Shown: piece by piece, positions 1 to 60,457 of the stretch
Numbering within the stretch: the stretch's first letter is position 1
Layout: every line of letters starts with the position of its first letter
Origin: a virus
DNA: 60,457 nucleotides
Reading direction: 5' to 3' (one strand)
Virus record (IMG/VR): IMGVR_UViG_3300046747_000764
Location: 1 to 60,457 of that record
The notes under the pieces: model-generated
Databases searched by the model: none
What the model was told of the DNA's origin: nothing
Seen by the model: the letters and a program-made list of their open reading frames with translations, nothing else
Position numbers and translations under genes: made by a program

Positions 1-157
1 CGCTGGTGGCAATGCCGGCACCGTCGGCAGTATAGGTCGCGGTGGATGCCTGAATCACCTGAAATGGCTGGCATTGCATAGTCGCTGCACCCGCGAGCGA
101 CGACGACAGAGCGAGGGCGAGCGCGAGCGCACACGCCCCATAGAATGGCTTCATCAT
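1..157 (-). CDS. Secreted small protein, 3' end cut off by window edge
   Basis: Reading leftward from tandem ATG codons (155-157 and 152-154), the product begins MMKPFYGACALALALAL and continues through an Ala/Leu-rich core to an AGA-type signal peptidase site. It then reads TMQCQPFQVIQAS before leaving the window after 52 codons. A purine-rich GAGGGA lies about 8 bases upstream of the start. This is a typical Sec signal peptide followed by a short Thr/Ala-rich mature region. It is the last visible gene of the leftward late operon, downstream of the giant fibre-like gene. No family is recognised; it may be another exported fibre or chaperone-like component. Confidence 0.6.
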   Translation of the reverse strand, partial: MMKPFYGACALALALALSSSLAGAATMQCQPFQVIQASTATYTADGAGIATS

Positions 158-240
158 AAAATTTCCCTCGGAAGAGTGATATGCCGCTGAGTGGGGCGCA
201 GCGGTGGCGCCGGATACTCAAACCTTAGAGCTGCGGCCCG

Positions 241-3200
241 TTAATTCGACGGAACGTGAACCAGCCCAACCGGATCGGTACAGCCCGACGGCATCCACGG
301 CAGGAAGTCGCGCCAATCATGCGGCGGGGCCCCGATGTCAGCGAGGCCGGCGCTGGCGCGGCTGGTGAAATACGAGTTGGTGCCGTCTAGGGTTACGTCA
401 TTGGTGTTGGCGCCTCGTGTTGAGATCGGGACCAACACTCCTGTCGAATCGGAGTCAACAGTTCCGCCAGCACCAGGCACTCTGGAAGCGGAGTCGAACC
501 ACACAAACTTGTTATTGCTCCACGTCTGATGGCTATCGAGCGGAATCCCAAGGCTGAAGAACCAGTGGGCGCTATTGAGCTGCTGCGCAACATACGTGCT
601 GTTGTTTACAGTCGGCGCATTCGGCTGAACGTTGGCCTCCCAATCCCCCCCATATCGCATGCTGTCCCACGAATTCATGTCGGTCCAAGATTTGGTCGAT
701 CCATCTCCGTTGACTGACAGGATCTTGTCAAAGTGGGGTGAGCCAGAATCCATGTCCACAGTCTCGCTGCCGTTATAAACGCCGTCGATATTCTGTAGGA
801 ACATAGAGCAGGTAAAATTCGCCACCTGTGAGCGCTCTTTGAACGTATGGCCAACAATGGCCTGCTCGAAGACGCTGTTGACGGCATTGGTTATCGAGTG
901 CGTTCCGCCCTCTCCCATATAGATAATGTGTTCTGGGCCGTCGCCGCCGCCACTTCTGGCGAACACGGAGTTATAAAAATTTACCGTCTGGTCGACCACA
1001 TTGGAGCTGATGAGGTTCTGTAGTGAGTCGTGGGCATAGACGTTGCGCATGGTCCATGTTCTAAAATCTCGGATGCCGATCATCCAATAGGACCACGGAC
1101 CAAGCTCTATATTGTCAACGGTAAGCGTCGGTGGGCCGGCGCTGACGAATTCGAAATCAACGCCCATAAGGTTTCCCGCGGTTTCGGTAGACCCAAACAG
1201 GTGCGCCCGAGTTTTGCCGCCGTCCGGGGAGAGCCCCTTCAGCCACAAGTGCAGTGGGTGCTGCGGGATCAGCTGGGCTTGAATTGGGGGTATCTGATAT
1301 TCACCAGCCGATATTTTGATCTGCACGTTATCCCAATTGAGGTCGCGGGCACTGTTCATGGCCGCGTACGGATCGGTAAAATCGCATCCTCCGGTGATAC
1401 ATACGGTAAGCACGTGGTCTGGGACGAACGGGTCCGCAGCCAGCGCCACAGGCAATGTCGCGACCGGGGCCGGCGGATCAATCGCTTTGGCGACATAGAA
1501 CGTGTCCGACCTCGTGGCAACATTGAAAGAATTGTGCAAATACCAAACGACCGTAAAGCCCACATCTCGATCGGCTTTTATCACAGGGGCTGTAAGGTTT
1601 ACCGTAAAGGAAGGCGTAGCCGGAAGGTACGCATAATTGGTGCTATCGTCCCCAATTACCTCCCCAGTGCCCTGTTTGACTTGCACGAAATCCGTCGTAG
1701 TAGATGAGCCGCATGTGCCAGTAACAGTGACCGTCTCGCCCGGCGCGTAAGTCGATTTGTTGAGGGCCAGGTGCGGCCCCCCACCACATCCAGAAGTGCC
1801 GCCAATGATGGTCAATTGCTGCAATTTGGGGCTGTTGGTGAAGTTCGAGTCGGTGGCCGAGACGCAGAGATCGTAATTGCGGGCAGTGGTAAGGTTGGCG
1901 CCGGCGATGGAAACGGTCGAACCCGAGAGCGTGAACGAATTATTGTCGGCGCCGGGGCAGTTCACGCCGGCGGTCTTGGTGTAAGTCCCGGCGAACGATC
2001 CGGTGCTCACCTGGGTCGAGAGAGTTCCGATTACGGTGTTGGCGTTTGGTGCCACCGCGACAAAGGTGCTCGGCGAAAGGGTGATCGAGCTGATGACACC
2101 GCCTCCACCGCCTCCCCCTCCGCCTCCGGGGACAATGACAAGAGTGGCCGGAGTTGGATCGAATGGATTGACGAAGGCTTGGGTGGAGGAGCCACCCGTC
2201 AGGCTTGTCGTCGAGGAGAACAGGCCTGTAGATAGGTTGAGCCATGACGCCTGGAGGGAAACCCCACTGGCCGACGACAGATTTACCGTTATGTTCGCGC
2301 CAATCCGATCGTACACAATGTATTGATGCCCAGCGGTATCGACGAGAGCTGTCCCCGTGCTGGACAAGTCGCCACGCGGCAGCATGGCGGTCATGTCGAC
2401 CATCTTAGCCACAGTATTGGTATGCTTAATGGCCGCGCGGTCTACTTGGTCGTAAAAAAGGAAGCTAGAGTTAAAGACGGTATAATTTCCCGCCACGCCA
2501 CTACCCTGGAGGTCGTCCATATAAAGCACGTTGTTGCCATTCATAAATGTCGACCAGAACCAATCGGTTCCGCCGCCCAAGCCAAACTGGTGATCCGTGT
2601 CGGCAAACACCGGCTTAGAGATATTAAAGACCTCTGGAACGAGGTTATAATCTTGATCCTCCATAAAGTCGGCACTGCTCGAGCCAAATTGAGACGATGG
2701 AAGATTTACACCGACTGGGTGGTGCATGTACCCCTGTGATGATTCATACGAATGAACGTAGTTGACGATCGTCTCCTGAAACGGCCACGTCTCGGGGTCC
2801 GGCTCGTTCACCACCTCATAAAGTACGCTAGGCTCCTGCGCTAGGGTGTCAAGCAGGTGACGAAGATACGCCTGCTGGAGGGTCCAGGTCGTTGAATCGG
2901 CGCCGGTGTATGCAGTGTCAACGTTGGTTGTCGTGCCGTTGATGTTATTGGCCCCGTTCCAGAAATCGAACGCCCAATCAGGATCGTGATACATCGCGAA
3001 CAACATGGGCATTACGTAGATGCCCTTGGAGGCGGCGTACTCGACGTTTGCCTTCAAATTATTAAAGAACGCCGCGTTAAACGAAGTGACGTCGATTTTA
3101 TTGCCGCCATCGCCCGCGCAGCATGTACCGGAACGATTAAATGGGATTGGCGTCACATTGCCGACGTCGGAATTAAACCGGATACCAGAGATCTCCCAAT

Positions 3201-6200
3201 GCCGGATGACGTTTGCGTTAATACTCGACAGAAAATCGGCGAAAGCATTGAAGGAAAAAGGCCCAAAGTTAGCCGTCGACGTGTAGCCACTAAGCCAGTG
3301 ATGATTTCCCGTCAGGTAGATTCCCTTGCCGTCCGGCGTCTTGAAGTAATGCGGGTTGGAGCCTAGTACGGCGAGCGGCCCCAGCGCGTTCGTCACCGTC
3401 GCGGGCGTTACCGTGAGGGGCGTGGTTGCGCTTATGGTAAAGCCGTCGTTGAGCAAATACCGGATCTCATAATCGCCTGCGGCAGGGGCCGTAAGCGAGA
3501 TGGTGGCCGGGAGCGCCACGGGCGAGCCCGGCGGGGTTTGTGAACCGTTCAGGTAGGCCCACGTGCCGATCGTGGTCGAGCCAGAGCCGGTCGGGACGAT
3601 ATTGATCCAGTCCCTCGCGTTCCCCTGTCCATTCGACAGCGTGATTGAAACCGGAGTCCCCGAGGTGACGGTTGATCCGCCATTCACCACCAACGATGGG
3701 CCACCTGTGCCGGTGACGGTAAAACCCTGGTACTGCGGGCTGTTTGTGAACGCTCCGTCGGTCGCGCTGACGCAGATCGCTTTGCTTCCCGCAGCCGTGA
3801 TGGCGGTGCCGCCGATCTTCAGGGTCGAGCCGGCAATCGTGAAGAGGCCGTTGTTGGCACCCAATCCAGAGCACCCACCTGTCGTGGACAGGGCGAATGT
3901 CCCAGCGAATGACCCAGAGGATACCGCCGCGAACAGCGTGCCGACCGTCGAGCCTTGGTTGCCGGCCGTCGCCACAAAAGTCGCCGGTGTCAACGAAAGC
4001 GTGTTGATGGTGGCGCCACCGCCACCGCCCGCGTTGACGTGCAGGTGCATCTCCCCAAGGACCGGACGCCCTCCGGGCCCACCACCCGTGGATTTGACCT
4101 GCACCATCTGCGATGCGTCGCACGGGATGGTCCCGACCGTGACCAGGTTGTTCCCGCTGATCGCGTAGTGCGTCGGGTCCGAGGCCTTATAGATCGACCA
4201 GGTGCCGGGGGTAGCGCCTTGGGTCAGCCCCATGGTGTCCACCACGGTCCCCGGCGAGGCACCGCAAGACAGCGTGGCAAATTGGTGGGTGTGCGTAACG
4301 ACGGGAGGCACGCCGGCCACCACCACCGTTGGGTCCCAATTGTATTGCGGAGTGGCCGGGTTATAGTTGCCGGGCGATCTGGTCTCAACGTCAGCTAGCG
4401 CATGCGATACGTCATATCCCAGGATGGAGAGCCCCCATATTGCTTGATGTGCATAAGGGATGTAGCCGTTATTCGCGTAACCGCCGCCGGGGCCGGGATC
4501 GTACAGGAACCGCTGCTTGGGGCCAAAGTTAAGGCCGGCCCCGCTTTGGTTCTGTACCAACACTCCACCAACTGTAAAACCGGTGAAATTCTGCCCAGCA
4601 ACCGGACATTGACTCGGAAAGGCAGCGTGATCTGCCGCTGTGCACTGCAGGAAAAACGTCTGATCCGTATTGTTTACGTTGGTAAACGTGAACCAACGAT
4701 TGCCGGGCAACTGATCGATTATCGTAGAGTTCTGACCGAATCCCGATACGTTCTTTAACGAGTCGCCGTTGGTCAGCGACGTATTGCCCGGAATGGAGTT
4801 GAGTTGGAGCTTCCCACCAGAAAGGACGTCAATATAAATATCAAAGGTGCCAAAATCCGAGGCGTCTACGCCGTTAACAAACGGGCCGTAAATGCCGCCC
4901 ATCTCAGAGCCAGTGTTTGGGTGATCGCCTTCATGAGTAAATGGTTCGCTGGCATAATCGATGGCCCAATAAGTAGACATCATGCCGTACATCTGGCCGC
5001 CGATCTCGCCCTCGTAAATCTTGGCGTCAGGCATGGTTATAGTTTCAGCCAGCGGCGAATGCTGAAACGTCGTCATGAGGTAACCAGCGGCCTCTATATG
5101 GGCCTTGATGAACGTTTCATCGAAAACAAACATATTGCCTGGCGGATTTAACGATCCGGTAAATCCTACGCTGCTCGGACCGTCGCGATAGCTTAGAAAG
5201 GACGGCCAAAAATTGGCGTTCTCAGTAAGCAGGTCGGCGAAGTATGAGCGCTCCGGATTGTTGGCTAAGGTCGGCACCAAGGGGTAATCATCGGCGCCAA
5301 AGGTGGCTCCGTAGGAGACATCACGCATCAACCACGCGCTACCACGAGCTTGGTAGACGTTCGTCAACAAGCCCCAGTAATGGTAGATGTTGCCGTCACT
5401 GTACCGTCCGTTAGCATCGCGAAAACCTCCGCCGCCAAGATCGCTAGCGGGGCCGACGGCCACTTGCATAACATCGTTGGCAGCGCGCCATTGTATTAGG
5501 TCAAGGAAGTGACGATCGCCGAACAACTGATAGGTGAATCCGGCAAACCCAGGCATGTGATCAAGCCCGGTGTAAACGAGACCGCCCGAAAGATCGTACC
5601 CACCAGGATTCAACTTGCCTGATGGATCGGCCAACCCATTCATAGGTCCGGGCGGGATGTGAGTTTGATTTCTCGTTAACAAACCGGTGTAAGAGCCGCC
5701 ATTGCCGTTCCCACCAGGGCCGGTTGGCGGGCCATTGTTGAGGGCCGGGATGCGACCTGTCGCCTCATCCAGCGTGGTCCCATAACCGTCCCGCGGCGCA
5801 CAATACGAGGCCGTCCTGGCGGCATCCCAATCCGATTCGGCCTGCGTGACAAACGCCTGAGCCGAGTATTCGTTGGAGATACCAATATCAGAGCGAGCGC
5901 CAACATCGCCCGTACCCTTCATGTTCATGTAGCCCATCGGGCCGTAAAGATTAGAGAGCCCTATGGAGTAATCCGTAAGACCGGTAGTGCCGGGCTGAGT
6001 TAGATTGAGAGGGATGATCACCCCGGTGCGCTCCCAATATTGCTTTTCAGCAAGAGTGAGCGCCGGGTAAACCTTTCGTGTTACCCGAGTGGCCGAGCCA
6101 AAGGGCGACCAGTTGGATAGCCCAGTCGCATCAACGGTTTCCCATGTTTTGAAATGGGGATGCGGTATGCGTGCCGAGAAGGTCGTTGTTCCAGAGCCCA

Positions 6201-9200
6201 GCGCGCCGCTGAGCGCCTCGCTGTCGGTCTGCGGGGCCTGTAGGAGATTGACGTACCGCGTCTCACCTAAAGTAGACGTGCCCGCGCTGCTGGCTGGATA
6301 TACATAAAGCAGCTGCCCATTGGTGAGCCCCCCAAGGCAGCCGCCCGAGCACGTCACCCGCGTCGCCTGCCCGTTGTACCACGCGTTGAGGCCGGTCGAG
6401 GATGGTATTAATAAGCAATTGCCGTAGCCTCTATAGCAGGAGGTATTCCACGGACCTGATCCGGCGGTGAGCACCGAGGCCGACGAATTGGTAATCGTCG
6501 CGTCGAGGCCGCTCCAATCGTAGACATTGGTTGCCCCGTCATCGACCTGTGCACGATACGACAAGAATTGCGGGTCGTTGGCGAAACCGGCCGGGCCGAC
6601 GTTTCCAGCGTTACCGGCGCTGCCCTGCGCGACGTTCATCCAGCTGTTGTGGATGTGGCACACCCACCGCACATCGCCCGCCGAAGTACCATCGGAGGAT
6701 TTGGTGAAGAGGTCGATGTTGCACTGCGCGTAGAGCAGCGGATCTTTGTGTCCACTCGTCGCATACGTAAATAGCCCGCTCACGACGTACTCATCCATCA
6801 CGTTGCCGGCGGCAACGTGGCGTGGAGCATCGCGCCCGGTGTTGGCGATATTGTCGCAGATGCGGAACGTCGCATCCCCGGAATCGCGCACCGTGTCATT
6901 CGTGTTACGGATGTCGGTGAGATGGATCTTCAGGTCATGCGCCGCGGGGCCGCTGCACAAAGCGGTTAGAGGCTGGTGCGAGGATTCCGCGTAGGCTCCC
7001 GCCGTAGAGATAAACTCGAACTGTGTGGTCGCCCCATTAGCCAGGGACGACGGCAACCAAGCGGCCCAGACCGCATGGCGCCACGAACCGTTGCCGCCGT
7101 TCTCGCGCCATGTCGAGATCTCGTTCCACTGCTGGCCGGCGAGGGCTGTGTGGGTCGAGGCGCTGCGGATCAGCGGGTGGGTACCTGGCATGATATCGCC
7201 ATAGGCGAACCCCTGGCCCATGGAAATGGGCGAGCCGGCGGGCAAGGTCGCCCCGGAGAGGTTCTTAAAGGTGACCGTTGTTATGGCAGAGCCGACCGCG
7301 ATCCCATTGACGGTTAGCCCTTGAGAGAAAGGACTGTTGCTGAACGTGGCGTCGGTCGCCGTTACGCAAATCGCATAGGCGCGCACGGTGGTAACGTCGG
7401 TTCCGTGCAGCTTTAGGGTCGCTCCGGTGAGTGTGAACAGACCGTTATCGGCGCCCAATCCAGAGCACCCGCCAGTCGTCGAGAAAGCGTAGGTACCAGC
7501 GAAGGAGCCCGAAGAGACGGCGGTGGACAATTGCCCCACGGTCGCGTTGGCATTGCCGGCTTGCGCAACAAAGGAGGCCGGCGACAGCGCAACCGAACTG
7601 ATCGAGAGCACCGCGCCGGCGTTGCCCGTGACGGTGAGTTGCTGCAATTTGGGGCTGTTAGAGAACCCGCCCTGAGTAGCGCTGACGCAAATGTTATAGG
7701 CGCCCGCGCCGGTTATGTCGGACGCGCCGATATGGAGTATCTCATTATGGGTGCCGGTGAGCGTGAACTTGGCATTGTCGGTGCCGGGGCAGCTGAGGCC
7801 GGTGGTCAGGGCGAAATTGCCAGTGAAGCTTCCGCTCGACACACTAGCCGTGAGAGTGCCGACCGTGGTGGTGGCATTGCCGGCTTGCGCGGTGAAGGAG
7901 GATGGATTTAGCGCGACCGAGTTGATCTGTGGAGTGCCGGTCACGATCAGCGGAGTGGTCGCGACGATAGTGTTGCTGGATGACCCCGGCGATGTGTAAT
8001 AGCGGATCTCGTAGGTTCCCGGAGCGCTCGGGCCCGTCATTGTGTTGGTGCCAGAGGTCAACTGCGGAGATGGCGGCGACGCCCCGTCAGGATTGCCGTT
8101 GAGATAAGCAAAGCAGCATTCATTGGCGCCGGCATTTGGCCAGCTCGGCGACCCTGGAACCGCAATAGTCATAAAGTCGTAAGTATTCCCGACACCGCCA
8201 GCGAAAGTCACCGGGATAGAGGCGCCCGGCGCGACCGACGAGCCCTGGAACAGAATGAGCGATGGACCATTCCCTTGGATGGTGAGGGGCTGCAGTTTGG
8301 GGCTGTTACTGAACGATGAGTCGGTGGCAGACACGCAGATGTGGTAGGCAATGCCATTGAAGGCGGCGGATGAGCCGATCTTCAGGGTCGAGCCGGTGAT
8401 CGCAAAGCTAGCGTTGTTCGTGGAATCGCATCCAGCTCCCGTAGCCAGGGCGAAGGTGCCCCCAAAGGTGCCCGAGGAAACTACGGCAGATAAGGTTCCG
8501 ACGGTCGAATTCGCATTGCCGCTCGATGAGGTAAATGACGACGGCGTCGCGGAGACCGAGGTAATCGTGGCCGCGGGACCGCCCGTGCCTGTAATGGTCA
8601 GCTGTTGAGCGAATGGACTGTTCGCGAACCCCGCGTCGGTCGCCAGCAGGCAAATCGCATAGGCGCGCGCGGTGACGACGTCGGCGGTGTTCAGCTTCAG
8701 CGTCGAGCCCGTGATCGCAAAGCTGGCGTTGTCGGCACCGTGAGTGGCGCACCCACCCGAAGTAGACAGCGCATAGGTCCCGGCGAATGTGCCCGTCGAG
8801 ACGGCGGTTGAAAGGGACCCGACCGTCGCGTTGGCGTTGCCGGCTTGGGCCGCGAAAGTAGCCGGCGTCGCGGTAACCGAAGTAATCGTGGCGGTCGGAG
8901 CGCCAGCGGTACCGGTGACAGTCAGCTGTTGCGCGAAGGGGCTGTTCGAGAAATTGACGTCGGTCGCCAGCAAGCAGATAGCGTAAGCACGAGCGACAGT
9001 AACGGCGGACCCACCGACCTTTAGTGTCGTCCCCGCAATCGCAAAGCTGGCGTTGTCGGCGCCGTGACCAGAGCACCCGCCCGAAGTCGATAGAGCATAG
9101 GTGCCAGCGAACGTGCCGCTCGAGACGACCGATGAGAGCGTCCCGACGGTAGCGTTCTGATTCCCAGCTTGGGCGATGAATGACGACGGCGACACCCCGA

Positions 9201-9750
9201 CCGAGTTTATCGTGGCGGCTGGCGGGGCTGCCGTGCCGGTCACCGAGATTGGAAAGAAAGCGGGGCTATTCCCGAAATTAGCGTCGACGGCCCGCACACA
9301 TAGCGCGTAGGTCCGGGCGACCGTAACGGCGGTAGTGTTGATCGAAAGTGTGGAGCTTGTTATCGAAAATGCGGCGTTGTCAGTCCCGGGACAATTTGTA
9401 CTAGTCGCCAGCGCATATGTACCGGCGAAGGCGCCGCTCGATACGACGGCGGTGAAAGTCCCAACCACCCGATTTGCGTTGCTAGACTCGGCTACGAACG
9501 AACTCGGCGAGACTGAGATCGAGTTAATCTGAGGACCATTGGCACCGAAGTATGTCTTGAGGTCGCCTAACGAGTGGCGGAAGCAAGGCGGCGAGCCACC
9601 GGGACATACCAGGATCGAGTCGGAATCCGAGAGCGAGGGCCCTGGGACTAGCTGGGGGACGGTTAATCCCTGTGGGTTCTGCGCAAAAGCAGGAAGCGCC
9701 AGGAACAGTAAGGCGATCAGCAATAAGCCAAGGCGTTTTGTCACTAGCAT
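241..9750 (-). CDS. Giant exported multidomain fibre/depolymerase-like protein (3,169 aa)
   Basis: The ATG at 9748-9750 is preferred over one 77 codons upstream. It lies 5 bases after the preceding stop and opens a clean Sec signal peptide (MLVTKRLGLLLIALLFLALP, cleavage after AFA). Next come six cadherin/Ig-like repeats of about 95 residues, each with a P-[AS]-[ST]-F start, a G-[TN]-[FY]-A-[LF] core, paired Cys and an L-T-[VI]-x-G end, with an Ig-like insert. A long central region of roughly 1,000 residues is unrecognised. Two further repeats flank a TIM-barrel glycosidase-like domain (YFKTPDGKGIYLTGNHHW, then VVNEPD as the likely acid/base site) followed by a Gly run. The C-terminus resembles a right-handed beta-helix of the pectate-lyase type. 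By position it should be a tail fibre or spike that degrades surface glycan, but the signal peptide is odd for a virion protein. A secreted enzyme is the alternative. Confidence 0.65.
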   Translation of the reverse strand: MLVTKRLGLLLIALLFLALPAFAQNPQGLTVPQLVPGPSLSDSDSILVCPGGSPPCFRHSLGDLKTYFGANGPQINSISVSPSSFVAESSNANRVVGTFTAVVSSGAFAGTYALATSTNCPGTDNAAFSITSSTLSINTTAVTVARTYALCVRAVDANFGNSPAFFPISVTGTAAPPAATINSVGVSPSSFIAQAGNQNATVGTLSSVVSSGTFAGTYALSTSGGCSGHGADNASFAIAGTTLKVGGSAVTVARAYAICLLATDVNFSNSPFAQQLTVTGTAGAPTATITSVTATPATFAAQAGNANATVGSLSTAVSTGTFAGTYALSTSGGCATHGADNASFAITGSTLKLNTADVVTARAYAICLLATDAGFANSPFAQQLTITGTGGPAATITSVSATPSSFTSSSGNANSTVGTLSAVVSSGTFGGTFALATGAGCDSTNNASFAITGSTLKIGSSAAFNGIAYHICVSATDSSFSNSPKLQPLTIQGNGPSLILFQGSSVAPGASIPVTFAGGVGNTYDFMTIAVPGSPSWPNAGANECCFAYLNGNPDGASPPSPQLTSGTNTMTGPSAPGTYEIRYYTSPGSSSNTIVATTPLIVTGTPQINSVALNPSSFTAQAGNATTTVGTLTASVSSGSFTGNFALTTGLSCPGTDNAKFTLTGTHNEILHIGASDITGAGAYNICVSATQGGFSNSPKLQQLTVTGNAGAVLSISSVALSPASFVAQAGNANATVGQLSTAVSSGSFAGTYAFSTTGGCSGLGADNGLFTLTGATLKLHGTDVTTVRAYAICVTATDATFSNSPFSQGLTVNGIAVGSAITTVTFKNLSGATLPAGSPISMGQGFAYGDIMPGTHPLIRSASTHTALAGQQWNEISTWRENGGNGSWRHAVWAAWLPSSLANGATTQFEFISTAGAYAESSHQPLTALCSGPAAHDLKIHLTDIRNTNDTVRDSGDATFRICDNIANTGRDAPRHVAAGNVMDEYVVSGLFTYATSGHKDPLLYAQCNIDLFTKSSDGTSAGDVRWVCHIHNSWMNVAQGSAGNAGNVGPAGFANDPQFLSYRAQVDDGATNVYDWSGLDATITNSSASVLTAGSGPWNTSCYRGYGNCLLIPSSTGLNAWYNGQATRVTCSGGCLGGLTNGQLLYVYPASSAGTSTLGETRYVNLLQAPQTDSEALSGALGSGTTTFSARIPHPHFKTWETVDATGLSNWSPFGSATRVTRKVYPALTLAEKQYWERTGVIIPLNLTQPGTTGLTDYSIGLSNLYGPMGYMNMKGTGDVGARSDIGISNEYSAQAFVTQAESDWDAARTASYCAPRDGYGTTLDEATGRIPALNNGPPTGPGGNGNGGSYTGLLTRNQTHIPPGPMNGLADPSGKLNPGGYDLSGGLVYTGLDHMPGFAGFTYQLFGDRHFLDLIQWRAANDVMQVAVGPASDLGGGGFRDANGRYSDGNIYHYWGLLTNVYQARGSAWLMRDVSYGATFGADDYPLVPTLANNPERSYFADLLTENANFWPSFLSYRDGPSSVGFTGSLNPPGNMFVFDETFIKAHIEAAGYLMTTFQHSPLAETITMPDAKIYEGEIGGQMYGMMSTYWAIDYASEPFTHEGDHPNTGSEMGGIYGPFVNGVDASDFGTFDIYIDVLSGGKLQLNSIPGNTSLTNGDSLKNVSGFGQNSTIIDQLPGNRWFTFTNVNNTDQTFFLQCTAADHAAFPSQCPVAGQNFTGFTVGGVLVQNQSGAGLNFGPKQRFLYDPGPGGGYANNGYIPYAHQAIWGLSILGYDVSHALADVETRSPGNYNPATPQYNWDPTVVVAGVPPVVTHTHQFATLSCGASPGTVVDTMGLTQGATPGTWSIYKASDPTHYAISGNNLVTVGTIPCDASQMVQVKSTGGGPGGRPVLGEMHLHVNAGGGGGATINTLSLTPATFVATAGNQGSTVGTLFAAVSSGSFAGTFALSTTGGCSGLGANNGLFTIAGSTLKIGGTAITAAGSKAICVSATDGAFTNSPQYQGFTVTGTGGPSLVVNGGSTVTSGTPVSITLSNGQGNARDWINIVPTGSGSTTIGTWAYLNGSQTPPGSPVALPATISLTAPAAGDYEIRYLLNDGFTISATTPLTVTPATVTNALGPLAVLGSNPHYFKTPDGKGIYLTGNHHWLSGYTSTANFGPFSFNAFADFLSSINANVIRHWEISGIRFNSDVGNVTPIPFNRSGTCCAGDGGNKIDVTSFNAAFFNNLKANVEYAASKGIYVMPMLFAMYHDPDWAFDFWNGANNINGTTTNVDTAYTGADSTTWTLQQAYLRHLLDTLAQEPSVLYEVVNEPDPETWPFQETIVNYVHSYESSQGYMHHPVGVNLPSSQFGSSSADFMEDQDYNLVPEVFNISKPVFADTDHQFGLGGGTDWFWSTFMNGNNVLYMDDLQGSGVAGNYTVFNSSFLFYDQVDRAAIKHTNTVAKMVDMTAMLPRGDLSSTGTALVDTAGHQYIVYDRIGANITVNLSSASGVSLQASWLNLSTGLFSSTTSLTGGSSTQAFVNPFDPTPATLVIVPGGGGGGGGGGVISSITLSPSTFVAVAPNANTVIGTLSTQVSTGSFAGTYTKTAGVNCPGADNNSFTLSGSTVSIAGANLTTARNYDLCVSATDSNFTNSPKLQQLTIIGGTSGCGGGPHLALNKSTYAPGETVTVTGTCGSSTTTDFVQVKQGTGEVIGDDSTNYAYLPATPSFTVNLTAPVIKADRDVGFTVVWYLHNSFNVATRSDTFYVAKAIDPPAPVATLPVALAADPFVPDHVLTVCITGGCDFTDPYAAMNSARDLNWDNVQIKISAGEYQIPPIQAQLIPQHPLHLWLKGLSPDGGKTRAHLFGSTETAGNLMGVDFEFVSAGPPTLTVDNIELGPWSYWMIGIRDFRTWTMRNVYAHDSLQNLISSNVVDQTVNFYNSVFARSGGGDGPEHIIYMGEGGTHSITNAVNSVFEQAIVGHTFKERSQVANFTCSMFLQNIDGVYNGSETVDMDSGSPHFDKILSVNGDGSTKSWTDMNSWDSMRYGGDWEANVQPNAPTVNNSTYVAQQLNSAHWFFSLGIPLDSHQTWSNNKFVWFDSASRVPGAGGTVDSDSTGVLVPISTRGANTNDVTLDGTNSYFTSRASAGLADIGAPPHDWRDFLPWMPSGCTDPVGLVHVPSN
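7315..9530 (-). repeat. Tandem cadherin/Ig-like domain repeats in the giant fibre gene
   Basis: The N-terminal part of the giant gene is a string of near-identical ~290-base units, each coding one beta-sandwich domain. Recognisable anchors are GNANATVG near the start, GTYALSTSGG in the middle and a QQLTVTG-like end. Six copies lie here. Two more copies of the same unit are separated from the array, at about 3,700-4,010 and 1,800-2,095. High DNA identity between units suggests recent expansion and makes the array prone to recombination. Copy number should be treated with caution if the assembly is from short reads. Confidence 0.8.
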
Positions 9751-9755
9751 TTTCC

Positions 9756-11015
9756 TTACTGAACGACCAGAGGAACGCCGGCACCGGTGACCCACCAGGC
9801 GGAGTTGCTTTTGGCGATGAATTCTGCGCAGCCGCGTCCGAGGCTGATTGCCTGCGTCGGCGCGAGCGGACCCGAGGGTGTGTTGATAATCGTCCCGTCC
9901 GCTTGGGCGTAGACCAGAACCGGCGTAGTGGTCTCGTCGCACACATAGGTGTGCCCGAACGCCACAGCGGCCGGCAGACATACCCCCGCTCCCGGGGGCA
10001 CGGTGCTCACGTAATTCTGTTGCGTTGTCAGCGCTGTGCAGTTGGCCTGCGTCGTGCCCATTGCGGAGAGTCCCGTCGAGCCCGAGTCGATTCCCAAAGG
10101 AACGTGATAAGCGCCGCCTCCGTCGATCGAGATAGACTGGCCGTCAGGCCGGCCGGCGCCGTTCGTAGTATTGGTGGCCAGCGGCAGAGCGGCAGCCGGT
10201 ACTAGCGCCTGCCATGACGGCGTACCTGGCTGGCAGGTTACGACTTGCGTGTTGGGGTCGGTCGTGCAGGCGCCGGGGAGGTTGATATGTACGGCGCTTG
10301 TCGAAGGTGCAGCCAAACGAGCGAGCGACCCATTGGCACCACGATAATAGGTGTCGCCCGACGCATCCGACCCGAGCGTGATGGTTGGCGAGGTTAGAGT
10401 GAGGCCGGAGGCGAGGGCCGGGGTGGTAATGGCACCCGGAGCGAGCTGCGACGGGCCGATCTGTTTGTATGTGTTGTCGTTACTTAGGAGCCGCGTACCG
10501 TCATAGTTGGCCGTGGTCGGTAGGCCGACGAGCGCCCGATAGCCAACGCCATCGCTGAATATCATCGCGCCTTGATTGGACCCGAACACAATGTTCGCAC
10601 GACCATTGATCAGCGCGTTATTCTGGGGGGTAACAGAATTCCCCTGTGCTACGGAAAAGTAGGTTGAACCGAACCCTGCGCCGAAACCGGCTGTGGCGGG
10701 CGTGTCGATTGTGTCGGCCTGCGCGGCGAAGTTGGTGCGGTAAACAATTTTGAATGCGTCAGTCGAAGGGAGCGCAAAGGCGCCCGCGACCGACTGCGTG
10801 TCGAGCACAGCCGACCATGCTCCGAATGCAACGGCCCATCCGGAGCATAAGCTCCGATCGTGGCCGGGACTCGGGCCCTGGTCGATGAGGAGGCAAGAGT
10901 CAGCGGGGAGCGGGGAGATCGCCGAAGGCTCGTCGCGGGTAAATTTGTTTGTCTGAGCAAACGCGGGCCAAGCCGCCATCATTGCGGCCAGGAATATGAG
11001 AAATTTAATCGGCAT
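9756..11015 (-). CDS. Exported tail-fibre-like protein (419 aa)
   Basis: The start at 11013-11015 gives a convincing Sec signal peptide (MPIKFLIFLAAMMAAWPAFA/Q). An upstream in-frame ATG would add 29 Arg/Ser-poor residues that overlap the preceding gene. The mature protein is Thr/Ser/Ala/Gly rich, with short repeated beta-type stretches (ITTPALASG, TLTSPTITLG) like the shaft segments of phage fibres, and a Cys-containing C-terminal domain ending in an aromatic GAG motif. It is followed 5 bases later by the giant fibre gene, so the two are probably co-translated parts of one adhesive apparatus. No catalytic motif is visible. Confidence 0.55.
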   Translation of the reverse strand: MPIKFLIFLAAMMAAWPAFAQTNKFTRDEPSAISPLPADSCLLIDQGPSPGHDRSLCSGWAVAFGAWSAVLDTQSVAGAFALPSTDAFKIVYRTNFAAQADTIDTPATAGFGAGFGSTYFSVAQGNSVTPQNNALINGRANIVFGSNQGAMIFSDGVGYRALVGLPTTANYDGTRLLSNDNTYKQIGPSQLAPGAITTPALASGLTLTSPTITLGSDASGDTYYRGANGSLARLAAPSTSAVHINLPGACTTDPNTQVVTCQPGTPSWQALVPAAALPLATNTTNGAGRPDGQSISIDGGGAYHVPLGIDSGSTGLSAMGTTQANCTALTTQQNYVSTVPPGAGVCLPAAVAFGHTYVCDETTTPVLVYAQADGTIINTPSGPLAPTQAISLGRGCAEFIAKSNSAWWVTGAGVPLVVQ

Positions 11016-11205
11016 GAAGCATGAGTCTCCCGCCACCATTGTCGTGGAGGAGGAGGAAGCCCCCACCGTCGTCATGCAGGATAAGGAAGCCGGCGCCGGC
11101 ACCGCGCCCGCTGACCCCGCCGCCGTGGCGCAACATGGCGAAGCCAGGGTGGAAGAGCAGTGCCGTTACGAGAATGATGAGCGCCAATAGGCCAATCGTT
11201 CGCAT
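11005..11205 (-). CDS. Small exported Gly/His-rich protein (66 aa)
   Basis: The product starts MRTIGLLALIILVTALLFHP, a hydrophobic signal or anchor segment. The rest contains repeated HDDGGG/HDNGGG units with LLL between them. A GGGAG Shine-Dalgarno-like sequence lies about 9 bases before the ATG at 11203-11205. The 3' end overlaps the start of the next fibre gene by 11 bases, consistent with translational coupling. The repeated His-Asp-Gly pattern could bind metal, but this is only inference. It is not a recognised family. Confidence 0.5.
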   Translation of the reverse strand: MRTIGLLALIILVTALLFHPGFAMLRHGGGVSGRGAGAGFLILHDDGGGFLLLHDNGGGRLMLHAD

Positions 11206-11259
11206 TCGGGGTTAACTCCCGTTGTTTGGCCAATAGAAGGATTGGAAAAATCGGCAGCT

Positions 11260-14200
11260 CTAGCTGCCGCGGTTCATGAAACGGCCGAGATTCGAGAAAA
11301 ATAGCGTAGGTTGTCTATGCAGCGATCCGCCCCCGCCCGAGGAGTGTATCGCTGATCCTGCGATAGCCGCCAAAGAGCCGGCGCCTGCAAACGAGGCGAT
11401 AACCGAGGCTTGAATAACCGCCGCCCCGTGAAGGCTTCCGGCCCCAGAAAATCCCGCCGATGCTGTCGCTATTATTGCGGCAGCCGACGAGAAGGAAGCG
11501 CTCGCGGTGAAGTGCGCTGATAAAAGGCCAGAGAGAGTGTTGGTTCCAGCAAGCTGACCGAGGCCGGCAAACCCGCCCGCGCCCGGCATGACCAAAAACG
11601 CTGGTAACGTCATGCCGCCTGAGCCAGCAAAGGCGGCTTGGGTTAGATACGCTATCGCGCCCTGGTTCCAGATTAGGGAACCAGAACCGGCAAATCCGAC
11701 CGATGCGGCAAGAGATTGGCGGTCGGCTTCGGTGAGAGAACCAAAGCCAGAGAATGATCCCAAGCCTGCGGCGGCTAGGGCCAACCGGCTGAGAGTGAGC
11801 GAGCCCGCACCGAGAAACCCGGCCTGAGAGAAGATCGTCGAAACAATCGACGATGACAGCGTCGCCTGACCGGAAAGAGCCGCCCGCGCGGCAGCCGCGA
11901 CACTTATGGGTACGGATATCGTACCCATTCCGGCAAACGCCGAACTGGCGGCGGCTGTCTGCGCCTCTGTGGTAGCGAGCGTGCCGGCGCCAGCGAACCC
12001 CGCGGCTGTATAGCGATAGGGCTGATCGAGTTCGGCAAGCGTTCCAAGACCGGCAAAGGCAGCCGGGTTTGTCGCGAACTGCTGCCCCAACACCGATGCG
12101 AGACCGCCTGAGCCACCGAATGCTGCCTTGAGCAGGTACGCGATCGCGCCCTGGTTCCAGACGAACGAGGTGGCTCCGAAGAATCCCGCGGCCGCCGAAA
12201 GATTGGCAACGTAGCTCGCCGCGAGTGAGCCAGCGCCAGCGAACGCACCGGTCGCCTGTGATCGAGCGATCGTCGAGAGCGCCAGCGCTCCCGCTCCGGA
12301 AAAGATCGATCCGATGACCGAATTCTGCGCGGCACTCGCGCTGATGGTTCCGGAACCTGCAAACCCGGCTCCGGTGACCCGATACGGGTTATCGAGTTCG
12401 GAGAGCGCACCAAGCCCCAGGAATGAGGCCAATCCTGACGCCGCGATAGATGATCCGGTGCCTAGCGTCCCAGCCCCTATAAATGCCGAAGCGGCGGCAG
12501 CGGTTAGAGCGACCGACGAACCAAGTGCTCCACCCCCAGCGAACCCAGCAAGCGCGGCGCGGTACGGCGCGAGGTTGCTGGAGAACGCACCGAGCGCGGC
12601 TAAGGTCGCGGCGGCGGCGAGCGCCTGATTTTGAACGGTCGATAGGGTGCCGGCGCCAGCAAATCCGGCTGACGTATAGCGATATGGCGCGTCGAATTCG
12701 GATAGTCCGCCGAGGCCGGAGAACGTCGAGGATGCTGCAAGCGCCGCGACAATCTCGGTCGAGAAAGATGTGCTTCCGGCAAATGAAGAGCGCGCAGGTA
12801 TCGCCGAGGCGGCGAGGACGGCAAGTGAACCAGCTCCAGAAAACCCGGCTGCCGTTTGGCGGTAAGGCGCATCAATTTCAGTAAGCGCGCCCGCCCCGGA
12901 GAAGAGCGCGGCAGCAACGGAACTCTGGGCCTCGAGGGCCCGAAATGACCCGACGCCCGCAAAAGCGGCTCGGAGCAGATAGGCAATCGCCCCTTGGTTC
13001 CAGACGAAAGAACCGACACCTGCAAACCCCGCAGCTCCTGCGAGATTAGCTAGGTGATTAGCCGAGAAAGAACCAACTCCAGCGAAGCCTGCGCCGGCAT
13101 ACGCTTGCGCGAGCGCTGTGGAATCTAGCCTGCCAGACCCCGCAAATCCGGCTGACGTATAGCGGTATGGCGAGTCGAGTTCGGCGAGAGCGCCGAGCCC
13201 GACAAACGCAGCAAGTGCGGCGGCGGCCTGGGCGGAGGAGACAGCGAGCGAGCCGCTTCCGCTGAAAGACGAGCCGGCGACCGCGTTTTGCGACGGTGAT
13301 GCGTTGAGCGACCCGGCACCAGCAAACCCGCCGGATTGCGGGATCATCGACGTGATCAGAGCGTTAAGAGAGGCGGTCCCGGCCAAGAACGCAGCAACGG
13401 CCGAATTCTGCGTTGCCGCCGAGCCGAAAGCGCCTAGGCCAGTAAAAGCGGCCGGGTTAGTGCCGAATCTCTGCGCCGTTAGAGCGTTCAGCGCGGCGCC
13501 TCCGACGAGCGTCGCATACCCGGCCGCCGCCAGGACTGATAAGGCGTTGAGCGCGCCAGCACCAGAGAATGACGCCATCGCGACGGCCGACAGCGCAGCG
13601 GAAACCGCCACGGAGCCGCTTCCGGCAAAGGATGAGCCGGCCGCTAGGTTTTGCGCCGCGGCGGACCGGAAGCCGCCGAGCGCGGTAAAGGCTGACGCGG
13701 CTGCCGCGTTCTGTGCTGAAGCCGCGCCAAGCGAGCCAGCGCCCGCGAAACCGGTCGATTGCTGGATCACCGACGTGATCAGCGCGTTGAGGACGGCGAT
13801 TCCGGCAAAGGCGGCGGCGGCGGCTGAATTCTGCGTTGCCGCCGAGCCGAAAGCACCGAGACCGGCAAAGCCAGCCGATGTGTAGCGGTAGGGCGAATCG
13901 AGCTCGGCAAGTGCCCCGACGCCAGAAAACGCCCCGAATCCAGCGGCATTGAGAAGCGCCAAAGCGTTGAGCGCGCCGGCTCCGGCAAATCCCGCGGCCG
14001 TGTATCGGTAGGGCGAATCCAGCTCGGCGAGCGCACCGAGACCGGCGAAACTAGCCAGCGCGAACCATACGGTTGCGCCGGTTATGACGGAGTCGAGATC
14101 GTTGAGTGTACCGGCGCCGGCGAACGATCCGGCGGCAGCCGCGGTTAGTCCTGACGAAGCGGCGAGCGCGGCCAAGCCAGCGAACGCCGCGGCCGTGTAC

Positions 14201-15756
14201 CGGTAGGGCGAATCGGCTTCGCCCAGCGCTCCGAGGCCCGCGAATGCTGAAAATGCTGAAAATTGCTGAGATGTAAGTGTGCTTAGAGAGCCGACCCCAG
14301 AAAAAGCGGACGCGGCGGCCGCTCTTTGAGCCAATAGCGCGCCAAGCGTGCCGGCGCCCGCGAACCCAGCGGCGGTGAAACGATAGGGCGCGTCGCTCTC
14401 GGTAAGCGCGCCGAGGCCAGAAAACGATGCAAGCGCCGCAGCGTTGAGGAGCGACGAGATGTTGAGTGAGCCGCTCCCGGCAAGCGACCCGGAGGCGGCA
14501 GCGTTCAGGGCCGCAGAGGACGCGAACGCACCCAATCCAGCGAACCCGGCGGCCGTAACGCGATAGGGCGAATCGGTCTCAGCGAAGGCGCCGACACCGG
14601 CAAGAGAAGCCCACGCAGCCAGGTTTTGATGGTCTGTTTCCGCAAATGCTCCGAGACCGCCGAACCCGGCAGCCGTGAAGCGGAAAGGCTTGTCAGTCTC
14701 CGCGAATGCCCCGGTGCCGCCGAATGAAGCGGTCTCCGGGTATGTTAGAGATGCAGTCGTCCCGAGAAGACCAGACCCGGAAAGCGAAGCGTATGCCGCG
14801 GCATTAAAAGCGGTCGGGATGCCGACGGCTCCGGTCCCAGTAAAGCCTGCCGATCCTGCCCAGGCCGTAATGGCTCCGCCATGGACGAGATAGATCAGGT
14901 CGTCTGGGTAAGGCGGAGTGCCGCCGATAGGACCGCCGCCGATGGGTCCGCCACCGATGGGGCCGCCTCGAGGGCCGGGTGCCCAAAAGGAGGCGCCGCC
15001 CGCGAAAGATGTGGATAGCTGGGCTCGCTGAGGGCGAAGGTTGCGACCGCCTAGCCCACCGACCGCAGCGAACGCCGCCGATAATTTGGTATTATACGTG
15101 ATGACGATGAGGCCGGGCTGCCCCGGCGCGACGGATGCGCCCGCGGTAGCCGTACCGTGCGCACCGCCGGCGCCTCCGTAGATCCCCCCGGTAAAGCCGT
15201 TGCCGGTAGTCGTAGCGCCGGCCCCACCCGCGCCGACGCCGTGAGTAGCGTTGAATTGTGTCCCGCTTGCCCCAGCGCCGGCACCGCCGCTTACGGTATT
15301 GTTGTCAGCATTACCGCCATTTGCCCCAGCAGAGGCGGCACCAGTCCCATGTGGTCCGGCCGAGCCCCCTCCACCCCACGCGACGCTTGAATTGCTTTTG
15401 CCGCCGGCACCACCATTAAAGTGCACGGTGTTAGAGCTGCCGGTGCCACCCGTCCCAGCTACCGTCGTCGTACCAGTAACACCGTGATGAGCGGTGATCG
15501 TAATTCCGCCGGCTACGATCGTGGTGTCGCCCGTACCGCCGGCAGTCCCCACGGTGTATGACGTGCCGTTGGTAAGGGTTAGAGCGCCGGATTCGGACGC
15601 ATACTCGCCGCCGCCCCCGCCACAGCCCGCTACAGAGGAGCTGGCTCGTAATGATCCGTCGCCGCCGGATCCGACGCACTCAACCTTATCGGCGAATCCA
15701 GGCCAGTCACCCGGGGCGCTGAATGTCCCGCTGGCCGTTAAAAAGATTTGCGTCAT
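11260..15756 (-). CDS. Very long repetitive tail-fibre-like protein (1,498 aa)
   Basis: Residues 1 to about 235 form a glycine-rich domain (GCGGGGGEYASE, later PGQPGLIVITY) of the kind found in receptor-binding adhesins of phage tails. A linker carrying a GGGPI pentapeptide repeat follows. From about residue 290 onward the protein consists almost entirely of degenerate ~30-residue units with the motif F-[AS]-G-x-G-[AST]-[LF], many containing SPYRYTAAGFAG. The C-terminus is short and basic. The composition (Ala, Gly, Phe, Ser) and absence of enzymatic motifs suggest an extended fibrous shaft. Unlike its neighbours it has no signal peptide: the N-terminus MTQIFLTASGTFSAPGDW is the Gly-rich domain itself. 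Confidence 0.6.
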   Translation of the reverse strand: MTQIFLTASGTFSAPGDWPGFADKVECVGSGGDGSLRASSSVAGCGGGGGEYASESGALTLTNGTSYTVGTAGGTGDTTIVAGGITITAHHGVTGTTTVAGTGGTGSSNTVHFNGGAGGKSNSSVAWGGGGSAGPHGTGAASAGANGGNADNNTVSGGAGAGASGTQFNATHGVGAGGAGATTTGNGFTGGIYGGAGGAHGTATAGASVAPGQPGLIVITYNTKLSAAFAAVGGLGGRNLRPQRAQLSTSFAGGASFWAPGPRGGPIGGGPIGGGPIGGTPPYPDDLIYLVHGGAITAWAGSAGFTGTGAVGIPTAFNAAAYASLSGSGLLGTTASLTYPETASFGGTGAFAETDKPFRFTAAGFGGLGAFAETDHQNLAAWASLAGVGAFAETDSPYRVTAAGFAGLGAFASSAALNAAASGSLAGSGSLNISSLLNAAALASFSGLGALTESDAPYRFTAAGFAGAGTLGALLAQRAAAASAFSGVGSLSTLTSQQFSAFSAFAGLGALGEADSPYRYTAAAFAGLAALAASSGLTAAAAGSFAGAGTLNDLDSVITGATVWFALASFAGLGALAELDSPYRYTAAGFAGAGALNALALLNAAGFGAFSGVGALAELDSPYRYTSAGFAGLGAFGSAATQNSAAAAAFAGIAVLNALITSVIQQSTGFAGAGSLGAASAQNAAAASAFTALGGFRSAAAQNLAAGSSFAGSGSVAVSAALSAVAMASFSGAGALNALSVLAAAGYATLVGGAALNALTAQRFGTNPAAFTGLGAFGSAATQNSAVAAFLAGTASLNALITSMIPQSGGFAGAGSLNASPSQNAVAGSSFSGSGSLAVSSAQAAAALAAFVGLGALAELDSPYRYTSAGFAGSGRLDSTALAQAYAGAGFAGVGSFSANHLANLAGAAGFAGVGSFVWNQGAIAYLLRAAFAGVGSFRALEAQSSVAAALFSGAGALTEIDAPYRQTAAGFSGAGSLAVLAASAIPARSSFAGSTSFSTEIVAALAASSTFSGLGGLSEFDAPYRYTSAGFAGAGTLSTVQNQALAAAATLAALGAFSSNLAPYRAALAGFAGGGALGSSVALTAAAASAFIGAGTLGTGSSIAASGLASFLGLGALSELDNPYRVTGAGFAGSGTISASAAQNSVIGSIFSGAGALALSTIARSQATGAFAGAGSLAASYVANLSAAAGFFGATSFVWNQGAIAYLLKAAFGGSGGLASVLGQQFATNPAAFAGLGTLAELDQPYRYTAAGFAGAGTLATTEAQTAAASSAFAGMGTISVPISVAAAARAALSGQATLSSSIVSTIFSQAGFLGAGSLTLSRLALAAAGLGSFSGFGSLTEADRQSLAASVGFAGSGSLIWNQGAIAYLTQAAFAGSGGMTLPAFLVMPGAGGFAGLGQLAGTNTLSGLLSAHFTASASFSSAAAIIATASAGFSGAGSLHGAAVIQASVIASFAGAGSLAAIAGSAIHSSGGGGSLHRQPTLFFSNLGRFMNRGS
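11350..14880 (-). repeat. Long degenerate ~90-base tandem repeat array
   Basis: About 3.5 kb of DNA is built from units coding [AS]-x-F-[AS]-G-x-G-[AS]-[LF] followed by variable Ala/Ser-rich spacers. Some longer blocks, such as the one coding AELDSPYRYTSAGFAG, recur nearly unchanged many times. Dozens of copies are present. Because the units stay in frame and vary mainly at wobble positions, this is a protein-level repeat and not a CRISPR or satellite array. Confidence 0.8.
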
Positions 15757-15767
15757 TCATCGGGCGG

Positions 15768-16427
15768 CTAGTTTAGCACCCAGGCCGCAGCCGATGGGCT
15801 TGGCGTGATGAGGATGGCGACGACGGTTGTGTTGATCCCGGCTGTTGTGGTCTTGGCTGCCGGCGCGACCGATCCGCCTGAGGCGGCTTGGATCGTGTAC
15901 GTGGTGGCGGTGGTTTCCACCAGCCCGACGATACATTTGCCGAGCGTCGGCATATTGATGTTAGGCAGAGTTACGGTCGGTGTCGTGCCGGTCGGCAGCA
16001 GCAGGATCTTACCGCAGTCAGCTTGAACGACGTTGTAATTGTTGGATGTCAACGTCACCGCCTCGACGTCACCGTGATCTTCGGCGAGATGGGCAACCCA
16101 CACGACGGCGGCAGAGGTGGCGCTGATCGCCGAATTGCTGTTGCTCGAATAGATAGAGCCGCGGGTGAGGGTCGTGCCTGACGCGGTATAGGTCCCGCGG
16201 CCGACCTCCCAATTCGCGCCATCGCGGATCGAGTAGGAGATGAGTTCGCCGTCGATAACGCCGGAAGCCGCGAAGGTCAGATATCCTGACACAGCCGAGC
16301 CAAGGGTGATCGTGCCGGTCCCGGGCGTCCCAGTAACGGTCATCTCCGCCATGTCGTGTAGAAAGGCGAGGGACGGGTTGCACCAGGAGCACAGGAACGG
16401 CAGAGCGAGGAGGAGGCGTCGGATCAT
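15768..16427 (-). CDS. Phage tail-type beta protein with an added signal peptide (219 aa)
   Basis: After an N-terminal hydrophobic segment (MIRRLLLALPFLCSW) the protein contains a stretch typical of small phage tail/neck proteins. In order this reads GTITLGSAVSGYLTFAASG, DGELISYSIRDG, WEVGRGTYTASG and TLTRG. A C-terminal beta domain follows. The ATG at 16427 has a GGGAGGCG ribosome site and overlaps the preceding methyltransferase stop by 4 bases. In ordinary phages this domain has no signal peptide, so its export here is unusual. It is probably a virion or adhesin component. Confidence 0.6.
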   Translation of the reverse strand: MIRRLLLALPFLCSWCNPSLAFLHDMAEMTVTGTPGTGTITLGSAVSGYLTFAASGVIDGELISYSIRDGANWEVGRGTYTASGTTLTRGSIYSSNSNSAISATSAAVVWVAHLAEDHGDVEAVTLTSNNYNVVQADCGKILLLPTGTTPTVTLPNINMPTLGKCIVGLVETTATTYTIQAASGGSVAPAAKTTTAGINTTVVAILITPSPSAAAWVLN

Positions 16428-17056
16428 GGCGGCGCCTCCCACACCCCCCAGTATGACGGGGGACCCGGAATGATGGACTCGTCTACGCCTTCGATGCGTA
16501 CCGGGATTAGCGCTTCCGTGAGCAGATCAAGCACATCGGCCCCGTCATGCATCCAGGCTTGCCGTGTCGGCACAAAGCGCTGCCGGGCGTTAAGGACAAA
16601 GAGCCGGCCGCCGGGCTTCAGAGCCGCCGCAATGCGAGCGATGTCGTCCTTGACGTGAGCCATGTGCTGTAGCGCCCACACCGACAGCGCGAAGTCGAAC
16701 CTTGCACCGAACCTGCACATCCGCTCGAACGCGATGGGAGCACAGCAGAGAAACCGGTCGGAATCGACGTATTCGACCGCTAAGCGCCGCATCGACGGGC
16801 TGATGTCGACACCAAGCACGGTCCAGTTGCGGCGAGCGATCAGAGGCCGGGCGAGCCGGCCGATGCCGCATCCGTAGTCGAGGCAGCTCGAGTTGACGAT
16901 CGGCATATATCCGATGATCTTCTCGAGCAGGTACTCGGTCTCGACGGACCAGCGCTCTTCGGGGGTTCGCTTGCCGTCTGGGGTTAGGATTATGGACTTT
17001 GCTTGAGCGAGCGAGGTGACGTTAAAGATTGCGGGATCGTAAGCTAGTTCTTGCAT
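16424..17056 (-). CDS. Class I SAM-dependent methyltransferase (210 aa)
   Basis: The SAM-binding motif I is LDYGCGIGRLARPL near residue 60, followed by VLGVDISPSM (acidic ribose-binding loop), FDFALSVWALQHM and LKPGGRLFVLNA, the standard order for a Methyltransf_11-type fold. The start overlaps the upstream glycosyltransferase stop by 13 bases, and its stop overlaps the next gene. Its position among sugar genes suggests it methylates a glycan or sugar-modified virion protein, though a small-molecule substrate is possible. Confidence 0.75.
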   Translation of the reverse strand: MQELAYDPAIFNVTSLAQAKSIILTPDGKRTPEERWSVETEYLLEKIIGYMPIVNSSCLDYGCGIGRLARPLIARRNWTVLGVDISPSMRRLAVEYVDSDRFLCCAPIAFERMCRFGARFDFALSVWALQHMAHVKDDIARIAAALKPGGRLFVLNARQRFVPTRQAWMHDGADVLDLLTEALIPVRIEGVDESIIPGPPSYWGVWEAPP

Positions 17057-17730
17057 TTGCCGTATCGGTGGGCGATGCGCAGTCGCTCTTTCAGCTTGTC
17101 ACCCGAGAGCACGAAAGGAATGTTGTGGCCGGCGTGAAAGCCGAAGGTCCCTTCGGGGGGCGGCGCGGTGAATTCAAATGAGAACCGGGTCGCGAGCTCG
17201 GTTGGCGCCCAGCGGAACCCCTCGGCAGCCAAAGCTTTGCGGTGCTTACGGCAGATCGCGTCATCTTCCGGCAGCCATAGCGGAAGCTGCGCGTTGGTTC
17301 GCAAGAACCGCATCAGCGCCGTCGCGCGCAAGCAGAACCCGCCGTTGCCGACACGAGTGTCTTCAGTATAGCCATAGCGGTCCCAGAAACTGCCCGAATC
17401 GATCGGCCATGGTGCCCCGATGTAATCGTACTCGAGGAAGGCTTCTTCCCACCGATCGGCGTCGAGCACCCAGCTGTCCCACTGAATCCAGATGTAGTGG
17501 GGCGGCCTGATGAGCTTGGGCACCTCATACCACAGCGCCCGCATAGCCGAGATATAGCCGCCGTCGTAATGGTGGTACTCCGCCCCGGAAATCTGGATCT
17601 TCTTTGGGGCGTCGGTTAGGATAAGGACTTGGTCAGGAGCGATCTGGGCGAGTGAATCTTCCAGCGCCAGGCGTGTCAGATCGTGGGTGGAATTGTCGAT
17701 CGCGACCAGCGCGATGGGAAGATCAAGAAT
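17044..17730 (-). CDS. DUF5672-type glycosyltransferase lacking a canonical start codon
   Basis: The recognisable protein spans DLPIALVAIDN, a TDAPKKI loop, HYIWIQWDSWVLDADRW, YDYIGAPWPI, VGNGGFCLRAT and EDDAICRKHR. This is the order of DUF5672 glycosyltransferases, including the DxD-like WDSWVLD and the family's GNGGF loop. The first ATG in frame (17544) would remove about 60 conserved N-terminal residues. Between the in-frame stop near 17,748 and that ATG no ATG, GTG or TTG occurs in frame. Translation may start at the ATT at 17728-17730, just before the upstream stop codon, or arise by +1 frameshift from the upstream gene. A sequencing error is the other explanation. Confidence 0.65.
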   Translation of the reverse strand: MLDLPIALVAIDNSTHDLTRLALEDSLAQIAPDQVLILTDAPKKIQISGAEYHHYDGGYISAMRALWYEVPKLIRPPHYIWIQWDSWVLDADRWEEAFLEYDYIGAPWPIDSGSFWDRYGYTEDTRVGNGGFCLRATALMRFLRTNAQLPLWLPEDDAICRKHRKALAAEGFRWAPTELATRFSFEFTAPPPEGTFGFHAGHNIPFVLSGDKLKERLRIAHRYGKCKN

Positions 17731-18046
17731 TGAACTGCCCCATTTTTAGATTGGGATTTTCCATCAGCAACCGTTCGATCGCGATGCATACCGCGGCGAG
17801 GTCGGTACGGTCGATCACCATGCGCAACGTAGGCTCAAGGTGATCATCTTCGTAAAAGAACAACTGAACATCGCCGCCGCGGATGCCGTTGCCGATGACG
17901 CAGCCGAACCATCCCTTGACACGGGTCTCGGGGAGCTGGAGCGCGTCGTGATACCATTGGCCCGGATTCGCCGGACCAGTAGGAGCCGGAGGCAATGCGC
18001 AACGCACATCGCCGTGCCCGGTGATTTTTCCGAAGCCGCCTTGCAT
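17723..18046 (-). CDS. Hypothetical protein (107 aa)
   Basis: The product contains QWYHDALQLPETRVKGWFG, GDVQLFFYEDD and a helical C-terminus (DLAAVCIAIERLLMENP). It is translationally coupled to the preceding gene through an ATGA overlap and ends inside the 5' region of the glycosyltransferase. No family is recognised. The GWFGCVIGN and FFYEDD segments look like a compact alpha/beta domain. It may cooperate with the glycosyltransferase, with which it may share a frameshift junction. Confidence 0.5.
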   Translation of the reverse strand: MQGGFGKITGHGDVRCALPPAPTGPANPGQWYHDALQLPETRVKGWFGCVIGNGIRGGDVQLFFYEDDHLEPTLRMVIDRTDLAAVCIAIERLLMENPNLKMGQFNS

Positions 18047-18228
18047 CAGTTGATCAACACCTCTAGAGATCCCGGCACCACGATTAGCGTGTCATTGGTC
18101 ATGGGCGGTAGCGCTTCTTGATCTGCCGGCCCCGTATGCACGGTCCAACGCACATCATTGGCCAGCCGAGGAGCCTGCGGTCCCAGGTCCACATACCATC
18201 TCCAGCTGTTCCAGTCGCACATCTCCAT
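18046..18228 (-). CDS. Hypothetical small protein (60 aa)
   Basis: The reading frame encodes an N-terminal Trp-rich segment (MEMCDWNSWRWYVDLG) and a C-terminal LIVVPGSLEVLIN strand. It starts just after the preceding stop at 18235 and ends by a four-base ATGA overlap with the next gene, which supports it being translated as part of the operon. The start could also be the second ATG two codons later, which has a better-spaced GGAG. Function unknown. Confidence 0.45.
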   Translation of the reverse strand: MEMCDWNSWRWYVDLGPQAPRLANDVRWTVHTGPADQEALPPMTNDTLIVVPGSLEVLIN

Positions 18229-18234
18229 CTCCGG

Positions 18235-18642
18235 TCAGTTGATCTGCGAGGTAAGCGCTCCCGCCGCAATGACGAGAGTGTCGCCTGTTATAACGACGCG
18301 GGGCGTCGCGAGCAAGCCAAACCATAGCTCGTTCCCAAGCGTCGCGGTCTGGAACAGGTCGTACTGGAGAATGCCGCTCAGCGTGCGAACCGAGGAGAAC
18401 GCACCAAACGTCATTGCATTCAGATTAGTGGCTGACGCGGGTGTACCCGCTGCGTTGGCCCATGTGCAGGTCTGGCGCGAATAGCCCTCAGCGGTGCCAA
18501 GCTCACCCTGCGATCCGCCGAGTGATGTCGGAGATCCGGTGCACAGAGCAAGGAAAGGATGCGCGACAGGTAGGTTTGTCGTGCTGCCCTGGTTTATGTA
18601 ATTCAAAAGGCCAACTTGCCCATATTGACTGACGTTCGCCAT
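18235..18642 (-). CDS. Phage virion-type protein (135 aa)
   Basis: The sequence MANVSQYGQVGLLNYINQG, then HPFLALCTGSPT, YSRQTCTWANAAG and NAMTFGAF resembles small Ser/Thr/Gly-rich structural proteins found near fibre genes in many phages. It is all beta by composition, with no signal peptide. It sits directly downstream of the HNH gene in the late operon. It is probably a minor virion or fibre-associated protein, but the family is recognised only by general pattern. Confidence 0.5.
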   Translation of the reverse strand: MANVSQYGQVGLLNYINQGSTTNLPVAHPFLALCTGSPTSLGGSQGELGTAEGYSRQTCTWANAAGTPASATNLNAMTFGAFSSVRTLSGILQYDLFQTATLGNELWFGLLATPRVVITGDTLVIAAGALTSQIN

Positions 18643-18644
18643 CG

Positions 18645-19307
18645 CTATACTATGCCTCTTCTGTCTCGTCCAGACTTTATGCTGTGGTCAGCGTTCCACA
18701 ATGGCTGGAGATTACTATAATGACACGCGGCAAGGAATTGCGCGCGGTCGGTGAGGTCGAATGAGCACAGAGCTTTGACGTGGTCGATCTGCCACTCTGC
18801 GCCGTGATTCTGCCACGTCATGCCGGGAGAAAACTGAGCTTCAAGATAGCCTTTGAGGAATTCCACGGTGCATCCAAGGTCCTTGACCGCAGACCCCACC
18901 TTCTTACGCCGCTTGAGAGCCTTGTGGACTCGGGTCCCAAGCAGAATTTTTAATTTCTTCTGTATGTTGTCGTGATATTGTCGGGAGTTATATTCGACAT
19001 GATACCGGGGGTTGCGTTCTTTCCATTCCTTATGAGACGCTTTCCGCGAATCTAGGTGCCTGTAATAGGACGCCAACAGAGCCGCGCGGAACTTTTCTGG
19101 ATTACGAGCACGCCATTCTCGGGCATAGGTGTTAGTGCTCTCCCTATCCCGCTCCTGACGCGCCTTACACGAATCGTACTCACAACGCGTGCATCCGTAG
19201 CTGGAAATCCGCCGTTGGGCGACATGGCCCTTTGGGCACGGCTTACCATCGAAATATGTTTTGCGCCCGAGCGCGATAGCTTCCTTGCGAGAAACCAGCT
19301 CCATCAC
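18645..19307 (-). CDS. HNH endonuclease with N-terminal zinc-finger (220 aa)
   Basis: The N-terminus has a C-x2-GH...C-x2-C pattern (CPKGHVAQRRISSYGCTRC). A long basic helical middle follows, then a C-terminal HNH nuclease core (EWQIDHVKALCSFDL, then ACHYSNLQPLWNADHSIK) containing the His, Asn and His positions expected for a metal-dependent nicking fold. The coding start is GTG at 19307 or ATG at 19304, with GGGAAGG upstream. Free-standing genes of this architecture in phage late operons are usually selfish homing endonucleases, which fits its placement between unrelated structural genes. It is less likely to be part of packaging, as it is far from terminase. Confidence 0.8.
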   Translation of the reverse strand: MMELVSRKEAIALGRKTYFDGKPCPKGHVAQRRISSYGCTRCEYDSCKARQERDRESTNTYAREWRARNPEKFRAALLASYYRHLDSRKASHKEWKERNPRYHVEYNSRQYHDNIQKKLKILLGTRVHKALKRRKKVGSAVKDLGCTVEFLKGYLEAQFSPGMTWQNHGAEWQIDHVKALCSFDLTDRAQFLAACHYSNLQPLWNADHSIKSGRDRRGIV

Positions 19308-19313
19308 CCTTCC

Positions 19314-19616
19314 CTACTGGTCGCGCATTAATGTCAATAAGATTATTGTGTCTGTCAAATCTGCGCCAGCAACTATAACCCCAAAATTAGCAGCGTTATC
19401 CACGCTTTGGCATAGAGGGGTGCAAAACGCCGATCTGACGTCGCTCCCAACCGGATAGGTCTCGTTGCTGCTACTAATTACAATAGCGCTTGTTATTATG
19501 TCTCCAGCAACGGCCCGTTTAAAGATATTATCTGGATTCAACGCATCCAGTACTATTGAATGGAAACCACCGGCGGACCCATCTATGCCCGCTATAGCAT
19601 ATTGATATACAAACAT
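19314..19616 (-). CDS. Hypothetical phage protein (100 aa)
   Basis: The start at 19614-19616 overlaps the epimerase stop (TAATG), giving MFVYQYAIAGIDGSAGGFHS. The remainder is beta-rich with two Cys (FCTPLCQSV) and a hydrophobic C-terminal strand (TDTIILLTLM). Size and composition resemble the ~100-residue protein encoded next to the portal, and both may be small capsid-surface or fibre proteins. No family is recognised. Confidence 0.5.
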   Translation of the reverse strand: MFVYQYAIAGIDGSAGGFHSIVLDALNPDNIFKRAVAGDIITSAIVISSSNETYPVGSDVRSAFCTPLCQSVDNAANFGVIVAGADLTDTIILLTLMRDQ

Positions 19617-20617
19617 TATGCGGTTCTCCTCTTCCACGTTAGCGGCAGGAGGCCGCTCTCTATTTCGATGGGTAGGTGATGCACAAAGGGTTTCGGTCCT
19701 CGTTCGCGGATGTAGGCGACGAGCTTTTCAAGCCCCTTGACCAATCCGACTTCCTGCTCGAAGCCCAAGAGGTTCCTGGCTTTGTCGGATGAGCAGACCG
19801 CGTGTTTTACCTCGCGCGGTCTGCTAGGCAGGAACACCGGATTGAAGTGTACCCCGGCTATCTCAGCAATGATCTCGCCCAAAGCAAGGATCGTCACCGC
19901 CCCTTCATCGGGACCGACGTTGATGATCTCGCCCTTCGCGATCGGGTCAAGCCCCATCCGCGCCAATGTCGGCACGACATCGTCGATGTACGAGAAGCAC
20001 CGAACTTGCTTGCCGTCACCGTAAATGACCGGGCGCTGCCCCATAAGCATGAGGTTCGCCATGATGGCGGCGACGTTCCGATAGGGGTCGATATAGCGCT
20101 GGCGAGGCCCGTAAATGTTATGCGGTACTGCTATCGACCACTCGATGCCGTGGGTCTCGCAGAGATTGACCAGTAGCCGCTCGGCCGTCTCCTTGGCGAT
20201 GCCGTAAGGGTCTACCGGATCAGGAGCGGCCCATTCATGGAACAGTAGGTGGTTATGGCGCAAGTTCCCGTAGCGAGCCATGCTCGAGGTGTAGACAATT
20301 CGCTTGACCCCCGCTGCTATCGCTGCAGAGAACACCGCGGCTGAGCCAGCGTAGATGTTGCGGCTGATTAGCGACGGAGAGAAGTGGCTGGTGCCTTCAT
20401 ACGCTAGCGCGGCACAGTGGAAAACCACGTCAACGCCATGTAGGTCGACCGGCGAGAGGTTTTCGATGTCAGTGTAATGGTGCAATCCGCTCGGCAGATT
20501 GGCAAGATCGCCTGTGGCGAGATTGTCACACGTAACAACGTCGTCACCGCGAGCCACGAACCAATCGGCCAAGTGTGAGCCCAGGAAACCGGCCGCGCCA
20601 GTGATGTAAATGCGCAT
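19616..20617 (-). CDS. NAD-dependent nucleotide-sugar epimerase/dehydratase (333 aa)
   Basis: An extended short-chain dehydrogenase: the Rossmann motif ITGAAGFLGSHLADW lies near the N-terminus, VVFHCAALAYEG follows, the catalytic region has TSSMARYG and PYGIAKETAE (Y-x3-K), and IYGPRQRYIDPYRN lies downstream. The expected reaction is epimerisation or dehydration of a UDP- or GDP-sugar in the cytoplasm. The start ATG at 20615-20617 overlaps the upstream stop as TAATG. Together with two glycosyltransferases and two methyltransferases, it suggests local synthesis of a modified sugar placed on virion or cell-surface glycans. Confidence 0.85.
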   Translation of the reverse strand: MRIYITGAAGFLGSHLADWFVARGDDVVTCDNLATGDLANLPSGLHHYTDIENLSPVDLHGVDVVFHCAALAYEGTSHFSPSLISRNIYAGSAAVFSAAIAAGVKRIVYTSSMARYGNLRHNHLLFHEWAAPDPVDPYGIAKETAERLLVNLCETHGIEWSIAVPHNIYGPRQRYIDPYRNVAAIMANLMLMGQRPVIYGDGKQVRCFSYIDDVVPTLARMGLDPIAKGEIINVGPDEGAVTILALGEIIAEIAGVHFNPVFLPSRPREVKHAVCSSDKARNLLGFEQEVGLVKGLEKLVAYIRERGPKPFVHHLPIEIESGLLPLTWKRRTA

Positions 20618-21363
20618 TACCGAAGCATCCACACGGCTTGATCGACGATATGCTGAGCGTGTTTAACGCGAGTCTCCACGTCCTGGTTTAGACGCAATTC
20701 GATCGTCTCTCCGAGGTGGCTGTAAAGGAGTCGAATCCAATCGAGGTGCGGCCTCGGCGCCTCAAACCAAGAGCGCAACTCATCTTTGATGGAGCCCATA
20801 GCAACCATGCCGAGGCCATTGCAGTGAAAGAATTCAAACTTGGGATACTGCAGATCCTCAAACACGCGCCACACGCCACTATGACCGCCGAGTCTGGTGT
20901 CATGAAACAGCACGATGGCATCTGCAGTTAGCTTTGGTAGGTAATTCCGGTAATCGGCCAACACGCTTTCGTAGAGATGATCGCCGTCGATATGGAGAAG
21001 ATCTATCGAAGCGTCATCAAATTGGGAGGCGGCGGCAGCAAAGTCGTCTCTGATGAGGGATGAGAATGGGTAACGCTCGTTGACTTGGCCCACCAAGCGA
21101 AACACCTCGTCTCCGTCATATGCAAATCCGCCCTGGTCTCCGGCCCAATTGTCGACCGCTACTGCCGACGTATGGTCAAGACCGAGCCACGAGATGGCCT
21201 GGCAAAGCGAGAAATACGAAAGACCGTTATAGGCGCCAAGCTCGACAACGCGCTTTGGGCGCAAGGTGTCGACCAAGTAGAAGGCGAACGGGATATGTTT
21301 TTCCCAACCGGTTTCGCAGAAATAATCGGGCAGCCAGAAGGATGCGGGGGAGAGGAAATTCAC
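20617..21363 (-). CDS. Class I SAM methyltransferase, Methyltransf_24-like (248 aa)
   Basis: The core reads RVVELGAYNGLSYFSLC (SAM loop), AVAVDNWAGDQ, SIDLLHIDGDHLYESVLADY and IVLFHDTRLGG. The IDGDH and FHDT elements are typical of the metal-assisted O-methyltransferase/cephalosporin-hydroxylase-like group often found in glycan clusters. GTG at 21363 is chosen because it forms a GTGA overlap with the upstream stop; a GTG nine codons earlier (21390) is also possible. The probable substrate is a sugar or glycopeptide made by neighbouring genes. Confidence 0.75.
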   Translation of the reverse strand: MNFLSPASFWLPDYFCETGWEKHIPFAFYLVDTLRPKRVVELGAYNGLSYFSLCQAISWLGLDHTSAVAVDNWAGDQGGFAYDGDEVFRLVGQVNERYPFSSLIRDDFAAAASQFDDASIDLLHIDGDHLYESVLADYRNYLPKLTADAIVLFHDTRLGGHSGVWRVFEDLQYPKFEFFHCNGLGMVAMGSIKDELRSWFEAPRPHLDWIRLLYSHLGETIELRLNQDVETRVKHAQHIVDQAVWMLR

Positions 21364-22475
21364 TGCGCCGCCACCGATTCGATCAGACACTCATCGCGAG
21401 CGCGAGCCATAGGAACAGGAAACTTCGGCGTCGCCTCGAGCATTCGCCGAGCGGTCTCGACGATCGTGTGAACCGAGATGTCGCTGATACAGGCCGCGCC
21501 GTTGTTCTCAAAGTTCGGGGTGCATGTCGTAAAGTCAGAATGCAAGCGGTGGCACGGGAAGCACTTAACGCGCTCGGGATCGGCATGTAGCACGGTCGTG
21601 TTGACAGCGTGCTTCCCGATGTTCTCCACGCTCGCGTGACTAACCATCAGGATCTTCGGCAGCGGCTCCATCGCCACCGCCCACCATGGTCCTGTGTCCG
21701 GCGTGATGACGAGATCGCACTGCATCACTTGCGTGAGGCCGCGGCGGATCGGCCATGTGTCCTGCTCTTTGGAGAGCGACATACACGTCGCCAAGCCTTC
21801 GAGCGATCCGGAGTATTGGTGGTTCTCCTGGCGGACCTGGGCTTCGATTTCCTGAGCGATCAGGCGGTCTTTGTCCCACCCGCCGAACAGGGCTACCGTC
21901 ACGCCGAGCTCGCGGATCATTCGAGCAATGGCTATGCCCGCCCGTGGATGCCGTTTATCGATCCGGGTGCCAGAGCACACCCAGCCGATTATAGGGCCGC
22001 GCCCGATCTTCTCGCAGGTCTCGCGAGCCGCGGTTAACTCATCTTCGGTCGGAAAGAACCGTGGGCCGATCGGGTCATAGCCGATCTCGCAGACGTCGTG
22101 AACGGACTCCAGATAACTCCCGGCGCAGCGTTTGCGCCGCAGCGTCTCACCCCAATCGAACTCGGTCTGTCCCGGAAATAGCGCGTGCCGGAACTCGCAC
22201 GAGTGCGACAGGTTACGAAAGAAATCATATTCGGTCGCGCGAACCCGAAACCATTTCTGCCAGTCGTCAGGCGATGTCAGCGGAATGTCCGCGTCCTCTT
22301 TGTTCGTAAGCTTATCAATGTTGGGGTTGTTCTCGAAAACGACCGACCACGGCTTTTTGGTAATGACCTCGACGTGGCCCCATTTGGCCTTTAGGCCCGG
22401 TAGCACAGAAGAGGCGATAAGATTGTCTCCTATGCCACCAAATCGCGCAACACAAGACCATTTATTATTAGGCAC
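21360..22475 (-). CDS. GT9-like (heptosyltransferase-type) glycosyltransferase (371 aa)
   Basis: Two Rossmann-like halves are visible: RFGGIGDNLIASSVLPGLK with KPWSVVFENNP in the first, and IIGWVCSGTRIDK, CDLVITPDTGPWWAVAM and ILMVSHASVENIGKH in the second. The C-terminus carries clustered Cys (KCFPCHRLHSDFTTC). The GIGD and D-T-G-P-x-x-A elements match the GT-B ADP-heptosyltransferase family. GTG at 22475 is preferred because it overlaps the preceding stop; a longer TTG start (22526) would overlap more. The likely role is transfer of a sugar to a surface or virion glycan. Confidence 0.7.
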   Translation of the reverse strand: MPNNKWSCVARFGGIGDNLIASSVLPGLKAKWGHVEVITKKPWSVVFENNPNIDKLTNKEDADIPLTSPDDWQKWFRVRATEYDFFRNLSHSCEFRHALFPGQTEFDWGETLRRKRCAGSYLESVHDVCEIGYDPIGPRFFPTEDELTAARETCEKIGRGPIIGWVCSGTRIDKRHPRAGIAIARMIRELGVTVALFGGWDKDRLIAQEIEAQVRQENHQYSGSLEGLATCMSLSKEQDTWPIRRGLTQVMQCDLVITPDTGPWWAVAMEPLPKILMVSHASVENIGKHAVNTTVLHADPERVKCFPCHRLHSDFTTCTPNFENNGAACISDISVHTIVETARRMLEATPKFPVPMARARDECLIESVAAQ

Positions 22476-22653
22476 CGGACTGTGTCCCGTTGCGTATATT
22501 GTCCGAGCGATTCTCGATCTGGCCAATGATCAAAATTGCACTGCGTAATTCAGCGCGGGCTTCGACGTAATATCCCAAATTGAATGAGCGCTGCGCTTCT
22601 CTAAGCTGTGTTTTAAAGTCTTCTGCGTCGAGCGGTCTGCCGGCCAGACTCAT
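22468..22653 (-). CDS. Hypothetical small helical protein (61 aa)
   Basis: The product is mostly helical (DAEDFKTQLREAQRSFNLGYYVEARAE is predicted amphipathic, written here only to mark the region near residues 9-35) and ends by overlapping the glycosyltransferase start by 8 bases. It follows the coiled-coil gene by 3 bases. Its composition suggests a small accessory or scaffold-related protein. No family is recognised. Confidence 0.45.
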   Translation of the reverse strand: MSLAGRPLDAEDFKTQLREAQRSFNLGYYVEARAELRSAILIIGQIENRSDNIRNGTQSGA

Positions 22654-22656
22654 TTC

Positions 22657-23316
22657 CTATTCCTGAGCCAATGCAGCCAGTTCCGCCGCATGCTTCCGGG
22701 TGGCGGCTTCGCGCACTACTATCGCATTCTCGCGGCGAATGACCTCGGCGAGCCGGCTGTCCACATCGCTGGCGGCAGCTGCGCGCAGAGCGGCTAATTC
22801 CGCCTCCCACTCGCGATGCGCCTCGGCGATCTCGGCTGCGCTCTGGCCGAGACGTGAAACGATCGCGGCTTCGTTGTCCTTAAACCGTCGCTCGATAGCG
22901 GCTTTCGCCTCGTTCATCTGCCGCTCCGAATCGGCGGTACGCTGAGCCAACGCCTGCTCGTCGTCGTGGAGTTTGGTCAACGACGCAGCCAACGAACGCT
23001 CGCGCTGGGAGAGTTTGGCATCGCGTGAGGAATTGGCCGCGTCCTTCGCTGCTGCGTCGCGTTCCTGGTTGACCAGCATGGCTTTGGCAGCGGCTATTTC
23101 TCGCTCCCGCCGATCGAGCGCGGCTACCCGCTCGGCATCGCGCTTTTCCGCCTTGTTGAGTTCTTCCTGTGCGACAGCTATCTCGGCCGACAGCTTGCGG
23201 AGTTCCTCTACGGCGGCCGGGATACTGGTGTCGGCATTCTTTACCCATTCGCGGATTTCGAGCAGTGTGCCGAGCGCGATCGCCTCAGCATTACCCGAAC
23301 CTCTAGATCCCATCAT
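22657..23316 (-). CDS. Long coiled-coil protein near the portal (219 aa)
   Basis: From about residue 35 to the end the protein is continuous heptad-like Ala/Glu/Arg/Lys sequence (ELRKLSAEIAVAQEELNKAE, DRREREIAAAKAML), with no beta or enzymatic motif. The N-terminus (MMGSRGSGNAEAIALGTLLE) is short. Its location two genes downstream of the portal suggests a capsid scaffold or an internal virion rod. The scaffold idea is inference only, as no major capsid gene follows it. Confidence 0.55.
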   Translation of the reverse strand: MMGSRGSGNAEAIALGTLLEIREWVKNADTSIPAAVEELRKLSAEIAVAQEELNKAEKRDAERVAALDRREREIAAAKAMLVNQERDAAAKDAANSSRDAKLSQRERSLAASLTKLHDDEQALAQRTADSERQMNEAKAAIERRFKDNEAAIVSRLGQSAAEIAEAHREWEAELAALRAAAASDVDSRLAEVIRRENAIVVREAATRKHAAELAALAQE

Positions 23317-23331
23317 CGGCGCGTCCTCGGT

Positions 23332-23637
23332 TTAGGGGTTGCTGATGACGGCGATACGGTGGCCAGGCTTGACCCCGACGAACTGCTTGTCCCCTACGTT
23401 GACGGGGCCATTGAACATCGTAGCGACAGGATTCTCGGTGATGACGATCGAGCATCTAGCGTCGGTCGTAAATTGGATAAACCGGGTGTTTCCCGAGAAC
23501 GCCTGGGATTGCAGCGAGCCCACTGTGATGTCGACGATGTGATCGGGCACGGTTGTCGGATACTCCGGCGCCGCGATCGGTTGGCCGCGGGCGTCGATGG
23601 CGCAGGTCGCGAACTCGGAGATATAGAAAGTAGCCAC
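23332..23637 (-). CDS. Small beta-rich phage head/fibre-type protein (101 aa)
   Basis: A GTG start at 23637 with TAGGAG ten bases upstream gives MATFYISEFATCAIDARGQP. The remainder is a small beta barrel by pattern (DITVGSLQSQAF, TRFIQFTTDARCSIVITENP, PGHRIAVISNP). Proteins of this size and pattern occur beside portal genes in podovirus-like phages as hypothetical head-associated proteins. It lies 17 bases downstream of the portal gene. Confidence 0.55.
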   Translation of the reverse strand: MATFYISEFATCAIDARGQPIAAPEYPTTVPDHIVDITVGSLQSQAFSGNTRFIQFTTDARCSIVITENPVATMFNGPVNVGDKQFVGVKPGHRIAVISNP

Positions 23638-23654
23638 AGACTGTGCGCTCCTAA

Positions 23655-25253
23655 TTATTGCTTGCCGGTCGGGGCCGAGCCGCCGTTATTCGACGGCCCG
23701 GGCCCCTTCCCCGGCACTCCCGCGCCATTGGCACTGCCGGGCTGTACCGCCGGCGGGGGGTTCGCTGCCACCGCGCTGATAGCGGCGATGTCGGTTACCA
23801 GCACCGGTCCGGTCGTCAGATAGACCATCGGCTCGTCGCCGCCGTCGACCGGATCCAGGCCCAGCACATCGCGCGCCTCGTTCAGCGCGTAGATGCCGTC
23901 CTTGACGTATTTATCTAGTATTGTGGCCTGCGCCTCAGGATCGAGATCGCGCTGTTCGACCCAAGCGAACTCGAGATCCTTGTACCCCATTAGGTTCTGA
24001 ATCACGAGGTCGGCCAATCGCTTGACCCACGCCATAATCGGGGCCAAGCCTTCTTGCAGAGCCACCTCTTGGGCGGTCGCCGCCGTGGCCCGGTTGACCT
24101 GCTGCGTGAATGCACTCGGCGGCAACGAGAACGCATAGCACACGATGCGCGCCAGCCACTCGTCGAAGACGTCCTTATGCGGCGGCTCGGTGAACGGCTG
24201 ATATTTGGCGCCGGCAGGGCCCCAGATCAGCTGGTTCTGGCCGCTAAGACTGCCCTTGATCTTGCTGTCGAACCAGTCCTGGAATTCGGCAATCTGCGCC
24301 GGGCTCCAGCCTTCCGGAGCATTGATGACACCTTGCGGCACGTTGCCGGCAGTAAAATACAGAAGCTGCTTCGCTTGGCGGCGCAGGCCGATGTTTATGG
24401 TGGTCCAAATTTGCTCTACTGGACTCCTGCCATACGCTTTGTGAATCCTTGGGTTGCGCGGCAGATAGATCAGCTGGCCGTCGTTGAATAGAGCGTTGGT
24501 TTCGCCTTCGGCAGTGTTTACCTTATTTCCGTCCTCGAGCAGCACCCAAGGGCGACCGTGAATCACTTGCTCATAAGCCGGCGCGGGCGGCGGCGGGCGG
24601 CGACCCGTCTCATCCAAGAGCACCTTGATAGTGGCGCCGTCTATTTGATCGAGTCCGATGATCTGGCCGCCGCGGTTGCGCCGGATCTCAAGCGCCGGCG
24701 CGTCGATCACCAGCAAATCGTCGATGAGCTTGCGTAGCCACGTCGCAAAGTCGTTATCGTTATCCGGCCTGCGCCAGAATGCAGTTAATTCCTTTATCCG
24801 CCCGTCGCCCGAGCCGTCGGCCGACTCGTCGATCGGCTTGATCTGCCATTCGAGGGCTCCGATCTGGTCTTTGCGCGTCTCAATGGCCAAGCTGACTATG
24901 TCGTAGGCTTCGGCGAGCGCGCGGAGCTCGGCGAAGCCTATTGGTTCGTAGGAGCGTGGGCGGAAATTGGTATTGAAAGCGGTCGGATAATCCCAGGCGC
25001 GCACATTGTGGCGAGCGTCCGGGATTAATGGATAGTTCGGCGAGAAGGCGCCAGACGTCGGTTGAAATACCGTGTCGAATTGCTGGAGGTTACCCCGGTC
25101 GTTGCCGCCGAGGCCGGTCGGGTCGTTGCCGACCGAATAGGAATAGATCGGCGCGCCCTTCTTTGGTTCGCGCTTCGACCGGAAGAACGAGGTCAGCCAG
25201 CTGACCCGATCGGCCAGTGATGTCTGCGTGCCGCCGGGTCCGGGAGAGGGCAT
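23655..25253 (-). CDS. Phage portal protein (532 aa)
   Basis: The protein carries the portal signature pattern: an N-terminal AEAYDIVSLAIETRKDQIG helix, the wing region WLRKLIDDLLVIDAPALEI and the YLPRNPRIHKAYGRSPVEQI segment. It continues with IVCYAFSLPPSAF, TAATAQEVALQEGLAP and a Pro/Gly-rich C-terminal tail. Length and motif order match HK97-family portals, which form the dodecameric ring at the capsid vertex used for DNA entry and exit. The ATG at 25251-25253 has GGGAGG about 12 bases upstream. It is the first gene of the leftward late block, diverging from the conjugation operon; the terminase genes that normally adjoin it are 20 kb away. Confidence 0.9.
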   Translation of the reverse strand: MPSPGPGGTQTSLADRVSWLTSFFRSKREPKKGAPIYSYSVGNDPTGLGGNDRGNLQQFDTVFQPTSGAFSPNYPLIPDARHNVRAWDYPTAFNTNFRPRSYEPIGFAELRALAEAYDIVSLAIETRKDQIGALEWQIKPIDESADGSGDGRIKELTAFWRRPDNDNDFATWLRKLIDDLLVIDAPALEIRRNRGGQIIGLDQIDGATIKVLLDETGRRPPPPAPAYEQVIHGRPWVLLEDGNKVNTAEGETNALFNDGQLIYLPRNPRIHKAYGRSPVEQIWTTINIGLRRQAKQLLYFTAGNVPQGVINAPEGWSPAQIAEFQDWFDSKIKGSLSGQNQLIWGPAGAKYQPFTEPPHKDVFDEWLARIVCYAFSLPPSAFTQQVNRATAATAQEVALQEGLAPIMAWVKRLADLVIQNLMGYKDLEFAWVEQRDLDPEAQATILDKYVKDGIYALNEARDVLGLDPVDGGDEPMVYLTTGPVLVTDIAAISAVAANPPPAVQPGSANGAGVPGKGPGPSNNGGSAPTGKQ

Positions 25254-25445
25254 TTGCCAGACTGCCTCCCGTCCCGTTGTTGAAATCGATGTGGAACGCG
25301 CTACGGGCGAAGAGAGGTAGAAACAGCCCGGGCATTTGTATTAAAAGGCGATCAAAGAGCCATCGGTCGGGCGATCGCTGGTAGCAACGAAGGACCGCGG
25401 CCGATTCCCAGAATATCCGAAGCCCGGCGACGGGCGCTGCAGGAC

Positions 25446-25640
25446 TTGGGCGACAAGGTGCGCTCGCGACGCGAGCAGCTCGGCCTCAGCCAGGTCGAAT
25501 TAGCTGATCGAATCGGGACAACTCAGTCGCGAATATCGCAGATCGAACGGGGCGCGACCATGCAGCTGAGCGTCTTGATGCTGTTCCGCATAGCGGAGGC
25601 TCTTGATCGCGAATTGTCGATTAGTCTGAGCCCGCGCTGA
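25446..25640 (+). CDS. Small XRE-family HTH regulator of the conjugation module (64 aa)
   Basis: A complete HTH is visible: LGLSQVELADRIGTTQSRISQIERG, written as two abutting parts LGLSQVELADRIG and TTQSRISQIERG, followed by LSVLMLFRIAEALD. The start is TTG at 25446; the frame is open upstream to 25284 without ATG or GTG, so the true start is uncertain. It is the first plus-strand gene after the portal and is followed by a perfect palindrome and the virB operon. The likely role is autoregulation and repression of transfer genes. Confidence 0.7.
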   Translation: MGDKVRSRREQLGLSQVELADRIGTTQSRISQIERGATMQLSVLMLFRIAEALDRELSISLSPR

Positions 25641-25645
25641 ACCAA

Positions 25646-25668
25646 AATATTCCGCTTGACGGAATATT
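25646..25668. promoter_or_regulatory. Palindromic operator candidate
   Basis: Perfect 9-base inverted repeat AATATTCCG-cttga-CGGAATATT immediately downstream of the XRE gene and upstream of virB1. There is no T-run, so a terminator is less likely than a regulator-binding site for the adjacent HTH protein. A second overlapping ATATTCCG half-site follows in direct orientation. Confidence 0.55.
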
Positions 25669-25802
25669 CCGCGTGGCGGTATAGCCGCCGCGTCTGATTG
25701 GAGCCCGTACTCACATCGGGAAACCACCACTCCGCGCCGACGGCGTATTAGGGGAACGGCCGATGATTGACTGTAGCGTAAAACCGCAGTTGGCGCCTAG
25801 TG

Positions 25803-25830
25803 TTTCACGCTTTTTTCACGCTCTTTTCAC
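25803..25830 (+). promoter_or_regulatory. Three helically phased TTTCAC repeats upstream of virB1
   Basis: TTTCAC occurs at 25803, 25814 and 25825, an exact 11-base period, with the longer unit TTTCACGCT in the first two copies. The array ends 36 bases before the virB1 ATG. Spacing of one helical turn places all copies on one DNA face, as for cooperative regulator binding. Confidence 0.5.
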
Positions 25831-25865
25831 TTTGTGTTGTCGGTCTCGCCTGATCAATTAGTGGC

Positions 25866-26447
25866 ATGTCTCATCGCCGCATAACTCAGCCGATTGTGGC
25901 TCTCATCGTGGCGCTATCGCCGGCGGTCGCTGTCGCCGACGAGTTCCGCGAGTTCCGCGCTAACATGGCCCGCTATGAAAGTGATGGCGGTCAGAACATC
26001 CCAAATTTTCGCTACACCGGGCCGGGCGGAAAGCACACCGCGGGCGGCGTGTGCCAAATGACGAACACGACATGGCGGCGGATCGCGCCTCTCATCGATA
26101 TCGATATCACAAAATTCGACGTAGCTGGAGCGGCCAGCGAGTTCGATCAATGGCGCGTGTGCTGGAAGCTCTGGTCGCTAGAGGGTTACAAGCCGTGGAC
26201 TTGCGACGGCTGTAATCCGAAACTGCGGAAGGCGCTGGCGGCGGCGACAGGTGATCAGAGACACGATTCGCAGCCGGTAATACCCCCGGAGGCGGTAGTG
26301 ACGGTAACCCCGCGCGCGCACGATTGGGATGTCTTCCCGGATCACGATGCGGAACGGCAGCCTTCGCAAGCGCCCGCCCCAGATGCAGCGCCACCGCAGA
26401 CCGACCAGGACGTGGTCGAGAAATCGGAGGAGGAACAGCCGCGATGA
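25866..26447 (+). CDS. virB1: VirB1-like lytic transglycosylase (193 aa)
   Basis: A signal peptide (MSHRRITQPIVALIVALSP, cleavage near AVA) precedes a lysozyme-like domain: ARYESDGGQNIPNFRY with the catalytic Glu in YES, then HTAGGVCQMTNTTWRRIAP. The C-terminal 70 residues are Pro/Glu/Asp rich and disordered. It should open the peptidoglycan for assembly of the secretion channel in the periplasm. It is the first gene of the transfer operon. The domain also resembles phage virion muramidases, so it could have been recruited from a phage. Confidence 0.75.
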   Translation: MSHRRITQPIVALIVALSPAVAVADEFREFRANMARYESDGGQNIPNFRYTGPGGKHTAGGVCQMTNTTWRRIAPLIDIDITKFDVAGAASEFDQWRVCWKLWSLEGYKPWTCDGCNPKLRKALAAATGDQRHDSQPVIPPEAVVTVTPRAHDWDVFPDHDAERQPSQAPAPDAAPPQTDQDVVEKSEEEQPR

Positions 26448-26506
26448 CGGACCCTAAGTGGTTTAAGCCGATAGTGGCCCCGGCGCTTGCCGGAGGCGGT
26501 CACTAA
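26444..26506 (+). CDS. Possible 20-residue leader/coupling peptide
   Basis: A 20-codon frame (MTDPKWFKPIVAPALAGGGH) begins in an ATGA overlap with virB1 and ends in a TAATG overlap with the next gene. The two overlaps make translation plausible, as a coupling peptide. There is no independent evidence for a function. Confidence 0.3.
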   Translation: MTDPKWFKPIVAPALAGGGH

Positions 26507-26682
26507 TGGAGACCCTAGAAGCGGCGCTCTCGTGGCTCACCGGATCGTTTGGCAAGGCCGCGATATACCTCATCCTGCTTGTGGGTGGTTTCGCCTGGAT
26601 TACGCACAGCCCAGTCGGTGAGACTGAACGCCCCCTCAGGAACCGCATTAAAAAGTTCTGCCGACGACTCACGGCGAAATGA
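26506..26682 (+). CDS. Mini VirB2-like single-hairpin membrane protein (58 aa)
   Basis: The sequence METLEAALSWLTGSFGKAAI followed by a hydrophobic YLILLVGGFAWI segment closely resembles the ILTWLTGPFGKAAV core of the true pilin gene 300 bases downstream. It lacks the signal peptide and second transmembrane helix, and ends in a basic RLRNRIKKF-like tail. It looks like a truncated pilin paralogue. It may cap, nucleate or regulate the pilus, or be a degenerate duplicate. Confidence 0.55.
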   Translation: METLEAALSWLTGSFGKAAIYLILLVGGFAWITHSPVGETERPLRNRIKKFCRRLTAK

Positions 26683-26797
26683 ATGACCACAGCACGGCTC
26701 AGGCTAGCTACCGAAAACCGGGTTCTCGCTCCCCGGCTGCCGTGCTGCTCCTCGAGCGAGTTGCGCGCCGCGAGCGGGGGCGCAAGGCCAACCATCG

Positions 26798-27094
26798 ATG
26801 CAACAATGGTCCATACGAGTCGCTGTGTTCGTCTTTGTCGGGCTCCTGCTTTACTCACCCTATTCGGCCTACGCGCAACAGGTCGATCCCACTACGATCG
26901 TCACCGCAATTCTGACGTGGCTCACAGGACCGTTCGGCAAAGCCGCGGTTGCGGTGGTCGTCGGCATCTCGGCGTTCGCCTGCATGCTCGGGCATCATCC
27001 TTATGCAGCCTTGGGATCGTTGGTGCTGGGCTGCTTCCTATTGTTCGGATCGCAATTTTTTGTCGACACATTTGTCGGCGGCGGCGCCGGATAA
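26798..27094 (+). CDS. virB2: VirB2 pilin (98 aa)
   Basis: A signal peptide (VFVFVGLLLYSPYSAYA, cleavage before QQVDP) is followed by two hydrophobic helices joined by a short polar loop (ILTWLTGPFGKAAVAVVVG, then LGHHPYAALGSLVLGCFLLF). This is the standard layout of the conjugative pilin. The WLTGPFGK motif matches proteobacterial VirB2. It is the main subunit of the extracellular pilus. A 115-base gap before it is the longest within the first part of the operon and could hold its own promoter. Confidence 0.85.
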   Translation: MQQWSIRVAVFVFVGLLLYSPYSAYAQQVDPTTIVTAILTWLTGPFGKAAVAVVVGISAFACMLGHHPYAALGSLVLGCFLLFGSQFFVDTFVGGGAG

Positions 27095-27113
27095 ACAGTA
27101 GGCAGCAAGCGCT

Positions 27114-27380
27114 ATGACCGCCAAACGACCATCAATATGGCGTTCGGCCCTCTTTTATCTGGGTCCTCCGGCAGGTGTTGTCGCAGCGTGGCTGGGAGTA
27201 ATACAGCCCGCGCTTTTTCGGACCCCCCAGTCGGACACAGCAAAAGCTGATCCGGCTCCTGAGGCCGCCCCGACCGGAGAGGTGGTCGGGGCGGCTTCTC
27301 CTTACGAGACGCTCCTCGGCCAGTGGTGCCAGGTGAACGCGTGGTGCCGCGAGCAGCGACCGGCCAGGCAGAATCGGTAG
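27114..27380 (+). CDS. Hypothetical membrane-anchored protein (88 aa)
   Basis: The frame encodes one N-terminal hydrophobic helix (ALFYLGPPAGVVAAWLG), then a Pro/Ala-rich linker (DTAKADPAPEAAPTGE) and a Cys-containing C-terminus (LGQWCQVNAWCREQ). It lies between pilin and virB3 in the same orientation, 6 bases before virB3. It is not a known VirB component; it could be a periplasmic linker protein. Confidence 0.5.
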   Translation: MTAKRPSIWRSALFYLGPPAGVVAAWLGVIQPALFRTPQSDTAKADPAPEAAPTGEVVGAASPYETLLGQWCQVNAWCREQRPARQNR

Positions 27381-27386
27381 AATTAA

Positions 27387-27827
27387 ATGGCTATAGGACG
27401 ACAAACTCTAAACGTAGATTTCCCGTGGTTCGCGCGGCGCTTCATTCGTAATACGCTGGGTCAGACCGCGCGCACGATCACGCAAGCGGCGAAGGCAGCG
27501 CGGAGCACTATCGACGAGGCGCCGCTCTTTGTGGCGGATACGCGGCCAGCGATGTTTTTCGGCGTCCCGCACCCAGCGGCCGTCCTCATAATCGCGCTAT
27601 TTGGGGAGAGCATCATCTTCGTTGGGCCGATCTATGCGTTCTGGGTGATCGTCCCGTGGATTGCTCTCCGCGCCCTAGTGCGGAAGGATTACAACGCCCC
27701 GCGCGCGCTTGTCCTATGGATAATGACCAAGGGCATGGCTTGGGAAAGCGCACGGTGGCTTGGCAGCTCGCCTTCCCCGTTTCCGGCCCGGCCCGGCAAG
27801 TATCCTCGAGGAATCTGGTCGCAATAG
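27387..27827 (+). CDS. virB3: VirB3-like inner-membrane protein (146 aa)
   Basis: The diagnostic VirB3 segment APLFVADTRPAMFFGVPHPA is followed by two hydrophobic stretches (VLIIALFGESIIFVG and FWVIVPWIALRAL) and RKDYNAPR. About 45 basic residues extend the N-terminus beyond the usual ~100-residue family size, and a Pro-rich tail ends the protein. VirB3 sits in the inner membrane with VirB4. The position between pilin and VirB4 agrees with the standard order. Confidence 0.8.
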   Translation: MAIGRQTLNVDFPWFARRFIRNTLGQTARTITQAAKAARSTIDEAPLFVADTRPAMFFGVPHPAAVLIIALFGESIIFVGPIYAFWVIVPWIALRALVRKDYNAPRALVLWIMTKGMAWESARWLGSSPSPFPARPGKYPRGIWSQ

Positions 27828-27832
27828 AAGCC

Positions 27833-27979
27833 ATGACAAATCCAGCTATCGCGCTAGGACATGTGATTCCCTGGGTATTGGTAGCCTGCGCTGTAGCCGC
27901 GGTCGGCGGCATAGCGTGGAACTGGTGGGGACGCAGAAATATCGCTGCCGTCTTTGAATGGTTTAGTAACAGAGGATGA
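27833..27979 (+). CDS. Membrane microprotein (48 aa)
   Basis: MTNPAIALGHVIPWVLVACA leads into a single transmembrane helix and a WNWWGRRNIAAVF end. It starts 5 bases after the virB3 stop and overlaps the next gene by four bases (ATGA). A longer reading of the same frame starts within virB3 but is unnecessary. Function unknown; one of a family-sized group of small membrane genes in this operon. Confidence 0.5.
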   Translation: MTNPAIALGHVIPWVLVACAVAAVGGIAWNWWGRRNIAAVFEWFSNRG

Positions 27980-28182
27980 ATCAACGAATGCCGAAGATAA
28001 CATCTAAACGCCGCGTGCTTGCTCATTACGGCTTCGAGAACGGCGGCTCTGTCGAGATCGCCTGCTCGGGCGATGTGGACACGGCCACAGCTCTTGAAAC
28101 CGCCGCCTCACTTCTCGCGATGAAGCAGAAAGAGCTGGGCGGCAGAGCACGGGCACCGCAGCCGCTAAAGGTGGCGGGATAA
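27976..28182 (+). CDS. Hypothetical soluble protein (68 aa)
   Basis: MNQRMPKITSKRRVLAHYGF is followed by SVEIACSGDVDTATALETA and a Lys/Arg-rich end. It starts in an ATGA overlap with the preceding microprotein gene. No membrane segment or recognised motif. The helical middle and basic ends could indicate a small DNA- or protein-binding accessory factor, but this is not supported further. Confidence 0.45.
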   Translation: MNQRMPKITSKRRVLAHYGFENGGSVEIACSGDVDTATALETAASLLAMKQKELGGRARAPQPLKVAG

Positions 28183-28192
28183 GGGGCGTAAA

Positions 28193-28408
28193 ATGATCTT
28201 GCGGGACCCGCCATACTTTCTGGCTGAGTTAGAGTCCCACAGGCTACGGCGCAAAACGGTCAGGATGGCGCGCAACCGAGCCTTTATAGAGCGCTGCGAG
28301 AACCTCACCGGCAAGAAGTTTGAGACGTACGCCGAGGCAATAGAGGCGTGGGATGAGGCTGGCTATTTCCTGCCGTGGCGTCGGTCGACAAATGCTAAGA
28401 AACGCTAA
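28193..28408 (+). CDS. Hypothetical soluble protein (71 aa)
   Basis: The protein is charged and helical (LAELESHRLRRKTVRMARN, then RCENLTGKKFETYAEAIEA) and ends WRRSTNAKKR. It is placed in the operon between other short genes and overlaps the next gene by 17 bases. Function not recognised. Confidence 0.45.
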   Translation: MILRDPPYFLAELESHRLRRKTVRMARNRAFIERCENLTGKKFETYAEAIEAWDEAGYFLPWRRSTNAKKR

Positions 28409-28634
28409 GTTAATCGCGGAGCGGTCCCGCGCCATAATCTGGTTTTTGGTCCGGGGATTGATAGAAGGTGCCGCCGCCTTGTTACTGATGTACGGCGGAT
28501 TGTGGAGTTTGCAATATCCGTTTCCCGACAATAATTGGTCATTGTTCGGAATCTGGTGCGTCATTTTCATTATAATAGATTTAACAGTGTCCACTGTGAG
28601 GGATCGTCGCCACAAGTCTCGCCAGCCGAGGTAG
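28392..28634 (+). CDS. Two-helix membrane protein (80 aa)
   Basis: The ATG at 28392 gives MLRNAKLIAERSRAIIWFL, a first hydrophobic helix (GAAALLLMYGGLW), a loop with PFPDNNW, a second helix (FGIWCVIFIIIDLTV) and a basic tail. It ends 2 bases before virB4. It may be an accessory inner-membrane partner of VirB3/VirB4; no family is recognised. Confidence 0.5.
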   Translation: MLRNAKLIAERSRAIIWFLVRGLIEGAAALLLMYGGLWSLQYPFPDNNWSLFGIWCVIFIIIDLTVSTVRDRRHKSRQPR

Positions 28635-28636
28635 CC

Positions 28637-31039
28637 ATGAGCAGTCTGGCCGAATTACTGGAGCGAACCTCCGCGCACTATCTGCCGTATCTCGGACATA
28701 GCCCGAATCCGCGCACCGTCCTGATGGAGGACGGCTCCTTCTTGAGCATGGCCCGGATCAGGGGCGTACCGCATGAGCTCGCCAGCGCTAGCGAGCGCAA
28801 CGCGGCCGGCAAGTTCCTCAATTCACTGTGGCGGCAGATAGCCGACGACAGCATCACGCTGGGTCTGCATCTGGTGCGGTACCGAAGACAGGACCAGCTC
28901 CCGGTGCCGGTGTTCTCGAACAAGTTCGCGAAGAAATTTGACGAAGCGCATCGGCGGTACATTCTGGACGCGTTGTTCGCGAACGTATGGTTTCTGAGCA
29001 TCATCGCGAGCCCGCGGGTGCCGATGGGCAATCAAAAGCAGAGCGGTCGCGAGATGGCCAGGTTCATGGCGCGGTTGCGGAAGAGGAAGGAGCCGAACGA
29101 TCCGTATCGAGTTCAGATGGTCGATGATCTATGGACCACCATCTCACGCACGCTAGAGGGTTACGATCTTCGTCGCCTCGGCTTGCGTGAGCAGAGCGGT
29201 CTCTTTTTTAGCGAGATCGCCGAGGCGCTACGGTTGATCCTTTATTGCCGGTATCTCCCGGTCGGGTTGACCGATGGTCCGCTCGGCAGCGCGGTCTATA
29301 CCGACCGAGCGGTCTTTGAGCGGCGGCACTATCGGCTACTCCATCCCGGCGGCGTCCGCTACGGCGCGCTGTTTGGCTTGCGCGAGTACATGGCGAGCAC
29401 ACGACCGGGTCTGTTCGACGCCCTTCTCCCGCTCCGTATGCCCCTCGTGCTGTCGCAGAGCTTCGGCTATCTGCCGCGCCAGACCGCGATTCAACGGCTG
29501 GCGAGGAAGCAGAACCAGATGGTCGGATCGTCCGACCGGGCCTACGCGCAAATCGCCGATATGGACAATGCGCTAAGTGAAGTAGCCGGCGGAGAGGTGG
29601 CCAGAGGGTTCCACCATCTTTCGCTCGCGATCTATGGCGACACCTATACAGAGCTAGAGCAGAATTCCGGAGAGGCGCAGAGCGCTCTCGCGCAATCAGG
29701 CGCCGTCATAGCGCAAGAAAGCCTCGCGATAGAGGCCGCCTATTACGCACAGCTCCCTGGAAACTTGGAGTCGCGAGCCCGCCCCGGCGTGATCTCCACG
29801 CGAAACCTCGCCCACTTTGCCGATTTCGGATCCTTCCCAGAAGGCTCTCGCGAAGGACGCTGGGGACCAGCGATCATGCGCTTTAAGACGGTGGGGCACA
29901 CGGCTTACGACTACATCCCGCACGTCGACGACGTGGGCATGACGGCTATTTTCGGTAAAACCGGGAGCGGCAAAACGACCTGGTTAATGGCTGTCCTTGC
30001 CATGTTCGATCAGTGCATCGGACCGGACGGCGTCATCTTCTTCTTTGATCGCGATCGCGGCGGCGAGTTGCTGGTTCGGGCAGTTGGAGGAACCTACATC
30101 GAGATTCGCGCTGGCGAGCCGAGCGGTCTGGTGCCGCTAAGAGGTTTGCAAAATACGCCGGCCGATCGAGAGTTCTTTGAGCGGTGGGTCAAGGCACTCA
30201 TCATGAGCGACGATCACGGCCCTCTACCGCCGCAAGATGACGCGCGCATTTCTCGCGGCACGAAGGCGACCATGCGGATGCCCGTGGAGCTTCGAACCTT
30301 AGAGGGGTTTCGGCAATTTCTTGGATGGCGGGACCCGCAGGGGGCGGGGGCCAGGCTAGAGCGATGGTGCCGCGGCGGCGCGCTTGGCTGGGCCTTCGAT
30401 GGCGACGAAGATCTGGTGGCCATCCAGGCTCGTATGATAGCAGGGATCCGCATATTCGGCTTTGATCTGACTTCGATTCTAGACAATGACGAGGTGATCG
30501 CCCCAGCCGCTCAATACCTGCTATATCGGATTGGCGCGACAATAGACGGTCGCCGAGCGGTTGTTTCGCTGGACGAAGCCCAGGCGTATCTTGCTCATCC
30601 GGGCTTCCAGGAAATGACGGAGAACTTTCTCCGGCGTGGCCGCAAGAACAACACCGTCGTTTTCATCAGCACTCAGCAGCCGGAAGATCTGCTCGGCGAC
30701 GGCGACACGTTTGGCACGACCATCATCGAGCAATGCCTTACCAAGATCTCCTTCCGGAACGACACGGCCAATGAGGAAGTGTGGCGCGGGAAAATGAAAT
30801 ACACGGAAGGCGAATTCCGCGCCATATCCGAAGACATGCTGCCTGGGGCGCGCCAATGCCTTATAAAACGGCCAGACGGCTCGGTGATTTTAGACTATGA
30901 TCTCACGCCAATGCGCAAGTTCGTAGCCGTGTTGTCGGGGCGGCAAAACACGGTAAGATACGCAGAGAAGCTTCGCCAGCAAACGACCGATTGGGTAGAG
31001 CCGTTTATGGAAACCTACGAGACAGCAGCGAGGGATTGA
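28637..31039 (+). CDS. virB4: VirB4 ATPase (800 aa)
   Basis: The ATG at 28637 (MSSLAELLERTSAHYLPYLG) is chosen over an upstream one that overlaps the previous gene. The C-terminal half has Walker A GKTGSGKTTW near residue 440, Walker B AVVSLDEAQAYL near 640, and the VirB4 signature FISTQQPEDLL and FRNDTANEEVWRG. The N-terminal half matches the CagE/TrbE/VirB4 domain. This hexameric ATPase energises pilin extraction and substrate transfer at the inner membrane. Length is usual for the family and both ATPase motifs are intact. Confidence 0.92.
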   Translation: MSSLAELLERTSAHYLPYLGHSPNPRTVLMEDGSFLSMARIRGVPHELASASERNAAGKFLNSLWRQIADDSITLGLHLVRYRRQDQLPVPVFSNKFAKKFDEAHRRYILDALFANVWFLSIIASPRVPMGNQKQSGREMARFMARLRKRKEPNDPYRVQMVDDLWTTISRTLEGYDLRRLGLREQSGLFFSEIAEALRLILYCRYLPVGLTDGPLGSAVYTDRAVFERRHYRLLHPGGVRYGALFGLREYMASTRPGLFDALLPLRMPLVLSQSFGYLPRQTAIQRLARKQNQMVGSSDRAYAQIADMDNALSEVAGGEVARGFHHLSLAIYGDTYTELEQNSGEAQSALAQSGAVIAQESLAIEAAYYAQLPGNLESRARPGVISTRNLAHFADFGSFPEGSREGRWGPAIMRFKTVGHTAYDYIPHVDDVGMTAIFGKTGSGKTTWLMAVLAMFDQCIGPDGVIFFFDRDRGGELLVRAVGGTYIEIRAGEPSGLVPLRGLQNTPADREFFERWVKALIMSDDHGPLPPQDDARISRGTKATMRMPVELRTLEGFRQFLGWRDPQGAGARLERWCRGGALGWAFDGDEDLVAIQARMIAGIRIFGFDLTSILDNDEVIAPAAQYLLYRIGATIDGRRAVVSLDEAQAYLAHPGFQEMTENFLRRGRKNNTVVFISTQQPEDLLGDGDTFGTTIIEQCLTKISFRNDTANEEVWRGKMKYTEGEFRAISEDMLPGARQCLIKRPDGSVILDYDLTPMRKFVAVLSGRQNTVRYAEKLRQQTTDWVEPFMETYETAARD

Positions 31040-31041
31040 TA

Positions 31042-31245
31042 GTGGCCAGACTACGGCAGATTATCAAAGATCTCCTCGTCGCCACAGCAGGAGTTATCCT
31101 GGTCACGTATGTTGCGACTATTATTTTTGTGGTAGTTTATGGCGTGTGGCACCGCTGGGATGCGGTGTTTTGGTCGGCTCTAATGGGCGTCATAGCGTTC
31201 GCAGGATGGTGGTTTAGACCACGGAAACGGGAGAATGGAAAATGA
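31042..31245 (+). CDS. Two-helix membrane microprotein (67 aa)
   Basis: Starts with GTG at 31042, two bases after the virB4 stop. The product has helices ATAGVILVTYVATIIFVVV and FWSALMGVIAFAGWWF and ends in a basic RPRKRENGK. It overlaps the next gene by ATGA. No known family. Confidence 0.5.
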   Translation: MARLRQIIKDLLVATAGVILVTYVATIIFVVVYGVWHRWDAVFWSALMGVIAFAGWWFRPRKRENGK

Positions 31246-31457
31246 AACAGCTGATCCGATTCGCCCTCATTATTGGGATCGCGGTATTCTCGTCCCCGGC
31301 GTTTTCGGCCACGTGCTGCCAGCCAAGCAGCTACTATAACTGGGGCCGCGTCCAGCAGCAGAATCAGGCGGCTCGCCTGCGCGGAATACAGCAGCAGCAG
31401 CGCCTCTGCCGCAGCATCGCCGCTAGCGGCCGGCATGTCATGTGGAGTGGGTGCTAA
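31242..31457 (+). CDS. Small secreted Cys/Gln-rich protein (71 aa)
   Basis: A signal peptide (MKQLIRFALIIGIAVFSSP, cleavage near AFSA) precedes TCCQPSSYYNWGRVQQQNQA and a second Gln-rich stretch, with four Cys in the mature part. It begins in an ATGA overlap and ends in a TAATG overlap. It resembles small periplasmic proteins seen near virB5 in other transfer loci and could associate with the pilus. Function unknown. Confidence 0.5.
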   Translation: MKQLIRFALIIGIAVFSSPAFSATCCQPSSYYNWGRVQQQNQAARLRGIQQQQRLCRSIAASGRHVMWSGC

Positions 31458-31615
31458 TGATGCCGTGGATCTTGTTTGTATCCGTCGCGATCTGCCTCTT
31501 TGGAGTGGTAGCGATGATCTTATCAGTTAGTCCGCCGTGGAGGACGATTTGGTCAGCTGTTGCCGGATCGTCGCTTGCTGTAATGGCAATTCATTTCATA
31601 CTTCAGCAGTGGTGA
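31457..31615 (+). CDS. Two-helix membrane microprotein (52 aa)
   Basis: MMPWILFVSVAICLFGVVAM is the first hydrophobic helix, SPPWRTIW the loop and SAVAGSSLAVMAIHFIL the second helix. It is coupled to the preceding gene by TAATG. No recognised family. Confidence 0.45.
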   Translation: MMPWILFVSVAICLFGVVAMILSVSPPWRTIWSAVAGSSLAVMAIHFILQQW

Positions 31616-31630
31616 TCGGAGCAGCGTAAA

Positions 31631-31765
31631 ATGTTTATCGCCCGCCGCATGGGTCGCCGTCGCCGCTGGTCTATCGGCGCCAACGTCAGCTTTATGACGC
31701 TGCTGCTTTACCTCCTAATCGGCGGCCTCGTCCTCTACAGCATCGCCACCAAGGTGCAGCTATGA
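31631..31765 (+). CDS. Single-helix membrane microprotein with basic N-terminus (44 aa)
   Basis: A strongly basic start (MFIARRMGRRRRWSIGAN) leads into one transmembrane helix (SFMTLLLYLLIGGLVLYSI). The charge pattern predicts the N-terminus inside the cytoplasm. Its end overlaps the next gene by ATGA. Confidence 0.45.
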   Translation: MFIARRMGRRRRWSIGANVSFMTLLLYLLIGGLVLYSIATKVQL

Positions 31766-31938
31766 AAGGTGTCGTATTGTTCTTGTCGGCATATCTTGTC
31801 GGAGTGCTCTTCACGGCATTGTATTTTACCATGGCCACTCACCCGTCTGCGCTAAACTATTGTGCTGGCTCAATGATAGGCGCGCTATTGTTCTTGGCCT
31901 GCAAACGTCTGCTTCAGAGATTCAAGGTGACGCTATGA
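31762..31938 (+). CDS. Two-helix membrane microprotein (58 aa)
   Basis: The product is MKGVVLFLSAYLVGVLFTAL, then ATHPSALNYCAGSMIGALLF and a basic KRLLQRFKVTL end. It is coupled on both sides by ATGA overlaps, the downstream one to virB5. Together with the preceding genes it makes a run of three consecutive membrane microproteins. Function unknown. Confidence 0.45.
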   Translation: MKGVVLFLSAYLVGVLFTALYFTMATHPSALNYCAGSMIGALLFLACKRLLQRFKVTL

Positions 31939-32711
31939 AACGGCTATTGATCGCGGGCGTAGCGGCCATTTCGCTGAGCACCTCTACTGCTCGCGCTGAT
32001 CTGCCGGTTGTCGACTTCACCGCTGTCGGCAAGCTGCTGGAGTCGATCGGCATCGAGGGCGCCCAGCTCGATGAGATGGTGGCCACATTCGAGGAGATCG
32101 TCCAGGTCTATACGATGGTCACGAACGTCTGGAACTCGGTCGCGGAGGTCGTTGGTACAGATCAGTGGGCGCCCGGCCTCAATGATCCCGGGCAACGCAA
32201 CCCGTTGCCCTTCGCAGCGGCGGACCATCCCGGCTGGGTCGGAGGATACAACGACCCGAGCGGCATACCGTTCGGTGGCCAGTATCTCTCGCAAAACACC
32301 GTGGGCGGCGATCTCTCTGTCTATAAGGGCGGCGACTTTGTCGGCTCGGAGCTCCTAAGGGGCATCCAGTCCGTGTCGTCGATGCAGGCCGTTGCCAGCA
32401 ACCATGTCCAATCCATCGAGACCAGGCTAATAGGGATAGTTGATTTATTCTCCCATCTCTCCGGCATCGCCACGATACAGGAAACCGACAGCCTGTCGGC
32501 GCGGCTCCATACCGAGCTGAACATCGCGCAATCGCAGCAGGTGCAGGCTCAGCAGGTTATGGCTGCGGCGCAGCTCCAGAGGGACGCCCGCGAGAACAAT
32601 CAGCACCAGTGGCTCTACCAGGATGAGATCAACGGAATTGTAGCGGCATGCGGCTCGGCGGCGTCAGCGGCCTCATTTATAACCATCCCAGCATGTGCCG
32701 CGGGAAAATGA
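31935..32711 (+). CDS. virB5: VirB5-like minor pilin/adhesin (258 aa)
   Basis: The ATG at 31935 gives a signal peptide (MKRLLIAGVAAISLSTSTARA/D). The mature protein is helical, with FEEIVQVYTMVTNVWNSVAE in the first part and long Gln-rich helices near the C-terminus (SQQVQAQQVMAAAQLQRDA), then a hydrophobic Cys-containing end. This matches the VirB5/TraC pattern. VirB5 sits at the pilus tip and affects recipient recognition, so the divergence here might define host range. Confidence 0.75.
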   Translation: MKRLLIAGVAAISLSTSTARADLPVVDFTAVGKLLESIGIEGAQLDEMVATFEEIVQVYTMVTNVWNSVAEVVGTDQWAPGLNDPGQRNPLPFAAADHPGWVGGYNDPSGIPFGGQYLSQNTVGGDLSVYKGGDFVGSELLRGIQSVSSMQAVASNHVQSIETRLIGIVDLFSHLSGIATIQETDSLSARLHTELNIAQSQQVQAQQVMAAAQLQRDARENNQHQWLYQDEINGIVAACGSAASAASFITIPACAAGK

Positions 32712-33019
32712 TCAGATTTGCCCTGCCCTTCGCCGTCGGTCTCACCATCGCATCGGCTGCGTTCGCGCAAGCGGGCGAGTTGCAATCAATAGCGCGCCAA
32801 TGTGCCGAGGAGATAGAGGAGGAAGCTGGGTGCACGACGGCCTGCACTAACGAAACGTGGCCGGCAGTAGCCAGGTGCGTAAACGCGAAACTCAAGACCC
32901 CCATGGCGCATGGCATAATCGAACGGTGCATTCGCCAGACGCAGAAAACCCGGCCAGCGACGGCATGTCAGCTTTGCGGTGACCCTGTCGCTGAAGTCTT
33001 CTTATGTGCCGACGGATAA
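32708..33019 (+). CDS. Secreted Cys-rich protein between VirB5 and VirB6 (103 aa)
   Basis: The ATG at 32708 overlaps the virB5 stop as ATGA and gives a signal peptide (MIRFALPFAVGLTIASAAFA/Q). The mature protein has eight Cys, including AGCTTACTNETW and ACQLCGD, compatible with four periplasmic disulphides. Entry-exclusion proteins often occupy this position between virB5 and virB6, but most are lipoproteins, so that role is only a suggestion. It overlaps virB6 by 16 bases. Confidence 0.5.
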   Translation: MIRFALPFAVGLTIASAAFAQAGELQSIARQCAEEIEEEAGCTTACTNETWPAVARCVNAKLKTPMAHGIIERCIRQTQKTRPATACQLCGDPVAEVFLCADG

Positions 33020-34485
33020 TCCTCGCCATAGCCGCGCTCGGCATACTTTATCCGGCCTTAGCGCGCGGCCAGGGTATAAACCCGCTGCCGTTGATTATAC
33101 AGGACGAGAGCAGCGGAAACCCAACAGCTCAATCGAAGTCCAGCACCGCGAGCGGCTTGGCGGGAGATATCAATTCGACCTGGGGGGCGGCCCTAGCCGC
33201 CTGCGGATCTTGCGGCACCCTTACACAGTTTCCGACAGCCGCCTCGGCACCCGCATCGGTCCAGGTAGCCGCTAATAACGCGCTCATCAACACCCAAGGC
33301 TTGCAGCCTTGGCTTTGCGCGAATTGCGACTCCAAATTCGCGGCTCAGGTCGCAGCTGCGGGCGGACCCAGCGCATTTCAGACCAGCGGTCTCGACACCA
33401 ACCCGGCTAACTTTTCCGCACTAGATGAGTCGTCCGGCCTAAACAGTTTCGTCGCTAGTGGGGGTACGCCTCTCTCAACCGGTGGCCTCGGGGCTGGAAC
33501 GGTATTTGCGGACGGCACCACGCTCTCGGCCGGCTCCAGCCCGACCAGCCCCCCGGCCGCCAGCCCGAGCGCTAGCGCTCTGCCGTTTCAGTGGGTGTAC
33601 AACACGGTAATCAACGGCATCATGGGCCAAGTCGACACCAGCATTCAGACGGTGGAATCGCTGGTCAGCGGCCCCGCTACCACGATCCTGGCGCTGGCGA
33701 TAGCGATCATGGGCATCATGACGCTGTTCGGCAACATGGACATGTCCGTGTTCATCTCGTTCGCGATTCGCGCGGCGATCGTCATGGCGTTCATCCAAGT
33801 GGGCAACACGTATTACAGCCAGTGGATCGAAGGCTTCGTTTTGGGGCTGCCGGACTATTTCGCGAATGCCTTTTCCCTAACCGGCACAGGCGGCTCACCA
33901 AGTCAGCTTTTCGATGGAGCGATGAACGGATGGGTAGCCGATGCCCTCAGCGTCTGGCATTCAGCACCATGGACGTTCAAGGCAATTTTCATTGGGCTGA
34001 TCCTGGCCCTGACCACCATTCTGATCGTCATACCGTCGCTGGTGGCGATGTTCACGGTGTGGATGATCAGCACATTCCTGCTGCTCGTCATGCTGACGAT
34101 AGGGCCGCTGATGATCCTGGCGCTGCTATTCAGGACGACGCATCGTTTCCTTCACGGCTACGTCAACGTGATGGTCACCGGCATAATCTTTGCGCTCGTT
34201 GTCGATATCGTGCTTGGTATTTTTTCGAGCATCTTGACCCAGGTGATGGGCATGTTCACCCCGACCGGCTCTCCCGACACAGACCTACCAGGCATCTTTG
34301 GTATTGCTATAACTATGCTGATCACGGGGCTGTCAATGAGCCGACTACCGAGAATGGTCGAAGCAATCGGGGGTGGCGTCGCCGTGAGTATGGACACAGC
34401 AGGTCGTTTCGTTGCGGGCGGATTCGCGGCAGACGCCGCCAGCGCCGCCGCAGGTACAGCAGGTGCAGCAGCGAGGGCGCTATGA
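33004..34485 (+). CDS. virB6: VirB6 channel protein with fused muramidase-like N-terminus (493 aa)
   Basis: After a signal-like segment (IILAIAALGILYPALA), residues ~33-60 read QDESSGNPTAQSKSSTASG and INSTWGAAL. This closely resembles the E-S-[SG]-G-N-P...S-A-x-G...S-T-W core of lysozyme-like transglycosylases. A Ser/Pro/Ala linker follows. From about residue 195 the protein is a typical VirB6 with multiple membrane helices (TILALAIAIMGIMTLFG, FISFAIRAAIVMAFIQVG, IFIGLILALTTILIVIPS and others) and an Ala-rich tail. VirB6 forms the inner-membrane base of the arch/stalk. The extra domain would place wall-cleaving activity on the channel itself. Confidence 0.8.
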   Translation: MCRRIILAIAALGILYPALARGQGINPLPLIIQDESSGNPTAQSKSSTASGLAGDINSTWGAALAACGSCGTLTQFPTAASAPASVQVAANNALINTQGLQPWLCANCDSKFAAQVAAAGGPSAFQTSGLDTNPANFSALDESSGLNSFVASGGTPLSTGGLGAGTVFADGTTLSAGSSPTSPPAASPSASALPFQWVYNTVINGIMGQVDTSIQTVESLVSGPATTILALAIAIMGIMTLFGNMDMSVFISFAIRAAIVMAFIQVGNTYYSQWIEGFVLGLPDYFANAFSLTGTGGSPSQLFDGAMNGWVADALSVWHSAPWTFKAIFIGLILALTTILIVIPSLVAMFTVWMISTFLLLVMLTIGPLMILALLFRTTHRFLHGYVNVMVTGIIFALVVDIVLGIFSSILTQVMGMFTPTGSPDTDLPGIFGIAITMLITGLSMSRLPRMVEAIGGGVAVSMDTAGRFVAGGFAADAASAAAGTAGAAARAL

Positions 34486-34727
34486 AAATGGAAGAGATGG
34501 CGGAAAAATTCATGCGAAAAATCCGCGGCACAGAGAATCCCATGGTCCCCTTTTGGAGCACTCTTTTATGGAGTGTGATTATTATTGCGCTCACGGTCTA
34601 TCTATCTGGGTGCTCAGCCGGGGAACCGCTGCCTCCGATAGAGGGGCCGTGGTATCAACTTAATTCGGACCGGTGGCAGCCGAACGAGGCTGAGCTTCAA
34701 CAGATAAAGGGGTTGCCAGAAAAATGA
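34482..34727 (+). CDS. virB7: VirB7-like lipoprotein (81 aa)
   Basis: A basic cytoplasmic start (MKMEEMAEKFMRKIRG) leads to a hydrophobic segment TLLWSVIIIALTVYLSGC, whose L-S-G-C is a plausible lipobox; Cys would be acylated. The mature part is short and Pro-rich (PLPPIEGPWYQLNSDRW). Position between virB6 and virB8 is that of virB7, the outer-membrane core lipoprotein that pairs with VirB9. The N-terminal extension before the lipobox is longer than usual, so an anchored inner-membrane form is possible. Confidence 0.65.
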   Translation: MKMEEMAEKFMRKIRGTENPMVPFWSTLLWSVIIIALTVYLSGCSAGEPLPPIEGPWYQLNSDRWQPNEAELQQIKGLPEK

Positions 34728-34903
34728 TTGGCGCTAACTTACGGATGGTCGCGGGTGTGATTCTATTTATCGGCTTAGCATACCCAGCTACGTATTTATT
34801 CCTAAGAGCAGGGGCGTATCCTGCTTGGCACTTATGGTGCCAGTTTTCTCAAGGCGACCCGGTGTGTAACTCCTTCTGGTCGTGGGTGGTGTCGTTGAAA
34901 TGA
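34724..34903 (+). CDS. Membrane microprotein between VirB7 and VirB8 (59 aa)
   Basis: MIGANLRMVAGVILFIGLAY and PATYLFLRAGAY form a hydrophobic hairpin, followed by WHLWCQFSQGDPVCNSFWSW with two Cys. It is coupled by ATGA overlaps at both ends, to virB7 and virB8. No recognised family. Confidence 0.5.
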   Translation: MIGANLRMVAGVILFIGLAYPATYLFLRAGAYPAWHLWCQFSQGDPVCNSFWSWVVSLK

Positions 34904-35598
34904 GCGACATCGTCGGCGATTTCCGCGCTCTACCAATCCTCGACCCGGAGCGCGAGCAGTACCATAAGAGCGTCCGGAGCTTTCAGGCGCACCGGGTCAT
35001 TGATACGCAGCGGCGGCTTCGCACGTGGTTCTGGATGGCCATCGGCGCCTTCGTATTGGCGGGATCTCTCGCCGGAGCCGTCGTGTTGCTGTTACCCCTA
35101 AAAACCACCGTGCCGCTATTCCTGGTGATCCGGGAGGATGGCACCGTCGACACGGGCATCTCTCTCGGAGATCTCGGCGCGAACCAGGCTCAGAAAGTGA
35201 TCCGCGCTTCGGTATGGCGCTATGTCGAGGAGCGCGAGAGCTACACCTTTTCGGACGCCAAACACCGCTATGACCTGATCAGCCTCATGTCGAACGAGAA
35301 CGTAAGGCGAGACTATCAAAGCTGGTTTGTTAATTCAGCAGACAGCCCGCAAAAGGTGTTTGGGAAAAACGGGCAGGTCTCCGTCCAGGAGATCAGCATG
35401 TCGCCAGTGCGAGACGGCGTCTTCCTGGTGCGGTTCTGGCGTTACTCGCACCTTTATGGCGAGAAGGATCGGAAGAGCAGCGCCACTGCCACGGTCGAAT
35501 ATGAGCTTCTTAATGCGGCGCCGGCGTCTCTGGTCTTAGAGGACCCGGCAGCACTTATCGTCGTCCGCTACCAGCTTGAGGAAAACACCGCCCAATGA
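34900..35598 (+). CDS. virB8: VirB8 (232 aa)
   Basis: A cytoplasmic N-terminus with RVIDTQRRLRTWFW precedes a single membrane helix (MAIGAFVLAGSLAGAVVLLL), and the periplasmic part has the NTF2-like VirB8 pattern: WRYVEERESYTFSDAKHRYD, SNENVRRDYQSWF and VRFWRYSHLYGEKD. It is an inner-membrane component linking the arch to the core. Its ATG is coupled to the preceding microprotein gene, and its stop overlaps virB9. Confidence 0.85.
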   Translation: MSDIVGDFRALPILDPEREQYHKSVRSFQAHRVIDTQRRLRTWFWMAIGAFVLAGSLAGAVVLLLPLKTTVPLFLVIREDGTVDTGISLGDLGANQAQKVIRASVWRYVEERESYTFSDAKHRYDLISLMSNENVRRDYQSWFVNSADSPQKVFGKNGQVSVQEISMSPVRDGVFLVRFWRYSHLYGEKDRKSSATATVEYELLNAAPASLVLEDPAALIVVRYQLEENTAQ

Positions 35599-36782
35599 AA
35601 TCAGCTCTTTGCATGACAGCGTTGGCGATGGTCCTGGCCTCTCCTGCGATAGCGATGCAGGAATGCACGCCCGCGAAAGAAGACGCCAGGATCAGGTATT
35701 GCAAATATAGCCCGACCCAGGTCTATCACCTATGGACCGCCCCAGGCGGAATCATGACGATCCAGTTTGCCGACAACGAAAGCGTTCCCGAAGGAAACGT
35801 GGCGGCGACAGATGGTAGTCGGCTTGAGCGCAAAGCGCGTGGCAACTTTCTTTATTTGAAATCCACATCAAAAGGCGGCGACACGCCGTGCATGATCCCG
35901 GAGCCGTTGCTGATAACCACAAAACTTCCGGACGGCCGGCTTCGCCCGTATCATTTCCAGATTGAAACAAAGCCGAACGATTGCTCCAAAACTCCCGCGG
36001 CGCGGCCACAGTCAGAGCCGCCGATATCCATGGTATCGACAGCAGACGCCGCCCCGAAACCTCCGCACGCTGGTAATCTACGGTACGTCGAAGAGAACGG
36101 TCTGGCGGCCGGGGCCGACGTTTTCTATGCGGCGATCTTCCAATACCCCGCCGATGACGCGGCAAAGCGAGCGGCGTGGGCTCGTCAGCGCGCGATAGAA
36201 GCGCAGCGGCAAGAGGCCAATCTGCTACTCAAGCAGCAAACATCCTGGCCCTACGGGAACCAGTTCGACGGCTCGTGGAACTTCCGATATGTGGCTCACG
36301 GCAGCCTATCTCCGGCACCCACGACGGTCAGAGACAACGGCTACGAGACTGTCTTCCTGTTCCCACAGATGCAGCGGGTGCCGGCGCTTTTCCGCCTACA
36401 GCCCGGCGTGACCCGGTGCAACCGCGAGCACGATGACCATAACGAGGCCACCGAAATCCCAAGCATGCACCGGAGCGGATCAGACGGCGACACGATGATA
36501 GCCACCGGGGTTGCGCAAGGATGGTGCCTGCGAGATGGCAAAACGGTGCTCGAGATCCTGAATTTCGCTTACCGACCGACCGGCGCGACACCAGCAACCG
36601 GCACGGTCTCGCCATACGTCACGCGGACACTAAAGCACGATCCGGAGCCCGAGCCTGAGCGGCCACCGCCTATGCCGCTAGAACCTCAGCACTCTCAGGA
36701 GGCGCCGCCGCCGCAGCAAGAGCCGATGCGTGTTCAACCAGCAGCCGATAGGGAAGGAGCTACACCGAGCGATGGCCGTTGA
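35595..36782 (+). CDS. virB9: VirB9 outer-core protein with long Pro-rich tail (395 aa)
   Basis: A signal peptide (MKSALCMTALAMVLASPAIA/M) is followed by YSPTQVYHLWTAPGGIMTIQ, the N-terminal VirB9 beta domain, and by NQFDGSWNFRYVAHG with YETVFLFP in the C-terminal domain that contacts VirB7. About 100 extra residues are present compared with the usual family size. They are mainly a Cys/Asp/His-containing insertion and a Pro/Glu-rich C-terminus (PEPEPERPPPMPLEP). Overlaps with virB8 and virB10 indicate coupled expression. Confidence 0.8.
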   Translation: MKSALCMTALAMVLASPAIAMQECTPAKEDARIRYCKYSPTQVYHLWTAPGGIMTIQFADNESVPEGNVAATDGSRLERKARGNFLYLKSTSKGGDTPCMIPEPLLITTKLPDGRLRPYHFQIETKPNDCSKTPAARPQSEPPISMVSTADAAPKPPHAGNLRYVEENGLAAGADVFYAAIFQYPADDAAKRAAWARQRAIEAQRQEANLLLKQQTSWPYGNQFDGSWNFRYVAHGSLSPAPTTVRDNGYETVFLFPQMQRVPALFRLQPGVTRCNREHDDHNEATEIPSMHRSGSDGDTMIATGVAQGWCLRDGKTVLEILNFAYRPTGATPATGTVSPYVTRTLKHDPEPEPERPPPMPLEPQHSQEAPPPQQEPMRVQPAADREGATPSDGR

Positions 36783-37902
36783 TCAGGACGGGATTTCTCC
36801 CGCTCGCCGCCGCCCTCCGATCACCGGTCGGCAGCGGCTCTGGATAATCCTAATAATTATGGCTGGCGTCGTGCTTGCGATCGCGATGACCGGTCTGCTG
36901 GGCTCGAAACACAAGCGGCCAGACACGACGGGGGCCCACAATTTCTCCGGCGGCATACCCTATAGCCAACCGGTAGAGGCTAAACCTGCGGTGGCCAAGG
37001 CTATGCCGCATATCGACAAACCGGCGGTGGCCAAGCAGTTGACCAACCTCGCCCCCTCCAAAGATACCGCGCTCGAAGCACCGATCTTTGCGACATCGGG
37101 GCAGGGCTATTCGGGTCGGACGGATGCTTCGAGAGCGGGAGGGGCCGGCGGAGGCAATGGTGAAAAGGACGACGAGTTCACTTCAGCGATGACCGCGTCG
37201 AGCGTAGGGGCCGCGGCAAAAGCTCACCGCATGAAACATCCGTCGCTGACGATCCCAGCGGGCGTGGTCATACCATGCAGCTTGCAAACAGCGATAAACA
37301 GCGAATTGCTCGGCTTTGTCGACTGTCAGCTTGCGTCAGCAGTGAGTAGTGCCGATGGGGCGGTCACTCTTATGGACAAGGGGACGCAGGTCATGGGGCA
37401 AATCCGCTCGGGCCTGCGACGCGGCCAGGAGCGGCTATTCATCCTCTGGGTTAGAGCCCGGACGCCGGAAAACGTGACAGTCAATTTAGCGTCGCCAGCC
37501 GCGGACGAACTCGGACGTTCTGGGGTTCCTGGCGCCGTAAACAACCATTTTGCCAAGATGTTCTGGACCGCCGCGGCATATTCCTTGATCCAATACGGCC
37601 CGCAAATGGCCACACAAGCCATCGCGAACCAGGGCCACAATGGCAGCAACAATTCGTTCAGCAACTTCGGGACATTCCTGACTCCGCAGCAGCAGCTGGC
37701 CAACACGGTACTTCAGGAAGACCTAAAAATCCCGCCAACTCTTGAGAAGAATCAGGGCGACATCGTGAGCATTTTCGTGGCGCGTGACCTCGATTTCAGC
37801 GGCGTCTTTGATCTTCAAATGGCCGGCCACTCGACCGGAACCTGCAACGATTGCCCGCTCGCAACGTGGACCACCGAGCGAGATCTGAGGAGGAATCGGT
37901 GA
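36772..37902 (+). CDS. virB10: VirB10/TrbI-type energy-coupling protein (376 aa)
   Basis: The ATG at 36772 has AAGGAG twelve bases upstream. One membrane helix (LWIILIIMAGVVLAIAMTG) spans residues ~22-40, followed by a low-complexity periplasmic linker and a C-terminal TrbI domain. That domain has AGVVIPCSLQTAINSEL, GLRRGQERLFILWVRARTP and GDIVSIFVARDLDFSGVF. This is the bridge from inner membrane to outer-membrane pore that senses ATP use by VirB11/VirD4. Length and motifs are typical. Confidence 0.88.
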   Translation: MAVDQDGISPARRRPPITGRQRLWIILIIMAGVVLAIAMTGLLGSKHKRPDTTGAHNFSGGIPYSQPVEAKPAVAKAMPHIDKPAVAKQLTNLAPSKDTALEAPIFATSGQGYSGRTDASRAGGAGGGNGEKDDEFTSAMTASSVGAAAKAHRMKHPSLTIPAGVVIPCSLQTAINSELLGFVDCQLASAVSSADGAVTLMDKGTQVMGQIRSGLRRGQERLFILWVRARTPENVTVNLASPAADELGRSGVPGAVNNHFAKMFWTAAAYSLIQYGPQMATQAIANQGHNGSNNSFSNFGTFLTPQQQLANTVLQEDLKIPPTLEKNQGDIVSIFVARDLDFSGVFDLQMAGHSTGTCNDCPLATWTTERDLRRNR

Positions 37903-38936
37903 CGAGTCCAGCCGCCCCACTCCTCGAGCACTTGCTGCAGCCGATGGCCACCTGGCTGAACGACTCGGCGGTCGAAGACATTGCCATCAACGAACCCGGT
38001 AAGGCCTGGATAAGGCACCGCGGGGCGTGGGAAGGGGTCGAGATACCGCTCGGCCTAGATGACTTGGAGGAACTCGCGATCCTGGCTGGGGCGCTCCGCA
38101 GGCAGGAAGTTGGAGTGCTGTCGCCGCTCTGCGCTACCGAGCTGCCGGGGGGCGAGCGGCTCCAAATCTGCATGCCACCAGCCGTACCGAACGGGACTAT
38201 TTCGCTGACAATCAGGGTGCACGAGCAGGATGTGGCGCCGCTATCCGACATCAATAAGCGATACCTGTCCAGCGAGTGGAACAAGTGGAACAAGCAGCGC
38301 CGTCGCCGAAACCTCTCCGAAGCGATGGCTGCGTATCGCGCTGGCGATCTCGAACAATTCCTTGACCTGGCCGTAAAGGGCCGTCTCAACGGGCTGCTGT
38401 GCGGGAGCACCGGAGCTGGCAAGACCACCCTATCGAAGACCATCGTGTCGGCTATACCGCACACCAGGCGCATCGTTACCGTAGAGGATACGCTTGAGCT
38501 AAAACTCCTTCAGCCTAACGTCGTGCGGCTACTTTACAGCAAGGACGATCTCGCAGGAACGGACATCGGAGCGGAGGACCTGGTTCAAGCAGGGATGCGC
38601 ATGAACCCCGACATTTTCCTATTGCAGGAACTCCGTGACGACGCGGCGTGGAGCTATTTGACCGCCATCTGCTCGGGACACCCAGGGTCATGGACGACGA
38701 TTCATGGGCGGGACGCGGCGGATGCGATCCGTCGTTTGAGCCTGCTCGTAAAGAGTTCGCCTGCCGGTCGCGCCCTCGAACGCGACGATCTGATTGATCT
38801 GATCTCCGCTTCGATCGACGTCATCATCCCGCTTGAGAAGGACGCTGGCGTAGTCCCGATCGTGCATGACGTTTGGTTCGTAGCCGATGCCGCGGATCGC
38901 GGTCAGACAGTGTCGGACCTGTTGATGGCGGCATGA
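37899..38936 (+). CDS. virB11: VirB11 traffic ATPase (345 aa)
   Basis: The GTG at 37899 overlaps virB10 as GTGA and has GAGGAGG close upstream. Walker A is GSTGAGKTTL near residue 168. VEDTLELKL is the Asp box, ICSGHPGSWTTIHGRDAADA is the His box region, and LLQELRDDAAWSYLTAI is the Walker B-like segment. This matches the GspE/VirB11 family, with Q in place of the commoner G in the usual GE-x-R motif. It works as a cytoplasmic hexameric ATPase switching between pilus assembly and DNA transfer. Confidence 0.9.
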   Translation: MTSPAAPLLEHLLQPMATWLNDSAVEDIAINEPGKAWIRHRGAWEGVEIPLGLDDLEELAILAGALRRQEVGVLSPLCATELPGGERLQICMPPAVPNGTISLTIRVHEQDVAPLSDINKRYLSSEWNKWNKQRRRRNLSEAMAAYRAGDLEQFLDLAVKGRLNGLLCGSTGAGKTTLSKTIVSAIPHTRRIVTVEDTLELKLLQPNVVRLLYSKDDLAGTDIGAEDLVQAGMRMNPDIFLLQELRDDAAWSYLTAICSGHPGSWTTIHGRDAADAIRRLSLLVKSSPAGRALERDDLIDLISASIDVIIPLEKDAGVVPIVHDVWFVADAADRGQTVSDLLMAA

Positions 38937-38939
38937 TAT

Positions 38940-40814
38940 ATGCCCTATGCCCGACCTCTAATCCTTCTCGTCTCCCCGTTTTTTATCGCCATAGCCTGGC
39001 TTCTGTGCGCATCAGAAGTCTGGAGCACAGGCACCGACACCCCGTTCTCGGTGTGGGCCTGGTGGGACGCGCTTGATTGGTGGGCAGACGACTGGTGGGT
39101 CACGCTATGGATCGCTCTCGGGGCGTTCATACCGACGATATTTCTGTGTCTATTCCTGGCGGGGACGGTCCAATGGCTACGCCTCCGCGGCCGCGTGCAG
39201 CGCCGGATGACCGGCAGAGGCACGCAAGTCAGCACCTGGGGAAGGCGGCGATACGATGCGGTGCCGGAAATCATACCGGCCGCGCCGGCTCTCACGGACA
39301 ACCACGGGCACAGCTACTGGCGAACCATGCAGGAGGTGCAAAAGCGATTCGATGGACCTGTTCTACCGCATGGCGGCATAGCCGCCGGCGAGGCTTACAG
39401 GGTCGATCATGATCGGTCGGTCGCGGGCATAGAGTTCGATCCGAGGAACCAAGCCACCTGGGGATTGGGTGGCAAAGCGCCCCTCCTTATCGATTCGTGC
39501 ACCAGGGGTGCGCGGGCGTTCCATGCGTGTGAATTCGGTCCCACCGGGTCCGGCAAGAGCGCCGAATTGGTCACGAAGATCCTCGGGTGGACCGGGGCGG
39601 CGGTGGTCTTTGACCCCACTATAGAGATCGGCCCTCTGCTTGATCGGGCTCTACGACGGCGCGGGAGAAATTGGCGGGTCTTTCACATTGGCCTTCCCAA
39701 TTCAGGAAAGCCTATCCGAATGACCGGGTATAACATCCTGTCGTGGATCGACATCAACCATCCGGACGCGGAACTGCACGTGAGAGGAATAGCTCACACG
39801 ATCTATGACGAGACCTCTGGGGAGAAGGATGGTAGAGCAGAGGCCCGGGCAGACGATCCATTTTTTGGTCCTATGGGACGATTGCTCGTTAGCTGCTTGC
39901 TCGGTCATCTCGTGTGGCAAGACCCAGACAAAATCGAGATCAGTCTAGCCACCTTTGTCGCGCTGATGACCGTCCCGGAGGACGATATGATGGCGCTCCT
40001 GAATTCAATCCGAGCCCAGAGTCCAAGCGGAATGGCACGCCGATTGGCTGGCACCATCATGGGAACGAGAGCCGCCGAAACGTTCTCTGGGATCTATTTA
40101 AACGCCGTAAAGGGTGTAGAGTGGCTAATATTTTCCAGCGCTTATGCCGACCTCTTGTCGGTAGGAGAATTCGATCCGCGGTTCCTGCTTATCGGTAACT
40201 GCACGACCTTTCTCAACATTGATGAGCGCTCGATTAAGTTGGCGCCGGTCCTTCCGCGAGTGATCTTCAACGGCATCCTGAACACGATCTTTATGGCCGA
40301 GGGGCATTCGCATGGGCTGATCGCGCTCTTTATCGACGAGGCCGACACGCTACGATATTTCCCGCCGCTCCTTACAGCGCGCGACAGAGGGCGGCATTAC
40401 AAAATCGTGTTGCACATGCTGTGGCAATCGATCGGCCAGATGCGAACCATCTGGGGAATGGAGCAAACGCGGGCGTGGCTCGACGCGTTCTCGTGGGTCG
40501 GGTTCTCTGGAATACGAGCCGCTAGCGCCGGCAAAGATCTGTCGACTGAACTCGGAAGCCATGGCGTTCTGGCGTACAGCGAAGGCGTAAACCAGGGCCA
40601 GCAGCAGCCGTTTGGACTATCATTCGGCACCTTCTCGCGCGGTCAAAACGTCAACACGCACGAGATTAAGCGTGCCCTCATCACCGCCTCAGAGATGCAG
40701 CAAGACCTCCGCGCCGACGAAAAAATCATCGTCCCGGACACCGGTTTGCCGATTCGTTGCGGCCGATGCCCGTGGTTCCGTAGAGAAGAATTTGTTGAGA
40801 TGGTGGAGCAGTAA
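38940..40814 (+). CDS. virD4: VirD4/TraG-type coupling protein (624 aa)
   Basis: Two N-terminal membrane segments (LILLVSPFFIAIAWLL and WIALGAFIPTIFLCLFL) are followed by the coupling-protein ATPase. Walker A is GPTGSGKSAEL near residue 200, then VFDPTIEIGPLL, IFMAEGHSHGLIALFIDEAD (Walker B) and LHMLWQSIGQMRTIWG. This protein brings the relaxosome to the channel. Its presence argues for DNA transfer and not only protein secretion. It starts 3 bases after virB11. Confidence 0.9.
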   Translation: MPYARPLILLVSPFFIAIAWLLCASEVWSTGTDTPFSVWAWWDALDWWADDWWVTLWIALGAFIPTIFLCLFLAGTVQWLRLRGRVQRRMTGRGTQVSTWGRRRYDAVPEIIPAAPALTDNHGHSYWRTMQEVQKRFDGPVLPHGGIAAGEAYRVDHDRSVAGIEFDPRNQATWGLGGKAPLLIDSCTRGARAFHACEFGPTGSGKSAELVTKILGWTGAAVVFDPTIEIGPLLDRALRRRGRNWRVFHIGLPNSGKPIRMTGYNILSWIDINHPDAELHVRGIAHTIYDETSGEKDGRAEARADDPFFGPMGRLLVSCLLGHLVWQDPDKIEISLATFVALMTVPEDDMMALLNSIRAQSPSGMARRLAGTIMGTRAAETFSGIYLNAVKGVEWLIFSSAYADLLSVGEFDPRFLLIGNCTTFLNIDERSIKLAPVLPRVIFNGILNTIFMAEGHSHGLIALFIDEADTLRYFPPLLTARDRGRHYKIVLHMLWQSIGQMRTIWGMEQTRAWLDAFSWVGFSGIRAASAGKDLSTELGSHGVLAYSEGVNQGQQQPFGLSFGTFSRGQNVNTHEIKRALITASEMQQDLRADEKIIVPDTGLPIRCGRCPWFRREEFVEMVEQ

Positions 40815-40832
40815 CCCTGGCTGGAGGAAGTT

Positions 40833-41036
40833 ATGACGGATGAACACGCTACTCGCATCGCACACGCGCTTGAGAACATCGCCAGCGCGCTAGAGACCAT
40901 CGCGTTCCAGCTTAACGATGATGGAGCGATCGGCGAGGCGATCGGCAGGATCGTCGAGGTGTTCGAAGCGGTTGCGCCGGAGGGCGAGCGTAACAGTTAT
41001 CGGTATCTGAGAACGCTAGATATCGGCCGCGACTGA
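40833..41036 (+). CDS. Small helical accessory protein (67 aa)
   Basis: A strong GGAGG ribosome site precedes the ATG by 6 bases. The product is amphipathic helix (IAHALENIASALETIAFQL) followed by EAIGRIVEVFEAVAPEGERN. Small helical proteins between the coupling protein and relaxase are often relaxosome accessory factors, but no ribbon-helix-helix motif is clear. Role not established. Confidence 0.5.
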   Translation: MTDEHATRIAHALENIASALETIAFQLNDDGAIGEAIGRIVEVFEAVAPEGERNSYRYLRTLDIGRD

Positions 41037-41061
41037 AACCCCGAGGCAGGAGAAACGACCC

Positions 41062-41280
41062 ATGGCGAGGAGTAAATCAGGAGGAGCAGACCCTGTTCCG
41101 CAGGCGAGGCAAGACCTCCGCCAGACCCAGCAGACCAGGCAGGAAAGATCAGCCGCGTGGGTGCAGCAACAAGTCAACGAAGGCTACGGGATCATGCAAT
41201 CCCGCGCTGAGCAGCTCGGGCAGACGCAAGCTCCACAGCAAAACGCCACCAACCGACCACGTCAACCCCGGCAGTCATAA
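41062..41280 (+). CDS. Gln/Arg-rich small protein (72 aa)
   Basis: Preceded by GCAGGAG. The product is rich in Gln, Arg and Ala (RQDLRQTQQTRQERSAAWV, then ENAT-like Asn/Arg end) and probably mostly helical, lacking membrane segments. It may be a nucleic-acid-binding accessory factor. No family is recognised. Confidence 0.45.
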   Translation: MARSKSGGADPVPQARQDLRQTQQTRQERSAAWVQQQVNEGYGIMQSRAEQLGQTQAPQQNATNRPRQPRQS

Positions 41281-41406
41281 CCCGTACGGTTGCGCCGCTT
41301 TTGGAAAAAGCTGCAATGGAATATCAGTCCCTAAAACCGGCGTTTGGGACGGTCTCATCCGGACCAAGGCTGGCACCCTTGTTCGCGTATACGTTGGGAG
41401 GATCGG
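41281..41406. other. Candidate oriT region upstream of relaxase genes
   Basis: This 126-base gap between small genes holds an 8-base palindrome CCGTACGG (41282-41289). It also holds an imperfect hairpin with GTCCC/GGGAC arms (41327-41350) around AAAACCGG. It is AT-richer than its surroundings and close to the relaxase gene. These are features expected of oriT, but no known nic consensus is recognised. A simple leader is equally possible. Confidence 0.3.
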
Positions 41407-41703
41407 ATGGTGGCGCTGAAGGGTCGAGATTACGGTTGGGTGCCGTTCTTGCGTAAGGTGGAAACGACGGATGAGCTGCGGCGGGCGCTCGATGAGATGC
41501 TGGCCGAAGGAGAGAACGCCGACCTAGCGGACACGTATATTGTGCGCGTCTGTGAGGTGGCTCTCGATCCCGGGCCGAGAGAGGGCTTAGGCGACCCGGT
41601 CCTGCTGATCGATCGCTGCGTGAGCATCAGACCGATTAGGGAGCCCGTGCCGACCTGGCAGGAGATCTTACGACGTGGCGATCCGGATAGAGACGAGCGA
41701 TGA
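41407..41703 (+). CDS. Hypothetical protein (98 aa)
   Basis: The ATG at 41407 is preceded by GGGAGG, favouring it over an upstream ATG inside the candidate oriT. The product has VALKGRDYGWVPFLRKVETT, an acidic DEMLAEGENADLADTY and a VLLIDRCVSIRPIREP strand. No recognised domain. It is in the relaxase operon by spacing. Confidence 0.5.
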   Translation: MVALKGRDYGWVPFLRKVETTDELRRALDEMLAEGENADLADTYIVRVCEVALDPGPREGLGDPVLLIDRCVSIRPIREPVPTWQEILRRGDPDRDER

Positions 41704-41876
41704 GGAAGATCATCCAGATCGCCTCCGCAGGTGACCGGCTGTTCTCTCTGTGTGACGACGGGTCCGTGTGGCAGTACCTGTGGAGCAGGGAGAATTGCCG
41801 GGGGTTTGGTTGGTGGGTGCAACTTGAGTGTGTGCCTGAGCCGCCCCAGGACGATCCGATCGCGGGGTTGATCTGA
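41700..41876 (+). CDS. Hypothetical small protein (58 aa)
   Basis: Coupled to the previous gene by an ATGA overlap. The sequence MRKIIQIASAGDRLFSLCDD followed by SVWQYLWSRENCRGFGWWVQ looks like a small Trp-rich beta-hairpin domain. It ends 20 bases before the relaxase. Function unknown. Confidence 0.45.
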   Translation: MRKIIQIASAGDRLFSLCDDGSVWQYLWSRENCRGFGWWVQLECVPEPPQDDPIAGLI

Positions 41877-41896
41877 GACGCCATGGTCGTCCGGCG

Positions 41897-44800
41897 ATGA
41901 TGACGTTCCGGGCAGGCTCGGTCGGCTCGTCGACGGTCAGCTCGGCAGTCGCGGAGTACTACTTAACAGACACTGTACAATCGGAGACGATGCGGGCGGC
42001 CGAGTACTACGCGGGCCGCGAAGAACGGGCGGATAGTTTCTGGCGGGCCGAGGTGATGGACGGTCGGCTAGAGATGGGGCAACACCGGGCCGAGCTGCGA
42101 GCGGATCTATCGCCAGAGATGATCGCGCGGCTTGGCTTGAACGGGAGCATGGGGCCGGCGTTCACGCTGCCGCTGACGCAAGAGCGGGTCGCCAATCTGC
42201 TGAGCCTGAGACAGGCGGATGGAAGCGCGGTCGAGGGGCGGCAAATACACCGGGCGACGGCCGAGGGGAAGAAGCCTCCCACAGGGTTCATCGACCTGAC
42301 GTTCTCGGCGAGTAAGTCGCTCTCGGTCGCGTGGGGGTTGGCGGCCGATCCTCGCGAGCGAGAACAGCTTATCGGGATACACCGGGCGGCGGTCGAGAAG
42401 ACGATGTCCTATGTGGCGGAGGAGATTGGTTTCACCCGGCGTGGTGGATCGCGACGAAGCCGAACGGAGCCCGGTGAGATCGCGTGGCTAGGCTTCCAGC
42501 ATTACACATCGAGGCCGGTCGATAAGCAGGCCGCGGACCCGAACCTGCACACCCACGTCATCGTGTTGAATGATGTGATGACCGAGAACGGTCACATGGG
42601 CGCGATCGATCTGGCGCGGCTGAACGGTAGGATCAAAGAATTCGGCGCGGTTTACGAGGCATATGTGGGGGCCGAGGCGCGCAAGCTTGGTGTGGCGGTG
42701 CAGTTCGACGAACGCCGCGAGACGGTCCAGCTGTCGGACATCCCGGAGCACATCAACGAGGTGTTCAGCAAGCGCTCCCAGCAAGTAGAGGAGGCGGCGA
42801 AGGATCTTTCCAGCAAGATGGGGCTGGAATGGGAAACCCTGAACGAGGAGCGTCGATCCGGGATAAGCCGTAGAGCGGTAATTCTGAGCCGGCAATCGAA
42901 GGATGGCGAGAGGAACGACTTCGGTTCCTGGTCACGCCAGGCGGATGAGGCCGGCTACCGGTATGAGAGCGTGCTCGGTCGTGTCGAGACGGTAGAAGCA
43001 CCGTTGCCCATACCGGAGCCGGAGCCGATTGATGATCTGTCGAAGCAGTTGGTGGAGGCGATCACGACCGCGCTTCGGTACAGCGATCCGGAGACGCAGG
43101 CAGATCGTCTGATCTGGGAGGTTGACCAGATCATGCGGGACCACAAAGCGTCGGGCGATCCGACACCGCGCTTGGCACAGGATCTCATGCGCGGGATCAC
43201 CGCGACCCTATCGGCACAATCGGCAACGGAACCGGAGGCGCGGCTGATCGCGGCAACCGGCGAGGCGATAGAGCAGCACGCCGAACGGGGGCGGGCCAGG
43301 CAGGAGCGGATAGCAGCTGACACGGCGCGACAGCGCGCGGCCTATGAGACGGCGCTGCCGCGGCTGCAGGAAGAGTTTCGTCGGCGGTCGGTGCTCGATG
43401 GGAACGAACTCAGGCGCGTAGCGGCACAGGCCCTCGTCACGTCCGGGATCAAGGACGCTGGGCTCGACCTCGACGCAATCATGGGATTATTTCGGCGAGA
43501 CGGCGTCGATCATGAGGGCCAGAGAGCACCGTTGGTCACACAGGAGCTGAGTGTGCGCGGTGTGATGCGGGAGCGGGTTACGACCGGCCTTCACGTCGCT
43601 CAGGAGCGGGAGGTGATTCGCCTGGCCGCGGCTGCGGCCGCAGATGGGTCAGGAGCGATGTCCGAAGCGAAGATAGATCTTGCGGCCCGCGTATTCCTGT
43701 CCGCTCATCCGGAAATAGATGGAGCTGGCGAGCATTGGCAGGCTCAACGGCGGATGATGGACCACCTTGCGACCGGTGGCCGGCTTGGGGTGGTGATCGG
43801 TGTCCCCGGGTCGGGAAAGAGCTTCGCACTGTCGCCCCTGGTGCAGGCGTGGAAGGACGATGGGCGATCTATCTATGGGATCTCGCTAGCGTGGCGGCAA
43901 GCCGGCGATCTGGAAGCGGCCGGCATCACCGAGCGAGCGTCGATCGCGGCGTTCCTGAAACGGGTTGAAACGGGTCGATACGAGTTGGATCGGAACAGCG
44001 TGGTCGTGGTGGATGAGGTAGGGCTGGTCGGCTCGCGGCAGATGCTGGAGCTGCTCCGAATCCAGGAACGGACGGGAGCGCAATTTGTCATGGTCGGCGA
44101 TCCGCGGCAGGCCCAGCCGATCGAAGGCGCGGCCGGTCTCGAGCTGCTACGAGCCGCGCTAGGCGATGAGGCGATCCCGCGGTTGCTGTACTCGACCCGA
44201 CAACACAGCGAGCGCGAGCGGGAGATCGCTGCACTGTTCCGGCGGGGCCAGGCAGCGGAGGCGCTGGAGATGAAACAGGAGGACGGCACGGCGTTCCTGG
44301 TGCCGGGCGGTCGGGAGGCGACGGTCGTTCGAGTAGCGGAGCTGTGGCGCGAGCGCATGGAGGCGAATCGGGGCACGCGGGATTTTACGTTGAGCGTGTC
44401 GACGCCGACGAATGCCGACGCGAGGGAGATCGGCGCGGCGATTCGAGTCGAGCTGCGGCGGGCCGGTCAGCTTGGAGCGGATGTACAGACCATGCGGGCG
44501 ATCGACCGCACCGGGGAGACCTACGACATATCCCTGGCGATCGGCGAGCGCCTGCGGCTGTTCGACCGAGTGTGGGATCGCGCCCTGCATCAGGCGATAG
44601 CGAACAATGGCGACGTGGTCGAGCTGCGTTCGCTACGGCCGGACGGGATGGTGGTGCGCAACGCCAGCGGGACGGAAGGTCTGGTGGAGTGGGACAAGAT
44701 CAGGACGCACCCTGAGGCCCCTGTGAGGCTCGCCCATGGGTATGCTTTGACGGTGGACACCGCACAAGGGAGCACCGCGACCGAGCACATCCACGCGCTT

Positions 44801-45037
44801 CCCTCGGGCTCCCAGGATACGCATGGGTTCAAGGCCTACGTCGCGGCCACACGCCACCGAGAGCAAAACTGGATCGTGATCGATGAGGCATCGGAGCGGG
44901 GCCAACTCGACGAACGGCGCATGATCGGTCATCACGTCGAAGTGCAAGCGCCGGATATCTGGCAGAACGTGGCGAAGAATGTCGCGCGGCAGCCGGTCAA
45001 GGCGCCGGCGATCTCGGTGTTGCGCAAGAGCGCATGA
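41897..45037 (+). CDS. MobF (TrwC-type) relaxase-helicase (1,046 aa)
   Basis: The N-terminal relaxase domain has paired tyrosines (AEYYLTD at 19-25 and AAEYYAGREE at 34-43). A His triad follows, H202 in GFQHYTSRP and H218/H220 in ADPNLHTHVIVLND. FIDLTFSASKSLSVAWGLA is the TrwC hallmark. The C-terminal SF1 helicase has Walker A GVPGSGKSFAL near 635, VVVDEVGLVGSRQM and DTAQGSTATEH. This enzyme nicks one strand at oriT, stays linked to it and unwinds it for transfer. It is intact and is the last plus-strand gene of the module. Confidence 0.92.
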   Translation: MMTFRAGSVGSSTVSSAVAEYYLTDTVQSETMRAAEYYAGREERADSFWRAEVMDGRLEMGQHRAELRADLSPEMIARLGLNGSMGPAFTLPLTQERVANLLSLRQADGSAVEGRQIHRATAEGKKPPTGFIDLTFSASKSLSVAWGLAADPREREQLIGIHRAAVEKTMSYVAEEIGFTRRGGSRRSRTEPGEIAWLGFQHYTSRPVDKQAADPNLHTHVIVLNDVMTENGHMGAIDLARLNGRIKEFGAVYEAYVGAEARKLGVAVQFDERRETVQLSDIPEHINEVFSKRSQQVEEAAKDLSSKMGLEWETLNEERRSGISRRAVILSRQSKDGERNDFGSWSRQADEAGYRYESVLGRVETVEAPLPIPEPEPIDDLSKQLVEAITTALRYSDPETQADRLIWEVDQIMRDHKASGDPTPRLAQDLMRGITATLSAQSATEPEARLIAATGEAIEQHAERGRARQERIAADTARQRAAYETALPRLQEEFRRRSVLDGNELRRVAAQALVTSGIKDAGLDLDAIMGLFRRDGVDHEGQRAPLVTQELSVRGVMRERVTTGLHVAQEREVIRLAAAAAADGSGAMSEAKIDLAARVFLSAHPEIDGAGEHWQAQRRMMDHLATGGRLGVVIGVPGSGKSFALSPLVQAWKDDGRSIYGISLAWRQAGDLEAAGITERASIAAFLKRVETGRYELDRNSVVVVDEVGLVGSRQMLELLRIQERTGAQFVMVGDPRQAQPIEGAAGLELLRAALGDEAIPRLLYSTRQHSEREREIAALFRRGQAAEALEMKQEDGTAFLVPGGREATVVRVAELWRERMEANRGTRDFTLSVSTPTNADAREIGAAIRVELRRAGQLGADVQTMRAIDRTGETYDISLAIGERLRLFDRVWDRALHQAIANNGDVVELRSLRPDGMVVRNASGTEGLVEWDKIRTHPEAPVRLAHGYALTVDTAQGSTATEHIHALPSGSQDTHGFKAYVAATRHREQNWIVIDEASERGQLDERRMIGHHVEVQAPDIWQNVAKNVARQPVKAPAISVLRKSA

Positions 45038-45070
45038 CGGGGAGCGTCGCTAACGTAGAAGTGGGCGGGG

Positions 45071-45106
45071 GCGCTCGGTAAGGTGCTAGAACACCGAGCC
45101 GAGCGC
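45071..45106. terminator. Hairpin between the convergent relaxase and DUF1003 genes
   Basis: Outer arms GCGCTCGG/CCGAGCGC pair perfectly, and inner GGTG/CACC surround a CTAGAA loop. The hairpin lies between convergent stops with only a short A-rich end, so it may terminate in both directions. A second inverted repeat (GGCCGGCTA/TAGCCGGCC) spans about 45,160-45,230, next to the DUF1003 stop. Confidence 0.55.
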
Positions 45107-45231
45107 TAAAGACCGAAACCCTTTACCCCACGCGTCGGTAGCAGCTGGATAGGAAAACTGGGCCGGCTATAAGCCTACCGGCGCAGACCTCTGTGAAGGC
45201 GCTCGGATTATAGCTCGTAGCCGGCCTTCGA

Positions 45232-45684
45232 TCAATGATCTGATTGCTCTAGCAGCGCGATGATTCGATCCAGTTTTTCCGCCTCGATGCGCGCTAACGA
45301 GATCTGAAGCTCTTCGATCTCTTCCTTGGCCCGCAGGTTGACCTCGTAATCGTGCTGCGAGTGGAACCGATCGCGGTCGGCCTGCCGGTTCTGCGCCATC
45401 AAGATCAGCGGCGCCGCGTAAAACGCCTGCAGCGAAAAGAAAAGGTTCAGCAACACAAAGGGATAGAGATCCCACTGATACCGCCACCCCACGACGTTCA
45501 AGATCACCCAGGCAATCGTGATCCCGGTTTGTATGAGGATAAACGGCCAGGAGCCGATCGCCGCGGCGACGATATCGGCGATGTGCGCTGACCGCTGCAG
45601 CTCGTCGAGGTGCCGCTGATGCCAGTGCCAATCCATCGCCACAACGGCTTTATCTCGCGCCCCGCTGTTGCCGTTCGTATTCAA
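45232..45684 (-). CDS. DUF1003 membrane protein (150 aa)
   Basis: Two adjacent helices (FILIQTGITIAWVILNVVG and FVLLNLFFSLQAFYAAPLIL) are followed by MAQNRQADRDR and a C-terminal coiled coil (EEIEELQISLARIEAEKLD). This is the DUF1003 pattern, whose biological role is unknown. Its location directly after the terminase group is unusual. It could be superinfection-related or lysis-related cargo, as membrane proteins with cytoplasmic coiled coils sometimes are. Confidence 0.75.
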   Translation of the reverse strand: MNTNGNSGARDKAVVAMDWHWHQRHLDELQRSAHIADIVAAAIGSWPFILIQTGITIAWVILNVVGWRYQWDLYPFVLLNLFFSLQAFYAAPLILMAQNRQADRDRFHSQHDYEVNLRAKEEIEELQISLARIEAEKLDRIIALLEQSDH

Positions 45685-45686
45685 GG

Positions 45687-45914
45687 CTAGCTCGAAGAGG
45701 CGCCCTTGCGGCGCTCACGAGCGAGGATGCGGCTAACCTGGCTCTGGTGAATGCCGAAGATCTGGCCGATCTGCTCTTGTGTATGGTTCCCTTCCGCGTG
45801 GATTCGTCTGATGTCTGAGATGTCGCTATCCGTCATCTCGGGGACATGCGGATTAAAGAAAGACCAGACCCTGGATAGGAAGCTCACGGCTGTTTCCTCT
45901 GCTGGTTTTCCCAC
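45687..45914 (-). CDS. Small HTH protein overlapping terminase 3' end (75 aa)
   Basis: The C-terminal half is a helix-turn-helix: DISDIRRIHAEGNHTQEQIG followed by IFGIHQSQVSRILARERR, similar to resolvase or sigma-region-4-type HTHs. The longest start overlaps the terminase stop by 31 bases; an alternative ATG at 45836 would leave just the HTH. It may regulate late genes or bind the packaging site. Confidence 0.55.
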   Translation of the reverse strand: MGKPAEETAVSFLSRVWSFFNPHVPEMTDSDISDIRRIHAEGNHTQEQIGQIFGIHQSQVSRILARERRKGASSS

Positions 45915-47374
45915 TCGACAGAACCTGGTGCGTAGAGCGGGGTCGGTGCGGGCGGCACATTCGCCTCGGCCAACTTGCGGGCCTGCTCGCGGTAGAGCTC
46001 GAAGATCCCGGAATTTGACATCGGCTCGACGAGGAGGTCAGTTAGGGCCCAAATCAAACTGTCCGCATTATCGGGTGACCGATCGCCCAAATATCCCGCG
46101 GTCGAGAAATTGAGCATCTGATCCTCGAGCTGAGGAAATTGCCCAGCGTGCCGTACCTGGTCTTTGTGCCAGACGCCGTCTCGCTCGTAGCCGTAGAGAG
46201 CCGAGACCGGTTCGGCGCGGATGGCCTTGCCGCGCGACGCGGTCACCACCTGCACCGGCACATTGGGGTCGACCGTGTGCAGGAGGGCGCGCACCATATC
46301 GCCGCCGTAGTTCTGCTCAGCGACGATGCGGTCGGCTTTGAACTCTTTATAGGCGGTGACGGCGACGCGCGCCCAGCCTTCAGGGGCCAGGTTGCACGTC
46401 CGATCGGCCAGCACATACGCCATGTTGTCCGTGGCTAAGCCAACGACCACGATGCCGATGTTGTCGGATCTCTCGTCTTCGTCACCCCGGGTGCCCGATG
46501 GGTCGACGGCGACGACAACTCGCTTGAGCGTGGCCGGCACATCTTCTGGCAGGCAACGCGCGTGCTCGATGGACTCGAATGTCCAGAGCGCCCCGTCGAC
46601 TTCGGTTTGATAAGCGCCAACGAAGAACCGTTTGCGTTGTCGCTCTGGCAACGCATCGAGTTCCGCAAGCATTTCGGACGTGAGATTCTCGGCGTTGTCA
46701 CCGGGATTGATGTAATCGTAGCGATACTGTTCTGGATTGCTGGTCGGTTGCAGCGTGACTGGATCGCGCCCCTGCACAAACCGGACATGGCTCCAATGGC
46801 GAGTGCCAACCGGGTTGAGGTCGTAATAGGCGCGCTGAATTAAGGCGGGGTGTTTCTCTGCTAACCGGGTTAATGCGATCGTGAGTGATGAGTATGGGAT
46901 CTGAGAGCACTCGTTGAAATACAACGTGCTGAACTCTTGCCCCAAGATTTTCTCGACGCGTTCCTTCTCGTCTAATCCGCTTATCCAGATCTGCGATCGG
47001 CCTGGGTAGACCTCGACATAGCCGTCGCTACGCTTGTCGATGAGCGTGGCGTCGGGATAGCATAACCGCAGCGCTTTAGGCAGCGTGTCGAGCCAAATCG
47101 AGGCTCTTGCAGCGTTGGCGCGGAATCGCAGGATGGCGTGGCGAGAACCCGGCGCTAAAAGCGCCCTGGTTAGAACGGCATAGCAAAAGAGGTAAGTTTT
47201 CCCTGATCGCGCGCCGCCGTACAACAGGGTGTGGCGCTGAGGACCGGCCAACAAATGAAGCGCCGCGAGTTGTTTGGGATTAGAGGCGCGAGAAGGATCT
47301 TTGGCAGATTCAAAGCCGAGCGGAATCACCGGTGATTGCGATGACGATGGGCTCGCCGCCTTTCTTGCCTTCAT
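45884..47374 (-). CDS. terL: Phage terminase large subunit (496 aa)
   Basis: Walker A is YGGARSGKT (residues ~52-60) and Walker B/catalytic Glu is STLYFNECSQI (E155). The C-terminal nuclease has D291 in VAVDPSG, E353 in IVAEQNYGGD and D435/D438 in SPDNADSLIWAL, all acidic residues of the RNase-H-like nuclease being present. The protein pumps DNA into the capsid and cuts it. Its start overlaps the small subunit gene by 65 bases; a shorter start is possible. An intact motor suggests real packaging capacity. Confidence 0.92.
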   Translation of the reverse strand: MKARKAASPSSSQSPVIPLGFESAKDPSRASNPKQLAALHLLAGPQRHTLLYGGARSGKTYLFCYAVLTRALLAPGSRHAILRFRANAARASIWLDTLPKALRLCYPDATLIDKRSDGYVEVYPGRSQIWISGLDEKERVEKILGQEFSTLYFNECSQIPYSSLTIALTRLAEKHPALIQRAYYDLNPVGTRHWSHVRFVQGRDPVTLQPTSNPEQYRYDYINPGDNAENLTSEMLAELDALPERQRKRFFVGAYQTEVDGALWTFESIEHARCLPEDVPATLKRVVVAVDPSGTRGDEDERSDNIGIVVVGLATDNMAYVLADRTCNLAPEGWARVAVTAYKEFKADRIVAEQNYGGDMVRALLHTVDPNVPVQVVTASRGKAIRAEPVSALYGYERDGVWHKDQVRHAGQFPQLEDQMLNFSTAGYLGDRSPDNADSLIWALTDLLVEPMSNSGIFELYREQARKLAEANVPPAPTPLYAPGSVEWENQQRKQP

Positions 47375-47759
47375 GTTGGTGGTCGACGGTCTCCTTCCAG
47401 CCCATCCGCGTCTTTGCCCAGAACATCGCCAGAGAGCCGCGCGTGGGTTCGTGCGTTACAGAGGTCACGCCGGGTATCGGCATTCCTATGATCGTCGCGA
47501 ACATAAACTGAGCGACACGGAAGTTCGCCTCGATCTCGGCCCGCGCGAGCTCGTCCTTGAAGTGCTTGCGCAGCGTGGGATGCGAAATGCCGATCTGCCC
47601 CGCGATGCTGTCTTGCGGCGTGCCGCAGCCCGCCATCTCCTTAACGAGGCGGCGCTGATTATCAGTTGGTGCGAACGGGGGTTGGCCGCGGGCCTTACGC
47701 TGCGGCGCGGTCGTGTCGAGCGGTGGCGATTTCGTCGAAGGCTTCTCCTGACCAGCCAT
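47310..47759 (-). CDS. terS: Terminase small subunit-like HTH protein (149 aa)
   Basis: An HTH is visible near residues 33-65 (RLVKEMAGCGTPQDSIAGQI then GISHPTLRKHFKDELARAE), followed by a helical oligomerisation region and a segment WAKTRMGWKETVDHQHEG that often precedes TerL. Location immediately upstream of TerL and the HTH support DNA recognition at the packaging site. The family match is by pattern only. Confidence 0.7.
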   Translation of the reverse strand: MAGQEKPSTKSPPLDTTAPQRKARGQPPFAPTDNQRRLVKEMAGCGTPQDSIAGQIGISHPTLRKHFKDELARAEIEANFRVAQFMFATIIGMPIPGVTSVTHEPTRGSLAMFWAKTRMGWKETVDHQHEGKKGGEPIVIAITGDSARL

Positions 47760-47803
47760 CCGGGGTCGGCCCCCTTTTTATAGACGAAAAGTAATAAAAG
47801 TAT

Positions 47804-48010
47804 TCAGCCGCAGCCATCCCAAACGGCGCTCGCAGAATCGGTGTGATCGGGCGGCGGGCACGGCAGCGTCTCGCCGTGTACGCCGGCGTGGTAACACCAG
47901 CAATCGCCCGACGAGAGACCCTTGCGCAGGTGACAGCCCTGCCGCTCACCCTTGATGCGCAGCATGGCGGTGCGGATGGTGGCGAAGTCGTTAGCAGCCG
48001 GTTCCGGCAT
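47804..48010 (-). CDS. Small paralogous protein, copy 2 (68 aa)
   Basis: The start MPEPAANDFATIRTAMLRI is nearly identical to that of the gene just upstream, marking a tandem duplication. The rest is different: Cys/His-rich (GCHLRKGLSSGDCWCYHAG, then LPCPPPDH), suggesting a zinc-binding end. Function unknown. Confidence 0.5.
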   Translation of the reverse strand: MPEPAANDFATIRTAMLRIKGERQGCHLRKGLSSGDCWCYHAGVHGETLPCPPPDHTDSASAVWDGCG

Positions 48011-48013
48011 GGT

Positions 48014-48223
48014 TTAACCGATTCCCATTCGTCGCTGAGCATCGGCTCGCCGGCTTCTCTGAGTTTTCGAACTCGCCGAAGTCACAGAGGCGAATGCTTC
48101 TCTCGCGCGCTCACCCCAACCGAGCACCACAGACGCAGGCTCGCTGGAGAGGCGCCGATCGTCGTCAAGGCGCTGGAGGCCCGCTCGGATCGCCGCGAAG
48201 TCATTAGCAGCCGGTTCCGCCAT
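48014..48223 (-). CDS. Small paralogous protein, copy 1 (69 aa)
   Basis: The ATG at 48223 has GGGAG ten bases upstream. The N-terminus MAEPAANDFAAIRAGLQRL matches the next gene, while the C-terminus is Ser/Arg rich (ASSKTQRSRRADAQRR) instead of Cys-rich. It is followed after 3 bases by the paralogue and lies downstream of the repressor gene in the same orientation. Confidence 0.5.
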   Translation of the reverse strand: MAEPAANDFAAIRAGLQRLDDDRRLSSEPASVVLGWGERAREAFASVTSASSKTQRSRRADAQRRMGIG

Positions 48224-48228
48224 CCCTT

Positions 48229-48474
48229 CTACTCCCTGCCGATCTGGTCGAGCCACGCGATCCGATCCCGCAGATCGCCCTTCGCGGCGTCGATGACGGC
48301 ATCCCGAATCGGCAAGGGAAGCGCGGCATAGTGCTTTAGCGGTAGATGCCGCTGCCCGGTCTCGATTTGATTCACGAATGCCGGAGAGACACCCAGGAGT
48401 GAGGCGAGATCCTGTTGTTTCAGGTTGGCTTCGCGTCGCGCCTTCCGGAGCGCCGACCCAATCAGATTTGCCAT
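48229..48474 (-). CDS. XRE-type repressor at divergent early switch (81 aa)
   Basis: The ATG at 48474 gives MANLIGSALRKARREANLKQ, then the HTH QQDLASLLGVSPAFVNQIET and GQRHLPLKHYAALP, followed by a short helical tail. It diverges from the plus-strand early gene at 48,691 with a promoter and inverted repeat between them, the arrangement of phage immunity repressors. It is small and lacks a peptidase domain, so RecA-stimulated autocleavage is not expected. Confidence 0.7.
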   Translation of the reverse strand: MANLIGSALRKARREANLKQQDLASLLGVSPAFVNQIETGQRHLPLKHYAALPLPIRDAVIDAAKGDLRDRIAWLDQIGRE

Positions 48475-48521
48475 GAGGCTTAATATGGCGCAGAAAACTG
48501 CAAAAATAAAGCGAAATAGCA

Positions 48522-48551
48522 CTTGACTGAAATCAAGCGGGTAGCTATATC
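48522..48551 (+). promoter_or_regulatory. Sigma70-type promoter with overlapping operator
   Basis: TTGACT (48523-48528) and TATATC (48546-48551) are separated by 17 bases, a good -35/-10 pair directed at the plus-strand early genes. An inverted repeat CTTGA-ctgaaa-TCAAG overlaps the -35. That is a natural site for the divergent XRE repressor to block transcription. Confidence 0.6.
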
Positions 48552-48690
48552 CCATTCATCAGAAGCGAACGACGCCAGCCCGGTTAAAGGCCCGGACCGA
48601 GGACCGAGAAAGACGGTACGCCAGCAAGGGTCGCGCGGTAATGCGCCGCGCCTGACGATGGCTCGTTAAGCCGAAACCCCGGAGAGCACG

Positions 48691-48885
48691 ATGACCGACA
48701 CCCAGTTCATACGGGGCCTACCGCAGCGGGAGCACCCACGCGGTTTTACCCGGGCACTTACAGCCGAGGAGCTGTCGCGGCTAGAGAAGATCGCCGCACA
48801 GCATCTCCGCGATGGAGACAGTGTGCATAGGCCCGATCTGTACGGGAATGTGCACGAAGCCAGGATGCTGCTTGCCACTCTCTAA
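48691..48885 (+). CDS. Hypothetical early protein (64 aa)
   Basis: This is the first gene downstream of the divergent promoter, with GGAGAGCACG before the ATG. The product MTDTQFIRGLPQREHPRGFT followed by LTAEELSRLEKIAAQHLRDG is helical and charged. About 140 bases of untranslated leader precede it. Function unknown; it may antagonise the repressor. Confidence 0.5.
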   Translation: MTDTQFIRGLPQREHPRGFTRALTAEELSRLEKIAAQHLRDGDSVHRPDLYGNVHEARMLLATL

Positions 48886-48899
48886 GCCTACGGGGGCGG

Positions 48900-48941
48900 G
48901 GCCGGCGGGGGACAAGACCACCATCAAGCAACCCGCCGGCC
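48900..48941 (+). terminator. Hairpin after the first early gene
   Basis: GGCCGGCGGG and CCCGCCGGCC form a perfect 10-base stem with a 22-base loop. There is no T-run, so it may attenuate transcription or protect mRNA instead of ending it fully. Confidence 0.4.
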
Positions 48942-48965
48942 TCGATAATCTCAACGGAGGATAAG

Positions 48966-49199
48966 ATGAACTCAACTATCGACCGCGGATACAACATCAA
49001 TTGGACCATTAAGGTCAAGCCAGGGCTGGAAAGTAATGCGCCTAGCGCCGCTGGGGTTTACACCTATCGCGTACTGCGCCGCCACCGCGACCAGGGCTAC
49101 TGGGAAACGGTAATCACGAAAGGCGGCCACCCCGCGCTGCTCGGCTCCATCCAGATAAAAAGCGGCAAGGAGATCCTCGCCGACGCGTACGCGCCATGA
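48966..49199 (+). CDS. Hypothetical early protein (77 aa)
   Basis: GGAGG lies 7 bases before the ATG. The protein MNSTIDRGYNINWTIKVKPG continues with YTYRVLRRHRDQGYWETVIT and is beta-rich and basic. It overlaps the next gene by four bases. No family is recognised. Confidence 0.5.
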   Translation: MNSTIDRGYNINWTIKVKPGLESNAPSAAGVYTYRVLRRHRDQGYWETVITKGGHPALLGSIQIKSGKEILADAYAP

Positions 49200-49453
49200 C
49201 CCCATCTCAAGCCGCGGCAGCGATCCGCACCAGCGCGGGTCAATGTTGGTGCGAGTTCACCAAGGAGGACGGCACCCAGCGTGTCATGCGCTTTCAGTTT
49301 CAGCGCATTGGCCCGATCAATGGCCGCGGGTCGCCCCTGACGAACCCAGATCAAGTTCGCGTTTGGGATCCGGATGTGCGGGGGTGGCGCACGATAACCT
49401 GTAGTCGTTTGCAATGGCTCGATGTCGACGGCAAGCGACAGGAGATACGATGA
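49196..49453 (+). CDS. Hypothetical early protein (85 aa)
   Basis: Starts in an ATGA overlap. It contains GQCWCEFTKEDGTQRVMRFQ, RVWDPDVRGWRTITCSRLQW and a short acidic/basic end. The pattern suggests a small SH3-like barrel, as in WYL/SH3-type phage proteins. No confirmed function. Confidence 0.45.
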   Translation: MTPSQAAAAIRTSAGQCWCEFTKEDGTQRVMRFQFQRIGPINGRGSPLTNPDQVRVWDPDVRGWRTITCSRLQWLDVDGKRQEIR

Positions 49454-49611
49454 TGACCGAAGAACCCACAGTGACCGTGCCCCGCTGGGCTCTGCAGTTC
49501 GTTATGGACAATGCTTGTTTTTGGGACAAGGGGCCGCAGGGGGCGGGGTGGCGGTCTGATGAAATGAGGCGGGCGACCGACGTGCTCGAAAAGGCGCTGG
49601 AGGAGCAATGA
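49450..49611 (+). CDS. Hypothetical small protein (53 aa)
   Basis: GGAGATACG precedes tandem ATG codons. The product PTVTVPRWALQFVMDNACFW followed by WRSDEMRRATDVLEKALEEQ is mostly one helix pair. Its start overlaps the previous stop and its stop overlaps the next start. Function unknown. Confidence 0.45.
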   Translation: MMTEEPTVTVPRWALQFVMDNACFWDKGPQGAGWRSDEMRRATDVLEKALEEQ

Positions 49612-49754
49612 CACGCCCTACAGAGACGACTCTAAAGCGCAAGAACCCATGGACAGCGGCGTTTGCCGCACTGCTTGGGCTCGCAATACTTCTCGCAATA
49701 CCCTTTCTCGCCCTTATCGCATTCGCCCTTATCGCAGCGAAGATGATCCCATAG
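49608..49754 (+). CDS. Single-pass membrane microprotein (48 aa)
   Basis: A basic N-terminus (MTRPTETTLKRKNPW) is followed by one long hydrophobic helix (FAALLGLAILLAIPFLALIA) and AAKMIP. GGAG precedes the ATG closely. Size and topology are compatible with a holin-like or immunity membrane protein, but nothing proves either. Confidence 0.45.
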   Translation: MTRPTETTLKRKNPWTAAFAALLGLAILLAIPFLALIAFALIAAKMIP

Positions 49755-49765
49755 GAGATACGGAA

Positions 49766-49978
49766 ATGAGCACAACACTCGCGACGCGAGACTTCGCGCA
49801 CGCCGCCACCGTATGCGCCACGTTAGAGACGGGCCTTCGGATCGGTATCTCTCGGGCTCAGCGAGCCATCGAGGAGGCTCAGGCCGAGGTACGGCAGATG
49901 ATCGACTTGCTCAACCAGGGCCGCGTCGCGCGGGGCTTCCCGCCGCTCGATATGGAACTCTCTAGAGATGTGACATGA
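49766..49978 (+). CDS. Hypothetical helical protein (70 aa)
   Basis: GGAGATACGG precedes the ATG at 49766. The product has VCATLETGLRIGISRAQRAI and EEAQAEVRQMIDLLNQGR, two helices with coiled-coil character. It overlaps the lipoprotein gene by ATGA. Confidence 0.45.
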   Translation: MSTTLATRDFAHAATVCATLETGLRIGISRAQRAIEEAQAEVRQMIDLLNQGRVARGFPPLDMELSRDVT

Positions 49979-50262
49979 TGCGGACTCAAGCCGCTAATAT
50001 CATCGTCTTGCTGGGGCTCGCAGGGTGCACCGCCCCGGTGTGGGATCGGCCCAACACCACCCAATCGATGTTTGAAATGGACGCTGCAAACTGCCAGCTA
50101 GTGGCAAAAGCCGTCACCCCCGACGTAGGGCCGAGTCGGGAATACCACTCGCTATCGAGCGCCGCTGGAGCGGGCATCGCCGACGGGATTATGCTCGGCA
50201 TCGAGCACGCCGAGAACTATTCCCTGTGCATGAAGGCCCATGGCTACACGAGGATGAGGTAA
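49975..50262 (+). CDS. Predicted lipoprotein (95 aa)
   Basis: The signal sequence MMRTQAANIIVLLGLAGC ends in the lipobox L-A-G-C, so the mature N-terminus would be an acylated Cys. The mature part has MDAANCQLVAKA, a Gly/Ala-rich segment AAGAGIADGIMLG and YSLCMKAHGY. It is the last gene of the early plus-strand operon. A superinfection-exclusion or entry-exclusion role would fit a lipoprotein of a temperate or conjugative element, and an outer spanin is another option. Confidence 0.55.
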   Translation: MMRTQAANIIVLLGLAGCTAPVWDRPNTTQSMFEMDAANCQLVAKAVTPDVGPSREYHSLSSAAGAGIADGIMLGIEHAENYSLCMKAHGYTRMR

Positions 50263-50271
50263 ATATTCCGA

Positions 50272-50285
50272 GTTTCACGTGGAAC
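50272..50285. promoter_or_regulatory. parS-like centromere site
   Basis: GTTTCACGTGGAAC matches the conserved core of bacterial parS (GTTTCACGTGAAAC) with one substitution, one that itself gives the common GTTCC half-site. The palindrome surrounds CACGTG. It lies between convergent genes, where a ParB-binding site could be placed without disturbing expression. No parA or parB gene occurs in the window, so host ParB would have to be used. Confidence 0.6.
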
Positions 50286-50502
50286 GGGCGTGCGGGACCG
50301 GCGGAACTCTGGTCCTTCTGGCCGTTGCTGCGCGGCGCCGTAGACTCGCTACTTGGGTCCGGGCGTCAATGTCTCCAAAGCCGCTAGCGGCGAGCATTTC
50401 GTCGACGAGAACCGCAACCGGGCGTTGGTCGCCCCTCTCGCGCTGCCGGCGGATCAGCGCGCCGAGGCTCGTATTGATGCTGGTAAGGGTCCGGCCGTCC
50501 AT
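50275..50502 (-). CDS. Hypothetical protein (75 aa)
   Basis: A good AGGAGA ribosome site precedes the ATG by about 6 bases. The product MDGRTLTSINTSLGALIRRQ continues with PVAVLVDEMLAASGFGDIDA and an Arg-rich end. It terminates inside the parS-like palindrome. Helical, probably soluble; no recognised domain. Confidence 0.45.
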   Translation of the reverse strand: MDGRTLTSINTSLGALIRRQRERGDQRPVAVLVDEMLAASGFGDIDARTQVASLRRRAATARRTRVPPVPHARST

Positions 50503-50533
50503 GGGCCGTCTCCTGGTCAGCGAAGACTTAAAC

Positions 50534-50608
50534 TCATATCGTCGGCAGGGTCATCGAGAGCGCGAGCGCGAAGGCCGCGGCGTGCAGCAATAGGCCGGTC
50601 AGCCTCAC
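50534..50608 (-). CDS. Possible 24-residue hydrophobic microprotein
   Basis: A GTG at 50608 overlaps the upstream stop as GTGA and opens MRLTGLLLHAAAFALALSMT. That is a single hydrophobic segment followed by LPTI. Coupling supports translation, but the frame is very short and unconfirmed. Confidence 0.25.
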   Translation of the reverse strand: MRLTGLLLHAAAFALALSMTLPTI

Positions 50609-50928
50609 TGAATCCGGCTCAAGCCGTATACATCTGCGGTGATCAGCACTCTGCTATTGAGTTCTATCCCCACCACAGCGCTTACCCTTTCGATCTGCCG
50701 CAAGGCTATTGCTTCTTTTCTGCTGCCTCGCGGGATGTGGCATAGCGCGTGATGCGCCGCACAGTAAGCGGAAGCGCCGCGCCGAGCAGCGCCGCAACTC
50801 ATGCCCGCATCGAGGATGTAGCGGCAATCACCATCGATCTCGTGGCCGATGAGGTTCATGCCCGCAGGGAGAGGGCGACGGGAGGAGCGTCGGGAGGAAT
50901 GAAGGCGCACCGGCTCGGCCAAGGTCAC
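50605..50928 (-). CDS. GcrA-like zinc-binding regulator (107 aa)
   Basis: The region GDCRYILDAGMSCGAARRG followed by SAYCAAHHALCHI reproduces the C-terminal Cys/His pattern of GcrA, the alphaproteobacterial cell-cycle regulator that binds sigma70-RNA polymerase at methylated promoters. The N-terminal DNA-binding part of full GcrA (about 170 residues) is absent or replaced. GTG at 50928 overlaps the upstream stop; an internal ATG at 50859 is also possible. It may modulate the host GcrA-CcrM circuit. Confidence 0.55.
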   Translation of the reverse strand: MTLAEPVRLHSSRRSSRRPLPAGMNLIGHEIDGDCRYILDAGMSCGAARRGASAYCAAHHALCHIPRGSRKEAIALRQIERVSAVVGIELNSRVLITADVYGLSRIQ

Positions 50929-51104
50929 TTAGTGTCGTGCTGGTTGGGGAGCTTCGCCTGGGCCTTTTGCATTTTGGTAAGCAGAGCGATACCGCGGCGC
51001 AGCGCAGCGCGGGAATCGTCCCAGGTTAGCAAGCTGCGGGCGAGCAGCGCGGTGCGCCGAGCCAACCCATCAATGGTCGGTGTGTCGTCGGTTTTGATGT
51101 CCAT
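50925..51104 (-). CDS. Hypothetical small helical protein (59 aa)
   Basis: The product MDIKTDDTPTIDGLARRTAL followed by LLTWDDSRAALRRGIALLTK is helical. It is coupled at both ends (TAATG after the recombinase, GTGA before the GcrA-like gene), making a three-gene operon. No recognised motif. Confidence 0.5.
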   Translation of the reverse strand: MDIKTDDTPTIDGLARRTALLARSLLTWDDSRAALRRGIALLTKMQKAQAKLPNQHDTK

Positions 51105-51838
51105 TAAATGCCTGATCTGGCGATAATCCTGCGGACCTGGGTGCTGTTCCAGGTGATGCGTCTAGATGGCGTTTCGATGCCGCGCGCCGTAAGTGCCCTG
51201 GCGATCTTGCCTAGAGTGCAGCAGCCGGCCTCACGAGCTTCCTGGATGTACAACATCACATCAGCTGCGTGCTCTTCAGCCTTTGCCGACCGCGCCTTTC
51301 GAGCGGATCGAGCATCGCCGAAGCGGTCGCCTTTGCGTAGATTAGGATTGCCGAGTTTCGTGATGGACTTGCCAGAGCGGCGAGAAATCCACTGCCCGGT
51401 AGCTTCGATAGCGGCCTTAACGACAGCTAGAGCAGCCTTGGTGCGCTCCGATACGGCGGTTGCTTCGTATTCGGCGAACACGGCCATCATCTGAACGAGC
51501 ATTTTGGTGGCGTGAGGATTGTCACAGGCCACGAAATCGACGCCAGACTCCATAAGCCCAGAGACAAAGTGAACGTTCCTGGCTAAGCGATCCAGCTTGG
51601 CAATCACCAAGGTCGCTCGCCTAAGCCGGCACGCGCCTAGAGCGGCGATCAGCTGGGGCCGCCGCCGCTTGTTTGTGCCGGTCTCTATCTCCGTGAACTC
51701 AGCCACAACAGTCCCGCCCTGAGCGGCGACATAGCGAGCCACAGCTTCCCTCTGGGCTTCGAGCCCAAGGCCGCTGTCGCCCTGTTTATCCGTACTCACG
51801 CGAAAATATAGGGCAAACCTCGGCGCAGAGCCTGGCAT
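51104..51838 (-). CDS. Serine recombinase, resolvase/invertase type (244 aa)
   Basis: The catalytic domain reads ALYFRVSTDKQGDSGLGLEA (catalytic Ser in RVS), VIAKLDRLARN and MMAVFAEYEATAVSERTKAA. It is followed by a C-terminal HTH-like region (LGKIARALTARGIETPSRRI). The length is that of a small serine resolvase, not a large serine integrase. An upstream in-frame ATG (51871) would add 11 residues. A perfect 7-base inverted repeat just upstream is a candidate res or operator site. It could resolve multimers of a plasmid-like form or invert a segment. Confidence 0.85.
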   Translation of the reverse strand: MPGSAPRFALYFRVSTDKQGDSGLGLEAQREAVARYVAAQGGTVVAEFTEIETGTNKRRRPQLIAALGACRLRRATLVIAKLDRLARNVHFVSGLMESGVDFVACDNPHATKMLVQMMAVFAEYEATAVSERTKAALAVVKAAIEATGQWISRRSGKSITKLGNPNLRKGDRFGDARSARKARSAKAEEHAADVMLYIQEAREAGCCTLGKIARALTARGIETPSRRITWNSTQVRRIIARSGI

Positions 51839-51896
51839 GCCCGAGGCCCGCAACCGGGCGTCGCGGGCCATCGTGGGGGCATGTCATCCTAAAATG

Positions 51897-51920
51897 TTCG
51901 TATGGACTGAGTGATACGAA
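51897..51920. promoter_or_regulatory. Inverted repeat upstream of the serine recombinase
   Basis: TTCGTAT and ATACGAA are perfect 7-base arms separated by 10 bases, about two helical turns centre to centre. The site lies 59-82 bases before the recombinase start. It could be the recombination site or an operator. Confidence 0.5.
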
Positions 51921-51943
51921 TCGACCGGATCGTTGTTACAGAA

Positions 51944-52138
51944 TCAACAGAATGCGGGTGATAGGCGGCACCAGGACGGTCGCACGCGCTTGTCGACGCG
52001 GCCGTCGTCTAGTCTGACGGACAGAAAAATTCGACCGATAGCGATGAGCTCGCCGCTGGCTTCGCCGTGATTGGCTTCAGGAGCGAGCCGCACGCGCGCA
52101 CCCAGCTTAAGGAAGGTCACGGTGCGGTGCTGTCTCAT
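51944..52138 (-). CDS. Hypothetical small basic protein (64 aa)
   Basis: The ATG at 52138 gives MRQHRTVTFLKLGARVRLAP followed by GELIAIGRIFLSVRLDDGRV and a basic Cys-containing end. The pattern is a small beta-barrel (KOW/Tudor-like), perhaps nucleic-acid binding. A longer frame to 52264 exists without better support. Confidence 0.4.
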   Translation of the reverse strand: MRQHRTVTFLKLGARVRLAPEANHGEASGELIAIGRIFLSVRLDDGRVDKRVRPSWCRLSPAFC

Positions 52139-52328
52139 TTGCTCAGCACCGTCGTCCTGGAGAAGTAGGCTATTAAAACGATCGAGCCGAGGTCTGGGAA
52201 CCCCGGCTCTATCTTGACGATCTGGAAGATGGAAAAGCCGTTGACGCGGCTCGAAAGGCGTCACCCCCGAACCTAGCGGAGCGACTTACTCTTAGCATTT
52301 TTCCCTGTCGTAACCAAGGAAAATACGG

Positions 52329-52493
52329 ATGATCGCCGACACTTTTAACAAACCAGACGCAAAGCATGTCGATGGCGACAAGCCGAGCGTAGGCCAGACG
52401 GCGTGCACCTGCTACAGGCTAGGCAGGCTGCCGCGTGGCCACAACCACCATCCGTTATGCGATATCTGGGAAGGGCGACGGACCGATTCGTAG
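52329..52493 (+). CDS. Small Cys/His protein (54 aa)
   Basis: AAGGA lies 8 bases before the ATG at 52329, an excellent ribosome site. The mature part has TACTCYRLGRL and RGHNHHPLCDIWE, so Cys and His spacing could hold one zinc. It ends 2 bases before the stop of the convergent gene, which supports a real gene boundary. Function unknown. Confidence 0.5.
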   Translation: MIADTFNKPDAKHVDGDKPSVGQTACTCYRLGRLPRGHNHHPLCDIWEGRRTDS

Positions 52494-52495
52494 GG

Positions 52496-53056
52496 TTATC
52501 GGCCTGGCCGCATGAGTCGATAGTGCTTGGCCAGATCGCCGAGCGCAAACACCAGGATGGTTTGTGCCTCGCCGACGGAGAGCCGCCGGCCGTTGCTCCG
52601 CGACAGGGCCCACTCGGCGAGCGAGCGGTCCCACCCGAGGACGGTCCACAGAACTGACCCGGCTGGCGAGGCAAGGCCGCCCACGGCCACGATGGCGTGG
52701 TAGATGGCCAAGCGGGCGGATTCGACGCGAGCGTTTGGTTCGCGACCAGCCGTCGACCCGGCGCTGCGCACGAGCGCGCCGGCGCGAAGCGGGCTGAGAC
52801 CGGCGGCGAAGAACCCATCGCGGAACGTGTCGCCCGCGGCGCGCTGGTCTTTGTCGATTACTCCGGATCGCTCCATACCGGCGAGCAGCCCGACGGCACG
52901 ATAAGGAGAGACCGGCCGGCCCTCGTCGTCGGCGATCGGTTCTTTCATGCGCTCGACGGCGCCGTGACGTAGTCGATCGGGGAGAGGCAGGCCTAAATTG
53001 TCTTTGCGCAAGCGGCCGTTTGGCTGGCGCTTGCCAGACTTGCGAGCTCTGCCCAT
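52496..53056 (-). CDS. DUF6456-like alphaproteobacterial protein (186 aa)
   Basis: The ATG at 53056 has GGGAGGCGA directly upstream. The central region (YRAVGLLAGMERSGVIDKDQ, then AAGDTFRDGFFAAGLSPLRA) and the C-terminus (GLASPAGSVLWTVLGWDRSL, VFALGDLAKHYRL) resemble DUF6456 proteins of alphaproteobacteria, which lie near DNA-binding regulators. The N-terminus is basic. The likely role is transcriptional control, but the family link is by pattern. Confidence 0.5.
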   Translation of the reverse strand: MGRARKSGKRQPNGRLRKDNLGLPLPDRLRHGAVERMKEPIADDEGRPVSPYRAVGLLAGMERSGVIDKDQRAAGDTFRDGFFAAGLSPLRAGALVRSAGSTAGREPNARVESARLAIYHAIVAVGGLASPAGSVLWTVLGWDRSLAEWALSRSNGRRLSVGEAQTILVFALGDLAKHYRLMRPGR

Positions 53057-53248
53057 TCGCCTCCCGGACAAAGCGCGCGTTGCTGGAACGGGAGGCCGGG
53101 CGCAAGAATCCCAGTCTCTATTTCGCTCGTTTAGCATGATCTCCCCCTCGTTGTCAAGGAAGTATGTGACAAGGCAAAATAAAGTGGCGAGCCAGCCAAG
53201 GAGCTGCTAGCTAGTAAATGGCGTTTTACTTGTTTCTTGGTGTTATTG

Positions 53249-53560
53249 TTATTTAGTGGCGATATGCACGCATATCCGGCCGCCGCCATCTTCGATGAAT
53301 TCGAGGCCAGCCGCCTCCAAGCTCTGTCGTAGAGCCGAGAGATGATTCGGGTGGAGCAGCCGGCCGTTTTCGAACAGCCGGATGGTTTCGCAGGAGAGGT
53401 TCGCGGCGGAGCCCAAACTCCGTCGCGACCACCCCAGGGTGGCCCGCGCTTGACGACAAGCAATCGGATTGAGCAGCAGGCCCGACCCCCATCCCCCTTG
53501 AGCCGTCGCATTGATCCCCAACGCCTTGACGGATATGAGGTTTTCGATAAAATGATTCAA
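53249..53560 (-). CDS. XRE-family HTH protein (103 aa)
   Basis: The core is CRQARATLGWSRRSLGSAAN followed by LSCETIRLFENGRLLHPNHL and LEAAGLEFIEDGGG. This is the standard alphaproteobacterial XRE regulator with its FIEDGG C-terminal motif. The first ~30 residues are unusual and the only start codons are TTG, so the true start may lie nearer residue 30. It is divergent from the gene at 53,577 with only 16 bases between starts. Confidence 0.65.
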   Translation of the reverse strand: MNHFIENLISVKALGINATAQGGWGSGLLLNPIACRQARATLGWSRRSLGSAANLSCETIRLFENGRLLHPNHLSALRQSLEAAGLEFIEDGGGRICVHIATK

Positions 53561-53576
53561 ATGGAAAGAGGGTTAT

Positions 53577-54011
53577 TTGGTTAGGGTCGCAGTTATTCCA
53601 CCAAAGAGAGACCCTGACGAAGATTTTTGCCTTCCAGCCACCGATCTAGCCGTGTTTGGCAGATATTTGTATCAATCTGGGTGGCAAAAGGCCATGAGCG
53701 TCGAATTGAAGGTCAATCGGCGACGAATAGTCTATTGGAAAACGTTTAAAAAGCCGGTCAGCAAAAAATATAGCGCCATGATCACTCGGATCGTCGGGGC
53801 ACGTCATAAGCGCCGCGTAGCTCGAGAAGACGAGGAATTTAGGGCGATGATAGAGTCGCTCTCCTCAGCGCCCGCGCGCGCTATGCTTCTGGCGATGTTG
53901 GCCGCTGAGGTGGAGGTGCGAATCCGCGCAATCATGCAGTTAACGAGCGGCCACATGGGCGATAGGATGGTTAGGCAAGCCCGGCCCGACGCTCCGAGAC
54001 GCTTGGATTAG
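53577..54011 (+). CDS. Hypothetical HTH-like phage protein (144 aa)
   Basis: The TTG start at 53577 has AGAGGG six bases upstream. Residues ~25-60 (LAVFGRYLYQSGWQKAMSVE, then LKVNRRRIVYWKTFKKPVSK) fit the common phage pattern Y-x-x-x-W-x-x-x-[LM]-x-x-x-L-x-[VI]-x-x-R-x-[VI], a degenerate HTH. The C-terminal part is helical with MLLAMLAAEVEVRIRAIMQL. It may be an early regulator. Confidence 0.5.
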   Translation: MVRVAVIPPKRDPDEDFCLPATDLAVFGRYLYQSGWQKAMSVELKVNRRRIVYWKTFKKPVSKKYSAMITRIVGARHKRRVAREDEEFRAMIESLSSAPARAMLLAMLAAEVEVRIRAIMQLTSGHMGDRMVRQARPDAPRRLD

Positions 54012-54022
54012 CCCACGCCCAC

Positions 54023-54997
54023 TCAATCCGAATTCTTCGATGTGTACGCGTCGGGGTTATCGTAGACGCGTCGGTCGTTCGGACCGTTGTCGACCGTCGC
54101 GCCGGTAATTGATCGGCCGATGGTCGCTGGATCAACGCGAGCGTGAGCTTTCGTTATGTCGGGCCAGCTATAAGGTGCCTCTGAAGGGCGACGGTGTGTG
54201 GTCGCTTCTTGCGCCCGCGCCGCTTTAACAATCTCAGACGAAGCCGCCGCTTCGTCAAACTCGTCCAGCGGCGGAGGCCCCCAAGGGGCCGGCTCAATAG
54301 GTTCACCAACCTCTTCGATCTGTGAAGCTTCAACAATCGTCGTGTTTTCTGACCCCAGCTGGTCGGGAGCCGCTTGTGGTTCGTCGCCGACATACATGCA
54401 CAGGCCGTCATCGAAGCAGCCCTCAGGCCGACCGGCGCAGCGCTCGCATCGCTTTTCAGTCTTAGCCGCCTCGGGCAGCTCTACGGTTCGAAAGCGGTCA
54501 GGCTGGTATGCCGGATCGGAAACGGCCACGACTTCGGTCGGAACCGGCCGCTTCGGGTTGGACCGCTTGACGAGCTCCTGGTAGTGCCTCTCTATACCAC
54601 CGACGGTTCGGCCCATATCGCGAGCGAGGGATCCGAACCTTTGCGCGGCGTTAGCACGCCCCTGGGCAGCTGCCATTATCCGCTGGTCATCAGCGGGCGA
54701 ATATGCAGCGTGAGGGCCATGCGCGCGGCGCTTGCGAGTAGGGCTGACTTGGTCGGGGGACAGCCGCACGGGCTTCTTGGGATTGCTGGGCCGCGGTGTA
54801 GCTGGCGCATCGTTAGTCGCTGGCGAGGTAGGCGCATTGGAATACCGCGCAGCGATCTCCACAGCTTGCCGCTCAAGCGAGACCAGCGCCGCGAGAGCGG
54901 ATTCGAGCGTGGTTTTCTCCTCGATCACTTGCGCGAGGCGGCACTCGATGGCTGCTCGGGCGGCGGCGAAGCGGTCGGTGGTTTTATGTTCTTCCAC
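54023..54997 (-). CDS. Hypothetical coiled-coil protein with Cys cluster (324 aa)
   Basis: GTG at 54997 (GGAGAG upstream) is preferred to a TTG nine codons earlier. The N-terminus is coiled coil (FAAARAAIECRLAQVIEEKT). A SANT/Myb-like stretch (YSPADDQRIMAAAQGRANAA then MGRTVGGIERHYQELVKR) follows. A Cys cluster (KRCERCAGRPEGCFDDGLC) could bind zinc, and the C-terminus is acidic and disordered. It may be a DNA-binding early protein. Confidence 0.5.
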   Translation of the reverse strand: MEEHKTTDRFAAARAAIECRLAQVIEEKTTLESALAALVSLERQAVEIAARYSNAPTSPATNDAPATPRPSNPKKPVRLSPDQVSPTRKRRAHGPHAAYSPADDQRIMAAAQGRANAAQRFGSLARDMGRTVGGIERHYQELVKRSNPKRPVPTEVVAVSDPAYQPDRFRTVELPEAAKTEKRCERCAGRPEGCFDDGLCMYVGDEPQAAPDQLGSENTTIVEASQIEEVGEPIEPAPWGPPPLDEFDEAAASSEIVKAARAQEATTHRRPSEAPYSWPDITKAHARVDPATIGRSITGATVDNGPNDRRVYDNPDAYTSKNSD

Positions 54998-55033
54998 GCT
55001 CTCTCTCCATCTCGTTGCGTCCAATCGGACATT

Positions 55034-55246
55034 TCATGGGCGCAGGAAATCCCGCGCGACGCGCTTGGCCGCCGTGTCCCTCAGCGCCGAGCGCTGCCGC
55101 GACAGCGCAGCCCGCGCCACGCCTAGTCGCGGCTCGTGCGATTTGCCGTCGGCGCGCCTACACGCCTCGCCCGGCACCGCACCGCACGTAGGACACGCCA
55201 CGGCGAGAATCTCGGCCCGCGACGGGTGGGTGAAGGTGTGTTTCAT
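55034..55246 (-). CDS. Zinc-finger phage protein (70 aa)
   Basis: The motif ACPTCGAVPGEACRRADGKS followed by EPRLGVARAALSRQ is a common phage and bacterial zinc-ribbon (C-P-x-C-G-A-x-P-G-x-x-C). It is coupled to pyrF by an ATGA overlap. It probably binds DNA or another phage protein. Confidence 0.65.
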   Translation of the reverse strand: MKHTFTHPSRAEILAVACPTCGAVPGEACRRADGKSHEPRLGVARAALSRQRSALRDTAAKRVARDFLRP

Positions 55247-55887
55247 GACGTCGGGTCTCCGCTCAACACTTCCATAAAGCCCGCTGCAGCGGAAACAGGA
55301 TCAGCCGATAAATAAATCGGTCGTCCCACTACAGCGTGGGTGGCACCAGCCACTCGGCACTCCCGCGGAGTGATCGGCCGAAAGTGGCCGTCGCTACCAG
55401 TGACACCTTCCCAGCGGACACCAGGTACAACAACGTCCATCGATTCCCAGAAGCCCATCGCCATGTATCCCGGGACAATGACGCCATGCACGCCGGCCGG
55501 CCTGATCGGCCGCTCGTCGGGTCTCGCCGGGGGGTCTTTGTCGCTCGGCCAAAGCCATTGCCAGATCTTTATCCGCCCGTCGGCGGCTTCGAGCGCCACC
55601 TTCGTCGCATCCAACCCGCACGTCGACACCGCAGCAATGCGAGCACCGGCGAATCGTTTCACAGCCTCTCGCACGGTGTGCTCGGTATCGCTGAGTTTGA
55701 TGTCGAGGAAAATATTGGGGTGTGGAGTTGCTGCTGCTAGCTCGGAGGTGAAATAGGGCCAGTCGTCGCTGCACATCAACAGCGGGCCGATTTTGAGCCA
55801 GCTGACGCCAGCATCGATGAGCGAGCACGCGAGGGCGTATTGGTCTTGGTCCTCCGGGCCGTCCAGCGCGACCACCAGCTCTGTCAT
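55243..55887 (-). CDS. pyrF: Orotidine 5'-phosphate decarboxylase-like enzyme (214 aa)
   Basis: The TIM-barrel markers are VVALDGPEDQDQYALACSLI, SWLKIGPLL, FLDIKLSDTEHTV (the D-x-K-x-x-D catalytic cluster), VVPGVRW and ITPRECRVAGATHAVVGRPI with the phosphate-binding Gly-Arg near the C-terminus. OMP decarboxylase makes UMP in pyrimidine synthesis. The last D-E-N-T-like segment is SDTEHT here in place of the usual HDIPNT, so substrate or rate may differ. It abuts HU directly (TGAATG). A metabolic gene of this type is rare in phages. Confidence 0.75.
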   Translation of the reverse strand: MTELVVALDGPEDQDQYALACSLIDAGVSWLKIGPLLMCSDDWPYFTSELAAATPHPNIFLDIKLSDTEHTVREAVKRFAGARIAAVSTCGLDATKVALEAADGRIKIWQWLWPSDKDPPARPDERPIRPAGVHGVIVPGYMAMGFWESMDVVVPGVRWEGVTGSDGHFRPITPRECRVAGATHAVVGRPIYLSADPVSAAAGFMEVLSGDPTS

Positions 55888-56199
55888 TCAGGCACTCCGG
55901 CGCCGCGGCACGCTCGGCGGCGGGTTGAGTGCGGCCTTCAGAGCCTTGGCCGGCACGAACTTAGCTGCGTCTTTAGCAGGCACCTTGATCGGCTCCCCGG
56001 TTTTCGGGTTGCGCCTATCCGCGGCGCCGCGGTGGACGACCTTGAACGTGCCGAAGCCGGGGATCCGGATCTCCGAGCGTTGGATAAGCCCGTTGGCCAG
56101 TCCGCAGAAGACGGCGTCGACGGCGCTTTCCGCGGCTGCCGTTTTCATCTCGGTTATGATGGCGACTTGGCGCACGAGGTCTTTTTGGGAGATGGTCAT
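55888..56199 (-). CDS. HU/IHF-family DNA-binding protein (103 aa)
   Basis: The family pattern is complete: SQKDLVRQVAIITEMKTAAA, DAVFCGLANGLIQRSEIRIP, GFGTFKVVHRGAADRRNPKT (the beta arm with GFGTF and RNPKTGE) and a basic C-terminal tail. It bends or packages DNA. It lies between the replication and pyrF genes and could help origin opening or virion DNA packing. Confidence 0.88.
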   Translation of the reverse strand: MTISQKDLVRQVAIITEMKTAAAESAVDAVFCGLANGLIQRSEIRIPGFGTFKVVHRGAADRRNPKTGEPIKVPAKDAAKFVPAKALKAALNPPPSVPRRRSA

Positions 56200-56206
56200 G
56201 TCGATT

Positions 56207-56812
56207 TCACTCCTGGTTCATCGCTAATCCCAACTCAGCGGCAGCCCGCCGTAGTTCTTCCGGGTCTTCGTGCTTTGGTATTTTACGCTCGGTAGCCGAG
56301 ACGCCAAGCGCGGCGTGCATTTCCTGGATCTCTCGACCGGTCATTCGCGAGGGCGCCCGGTATGGTGTGCGTGATCTACTGACGAACAGATCAACGTTGG
56401 CCGCGTGCTGCTGCCCGCAGAGAGCCATGAATGTCAGCATCTCCGGAGTGGGGTCGCCATTTTGCTTCCGCTCTCCGTGAACCTGCACCTGCAGCCTGAG
56501 CTGAGCACGCTCGTCATCCTGCTTGCGGAAATGCGCCGCCAGTTCTCGGTTGGGTTCGACGTCGGCGCGAGAGGTCGACAGTGCAAACGGCGGGCGAGGC
56601 TTCGCATAGATGCTCTCAGCAGCCTGTACCAGGCCTTCGTCGAACCACTTGCCATGCTGGTCCAACGCATAACCAGCGTCCTGCGGGTCACCGCGGGATC
56701 GCAGGAAAGCGTAGTCATACGCGTGGTAATGCCAGCGCTCGGTATTAGTGAGGCCGGCCCACGCGAACTGGGAATCCTTCAATTTTTGGCGCAGGTTCTG
56801 TAGGTCCGTCAT
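56207..56812 (-). CDS. Hypothetical replication-module protein (201 aa)
   Basis: The ATG at 56812 lies inside the end of the replication gene (68-base overlap). The product has TDLQNLRQKLKDSQFAWAGL, TERWHYHAYDYAFLRSRG and long charged helices (FRKQDDERAQLRLQVQVHGE). The position after a DUF1376/O-like gene is that of helicase loaders, but no P-loop is visible, so the role remains open. Confidence 0.45.
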   Translation of the reverse strand: MTDLQNLRQKLKDSQFAWAGLTNTERWHYHAYDYAFLRSRGDPQDAGYALDQHGKWFDEGLVQAAESIYAKPRPPFALSTSRADVEPNRELAAHFRKQDDERAQLRLQVQVHGERKQNGDPTPEMLTFMALCGQQHAANVDLFVSRSRTPYRAPSRMTGREIQEMHAALGVSATERKIPKHEDPEELRRAAAELGLAMNQE

Positions 56813-57494
56813 AGAAGGAAAGGTCGTGGCCGTTGGGCTTGGTGGTCGGTTCGACAGTTGGTGCCCGGGCGGTTCGGCACCAGTTCCGCCATGTGGCTTC
56901 CCAGTCCAGTTTGCATCCATCCTTGCCAGCCTTTGCGTGCCAGTAATCGACGAAGTGGTTCGCTTGCGAATCCAGGTTGATGGGGGACAAACCATCGGCG
57001 TTGCGAATTTCGGCCCCCTTGTCCTTCCACTCCTGCGGAACCTTAAAGTCAGCAGGCAGCCGCGAAGCGCGGCGCTGTGGCGACTCTTGTATTGGTTCTT
57101 GGTTTATTATTGGTTCTTGGTTTAGTTTAACGCGCGTACCATTGCTGGGCGCATCGCCTAAGGGATTGATATTCCAGCGTTTAGCTGCTCGTTCTTGACC
57201 AGTTATTGACCGTTTATGAGCCCGTTCTAGCTCAGTTATGACCCGGTTATTACCCAGTTGTGACCCAGTTAGAGTCAACTTATGACCCACTAACAGCTCA
57301 GTTATGACCCTCTTAATCCGGTTTCGCTTCGCCTTGACGATGCGGAAAAGGCGCTCATCGTCAACCGGTATGGGACCTCCGGTTGAGGCGATGAGATCGC
57401 ACACCGTGCGATAAATGCCATTTTGCTCGGGCGTAAGTCCTGCGACGCCGACGAGCCATTCGTCTGGATGATGTTCAATGTATCGTACCTTCAT
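56745..57494 (-). CDS. DUF1376-type replication initiation protein (249 aa)
   Basis: The N-terminal domain (MKVRYIEHHPDEWLVGVAGL, then GIYRTVCDLIASTGGPIPVD and LFRIVKAKRNRIKRVI) matches DUF1376, common in phage O-like replication proteins. The middle is encoded by the iteron-like DNA repeats. The C-terminus has WKDKGAEIRNADGLSPINLD and WHAKAGKDGCKLDWEATWRN with W-R-N-W-C-R, typical of phage replication proteins that load helicase. It probably binds the origin within its own gene. Confidence 0.7.
   Translation of the reverse strand: MKVRYIEHHPDEWLVGVAGLTPEQNGIYRTVCDLIASTGGPIPVDDERLFRIVKAKRNRIKRVITELLVGHKLTLTGSQLGNNRVITELERAHKRSITGQERAAKRWNINPLGDAPSNGTRVKLNQEPIINQEPIQESPQRRASRLPADFKVPQEWKDKGAEIRNADGLSPINLDSQANHFVDYWHAKAGKDGCKLDWEATWRNWCRTARAPTVEPTTKPNGHDLSFYDGPTEPAPKIEGFPVRVGRPH
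57191..57310. repeat. Iteron-like 11-base repeats, candidate replication origin
   Basis: The plus-strand unit AGTTATGACCC recurs with variants: GTTCTTGACC (57191), AGTTATTGACC (57201), GTTTATGAGCCC (57212), AGTTATGACCC (57234), GGTTATTACCC (57245), AGTTGTGACCC (57256), ACTTATGACCC (57278) and AGTTATGACCC (57300). Three are exactly contiguous at one helical turn. Repeats inside the replication-protein gene recall the lambda O/ori arrangement. Confidence 0.65.
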
Positions 57495-57643
57495 CGGACT
57501 TTCTTACAAAAAAAAGCGTTATGAAAGATTAACCACCACGCGAGCGCGGCTCGTTTAACGTCTTGAAAACGGTACATCATTCCCGTATATCCCCCATCCG
57601 AGCCACACACGACACTCCCCCCCAGGTTGGGTGATGGTTCACG

Positions 57644-57705
57644 CTGCAGTCAGAGACTGCAGTTAGACGCGGCCCCGGACCCCCGCCCCGCCGGTCCGGG
57701 GCCGC
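57644..57705. terminator. Two strong hairpins after the ASCH gene
   Basis: CTGCAGTC-aga-GACTGCAG (57644-57662) and GCGGCCCCGGAC/GTCCGGGGCCGC (57669-57705, 13-base loop) are perfect inverted repeats. The second starts directly after the ASCH stop on the minus strand. Without T-runs they are probable structural terminators separating the RusA-ASCH operon from the replication operon. Confidence 0.5.
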
Positions 57706-58182
57706 TCATCTTTCGGTTGTAGGCCGCTCCGCCCTGTCGTGAGAAAGCGCGCATGCAGCTGTCTCCCAAGGCCACCCGATCATCGGCCTGCCCCTGGCGG
57801 GAATGTGCGGCGAGACCGGTTGCACATCTTCGAGCCGCCATGCGAATCGCCCTGGCGAATAATCACCAAACAGGTCTGGCTCTACAGATTCGGCGGGCAG
57901 AGACTCCGCCAAGACTGCCGTGCAGACCACGACACCGCGAGGCAAGCGATAGACCGAGCCATTCACCGCCGACATGATCGCGAGAGCTGTTTCACGGTCT
58001 AATCCAACGAGAGTGATTTCGCGCTTCGCCGCATGGATGGCGATGCGCTGACCGAGCAGTCGCTGCGGTGCGGCGAATGATCTGGTCTCGAATTTCTTGA
58101 CTCCGACGGCGATGAGGCTCGCATACGGTTGCCACAACGTAAGTGCTGGAATAATCACGCGGCGCTCGGACGTCCCGGCCAT
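57706..58182 (-). CDS. ASCH-domain protein (158 aa)
   Basis: The ATG at 58182 is chosen because the aligned duplicate begins at the same point. The domain reads LTLWQPYASLIAVGVKKFET followed by RSFAAPQRLLGQRIAIHAAK and GVVVCTAVLAESLPAES, with FAWRLEDVQPVSP near the end, the ASCH beta-barrel that binds RNA or modified nucleobases. It is the last gene of its operon. A role in RNA-level regulation or base-modification sensing is likely, but the substrate is unknown. Confidence 0.75.
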   Translation of the reverse strand: MAGTSERRVIIPALTLWQPYASLIAVGVKKFETRSFAAPQRLLGQRIAIHAAKREITLVGLDRETALAIMSAVNGSVYRLPRGVVVCTAVLAESLPAESVEPDLFGDYSPGRFAWRLEDVQPVSPHIPARGRPMIGWPWETAACALSHDRAERPTTER

Positions 58183-58403
58183 AGGTCCGGCCGGATGGCG
58201 ATGATGTCGAGCGCTTGGTTCAACGCGTCGGCGCGCACCGCAGCGATGGCGCGAATGCCGGCGATGCTCACGAGGCAAACGTTGCCGTCGTCCAGGATGA
58301 CCCCGCCACATTTAAGGACCAGGTTTGTCATGCCCTCGTCGTCTAAAAGCGGGCGCATGTCGGCGGCGAGCAGGCGCTCGATGTCGAGCCGCTCGATGCT
58401 CAT
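58155..58403 (-). CDS. Small paralogue B of a duplicated gene (82 aa)
   Basis: MSIERLDIERLLAADMRPLL is followed by MTNLVLKCGGVILDDG and LNQALDIIAIRPDLWPGRPS. It matches the gene at 58,480 along its whole length. It overlaps the ASCH gene by 28 bases. The pair suggests a conserved partner of ASCH; function unknown. Confidence 0.55.
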   Translation of the reverse strand: MSIERLDIERLLAADMRPLLDDEGMTNLVLKCGGVILDDGNVCLVSIAGIRAIAAVRADALNQALDIIAIRPDLWPGRPSAA

Positions 58404-58507
58404 TCTGCGGCCTCGAATCGCTTGGCGCGAACCTCTGTTAATGAGGCCCAAGGCTGATGCAATGTAATCGCCGGAATAATCACGCGTCGCTCGGTGGCTG
58501 CGGCCAG
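58400..58507 (-). pseudogene. Truncated ASCH-gene remnant
   Basis: The translated remnant (ERRVIIPAITLHQPWASLTE then VRAKRFEAAE) matches the first ~35 residues of the full ASCH protein. It then stops, and CTG replaces the start ATG. It sits in the same relation to paralogue A as the full gene does to paralogue B. Tandem duplication of a two-gene unit followed by loss of one ASCH copy explains this. Confidence 0.7.
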
Positions 58508-58728
58508 AGATCCGGTCGGGTGGCAATGAGGTCGAGAGCCCGGTTTAGTACGTTCGAGCGGACGGTGTCTTTGATCCGCGTGCCGCCGACCTGGACGTAC
58601 CACTCATCGCCGACTTCGACGATGACCCCACCACATGCGTAAAGTATGTCGGTCATCGCCGGCTCTTCGAGCAGCCAACGCATATCGGCGCCGAGCTGCC
58701 GCGCGATGTCAGGGCGGTCGATGCTCAT
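58480..58728 (-). CDS. Small paralogue A of a duplicated gene (82 aa)
   Basis: MSIDRPDIARQLGADMRWLL, then CGGVIVEVGDEWYVQVGGTR and LNRALDLIATRPDLWPQPPS share many positions with paralogue B. Its start overlaps the zinc-ribbon gene by four bases. No recognised domain; beta-rich middle and helical end. Confidence 0.55.
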   Translation of the reverse strand: MSIDRPDIARQLGADMRWLLEEPAMTDILYACGGVIVEVGDEWYVQVGGTRIKDTVRSNVLNRALDLIATRPDLWPQPPSDA

Positions 58729-58967
58729 CGCCGCTTACTCCCCAAAAAACCGGAGGGTTGCCCCTCCGATAAGTTGTGGGAGGAAACACCGGCCGTCTCC
58801 GACCGGCCCTCAGCGGCCCGATAAACCGCCGAAGCTCGTCGCAGCTTGAATTGCTGCCAATAATCCTCGCTGAACGCGTCGGCGCATTGCTCACTACAAA
58901 ATTGTAGCTTGGTGGCGCGCGGCAAGTGACCGCGGCACCACACGCACCTGCGCAGCGGCTCGCTCAT
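58725..58967 (-). CDS. Zinc-ribbon small protein (80 aa)
   Basis: The ATG at 58967 gives MSEPLRRCVWCRGHLPRATK with LQFCSEQCADAFSED, a C-x2-C...C-x3-C treble-clef pattern often seen in nuclease or nucleic-acid-binding proteins. It overlaps RusA by four bases. It probably assists recombination or DNA binding. Confidence 0.6.
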   Translation of the reverse strand: MSEPLRRCVWCRGHLPRATKLQFCSEQCADAFSEDYWQQFKLRRASAVYRAAEGRSETAGVSSHNLSEGQPSGFLGSKRR

Positions 58968-59401
58968 CGCAGCGCCCCCAGGAATAGCTCTAACGTCGTG
59001 GCGTGTGCCGGTGTGCCAGCCCGCCCGCCACCAAGGACTTCGGCGCACGGCAGTGGTAGGACCTCAATACCGGGGGACAGCGCCCAGCGCTTCTCAGGCC
59101 ATACAGACCAGACGATCGCATCACGATCGCGGTAGACTCCCTCCAGGAGCGCCTTCAATAAATTATCGATATCCGGGGTCTGCGTATGGGGAGTGCCTGC
59201 GGCTTCTAGCTGCTTCGTTTTGGTCCAAGAAGGTGGAATCGGCATCCAGAAGATAACCTTGGATGGTATTGGCAACTCGACGCGCCGAGCCGCGACCTCA
59301 TCACGGAATGCAAAGTATTTCTTAACGGCATCACGCTTAGACCAGTGATCTTTCTGGGTCATGCGCGGCGCCGCCATTGGGCAGATGGGGTAGAAGGCCA
59401 T
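58964..59401 (-). CDS. rusA: RusA-family Holliday junction resolvase (145 aa)
   Basis: The family markers are APRMTQKDHWSKRDAVKKYF near the N-terminus and the acidic catalytic cluster PDIDNLLKALLEGVYRDRDA with IVWSVWPEKRWA. RusA cuts four-way junctions during phage replication and packaging. The length is typical and the key Asp residues are present. Adjacent genes are all early DNA-handling functions. Confidence 0.85.
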   Translation of the reverse strand: MAFYPICPMAAPRMTQKDHWSKRDAVKKYFAFRDEVAARRVELPIPSKVIFWMPIPPSWTKTKQLEAAGTPHTQTPDIDNLLKALLEGVYRDRDAIVWSVWPEKRWALSPGIEVLPLPCAEVLGGGRAGTPAHATTLELFLGALR

Positions 59402-59407
59402 TGCGGA

Positions 59408-59728
59408 TTATGTCTGGCCGTTTGACCAGTCAAATAAGTCAAACTGTATAGCTAGACCGATTCGGTGCATTGCCTCTAACTGCTCACGCGCCACAGCGCC
59501 CTTGTCCTCAAGGCGCAGCTTCGCGAGTTTTTTCATTGCAGCGATGTCGCGGGGCGCGAATTCGCGCTCGACGCATTCGGCAACGACCTCTTTGAGGTCA
59601 TTAGCGGCAACCTTGGTTTGGCGCAGGCACTCTTCCATGCGCTCGACCATGCTTTTAGTCAGGGTCGAACGATCTAAATCAAAGATTTTAGCGAAGTCGC
59701 GCTCGGGTCCTGAATCGTCTTTAGGCAT
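59408..59728 (-). CDS. GapR/DUF2312-like DNA-binding protein (106 aa)
   Basis: The region SMVERMEECLRQTKVAANDL followed by KEVVAECVEREFAPRDIAAM and KKLAKLRLEDKG follows the GapR pattern (E-R-[IM]-E-...D-[IL]-K-[ED]-V-...[IM]-[KR]-x-[LI]-x-[KR]-L-R). GapR clamps overtwisted DNA ahead of replication forks in alphaproteobacteria. The match is moderate and the protein carries extra N- and C-terminal residues. Confidence 0.5.
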   Translation of the reverse strand: MPKDDSGPERDFAKIFDLDRSTLTKSMVERMEECLRQTKVAANDLKEVVAECVEREFAPRDIAAMKKLAKLRLEDKGAVAREQLEAMHRIGLAIQFDLFDWSNGQT

Positions 59729-59741
59729 GACCGTTTCCCCC

Positions 59742-59969
59742 TTAGTGTTTTAGCCGCTCCCACGAGCGCATCCTGCCGCGGCACCCGGTACAATAGCCGT
59801 AAGAGCTGCCGCCGCGTTTGCTGCCCCATCGCTCGTAGGCAGCGAGGCCATCTCGCACATAACAGTGCTCACCGAGGTCACATTCGGTCGGCGTGATTGC
59901 CGAGCGTCTAGCCTCGAACAGCGCGTCCCGCTGCGCCGCGTCAAAATCGGTATGATCTATTAGGCTCAT
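59742..59969 (-). CDS. Small Cys-containing protein (75 aa)
   Basis: MSLIDHTDFDAAQRDALFEA is followed by TPTECDLGEHCYVRDGLAAY and SSYGYCTGCRGRMRSWERL. The last C-x2-C and the earlier C-x5-C could make a zinc site. It is the first gene of the leftward early operon next to the attachment site. Function unknown. Confidence 0.5.
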   Translation of the reverse strand: MSLIDHTDFDAAQRDALFEARRSAITPTECDLGEHCYVRDGLAAYERWGSKRGGSSYGYCTGCRGRMRSWERLKH

Positions 59970-60077
59970 TTGTCGTTCCCCCTCAGTTACCGCTCGATCT
60001 CAGGCATTGGACGTGCTATCCATCTCGTGGATGAGCTGTAGCGGGTTCATCGGCGGGCGATCCCCTCACCTGCCCCA

Positions 60078-60111
60078 CCGGGCGCTGGATATCCCCCCAT
60101 CCAGCGCCCGG
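60078..60111. terminator. Strong hairpin before the attachment site
   Basis: CCGGGCGCTGGAT and ATCCAGCGCCCGG are perfect 13-base arms with an 8-base loop, followed on the plus strand by TTTCGTT. It separates the early operon from the tRNA fragment. The rest of 59,970-60,230 shows no coding signal. Confidence 0.65.
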
Positions 60112-60230
60112 TTTCGTTGTGGCTCCGTTTGTGCCGGGGTAAGCGCCATCGCGAAACCGCTGCCGTTTCCCAAAATCCCGAATATTTTCGGCGGAAACGC
60201 TAGGCATACGGCGCTTTCGGCCATCGCGGC

Positions 60231-60296
60231 CACGGTTTGCTAAACCGTTAGGCGTCGTAAAGCGCCTCGTGGGTTCGAATCCCATCCCCTCCGCCA
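60231..60296 (+). other. tRNA-Ser(GCT) 3' fragment, candidate attachment site
   Basis: The anticodon arm (ACGGT-TTGCTAA-ACCGT), variable arm (AGGCG...CGCCT), T-arm (GTGGG-TTCGAAT-CCCAT) and acceptor strand with CCA (60294-60296) are present. The 5' acceptor GGAGGGG and the D-arm are missing. A partial tRNA next to an integrase is the usual sign of an att site: the element supplies the tRNA 3' end when it inserts. It is not a functional tRNA gene by itself. Confidence 0.8.
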
Positions 60297-60302
60297 TTTC
60301 AA

Positions 60303-60457
60303 TCACTTAGTCGTCTCGCTTCGTTTGAGACCACTTGTACCTGTTCCGGCTTTTGTGCCGGCTTGCTCGTCAGGCGTTAGGAATGAGAGGTAAATCTCAG
60401 TTACCTTGACGGAGCTATGGCCGAGGATCTGGGATAGCGTATAGATGCTGCCGCCGC
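60303..60457 (-). CDS. int: Tyrosine integrase, C-terminal end only
   Basis: The visible 50 codons read GGSIYTLSQILGHSSVKVTE and then IYLSFLTPDEQ, ending at a TGA at 60303-60305. LGHSS holds the second catalytic His of box II and the Tyr of T-E-I-Y is the nucleophile, both in the standard spacing for phage integrases. The rest lies beyond the right edge. The stop codon is 6 bases from the tRNA fragment CCA, placing the gene at the attachment site. Confidence 0.85.
   Translation of the reverse strand, partial: GGSIYTLSQILGHSSVKVTEIYLSFLTPDEQAGTKAGTGTSGLKRSETTK

Follow-up and report, generated by a model that had tools for sequence, protein, structure and literature searches.

Five fiber-like proteins encoded together on the minus strand of a soil phage record carry Sec signal peptides, and comparison with their relatives makes export and extracytoplasmic folding very probable. 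The window analyzed here, meaning the whole stretch of DNA, is a single IMG/VR virus record of 60,457 bp, in which a late-type gene run on the minus strand starts from the portal gene and leads into the cassette of signal-bearing genes, with sugar-modifying genes and the gene for a head protein in between (Table 1). The explanation that we favor, with reasonable but far from full confidence, is that the cassette encodes fiber- or spike-type proteins turned into Sec-exported ones, which would be made late, disulfide bonded in the periplasm, let out at lysis, and active on glycans.

In many phages from soil, and in prophages of alphaproteobacteria, fiber-type genes have export signals with matched cysteines, which contradicts the rule that fiber assembly is cytoplasmic. 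One possibility is that phages possess a route for maturing fibers outside the cytoplasm; the other is that a large group of genes labeled "tail fiber", or counted among virus-borne carbohydrate enzymes, in reality encodes secreted proteins. Both options bear on host-range prediction, on the annotation of receptor-binding proteins, and on claims about virus-borne enzymes in soil.

Table 1. Features of the window and of one cultured phage discussed in the text (SP+, signal peptide present; SP-less, signal peptide absent).
Feature	Position	Strand	Details
SP+ protein cut by contig end	1..157	-	Signal MMKPFYGACALALALALSSSLAGA followed by ATM; GAGG 8 nt upstream; 52 residues visible
SP+ 3169-aa protein	241..9750	-	Signal MLVTKRLGLLLIALLFLALPAFA followed by QNP; eight cadherin-like repeats
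Hydrolase-like stretch, ~residues 2202-2529 of 9750 product	2164..3147	-	Weak GH5/DUF6298/Collagen_bind_2-like; every match below curated cutoffs
Six of the eight cadherin-like two-Cys repeats of 9750 product	7279..9528	-	Other two at 3685-4008 and 1771-2094
SP+ 419-aa protein	9756..11015	-	Signal MPIKFLIFLAAMMAAWPAFA followed by QTN; fiber-type N-terminal motif ADSCLLIDQGPSPGHDRSLCSGW; Cys 41/57; 8 Cys in total
SP+ 66-aa protein	11005..11205	-	Signal MRTIGLLALIILVTALLFHPGFA; LHDDGGGFLLLHDNGGG repeats
Terminator-like hairpin	11252..11269	-	Between SP-less 1498-aa gene and 11205 gene
SP-less fiber-like protein, 1498 aa	11260..15756	-	AFAGAGSL repeats
SP+ fiber-type protein, 219 aa	15768..16427	-	Signal 1-21; tail-fiber N-domain ~25-111; second beta domain with C138/C165
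Signal peptide of 16427 product	16365..16427	-	MIRRLLLALPFLCSWCNPSLA followed by FLHD
Head protein	18235..18642	-	Match to phrog_240
Portal protein	23655..25253	-	Part of the late gene run shared with cassette
VirB-type T4SS (VirB4, 5, 6, 8, 9, 10, 11, VirD4) and TrwC relaxase	25866-45037	+	Between terminase and portal
BcepC6B gp19	L376 20959-22032		Annotated tail fiber protein, Sec-like signal

Signal peptides and fiber-type domains of the cassette

A preliminary description of this DNA had proposed that the products starting at positions 16427, 11205, 11015, 9750, and 157 open with signal peptides. All five, each with a minus-strand start, were confirmed as bearing signals of the Sec/SPI type, with n-, h-, and c-regions, a small residue at -1 and -3, and nearby Shine-Dalgarno sites. 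The rule used to call signals recognizes 12 of 12 Escherichia coli Sec signals and is triggered by 1.5% of 925 antisense shadow open reading frames, a background that rules out chance hydrophobic N termini. It was positive for five of the six cassette genes, compared with none of the 29 other curated phage genes in the window (Fisher P = 1.8e-5). The remaining cassette gene, encoding a 1498-aa protein that had gone unmentioned in the preliminary description, serves as an internal control.

Starts lying downstream of the hydrophobic segments, which the preliminary description had named as refuting evidence, were found for none of the five genes. Misplaced starts are ruled out by the Shine-Dalgarno sites, an ATGA overlap, and the starts of homologs. 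The start at 16427 is preceded, at a distance of 7 nt, by GGGAGG, and its gene overlaps the preceding one in an ATGA; the start at 9750 has AAGGA just upstream, and an alternative GTG two codons in also retains the signal.

Homology to fiber domains is clear for the 16427 product, relatives of which are encoded in 33 IMG/VR loci. Its residues 44 to 89 match proteins annotated as tail fibers in cultured phages, which confirms the phage tail-type domain previously assigned to it. In 15 homologs the whole sequence begins where the signal of the 16427 product ends, and none of the 15 has a signal; on this sequence comparison, the 16427 product is a fiber N-domain with a predicted signal added ahead of the usual start. 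The mature protein has two cysteines, both in its second domain; the SP-less two-domain homolog encoded in locus L004 lacks them. An AlphaFold2 (AF2) model was good for approximately residues 25 to 111 only, and a fold search with it returned nothing significant.

For the 11015 and 9750 products the homology is weaker and at the level of motifs. Soon after the cleavage site, each has a stretch resembling the fiber N-terminal motif GTELFEAVQTGASVKLTASQI with two cysteines inserted, a likeness recognized by eye and with no significant search match; in isolates, proteins with this motif are annotated as tail fiber, minor tail, or structural. Each of the eight repeats of the 9750 product has exactly two conserved cysteines and is predicted to be cadherin-like (pLDDT, 92), the best PDB matches being cadherins (best E value, 6.6e-3). 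This protein contains 41 cysteines, compared with 2 in its SP-less 1498-aa neighbor. The earlier view of the cassette proteins as fiber-like is thereby supported at the level of sequence, and some of them also look glycan active. Searches of Pfam, PHROGs, and NCBIfam returned little for the cassette. No relatives of the 11015 product were found in viral contigs, no convincing relative of the 9750 N terminus was found in cultured phages, and the fetched loci contained no small relatives with LLLHDD repeats.

Relatives of the 157 product in loci L184 and L241 are also SP+. The record is a fragment: this family sits between portal and prohead-protease-like genes in those two loci, and capsid and tail genes therefore probably lie beyond the left end of the record.

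Coupling of signals and cysteine pairs

Paired cysteines, taken as a signature of an oxidizing compartment, were found in the cassette proteins and in their relatives. To assess signals and cysteines independently of the N terminus, viral contigs were probed, without bias toward signals, with a single C-terminal fiber domain; relatives of this probe in isolates are annotated as tail fiber, tailspike, or virion structural proteins. Among 69 loci with a visible N terminus, 24 had a signal and a cysteine partner, none had a signal without the partner, 5 had a partner without a called signal, and 40 had neither (P = 5e-14). Many of the coupled proteins are homologous, and the effective sample is therefore smaller; the test by homology cluster (6/0 versus 2/27, P = 1.7e-5) is the conservative figure. 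Three of the five loci with a partner and no called signal (L285, L303, and L305) are members of the spike family, with a signal start that the rule missed, and the other two (L312 and L337) are undecided or fragments. The sole candidate counterexample among the 69 is L306, counted as SP-less without a partner, which has a weak signal-like N terminus.

An independent sample of bacterial genomes gave 8 proteins with signal and pair and 4 with neither; 2 of the 8 came from one Rhizobium genome, and the signal of one (L370) was called by eye. Among genes called in related viral loci, cysteine counts were even in 53 of 56 signal proteins versus 200 of 470 others, and cysteine density was 1.79 versus 0.82 per 100 aa. 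The coupling, the density, and the even counts are hard to explain unless the signal proteins reach an oxidizing compartment. An effect of lineage on the cysteines is unlikely, since SP-less fibers lacking the pair and signal-bearing fibers possessing it occur within one bacterial order.

By portal alignment, 117 relatives were identified from bacterial genomes, chiefly isolates and metagenome-assembled genomes of alphaproteobacteria, and 569 from viral contigs. A large subset encodes a pectate-lyase-like spike between terminase and portal (e.g., L219 4561-7128, 855 aa), with a hydrophobic signal-like segment ahead of the mature start wherever the N terminus is visible. In many portal relatives, the slot that holds the type IV secretion system (T4SS) in the window is occupied by a signal-peptide spike instead, with no T4SS. 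Copies adjacent to ClpB in G001 and G002 and a host-flanked copy in G004 show that these elements are integrated. The tail gene order of G001, G002 (L264-L267), and G004 C283 (L270-L271), comprising a tape measure, two short tail genes, an NlpC/P60-like gene, and a large tip protein, resembles that of the alphaproteobacterial gene transfer agent; two of these elements lie beside clpB, and all encode the SP+ spike in the interval from terminase to portal.

In a group of BPP-1-like contigs, whose capsid matches BPP-1, phiV10, and BcepC6B, two further small families, A4 and A1, are encoded after the capsid gene and the gene that follows it. Signals were recognized by eye in 40 of 44 A4 loci. Every A4 protein has either both motif cysteines or neither; the SP-less ones lack the pair and are encoded in the slot after the capsid that signal-bearing ones also take. 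The A1 proteins (L002, L035-L060, and others) constitute a phage family of ~140 aa that is absent from Pfam. Nearly all members have a signal-like N terminus and four conserved cysteines, and in two members cysteines 1 and 2 are missing together and 3 and 4 retained. A signal-peptide fiber takes the usual fiber position, after baseplate or tip genes, in a prophage of Rhizobium sp. AC27/96, where it has 488 aa, as well as in L280 and L286. Two tandem signal-peptide fiber-like genes (L278 3319-6132 and 6367-8496) were present on a prophage-like contig of an isolate genome. Counting against the export explanation, the structural genes of the related cultured Brevundimonas phage Polewnik bear no signal.

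Comparison with known phage proteins

The cassette proteins resemble the tail fibers and tailspikes of Caudoviricetes in their N- and C-terminal domains, beta-rich repeats, and place in runs of structural genes. They differ in having a Sec signal in place of, or ahead of, the usual start, in having cysteine pairs at sites where SP-less relatives have none, and in departing from cytoplasmic synthesis without an export signal. Two cultured phages have fiber-type genes with a Sec-like signal and cysteine pairs, namely, Burkholderia phage BcepC6B (gp19, "tail fiber protein") and Xanthomonas phage PBR31 (orf35, "putative structural protein"); however, both are unrelated in sequence to the cassette, and each adjoins an SP-less fiber or spike. 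The paper describing PBR31 makes no mention of a signal on orf35 (PMC10975493).

Lom of phage lambda is likewise a signal-peptide protein encoded amid tail genes (PMC12309495), but it is an outer membrane beta-barrel, and family searches with the cassette proteins matched no outer membrane barrel family. The 9750, 11015, and 16427 products also gave no YadA-type match at an E value of 0.1 to the C-terminal anchor of trimeric autotransporters. Phage SAR endolysins and spanins are late proteins that use the host Sec system (e.g., in JG068, PMC3765740), whereas the cassette has no lysis domain and contains fiber- and glycan-type domains instead. Tail fibers, Sec export of phage lysis proteins, and lambda Lom are thus all known as separate elements. 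In the literature searched, mostly open-access journal papers, we found no report of virion-module fiber-type proteins that systematically carry Sec signals with matched cysteines; an earlier description elsewhere is possible.

Proposed export and fate of the proteins, and alternative explanations

Under the export explanation, the cassette would be translated alongside the late genes, as its co-direction with the structural genes suggests, and its products would be exported by Sec and cleaved by signal peptidase I. Folding would then take place in the oxidizing periplasm, where the paired cysteines could form disulfides, and lysis would place the proteins outside the cell to bind or cut glycans, presumably those of surfaces or matrix. 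Action outside the cell had been put forward in the preliminary description, and the cysteine evidence argues for extracytoplasmic action. The conflict that it saw between Sec export and cytoplasmic tail assembly also persists: phage tails are not known to be built outside the cytoplasm, and no signal-bearing protein of this kind is known in virions, which counts against the explanation.

Whether the proteins act as free released molecules or as fibers that dock on virions after lysis is split about evenly. Free release is favored because the spikes have no recognizable docking part and because cultured phages encode the signal-peptide gene beside an SP-less fiber or spike (BcepC6B gp18/gp19 and PBR31 orf34/orf35). 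Docking is favored because the N-terminal motif is retained and because, in some phages, no other fiber is visible beside the signal gene. A periplasmic maturation route is a tentative proposal that we regard as doubtful: tail or head fibers would be exported by Sec, disulfide bonded, and stocked in the periplasm, joining virions only while these exit at lysis and docking via the fiber N-terminal motif just behind the cleavage site. Such a route would explain why A4 proteins with or without a signal occupy one slot after the capsid.

A serious rival, albeit a less likely one, is lysogenic conversion, in which prophage proteins would be secreted or displayed by the lysogen as adhesins or polysaccharide-degrading enzymes, independently of particle production; display by the lysogen had been among the suggestions of the preliminary description. 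Signals and cysteine pairs suit envelope proteins, as do hydrolase-like and cadherin-like domains this role; several relatives are integrated prophages flanked by host genes, and lambda Lom provides a precedent (PMC12309495). The terminator-like hairpin upstream of four cassette genes could split them from the late run and so also counts against export with the late genes, such sites being present in the region at near chance number. However, a search of the minus strand of the cassette for a promoter-like site found none, and the genes are co-directed amid structural genes, with those for terminase, portal, and capsid on either side of them in relatives. The fiber-type ends are also kept, and no A1 relative was found in the bacterial genome collection.

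It is very unlikely that the hydrophobic N termini are nonfunctional as signals and that the proteins are ordinary cytoplasmic virion fibers. Fiber homology and a gene position typical of virion proteins would fit this reading, but it must contend with the signal-cysteine coupling in independent samples, the both-or-neither pairs within families, and SP-less homologs that need no such N terminus. Least probable is the earlier suggestion that the cassette acts with a T4SS pilus in mating, since, although the record does encode a T4SS and a TrwC-type relaxase, these form a separate block on the opposite strand between terminase and portal, signal-bearing fibers occur in relatives with no adjoining T4SS, the cassette has no pilus-related domain, and nothing ties it to mating.

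The sugar-modifying genes amid the structural genes (window 16424-22526, minus strand) comprise a sugar epimerase, methyltransferases, and a weak glycosyltransferase match. Elsewhere in the window, a small protein encoded on the plus strand (49975-50262) has a lipobox-like N terminus (MMRTQAANIIVLLGLAGC followed by TAP) and is possibly a lipoprotein, and an orotidine 5'-phosphate decarboxylase-like gene lies amid early-type genes on the minus strand (55243-55887).

What the first reader, a model, noticed from the sequence alone, without database searches (positions are those of the whole stretch)
23655..47759. Complete VirB/D4-MobF conjugation module inserted between phage portal and terminase genes
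Portal (23,655-25,253) and terminase large/small (45,884-47,759) are both leftward and normally near-adjacent. A plus-strand block of about 19.6 kb separates them. It contains VirB1-B11, VirD4 and a MobF relaxase, all with intact active-site motifs, plus its own regulator and operator-like sites. Phage packaging and conjugation are two complete DNA-export systems in one genome. If both work, this would be a phage-plasmid able to spread by virion and by mating. An alternative is that virion-encoded T4SS proteins alter the host envelope to help phage entry or exit. I know of no standard group with this gene order, but I could not search.
Basis: partly seen in the sequence, partly recalled or inferred. 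Interest (0 to 1): 0.95.

Follow-up and report, generated by a model that had tools for sequence, protein, structure and literature searches.

The report
Phages carrying complete conjugation machinery
This piece of a bacterial virus genome carries a set of genes for bacterial mating next to its own DNA-packaging genes, and three other viral genome records plus one plasmid from a cultured bacterium show a similar pairing, which suggests mobile elements that may spread in two different ways.

Summary
Between an open portal gene (23,655-25,253) and terminase genes (45,884-47,759) lies a plus-strand block with VirB2-VirB11 (VirB7 weak), VirD4 and a MobF relaxase; VirB1 is by position only. The window is a truncated phage record: no major capsid gene was recognised. 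'Phage-plasmid' is not shown for it; an inferred integrase tail beside a tRNA-like site suggests integration. TerL-portal spacing varies in relatives, and in 199 related loci the main T4SS proteins had no match. A displaced terL 3' end at one border argues against misassembly. VirB4 profile scans of viral contigs found three others (107, 73, 134 kb); all have terminase, portal, VirB, VirD4 and MobF genes; the largest ends in a 127-bp repeat. A circular plasmid of a cultured bacterium, Skermanella rosea pSR-4, carries both sets too. Phage and plasmid VirB4 intermix in a tree. Best reading: temperate alphaproteobacterial phages have repeatedly captured conjugation modules. Whether virions and mating both work is untested.

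The parts
241..15756 (-). giant spike-like or secreted-looking proteins (3246, 448 and 1498 aa); accessory late region; MCP and tail genes presumably beyond the left end
   Evidence: relatives carry spike-like genes around the portal
18235..18642 (-). Gp80-type fibre protein (PHROGs: head protein)
   Evidence: Pfam PF23140 9e-18; phrog_240 4e-10
23655..25253 (-). phage portal protein, without the C-terminal extension of L005
   Evidence: phrog_2662 4e-71; 73% to L005 portal
25262..25282 (-). weak terL-end-like fragment next to the portal start
   Evidence: 16 of 2000 shuffles reach its score against the L002 terL end, but 1055 of 2000 against L005; suggestive only
25341..25640 (+). XRE-type regulator before the virB operon (start codon uncertain)
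   Evidence: PF01381 1e-15
25646..25679 (.). tandem 17-nt operator-like repeat
25866..26447 (+). VirB1 position
   Evidence: no Pfam hit, no solved-structure hit; place matches transglycosylase genes of plasmids
26509..26682 (+). short VirB2-like reading frame, possible second pilin copy
   Evidence: translation resembles VirB2; inference
26801..27094 (+). VirB2 pilin
   Evidence: PF04956 1.5e-12, above cut-off
27387..27827 (+). VirB3
   Evidence: PF05101 1.5e-11
28535..31039 (+). VirB4 ATPase (true start probably downstream)
   Evidence: PF03135 1.4e-35; TrwK chain 3e-92
31860..32711 (+). VirB5
   Evidence: PF07996 1e-9
32648..33019 (+). small exported-looking protein in the place of the EexN gene
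   Evidence: position as in two plasmids; no Pfam hit; inference
33004..34485 (+). VirB6
   Evidence: PF04610 8e-16
34485..34727 (+). VirB7-like lipoprotein
   Evidence: PF17413 3e-4, below cut-off; lipobox read by eye
34882..35598 (+). VirB8
   Evidence: PF04335 1e-35
35595..36782 (+). VirB9
   Evidence: PF03524 3e-24
36730..37902 (+). VirB10
   Evidence: PF03743 2e-45
37851..38936 (+). VirB11 ATPase
   Evidence: PF00437 8e-27
38940..40814 (+). VirD4 coupling protein
   Evidence: PF02534 8e-35; Walker A and DEA motif; no solved-structure hit by sequence
41897..45037 (+). MobF relaxase-helicase
   Evidence: PF08751 4e-44, PF13604 2e-35; TrwC chain 3e-14
45232..45633 (-). DUF1003 protein
   Evidence: PF06210 6e-35
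45650..45688 (-). displaced terL 3'-end fragment
   Evidence: aligns to L002 terL end, 0 of 2000 shuffles as high; 233 of 2000 against L005
45687..45884 (-). small HTH protein at the terL 3' end
   Evidence: HTH hits, all below their cut-offs
45884..47374 (-). terminase large subunit
   Evidence: phrog_979 3e-54
47310..47759 (-). terminase small subunit
   Evidence: phrog_309 1e-13
51104..51871 (-). serine recombinase, also near TerL in relatives
   Evidence: PF00239 2e-25; 52% in L003, 56% in L007
56745..57494 (-). replication (primosomal-type) protein
   Evidence: phrog_3992 8e-24
60209..60293 (+). tRNA-like segment, probable attachment site
   Evidence: Rfam tRNA-Sec model 27 bits, below gathering 47; ARAGORN finds no gene; inference
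60303..60457 (-). C-terminus of a tyrosine-integrase-like protein running off the contig
   Evidence: motif read by eye, recalled; no Pfam hit for the 50-aa piece

Best explanation
The window is a fragment of a temperate, probably integrating, tailed phage of an alphaproteobacterium that has captured a plasmid-type conjugation module (VirB/VirD4 of the MPF_T type with a MOB_F relaxase) at the 3' end of terL. Shown: both gene sets are open in one contig, on opposite strands, and a similar pairing recurs in other viral records. Inferred: the XRE regulator keeps the virB operon low while the phage is quiet; after excision or replication MobF nicks an origin of transfer, and VirD4 and VirB export the element to a neighbour by contact, while the lytic programme packages it in virions. 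The element would thus have two routes of spread.
For: Gene content and motifs. The frames assigned in the block have no internal stop, and the terL and portal frames beside it are open. A displaced terL end at the border points to insertion in evolution. Two VirB4 profile scans of viral contigs, with nearly the same patterns, returned the same three loci; all three records carry TerL and MobF (4 of 4 with the window), portal and VirB1, B3-B6, B9-B11 and VirD4 (VirB8 in two of three). One ends in an exact 127-bp repeat. Tail sheath proteins are found in two. In each of the three the T4SS shares the composition of its phage genes (0.82-0.87). Control: in 24 bacterial genomes with a related VirB4 (16 of 391 in one family, 8 of 385 in the class), TerL was found in 23 and never within 100 kb of that VirB4. 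pSR-4, a circular plasmid of a cultured bacterium, is annotated with terL, portal, protease, capsid and tape measure genes and with transglycosylase, VirB3, VirB8-B11, VirD4 and MobF genes; its VirB4 is a hypothetical protein matched.
Against: No transfer, virion or expression data. No origin of transfer was looked for or found. The window lacks major capsid and tail genes, and no major capsid protein was recognised in the three other viral records either (one candidate tried). The viral collection holds only contigs called viral, so TerL beside a T4SS there is partly selection. The make-up of the window's block matches its flanks (0.47-0.50) no better than other elements (0.44-0.61). The comparison of the border fragments with L005 gave nothing. 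Integrase and attachment site are read from short pieces.
Confidence: 0.58

Rival explanations
1. Assembly chimera: a conjugative plasmid contig and a phage contig were joined by the assembler.
For: The exact terL-T4SS-portal order was not seen in any other locus, nor a VirB4 family match in the records of 14 TerL relatives; composition of the window's block is not specific to its flanks; no read data available.
Against: Both junctions fall between open genes; a displaced terL end marks one border; no shared exact word of 9 or more bases between the two junctions; comparable pairings exist in three other contigs and in a circular plasmid.
Confidence: 0.1
2. Two unrelated elements in one molecule: a conjugative plasmid or ICE with a phage integrated in it, or the reverse, with no joint function.
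For: In pSR-4 the annotated phage genes form one stretch of about 39 kb and the transfer genes lie in the other 62 kb; the VirB4 tree needs four separate changes between carriers; a paper seen in passages cites a Vibrio cholerae conjugative plasmid that contains a prophage.
Against: In the window leftward phage genes lie on both sides of the block, and no recombinase was recognised inside it; in the 107-kb and 134-kb records VirB1 lies within 4 kb of TerL.
Confidence: 0.2
3. The T4SS is used by the phage for something other than its own conjugation, for example protein delivery, entry exclusion or change of the host envelope.
For: Some T4SSs serve such ends in other bacteria (recalled); a small exported-looking protein lies in the place of EexN.
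Against: A MobF relaxase and VirD4 accompany the T4SS in the window and in all three other records, which points to DNA transfer.
Confidence: 0.1

Closest known systems
Skermanella rosea plasmid pSR-4 (NZ_CP086115.1)
   Same: Terminase, portal, protease, capsid and tape measure genes plus VirB-type genes, VirD4 and MobF in one circular replicon; serine recombinase 47% like the window's
   Different: Transfer genes begin about 25 kb from terL; carries a ParB-type gene and is a plasmid; PLSDB types it as non-mobilizable; a prophage in a plasmid is not excluded
Acidiphilium cryptum plasmid pACRY03
   Same: Nearest VirB4 in the plasmid search (48%), same gene order HTH, virB1-B11, virD4; typed MOBF, MPF_T
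   Different: No phage gene annotated in the 42 kb read; RepC plasmid
Brevundimonas phages Polewnik and Strzyga
   Same: Portal 46% identical
   Different: terL and portal adjacent in Polewnik, with tail genes and no T4SS annotated in the 41 kb read
P1-like phage-plasmids and plasmids derived from them
   Same: Phage-derived elements with conjugation genes (PMC10879196, passages)
   Different: [quoted passage not shown] the passages mention no full T4SS
'Conjugative prophage' Phi1207.3 of Streptococcus pyogenes
   Same: Prophage reported to move by a conjugation-like process (PMC4260502, passages)
   Different: The words relaxase and type IV have no occurrence in that paper's main text; the mechanism is stated as still to be elucidated

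Membership tests
MPF_T (VirB/VirD4) type IV secretion system | VirB3, VirB4, VirB6, VirB8, VirB9, VirB10, VirB11 present in order | tested here: met
MPF_T (VirB/VirD4) type IV secretion system | VirB1 lytic transglycosylase | tested here: inconclusive
   by position only; no hit
MOB_F conjugative element | TrwC-type relaxase fused to helicase | tested here: met
MOB_F conjugative element | VirD4 coupling protein | tested here: met
MOB_F conjugative element | origin of transfer | not tested
   no search for it was made
Caudoviricetes (tailed phage) | terminase and portal | tested here: met
Caudoviricetes (tailed phage) | major capsid and tail genes | tested here: inconclusive
   apart from a Gp80-type fibre none recognised in the window, which is truncated at both ends
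Phage-plasmid | plasmid replication or partition genes with phage core | tested here: inconclusive
   none recognised in the window; window truncated
Integrating temperate phage or ICE | integrase and attachment site | tested here: inconclusive
   integrase tail by motif only; tRNA-like segment below cut-off

The most novel reading that the evidence does not exclude
A recurring kind of dual-mode mobile element exists in Alphaproteobacteria: temperate phages that keep a virion programme and a conjugation programme in one genome and spread by both, having taken up the transfer module several times, often beside the packaging genes.
Probability: 0.48. Interest if true: 0.93.

Novelty: new variant of a known kind. 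Interest (0 to 1): 0.83.

Why it matters
Phages and conjugative elements are usually treated as two separate routes of gene flow. An element that holds both could cross barriers that stop one of them (receptors, restriction, lack of contact), and would bear on how plasmids and phages turn into each other. A cultured carrier, Skermanella rosea with pSR-4, makes the question testable.

Tried and rejected
Single-protein scans of viral contigs with the window's VirB4 and MobF found no relatives; the alignment scans with VirB4 did. A VirB11 scan returned five loci: the same three records, L281, without TerL in its record, whose frames look like an ordinary T4SS, and L283, with TerL in its record but no T4SS seen by eye in the stretch read; these two were dropped. 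The Pfam sheath model had no match in four records, while PHROGs found sheaths in two. Two alphaproteobacterial plasmids with TerL, RHOApd of Rhodovastum atsumiense and a Rhodoplanes serenus plasmid, show phage genes but no annotated T4SS in the stretches read (97 of 115 kb and 50 of 54 kb). Composition gave no verdict on the window. In the VirB4 tree pSR-4 was labelled a plain plasmid because its phage genes were seen only later; it sits beside the 134-kb record, in a join that the program flags as long branches meeting. In the phage collection VirB4 matched only four unannotated faecal contigs at 24-28%, not followed. Of 82 plasmids with a match to the pSR-4 TerL only 50 were listed, and they were not checked for transfer genes. 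Paper searches; among the titles listed (25 of 725, 15 of 32) none reports a phage with a full T4SS; the 2021 phage-plasmid survey is not held.
Full report
What is there. The window is a 60,457-base virus record without terminal repeats. The leftward phage genes include TerS, TerL and portal, a Gp80-type fibre, a RusA-like resolvase and a primosomal-type protein, an HU-like protein and a serine recombinase. Between portal and TerL stands a plus-strand block. Pfam recognises VirB3, B4, B5, B6, B8, B9, B10, B11, VirD4 and a TrwC relaxase-helicase. VirB2 lies in another frame than the ORF first searched (26,801-27,094, PF04956), and a VirB7-like lipoprotein follows VirB6 (below cut-off). VirB1 is by position only. 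Walker A motifs and the relaxase HTH motif are present; VirB4 aligns with TrwK and MobF with TrwC of solved structures. An XRE regulator precedes the operon, followed by a tandem 17-nt repeat. The order is that of conjugative plasmids such as pACRY03.

How the join compares with relatives. TerL relatives came from viral contigs (80 loci kept of 548) and from bacterial genomes (38 loci); with one portal locus that makes 119. Ten of the 119 have a homologous portal, beginning 16-469 nt after the aligned TerL end. The VirB3-B6, VirB8-B11, VirD4 and MobF proteins of the window have no match in any of them at 1e-5; the one hit of the block is the VirB1-position protein in L111. No VirB4 family match was found in the full records of 14 of these relatives. 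In L005, with portal 73% identical, terL and portal are 6 nt apart, and its portal is 822 aa against 532 in the window. A portal profile scan gave 80 more loci (kept of at least 554); TerL was detected in 30, with gaps of 105 nt to 6.5 kb between aligned ends, and no T4SS match in any of the 80; in the other 50 the gap is unknown. In five read in detail, a protease-like and a capsid-like gene follow the portal, and in four of the five large spike-like proteins lie between terL and portal (all named by eye). So the terL-portal gap accepts cargo in this group, the window has the largest cargo seen, and its capsid and tail genes most likely lie beyond the left end.

Is the join real? A fragment at 45,650-45,688 matches the terL 3' end of the relative with the closest TerL, L002, better than all 2000 shuffles; a second, weaker one lies beside the portal start (16 of 2000), and the two match each other (31 of 2000). 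Against L005 neither stands out (233 and 1055 of 2000). A small HTH gene separates terL from the first fragment. This is what an insertion near the terL end would leave. The two junctions share no exact word of 9 bases. Composition does not decide: block against flanks 0.47-0.50, flanks against each other 0.37-0.45.

Other elements. Two VirB4 profile scans of viral contigs, with nearly the same patterns, returned the same three loci, in records of 106,826 (G425), 72,780 (G426) and 134,436 bases (G427). All three hold TerL, a MobF relaxase over cut-off and VirB1, B3, B4, B5, B6, B9, B10, B11 and VirD4; VirB8 was found in two, VirB2 and VirB7 in none by this search, though a VirB2-like frame was read in G427. 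Portals are assigned in G425 and G426 by PHROGs and in G427 by Pfam (PF04860, 1e-34). Tail sheaths are found in G425 and G427, a tape measure in G425, a head protease in G426. No major capsid protein was recognised; one candidate, in G427, had no hit. G427 ends in an exact 127-base repeat, as a circular assembly would. From TerL to VirB1 it is about 1.7, 15.6 and 3.6 kb in G425, G426 and G427, and the two point away from each other. In the window the virB operon points away from the portal gene but towards terL. In pSR-4 terL and VirB1 point apart, about 25 kb away. The collection contains only contigs called viral, so the presence of TerL is partly selected; the short distance in two of three is not.

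Control. In 391 genomes of one family, 16 have a VirB4 match at 1e-120; in 385 genomes of the class, 8 at 1e-90. In these 24, TerL was found in 23, never within 100 kb of that VirB4; the five same-contig cases lie more than 200 kb away. Several of these contigs are short, so a nearby TerL could be missed.

A cultured carrier. Skermanella rosea plasmid pSR-4, 100,864 bases, circular, is annotated with terL, portal, minor head protein, prohead protease, major capsid protein, connectors, tape measure and lysozyme and with transglycosylase, VirB3, VirB8-B11, VirD4, MobF and ParB-type genes; its VirB4 is annotated as hypothetical and matches the window's at 36%. Its phage genes form one stretch of about 39 kb, so a prophage inside a conjugative plasmid remains possible.

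Origin. In the VirB4 tree the four viral-record proteins fall in one supported group of eight rows with three plasmids, pSR-4 among them, and one bacterial contig, but not together: holding the four, or the three others, as one clade is rejected (p-AU 1.7e-61 and 1.8e-43). Long branches are flagged, the tree is a quick one, and the sample was drawn from search hits. The window's VirB4 is nearest to pACRY03 (49%). This favours several captures.

Mechanism. Shown: gene content, order, motifs, recurrence. Inferred: regulation by the XRE protein, use of both routes, integration at a tRNA-like site, and the host group, which rests on relatives. The tRNA and integrase reading at the right end is my own reading of the sequence.

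Literature. Searches; no title listed reports such an element. Passages only were read, from PMC10879196, PMC11389934, PMC4260502, PMC5154133 and PMC4148982. The library lacks most subscription journals and all preprints.

Verdict. A real and unusual arrangement, now one of a small set; dual transfer is likely enough to test and not shown.

Noticed in passing
L259:8232-11222 (-): VirD4 of the 107-kb record is 996 aa and carries a LAGLIDADG domain in an insertion near its Walker A region, which looks like an intein.
   Followed up: partly
L173, L175, L193, L196, L005; window 241-16442: Large spike-like proteins, several with an apparent signal peptide (read by eye), sit between terL and portal or after portal in this phage group, an odd feature for virion proteins.
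   Followed up: no
window 26509-26682 and 26801-27094: Two VirB2-like reading frames in tandem; only the second has a Pfam hit (the first was not searched).
   Followed up: partly
window 60209-60457: A tRNA-like segment beside an integrase-like C-terminus at the contig end, a probable attachment site.
   Followed up: partly
G427 10592-13048 (L265): Helicase-like gene with an intein-like stretch, read by eye.
   Followed up: no
NZ_OW485605.1 (L276, L277): Rhodovastum plasmid RHOApd has phage structural genes with RepA and ParA but no annotated T4SS in the 97 kb read, an ordinary phage-plasmid.
   Followed up: partly

Follow-up and report, generated by a model that had tools for sequence, protein, structure and literature searches.

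A probable replication origin inside the gene for a DUF1376-domain phage protein, and its counterparts across the family

The 60,457-bp stretch analysed here (the window; an IMG/VR virus record of the class linear) carries a gene for a 249-residue protein with an N-terminal DUF1376 domain, and inside this gene lie an array of 11-bp iterons and an AT-rich array built of heptamers. We read this feature as a replication origin that the phage carries inside its own initiator gene, a reading to which we give a probability of roughly 0.86 on the grounds of sequence comparison. More generally, it is very probable that DUF1376 genes across the family each contain a replication origin. In the mechanism that we propose, the winged-helix domains of the DUF1376 protein would sit next to one another on the 11-bp iterons, along a single face of the helix, and the iteron-bound complex would strain and melt the adjoining AT-rich heptamer array, whose low stability and position are observed. 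One strand of the heptamers would then be bound as single strand, by analogy with TrfA and RepE (PMC4081077), while the C-terminal domain, which differs from one family to another, would bring the replicative helicase, either directly or via a lambda P-like or DnaC-like loader. Comparison shows that both iterons and heptamers are selected as DNA and not as protein.

Repeats and protein in the window

On the coding (minus) strand the iteron unit is GGGTCATAACT, the reverse complement of AGTTATGACCC, and its copies follow one another at steps of 22, 22, 11, 11, 22 and 11 bp (Table 1), falling, in order, in reading frames 1, 2, 0, 2, 1, 2 and 1, that is, in all three. An earlier note on this DNA had counted about eight copies in 120 bases; the repeats are real, but they come to seven good copies, and the empty 11-bp slots hold degenerate ones. 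The three contiguous copies at exactly 11 bases that it described are those of 57234-57266, and its placement of the repeats within the coding region of a replication protein holds for all seven, in strict 11-bp phase inside the DUF1376 gene. The array occupies nucleotides 184-294 of the gene and overlaps the 3' part of the sequence encoding the DUF1376 domain, between about 137 and 49 nt before the domain ends, which is earlier than usual, the iterons of most relatives being in the linker. It is detected both by Tandem Repeats Finder and by a repeat finder. Under a null of 1000 synonymous-codon shuffles, in which protein and codon usage are preserved, the score of the gene over lags of 11, 22, 33 and 44 (0.659) was reached by none of the trials (mean 0.462, maximum 0.586, z 6.2), and the gene holds 39 exact 7-mer pairs versus 11.5 +/- 4.7 after shuffling (maximum 32). 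Matches to the unit with at most two mismatches number ten in the window, with 8.4 expected over 60 kb, and five of the ten fall inside a 77-bp span of the array. In L002, the closest viral relative (58% protein identity), these repeats recur in register.

Table 1. Features of the putative origin and its surroundings (window coordinates)
Feature	Position	Strand	Basis or remarks
Initiator gene: DUF1376 N-terminal domain, linker, C-terminal domain	56745..57494	minus	Pfam, PHROG
DUF1376 domain, predicted winged helix	57228..57482	minus	AlphaFold2, structural matches
Iteron array, seven 11-bp units GGGTCATAACT on one 11-bp grid, 110 bp	57201..57310	minus	positions, shuffle null, repeat finders
Iteron GGGTCATAACT	57300..57310	minus	0 mismatches
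Iteron GGGTCATAAGT	57278..57288	minus	1 mismatch
Iteron GGGTCACAACT	57256..57266	minus	1 mismatch
Iteron GGGTAATAACC	57245..57255	minus	2 mismatches
Iteron GGGTCATAACT	57234..57244	minus	0 mismatches
Iteron GGCTCATAAAC	57212..57222	minus	3 mismatches
Iteron GGTCAATAACT	57201..57211	minus	3 mismatches
Putative DNA unwinding element, two 18-bp repeats (57090-57124) of AACCAAG-type heptamers	57090..57130	minus	TRF, stability
C-terminal domain, helices 163-210	56847..57122	minus	phrog_3992 over residues 125-216; relatives' DnaT domain or neighbours
HU-like DNA-binding protein gene, downstream of the initiator gene	55888..56199	minus	PF00216, E=3e-23

About 75 bp downstream of the iterons lies a pair of AT-rich 18-bp repeats that the earlier note did not list. 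They resemble AAACCAAGAACCAATA on the coding strand and are returned by TRF as 18 bp x 1.9 at 100%; in terms of nearest-neighbour stability, the 40 bp starting at 57090 are the least stable of the 60,417 positions of the window. In the window the heptamers lie in the linker between the N- and C-terminal domains, and heptamer arrays encode repeated heptapeptides (NQEPRTK, KPEARSQ). They stand in a single fixed orientation relative to the initiator gene, in a zone that is A/C-rich and T-poor on the coding strand. This composition would also suit a constraint on the mRNA, such as a C-rich, unstructured rut-like or antitermination site, but the RNA folds no better than shuffles (z -0.7 for both parts), no Rfam family scores above its gathering threshold, and the 11-bp phasing with its multiples fits binding to a DNA duplex, for which reasons we hold an mRNA site to be very improbable indeed. 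As for other marks of an origin, no DnaA boxes were found near the array, and the GC-skew analysis that had been proposed as a check proved unhelpful: the cumulative skew rises to about 55 kb, where it peaks rather than reaching a minimum, and declines thereafter within genes that share one orientation, its sign being opposite to that of a simple bidirectional origin.

The N-terminal part of the protein matches DUF1376 (PF07120, E=3.8e-11 in a Pfam scan; 43.7 bits versus a gathering score of 30.1), which is its only Pfam match at E up to 0.01, and the C-terminal part resembles phage primosomal and replication-initiation proteins (phrog_3992, 9327, 1408 and 1032). An AlphaFold2 model built from 59 sequences has a block with pLDDT 88-97 over residues 11-110, comprising helices at 22-38, 46-53 and 57-69, a two-strand wing (74-76 and 79-81) and a long helix (83-109), followed by a low-confidence linker and a helical C-terminal domain. 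With VIA-align, winged-helix proteins, including CRP and LexA, match residues 18-88 at Z 8-9. Entries 4pql (8.9), 4pt7 (8.7), 5kbj (8.5) and 4pta (8.1), solved plasmid initiators of the RepA_N type, align over 73 residues and are tied with CRP and other winged-helix proteins, so that these scores support the fold and not kinship. Foldseek gives weak E-values (best 6e-3), and no convincing sequence relative of the protein was found in the PDB. The DUF1376 domain is predicted to be a winged helix.

Several regulators in the PDB share this predicted fold, and direct repeats bound by a winged-helix protein would fit a role in regulation, in which the repeats would be operators or autoregulatory sites for the DUF1376 protein or for a phage repressor, blocking transcription of the gene or operon, with no origin involved. 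Nonetheless, the array is found 184-294 nt into the gene and not at its start, it goes together with the least stable stretch of the window and with heptamers that keep one orientation, and the annotation by homology is primosomal or replication initiation, with relatives that swap modules with lambda P-type loaders. A purely regulatory array is therefore decidedly unlikely in our judgement.

Turning to the partners of the putative initiator, its C-terminal domain would have the role of recruiting the helicase or a helicase loader; this is suggested by gene order and module exchange, since the relatives have either a DnaT domain or lambda P, DnaB or YdaV as neighbours. Beside the DUF1376 gene of the window itself, no helicase, loader or lambda P-like gene was recognised. 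The HU-like protein encoded downstream (Table 1) might act as an accessory factor. The replication region also holds a gene of the orotidine 5'-phosphate decarboxylase / HUMPS family (55243-55887, minus strand), possibly an auxiliary metabolic gene.

Repeats and selection across DUF1376 genes

To what extent is this architecture a property of the family? Among 138 DUF1376 gene clusters defined at 70% identity, which are partly dependent by ancestry, 47 contain near-exact repeats at lag 11, with 3.8 expected from shuffling synonymous codons, and 24 genes contain repeats at lag 22, versus 2.7 expected. Lags 33 and 44 form peaks too, and the heptamers give rise to an excess at lags 7 and 14. Control ORFs from the same contigs show lag 11 in 4 of 642 cases, which is the chance level. 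Membership was assigned by an in-house family profile iterated on these loci, and the confirmation by Pfam, which covers the scanned representatives, comes from an alignment (A4) of the window protein and 80 cluster representatives already passing that profile, all 81 of which match PF07120. Iterons could be called in 74 of the 138 clusters, with clade-specific units (e.g., CCGTTCAACGG, AATCAGATCTG and CAACGGACGTT), and where both elements were called, the iterons start upstream of the heptamers in 52 of 54 genes. The heptamer units vary too (AACCAAG, AAGCCAG, ACCAGAT, CAACAAT), as do the encoded peptides, which are unrelated between clades that have the 7-nt periodicity in common. In the relatives the duplex is least stable between +60 and +120 nt past the domain.

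The clearest case is the Sinorhizobium phage phiLM21, in which the sequence GATTCAACGGACGTTCAACGGACGTTCAACGGGCGTTCAACCAAGCCAGAAGCCAGAAGCCAGAAGCCAGAAGC comprises 11-bp iterons and, immediately after them, AAGCCAG heptamers; the heptamer part is also found in the Shewanella X14 and Thalassomonas BA3 phages. The Acinetobacter phage AbP2 has heptamers in a 'primosomal protein' gene followed by DnaB; its match to the family profile falls at the C-terminus of the protein and it was left out of the count. With simple profiles, and with many loci incomplete, a helicase or loader was seen beside the DUF1376 gene in 32 of 137 clusters. The 18-mer AACCAAGAACCAAGAACC is present in at least 120 viral stretches of IMG/VR, and 104 of the 120 listed have it inside a DUF1376-like ORF, at a median of 23 residues after the domain among the viral matches listed. 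As a marker of DUF1376 in cellular genomes the 18-mer fails, being in a DUF1376 ORF in one of 120 stretches; it is common elsewhere in many bacterial genomes, and the other 119 stretches, with Bacteroidota, Chloroflexota, Planctomycetota and Verrucomicrobiota among the titles, have it outside DUF1376 genes.

The strongest evidence that the iteron and heptamer region is selected as nucleic acid comes from the synonymous sites. Between the window and L002, codons for identical residues differ synonymously in 30 of 54 cases over codons 1-60 and in 7 of 31 over codons 61-100, where amino-acid changes are commoner than in codons 1-60. In the family, the synonymous differences go from 0.51 in the domain down to 0.18, 0.10 and 0.17 in three successive bins of 30 nt that cover +30 to +120 after the domain, and back to 0.34-0.44 thereafter, the amino-acid differences in those same bins being 0.33-0.54. 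The drop is seen in 33 of 35 disjoint pairs (Wilcoxon P=3e-10) when the loci are those found by protein similarity alone, and in 71 of 77 pairs when all loci are taken and the 18-mer is masked where it had been used for finding them, the pairs again being partly dependent by ancestry. With synonymous sites frozen while amino acids vary, the object of selection is the DNA. The contrary reading, a linker repeat kept for its peptide, could invoke the repeated heptapeptides into which the heptamer arrays translate; it is contradicted by the freezing of synonymous sites with amino acids free to vary, and also by the iterons' use of all three frames and by the constant 7-nt periodicity behind unrelated peptides in different clades, and we have rejected it as having next to no probability. 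An argument from the frames of the heptamers, which differ between the window and L002, was dropped, because a 7-nt repeat gives one heptapeptide in all frames.

Taken as a whole, DUF1376 proteins would seem rather likely to form a large unrecognised class of phage initiators, whose genes contain a standard two-part origin, made of face-phased 11-bp iterons that differ by clade and a strand-specific heptanucleotide tandem array for unwinding and loading, and in which the origin travels with the N-terminal domain and is joined to different pairs of C-terminal domain and loader. No paper linking DUF1376 to a 'replication origin' was found in the literature searched, although for the one case of Rac oriJ an earlier account may exist; in the literature that names DUF1376 together with replication, as far as consulted, the domain is mentioned in passing only.

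Module exchange and known initiators

In E. coli K-12, ydaU of the Rac prophage, at 1421119-1421976 of NC_000913.3, is a DUF1376 gene (2.7e-26). It contains repeats of a TGTTCAAACA-type unit spaced by 12 and 33 bp (P=0.02), fewer and weaker than those of the window, and the least stable 40 bp of the gene come right after them. Some part of ydaU is held by 1492 of 5426 complete E. coli genomes, the matches being full-length, restricted to nt ~45-506 or restricted to nt ~485-858. K-12 ydaU and the gene of UC4316 have the N-terminal domain and the repeat region in common up to about nt 506 and diverge from there: UC4316 continues with a DnaT-type C-terminal domain and then a lambda P-type gene (PF06992), whereas K-12 has a different C-terminal domain and then YdaV, a protein with matches to the IstB and DnaA ATPase models. 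The reciprocal chimera is found in EC17CM7, where an N-terminal domain without any Pfam match is joined to the C-terminal domain of K-12, followed by YdaV. The joint of the E. coli chimeras is the AT-rich stretch after the repeats, and in the viral set the surroundings of the heptamer array are where N-side alignments stop and C-side ones start. This exchange of half-genes indicates that the N-terminal domain with the repeats makes up one cassette and the C-terminal domain with the loader another, an arrangement that, judging from the sequences, is the one expected of an initiator carrying its own origin.

The same breakpoints, both in the viral alignments and in the E. coli chimeras, could also mean that the heptamers form a hot spot of recombination for exchanging initiator halves, with the iterons being incidental. 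That would leave the 11-bp iterons, the minimum of duplex stability and the strand bias unexplained, and we find it distinctly improbable as an alternative to an origin; the array may, for its part, have roles in both recombination and unwinding.

Origins lying inside initiator genes are already known from lambda and from the RepA_N plasmids. In ori-lambda, iterons and then an AT-rich tract are located in the middle of gene O (PMC7466680). The window likewise has both elements inside an initiator gene, and in some DUF1376 relatives the gene next door is that of a loader, as in UC4316 (PF06992) and Shewanella X14 (annotated); the lambda-like embedding that the earlier note had proposed is strongly supported by comparative evidence, to which the least stable, AT-rich array downstream now adds. 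However, the N-terminal domain of the window protein matches DUF1376 and not the O model (a few distant DUF1376 relatives do match O-like PHROGs). Lambda iterons are longer than 11 bp, unlike the units of the window, which stand on an unbroken 11-bp grid next to an AT-rich part built of heptamers.

RepA_N proteins such as pSK41 Rep comprise a winged-helix N-terminal domain, a linker encoded by the origin and a variable C-terminal domain, with the Rep boxes centrally within rep (PMC5703833). The DUF1376 protein has the same three parts, with a predicted winged helix and a linker encoded by the putative origin, and by sequence position the family constraint (+30 to +120 nt after the domain) also falls between the N- and C-terminal domains. 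It differs in that the window protein has no match to PF06970 in the Pfam scan, in its occurrence in phages and not in plasmids of Gram-positive bacteria, in the heptamer array and in the 11-bp phasing. Because it matches neither of the two Pfam models, it is filed here under neither lambda O nor RepA_N, and finding the same plan in such a family suggests a recurrent solution for linking an initiator to its own binding sites.

In the RK2 (TrfA) and F (RepE) systems, iterons adjoin an unwinding element made of repeats, one strand of which is bound (PMC4081077). The DUF1376 iterons also adjoin a repeat array, with heptamers in one orientation relative to the initiator gene, but they lie inside that gene and the repeats are 7-mers instead of 13-mers, while binding of the single strand is put forward here by analogy only. 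Lastly, an active origin, oriJ, has been reported for the Rac prophage (PMC3945230), and its comparison with ydaU is made at the level of the prophage.

If the origin reading is right, it would provide a testable function for DUF1376, a domain that occurs in many phages as well as in Rac, the prophage of E. coli K-12, and phage origins could be located by a sequence rule. With its 7-bp period, the heptamer array would amount to a portable element for unwinding, and the cassette structure would explain the mosaicism of DUF1376 genes.

Replicative state and the rest of the record

The earlier note had seen in the repeats a possible origin for a plasmid-like state. That specific role did not find support: the same architecture is present in ordinary phages such as phiLM21, and the feature is hence best read as the vegetative origin of the phage. 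An extrachromosomal, plasmid-like form is nevertheless plausible, as the window includes a conjugation module with a relaxase (28535-45037, plus strand), composed of VirB4, VirB5, VirB6/TrbL, VirB8, VirB9, VirB10, VirB11, VirD4 and a 1046-residue TrwC relaxase-helicase. It is unusual for a phage record to have a type IV conjugation set so close to complete; the module sits between the portal gene (23655-25253) and the gene of the terminase large subunit (45884-47374), on the other strand, and the combination of conjugation module and phage genes could also stem from two elements fused by misassembly. As regards conjugation genes in relatives, no relative came up when viral contigs were searched for VirB8. 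There are no tRNA genes in the window. Elsewhere, the record has an open frame of 3246 residues (241-9981, minus strand), after which come frames of 448 (9756-11102) and 1498 residues (11260-15756) without Pfam or PHROG match, and a serine resolvase/invertase gene (51104-51871, minus strand).
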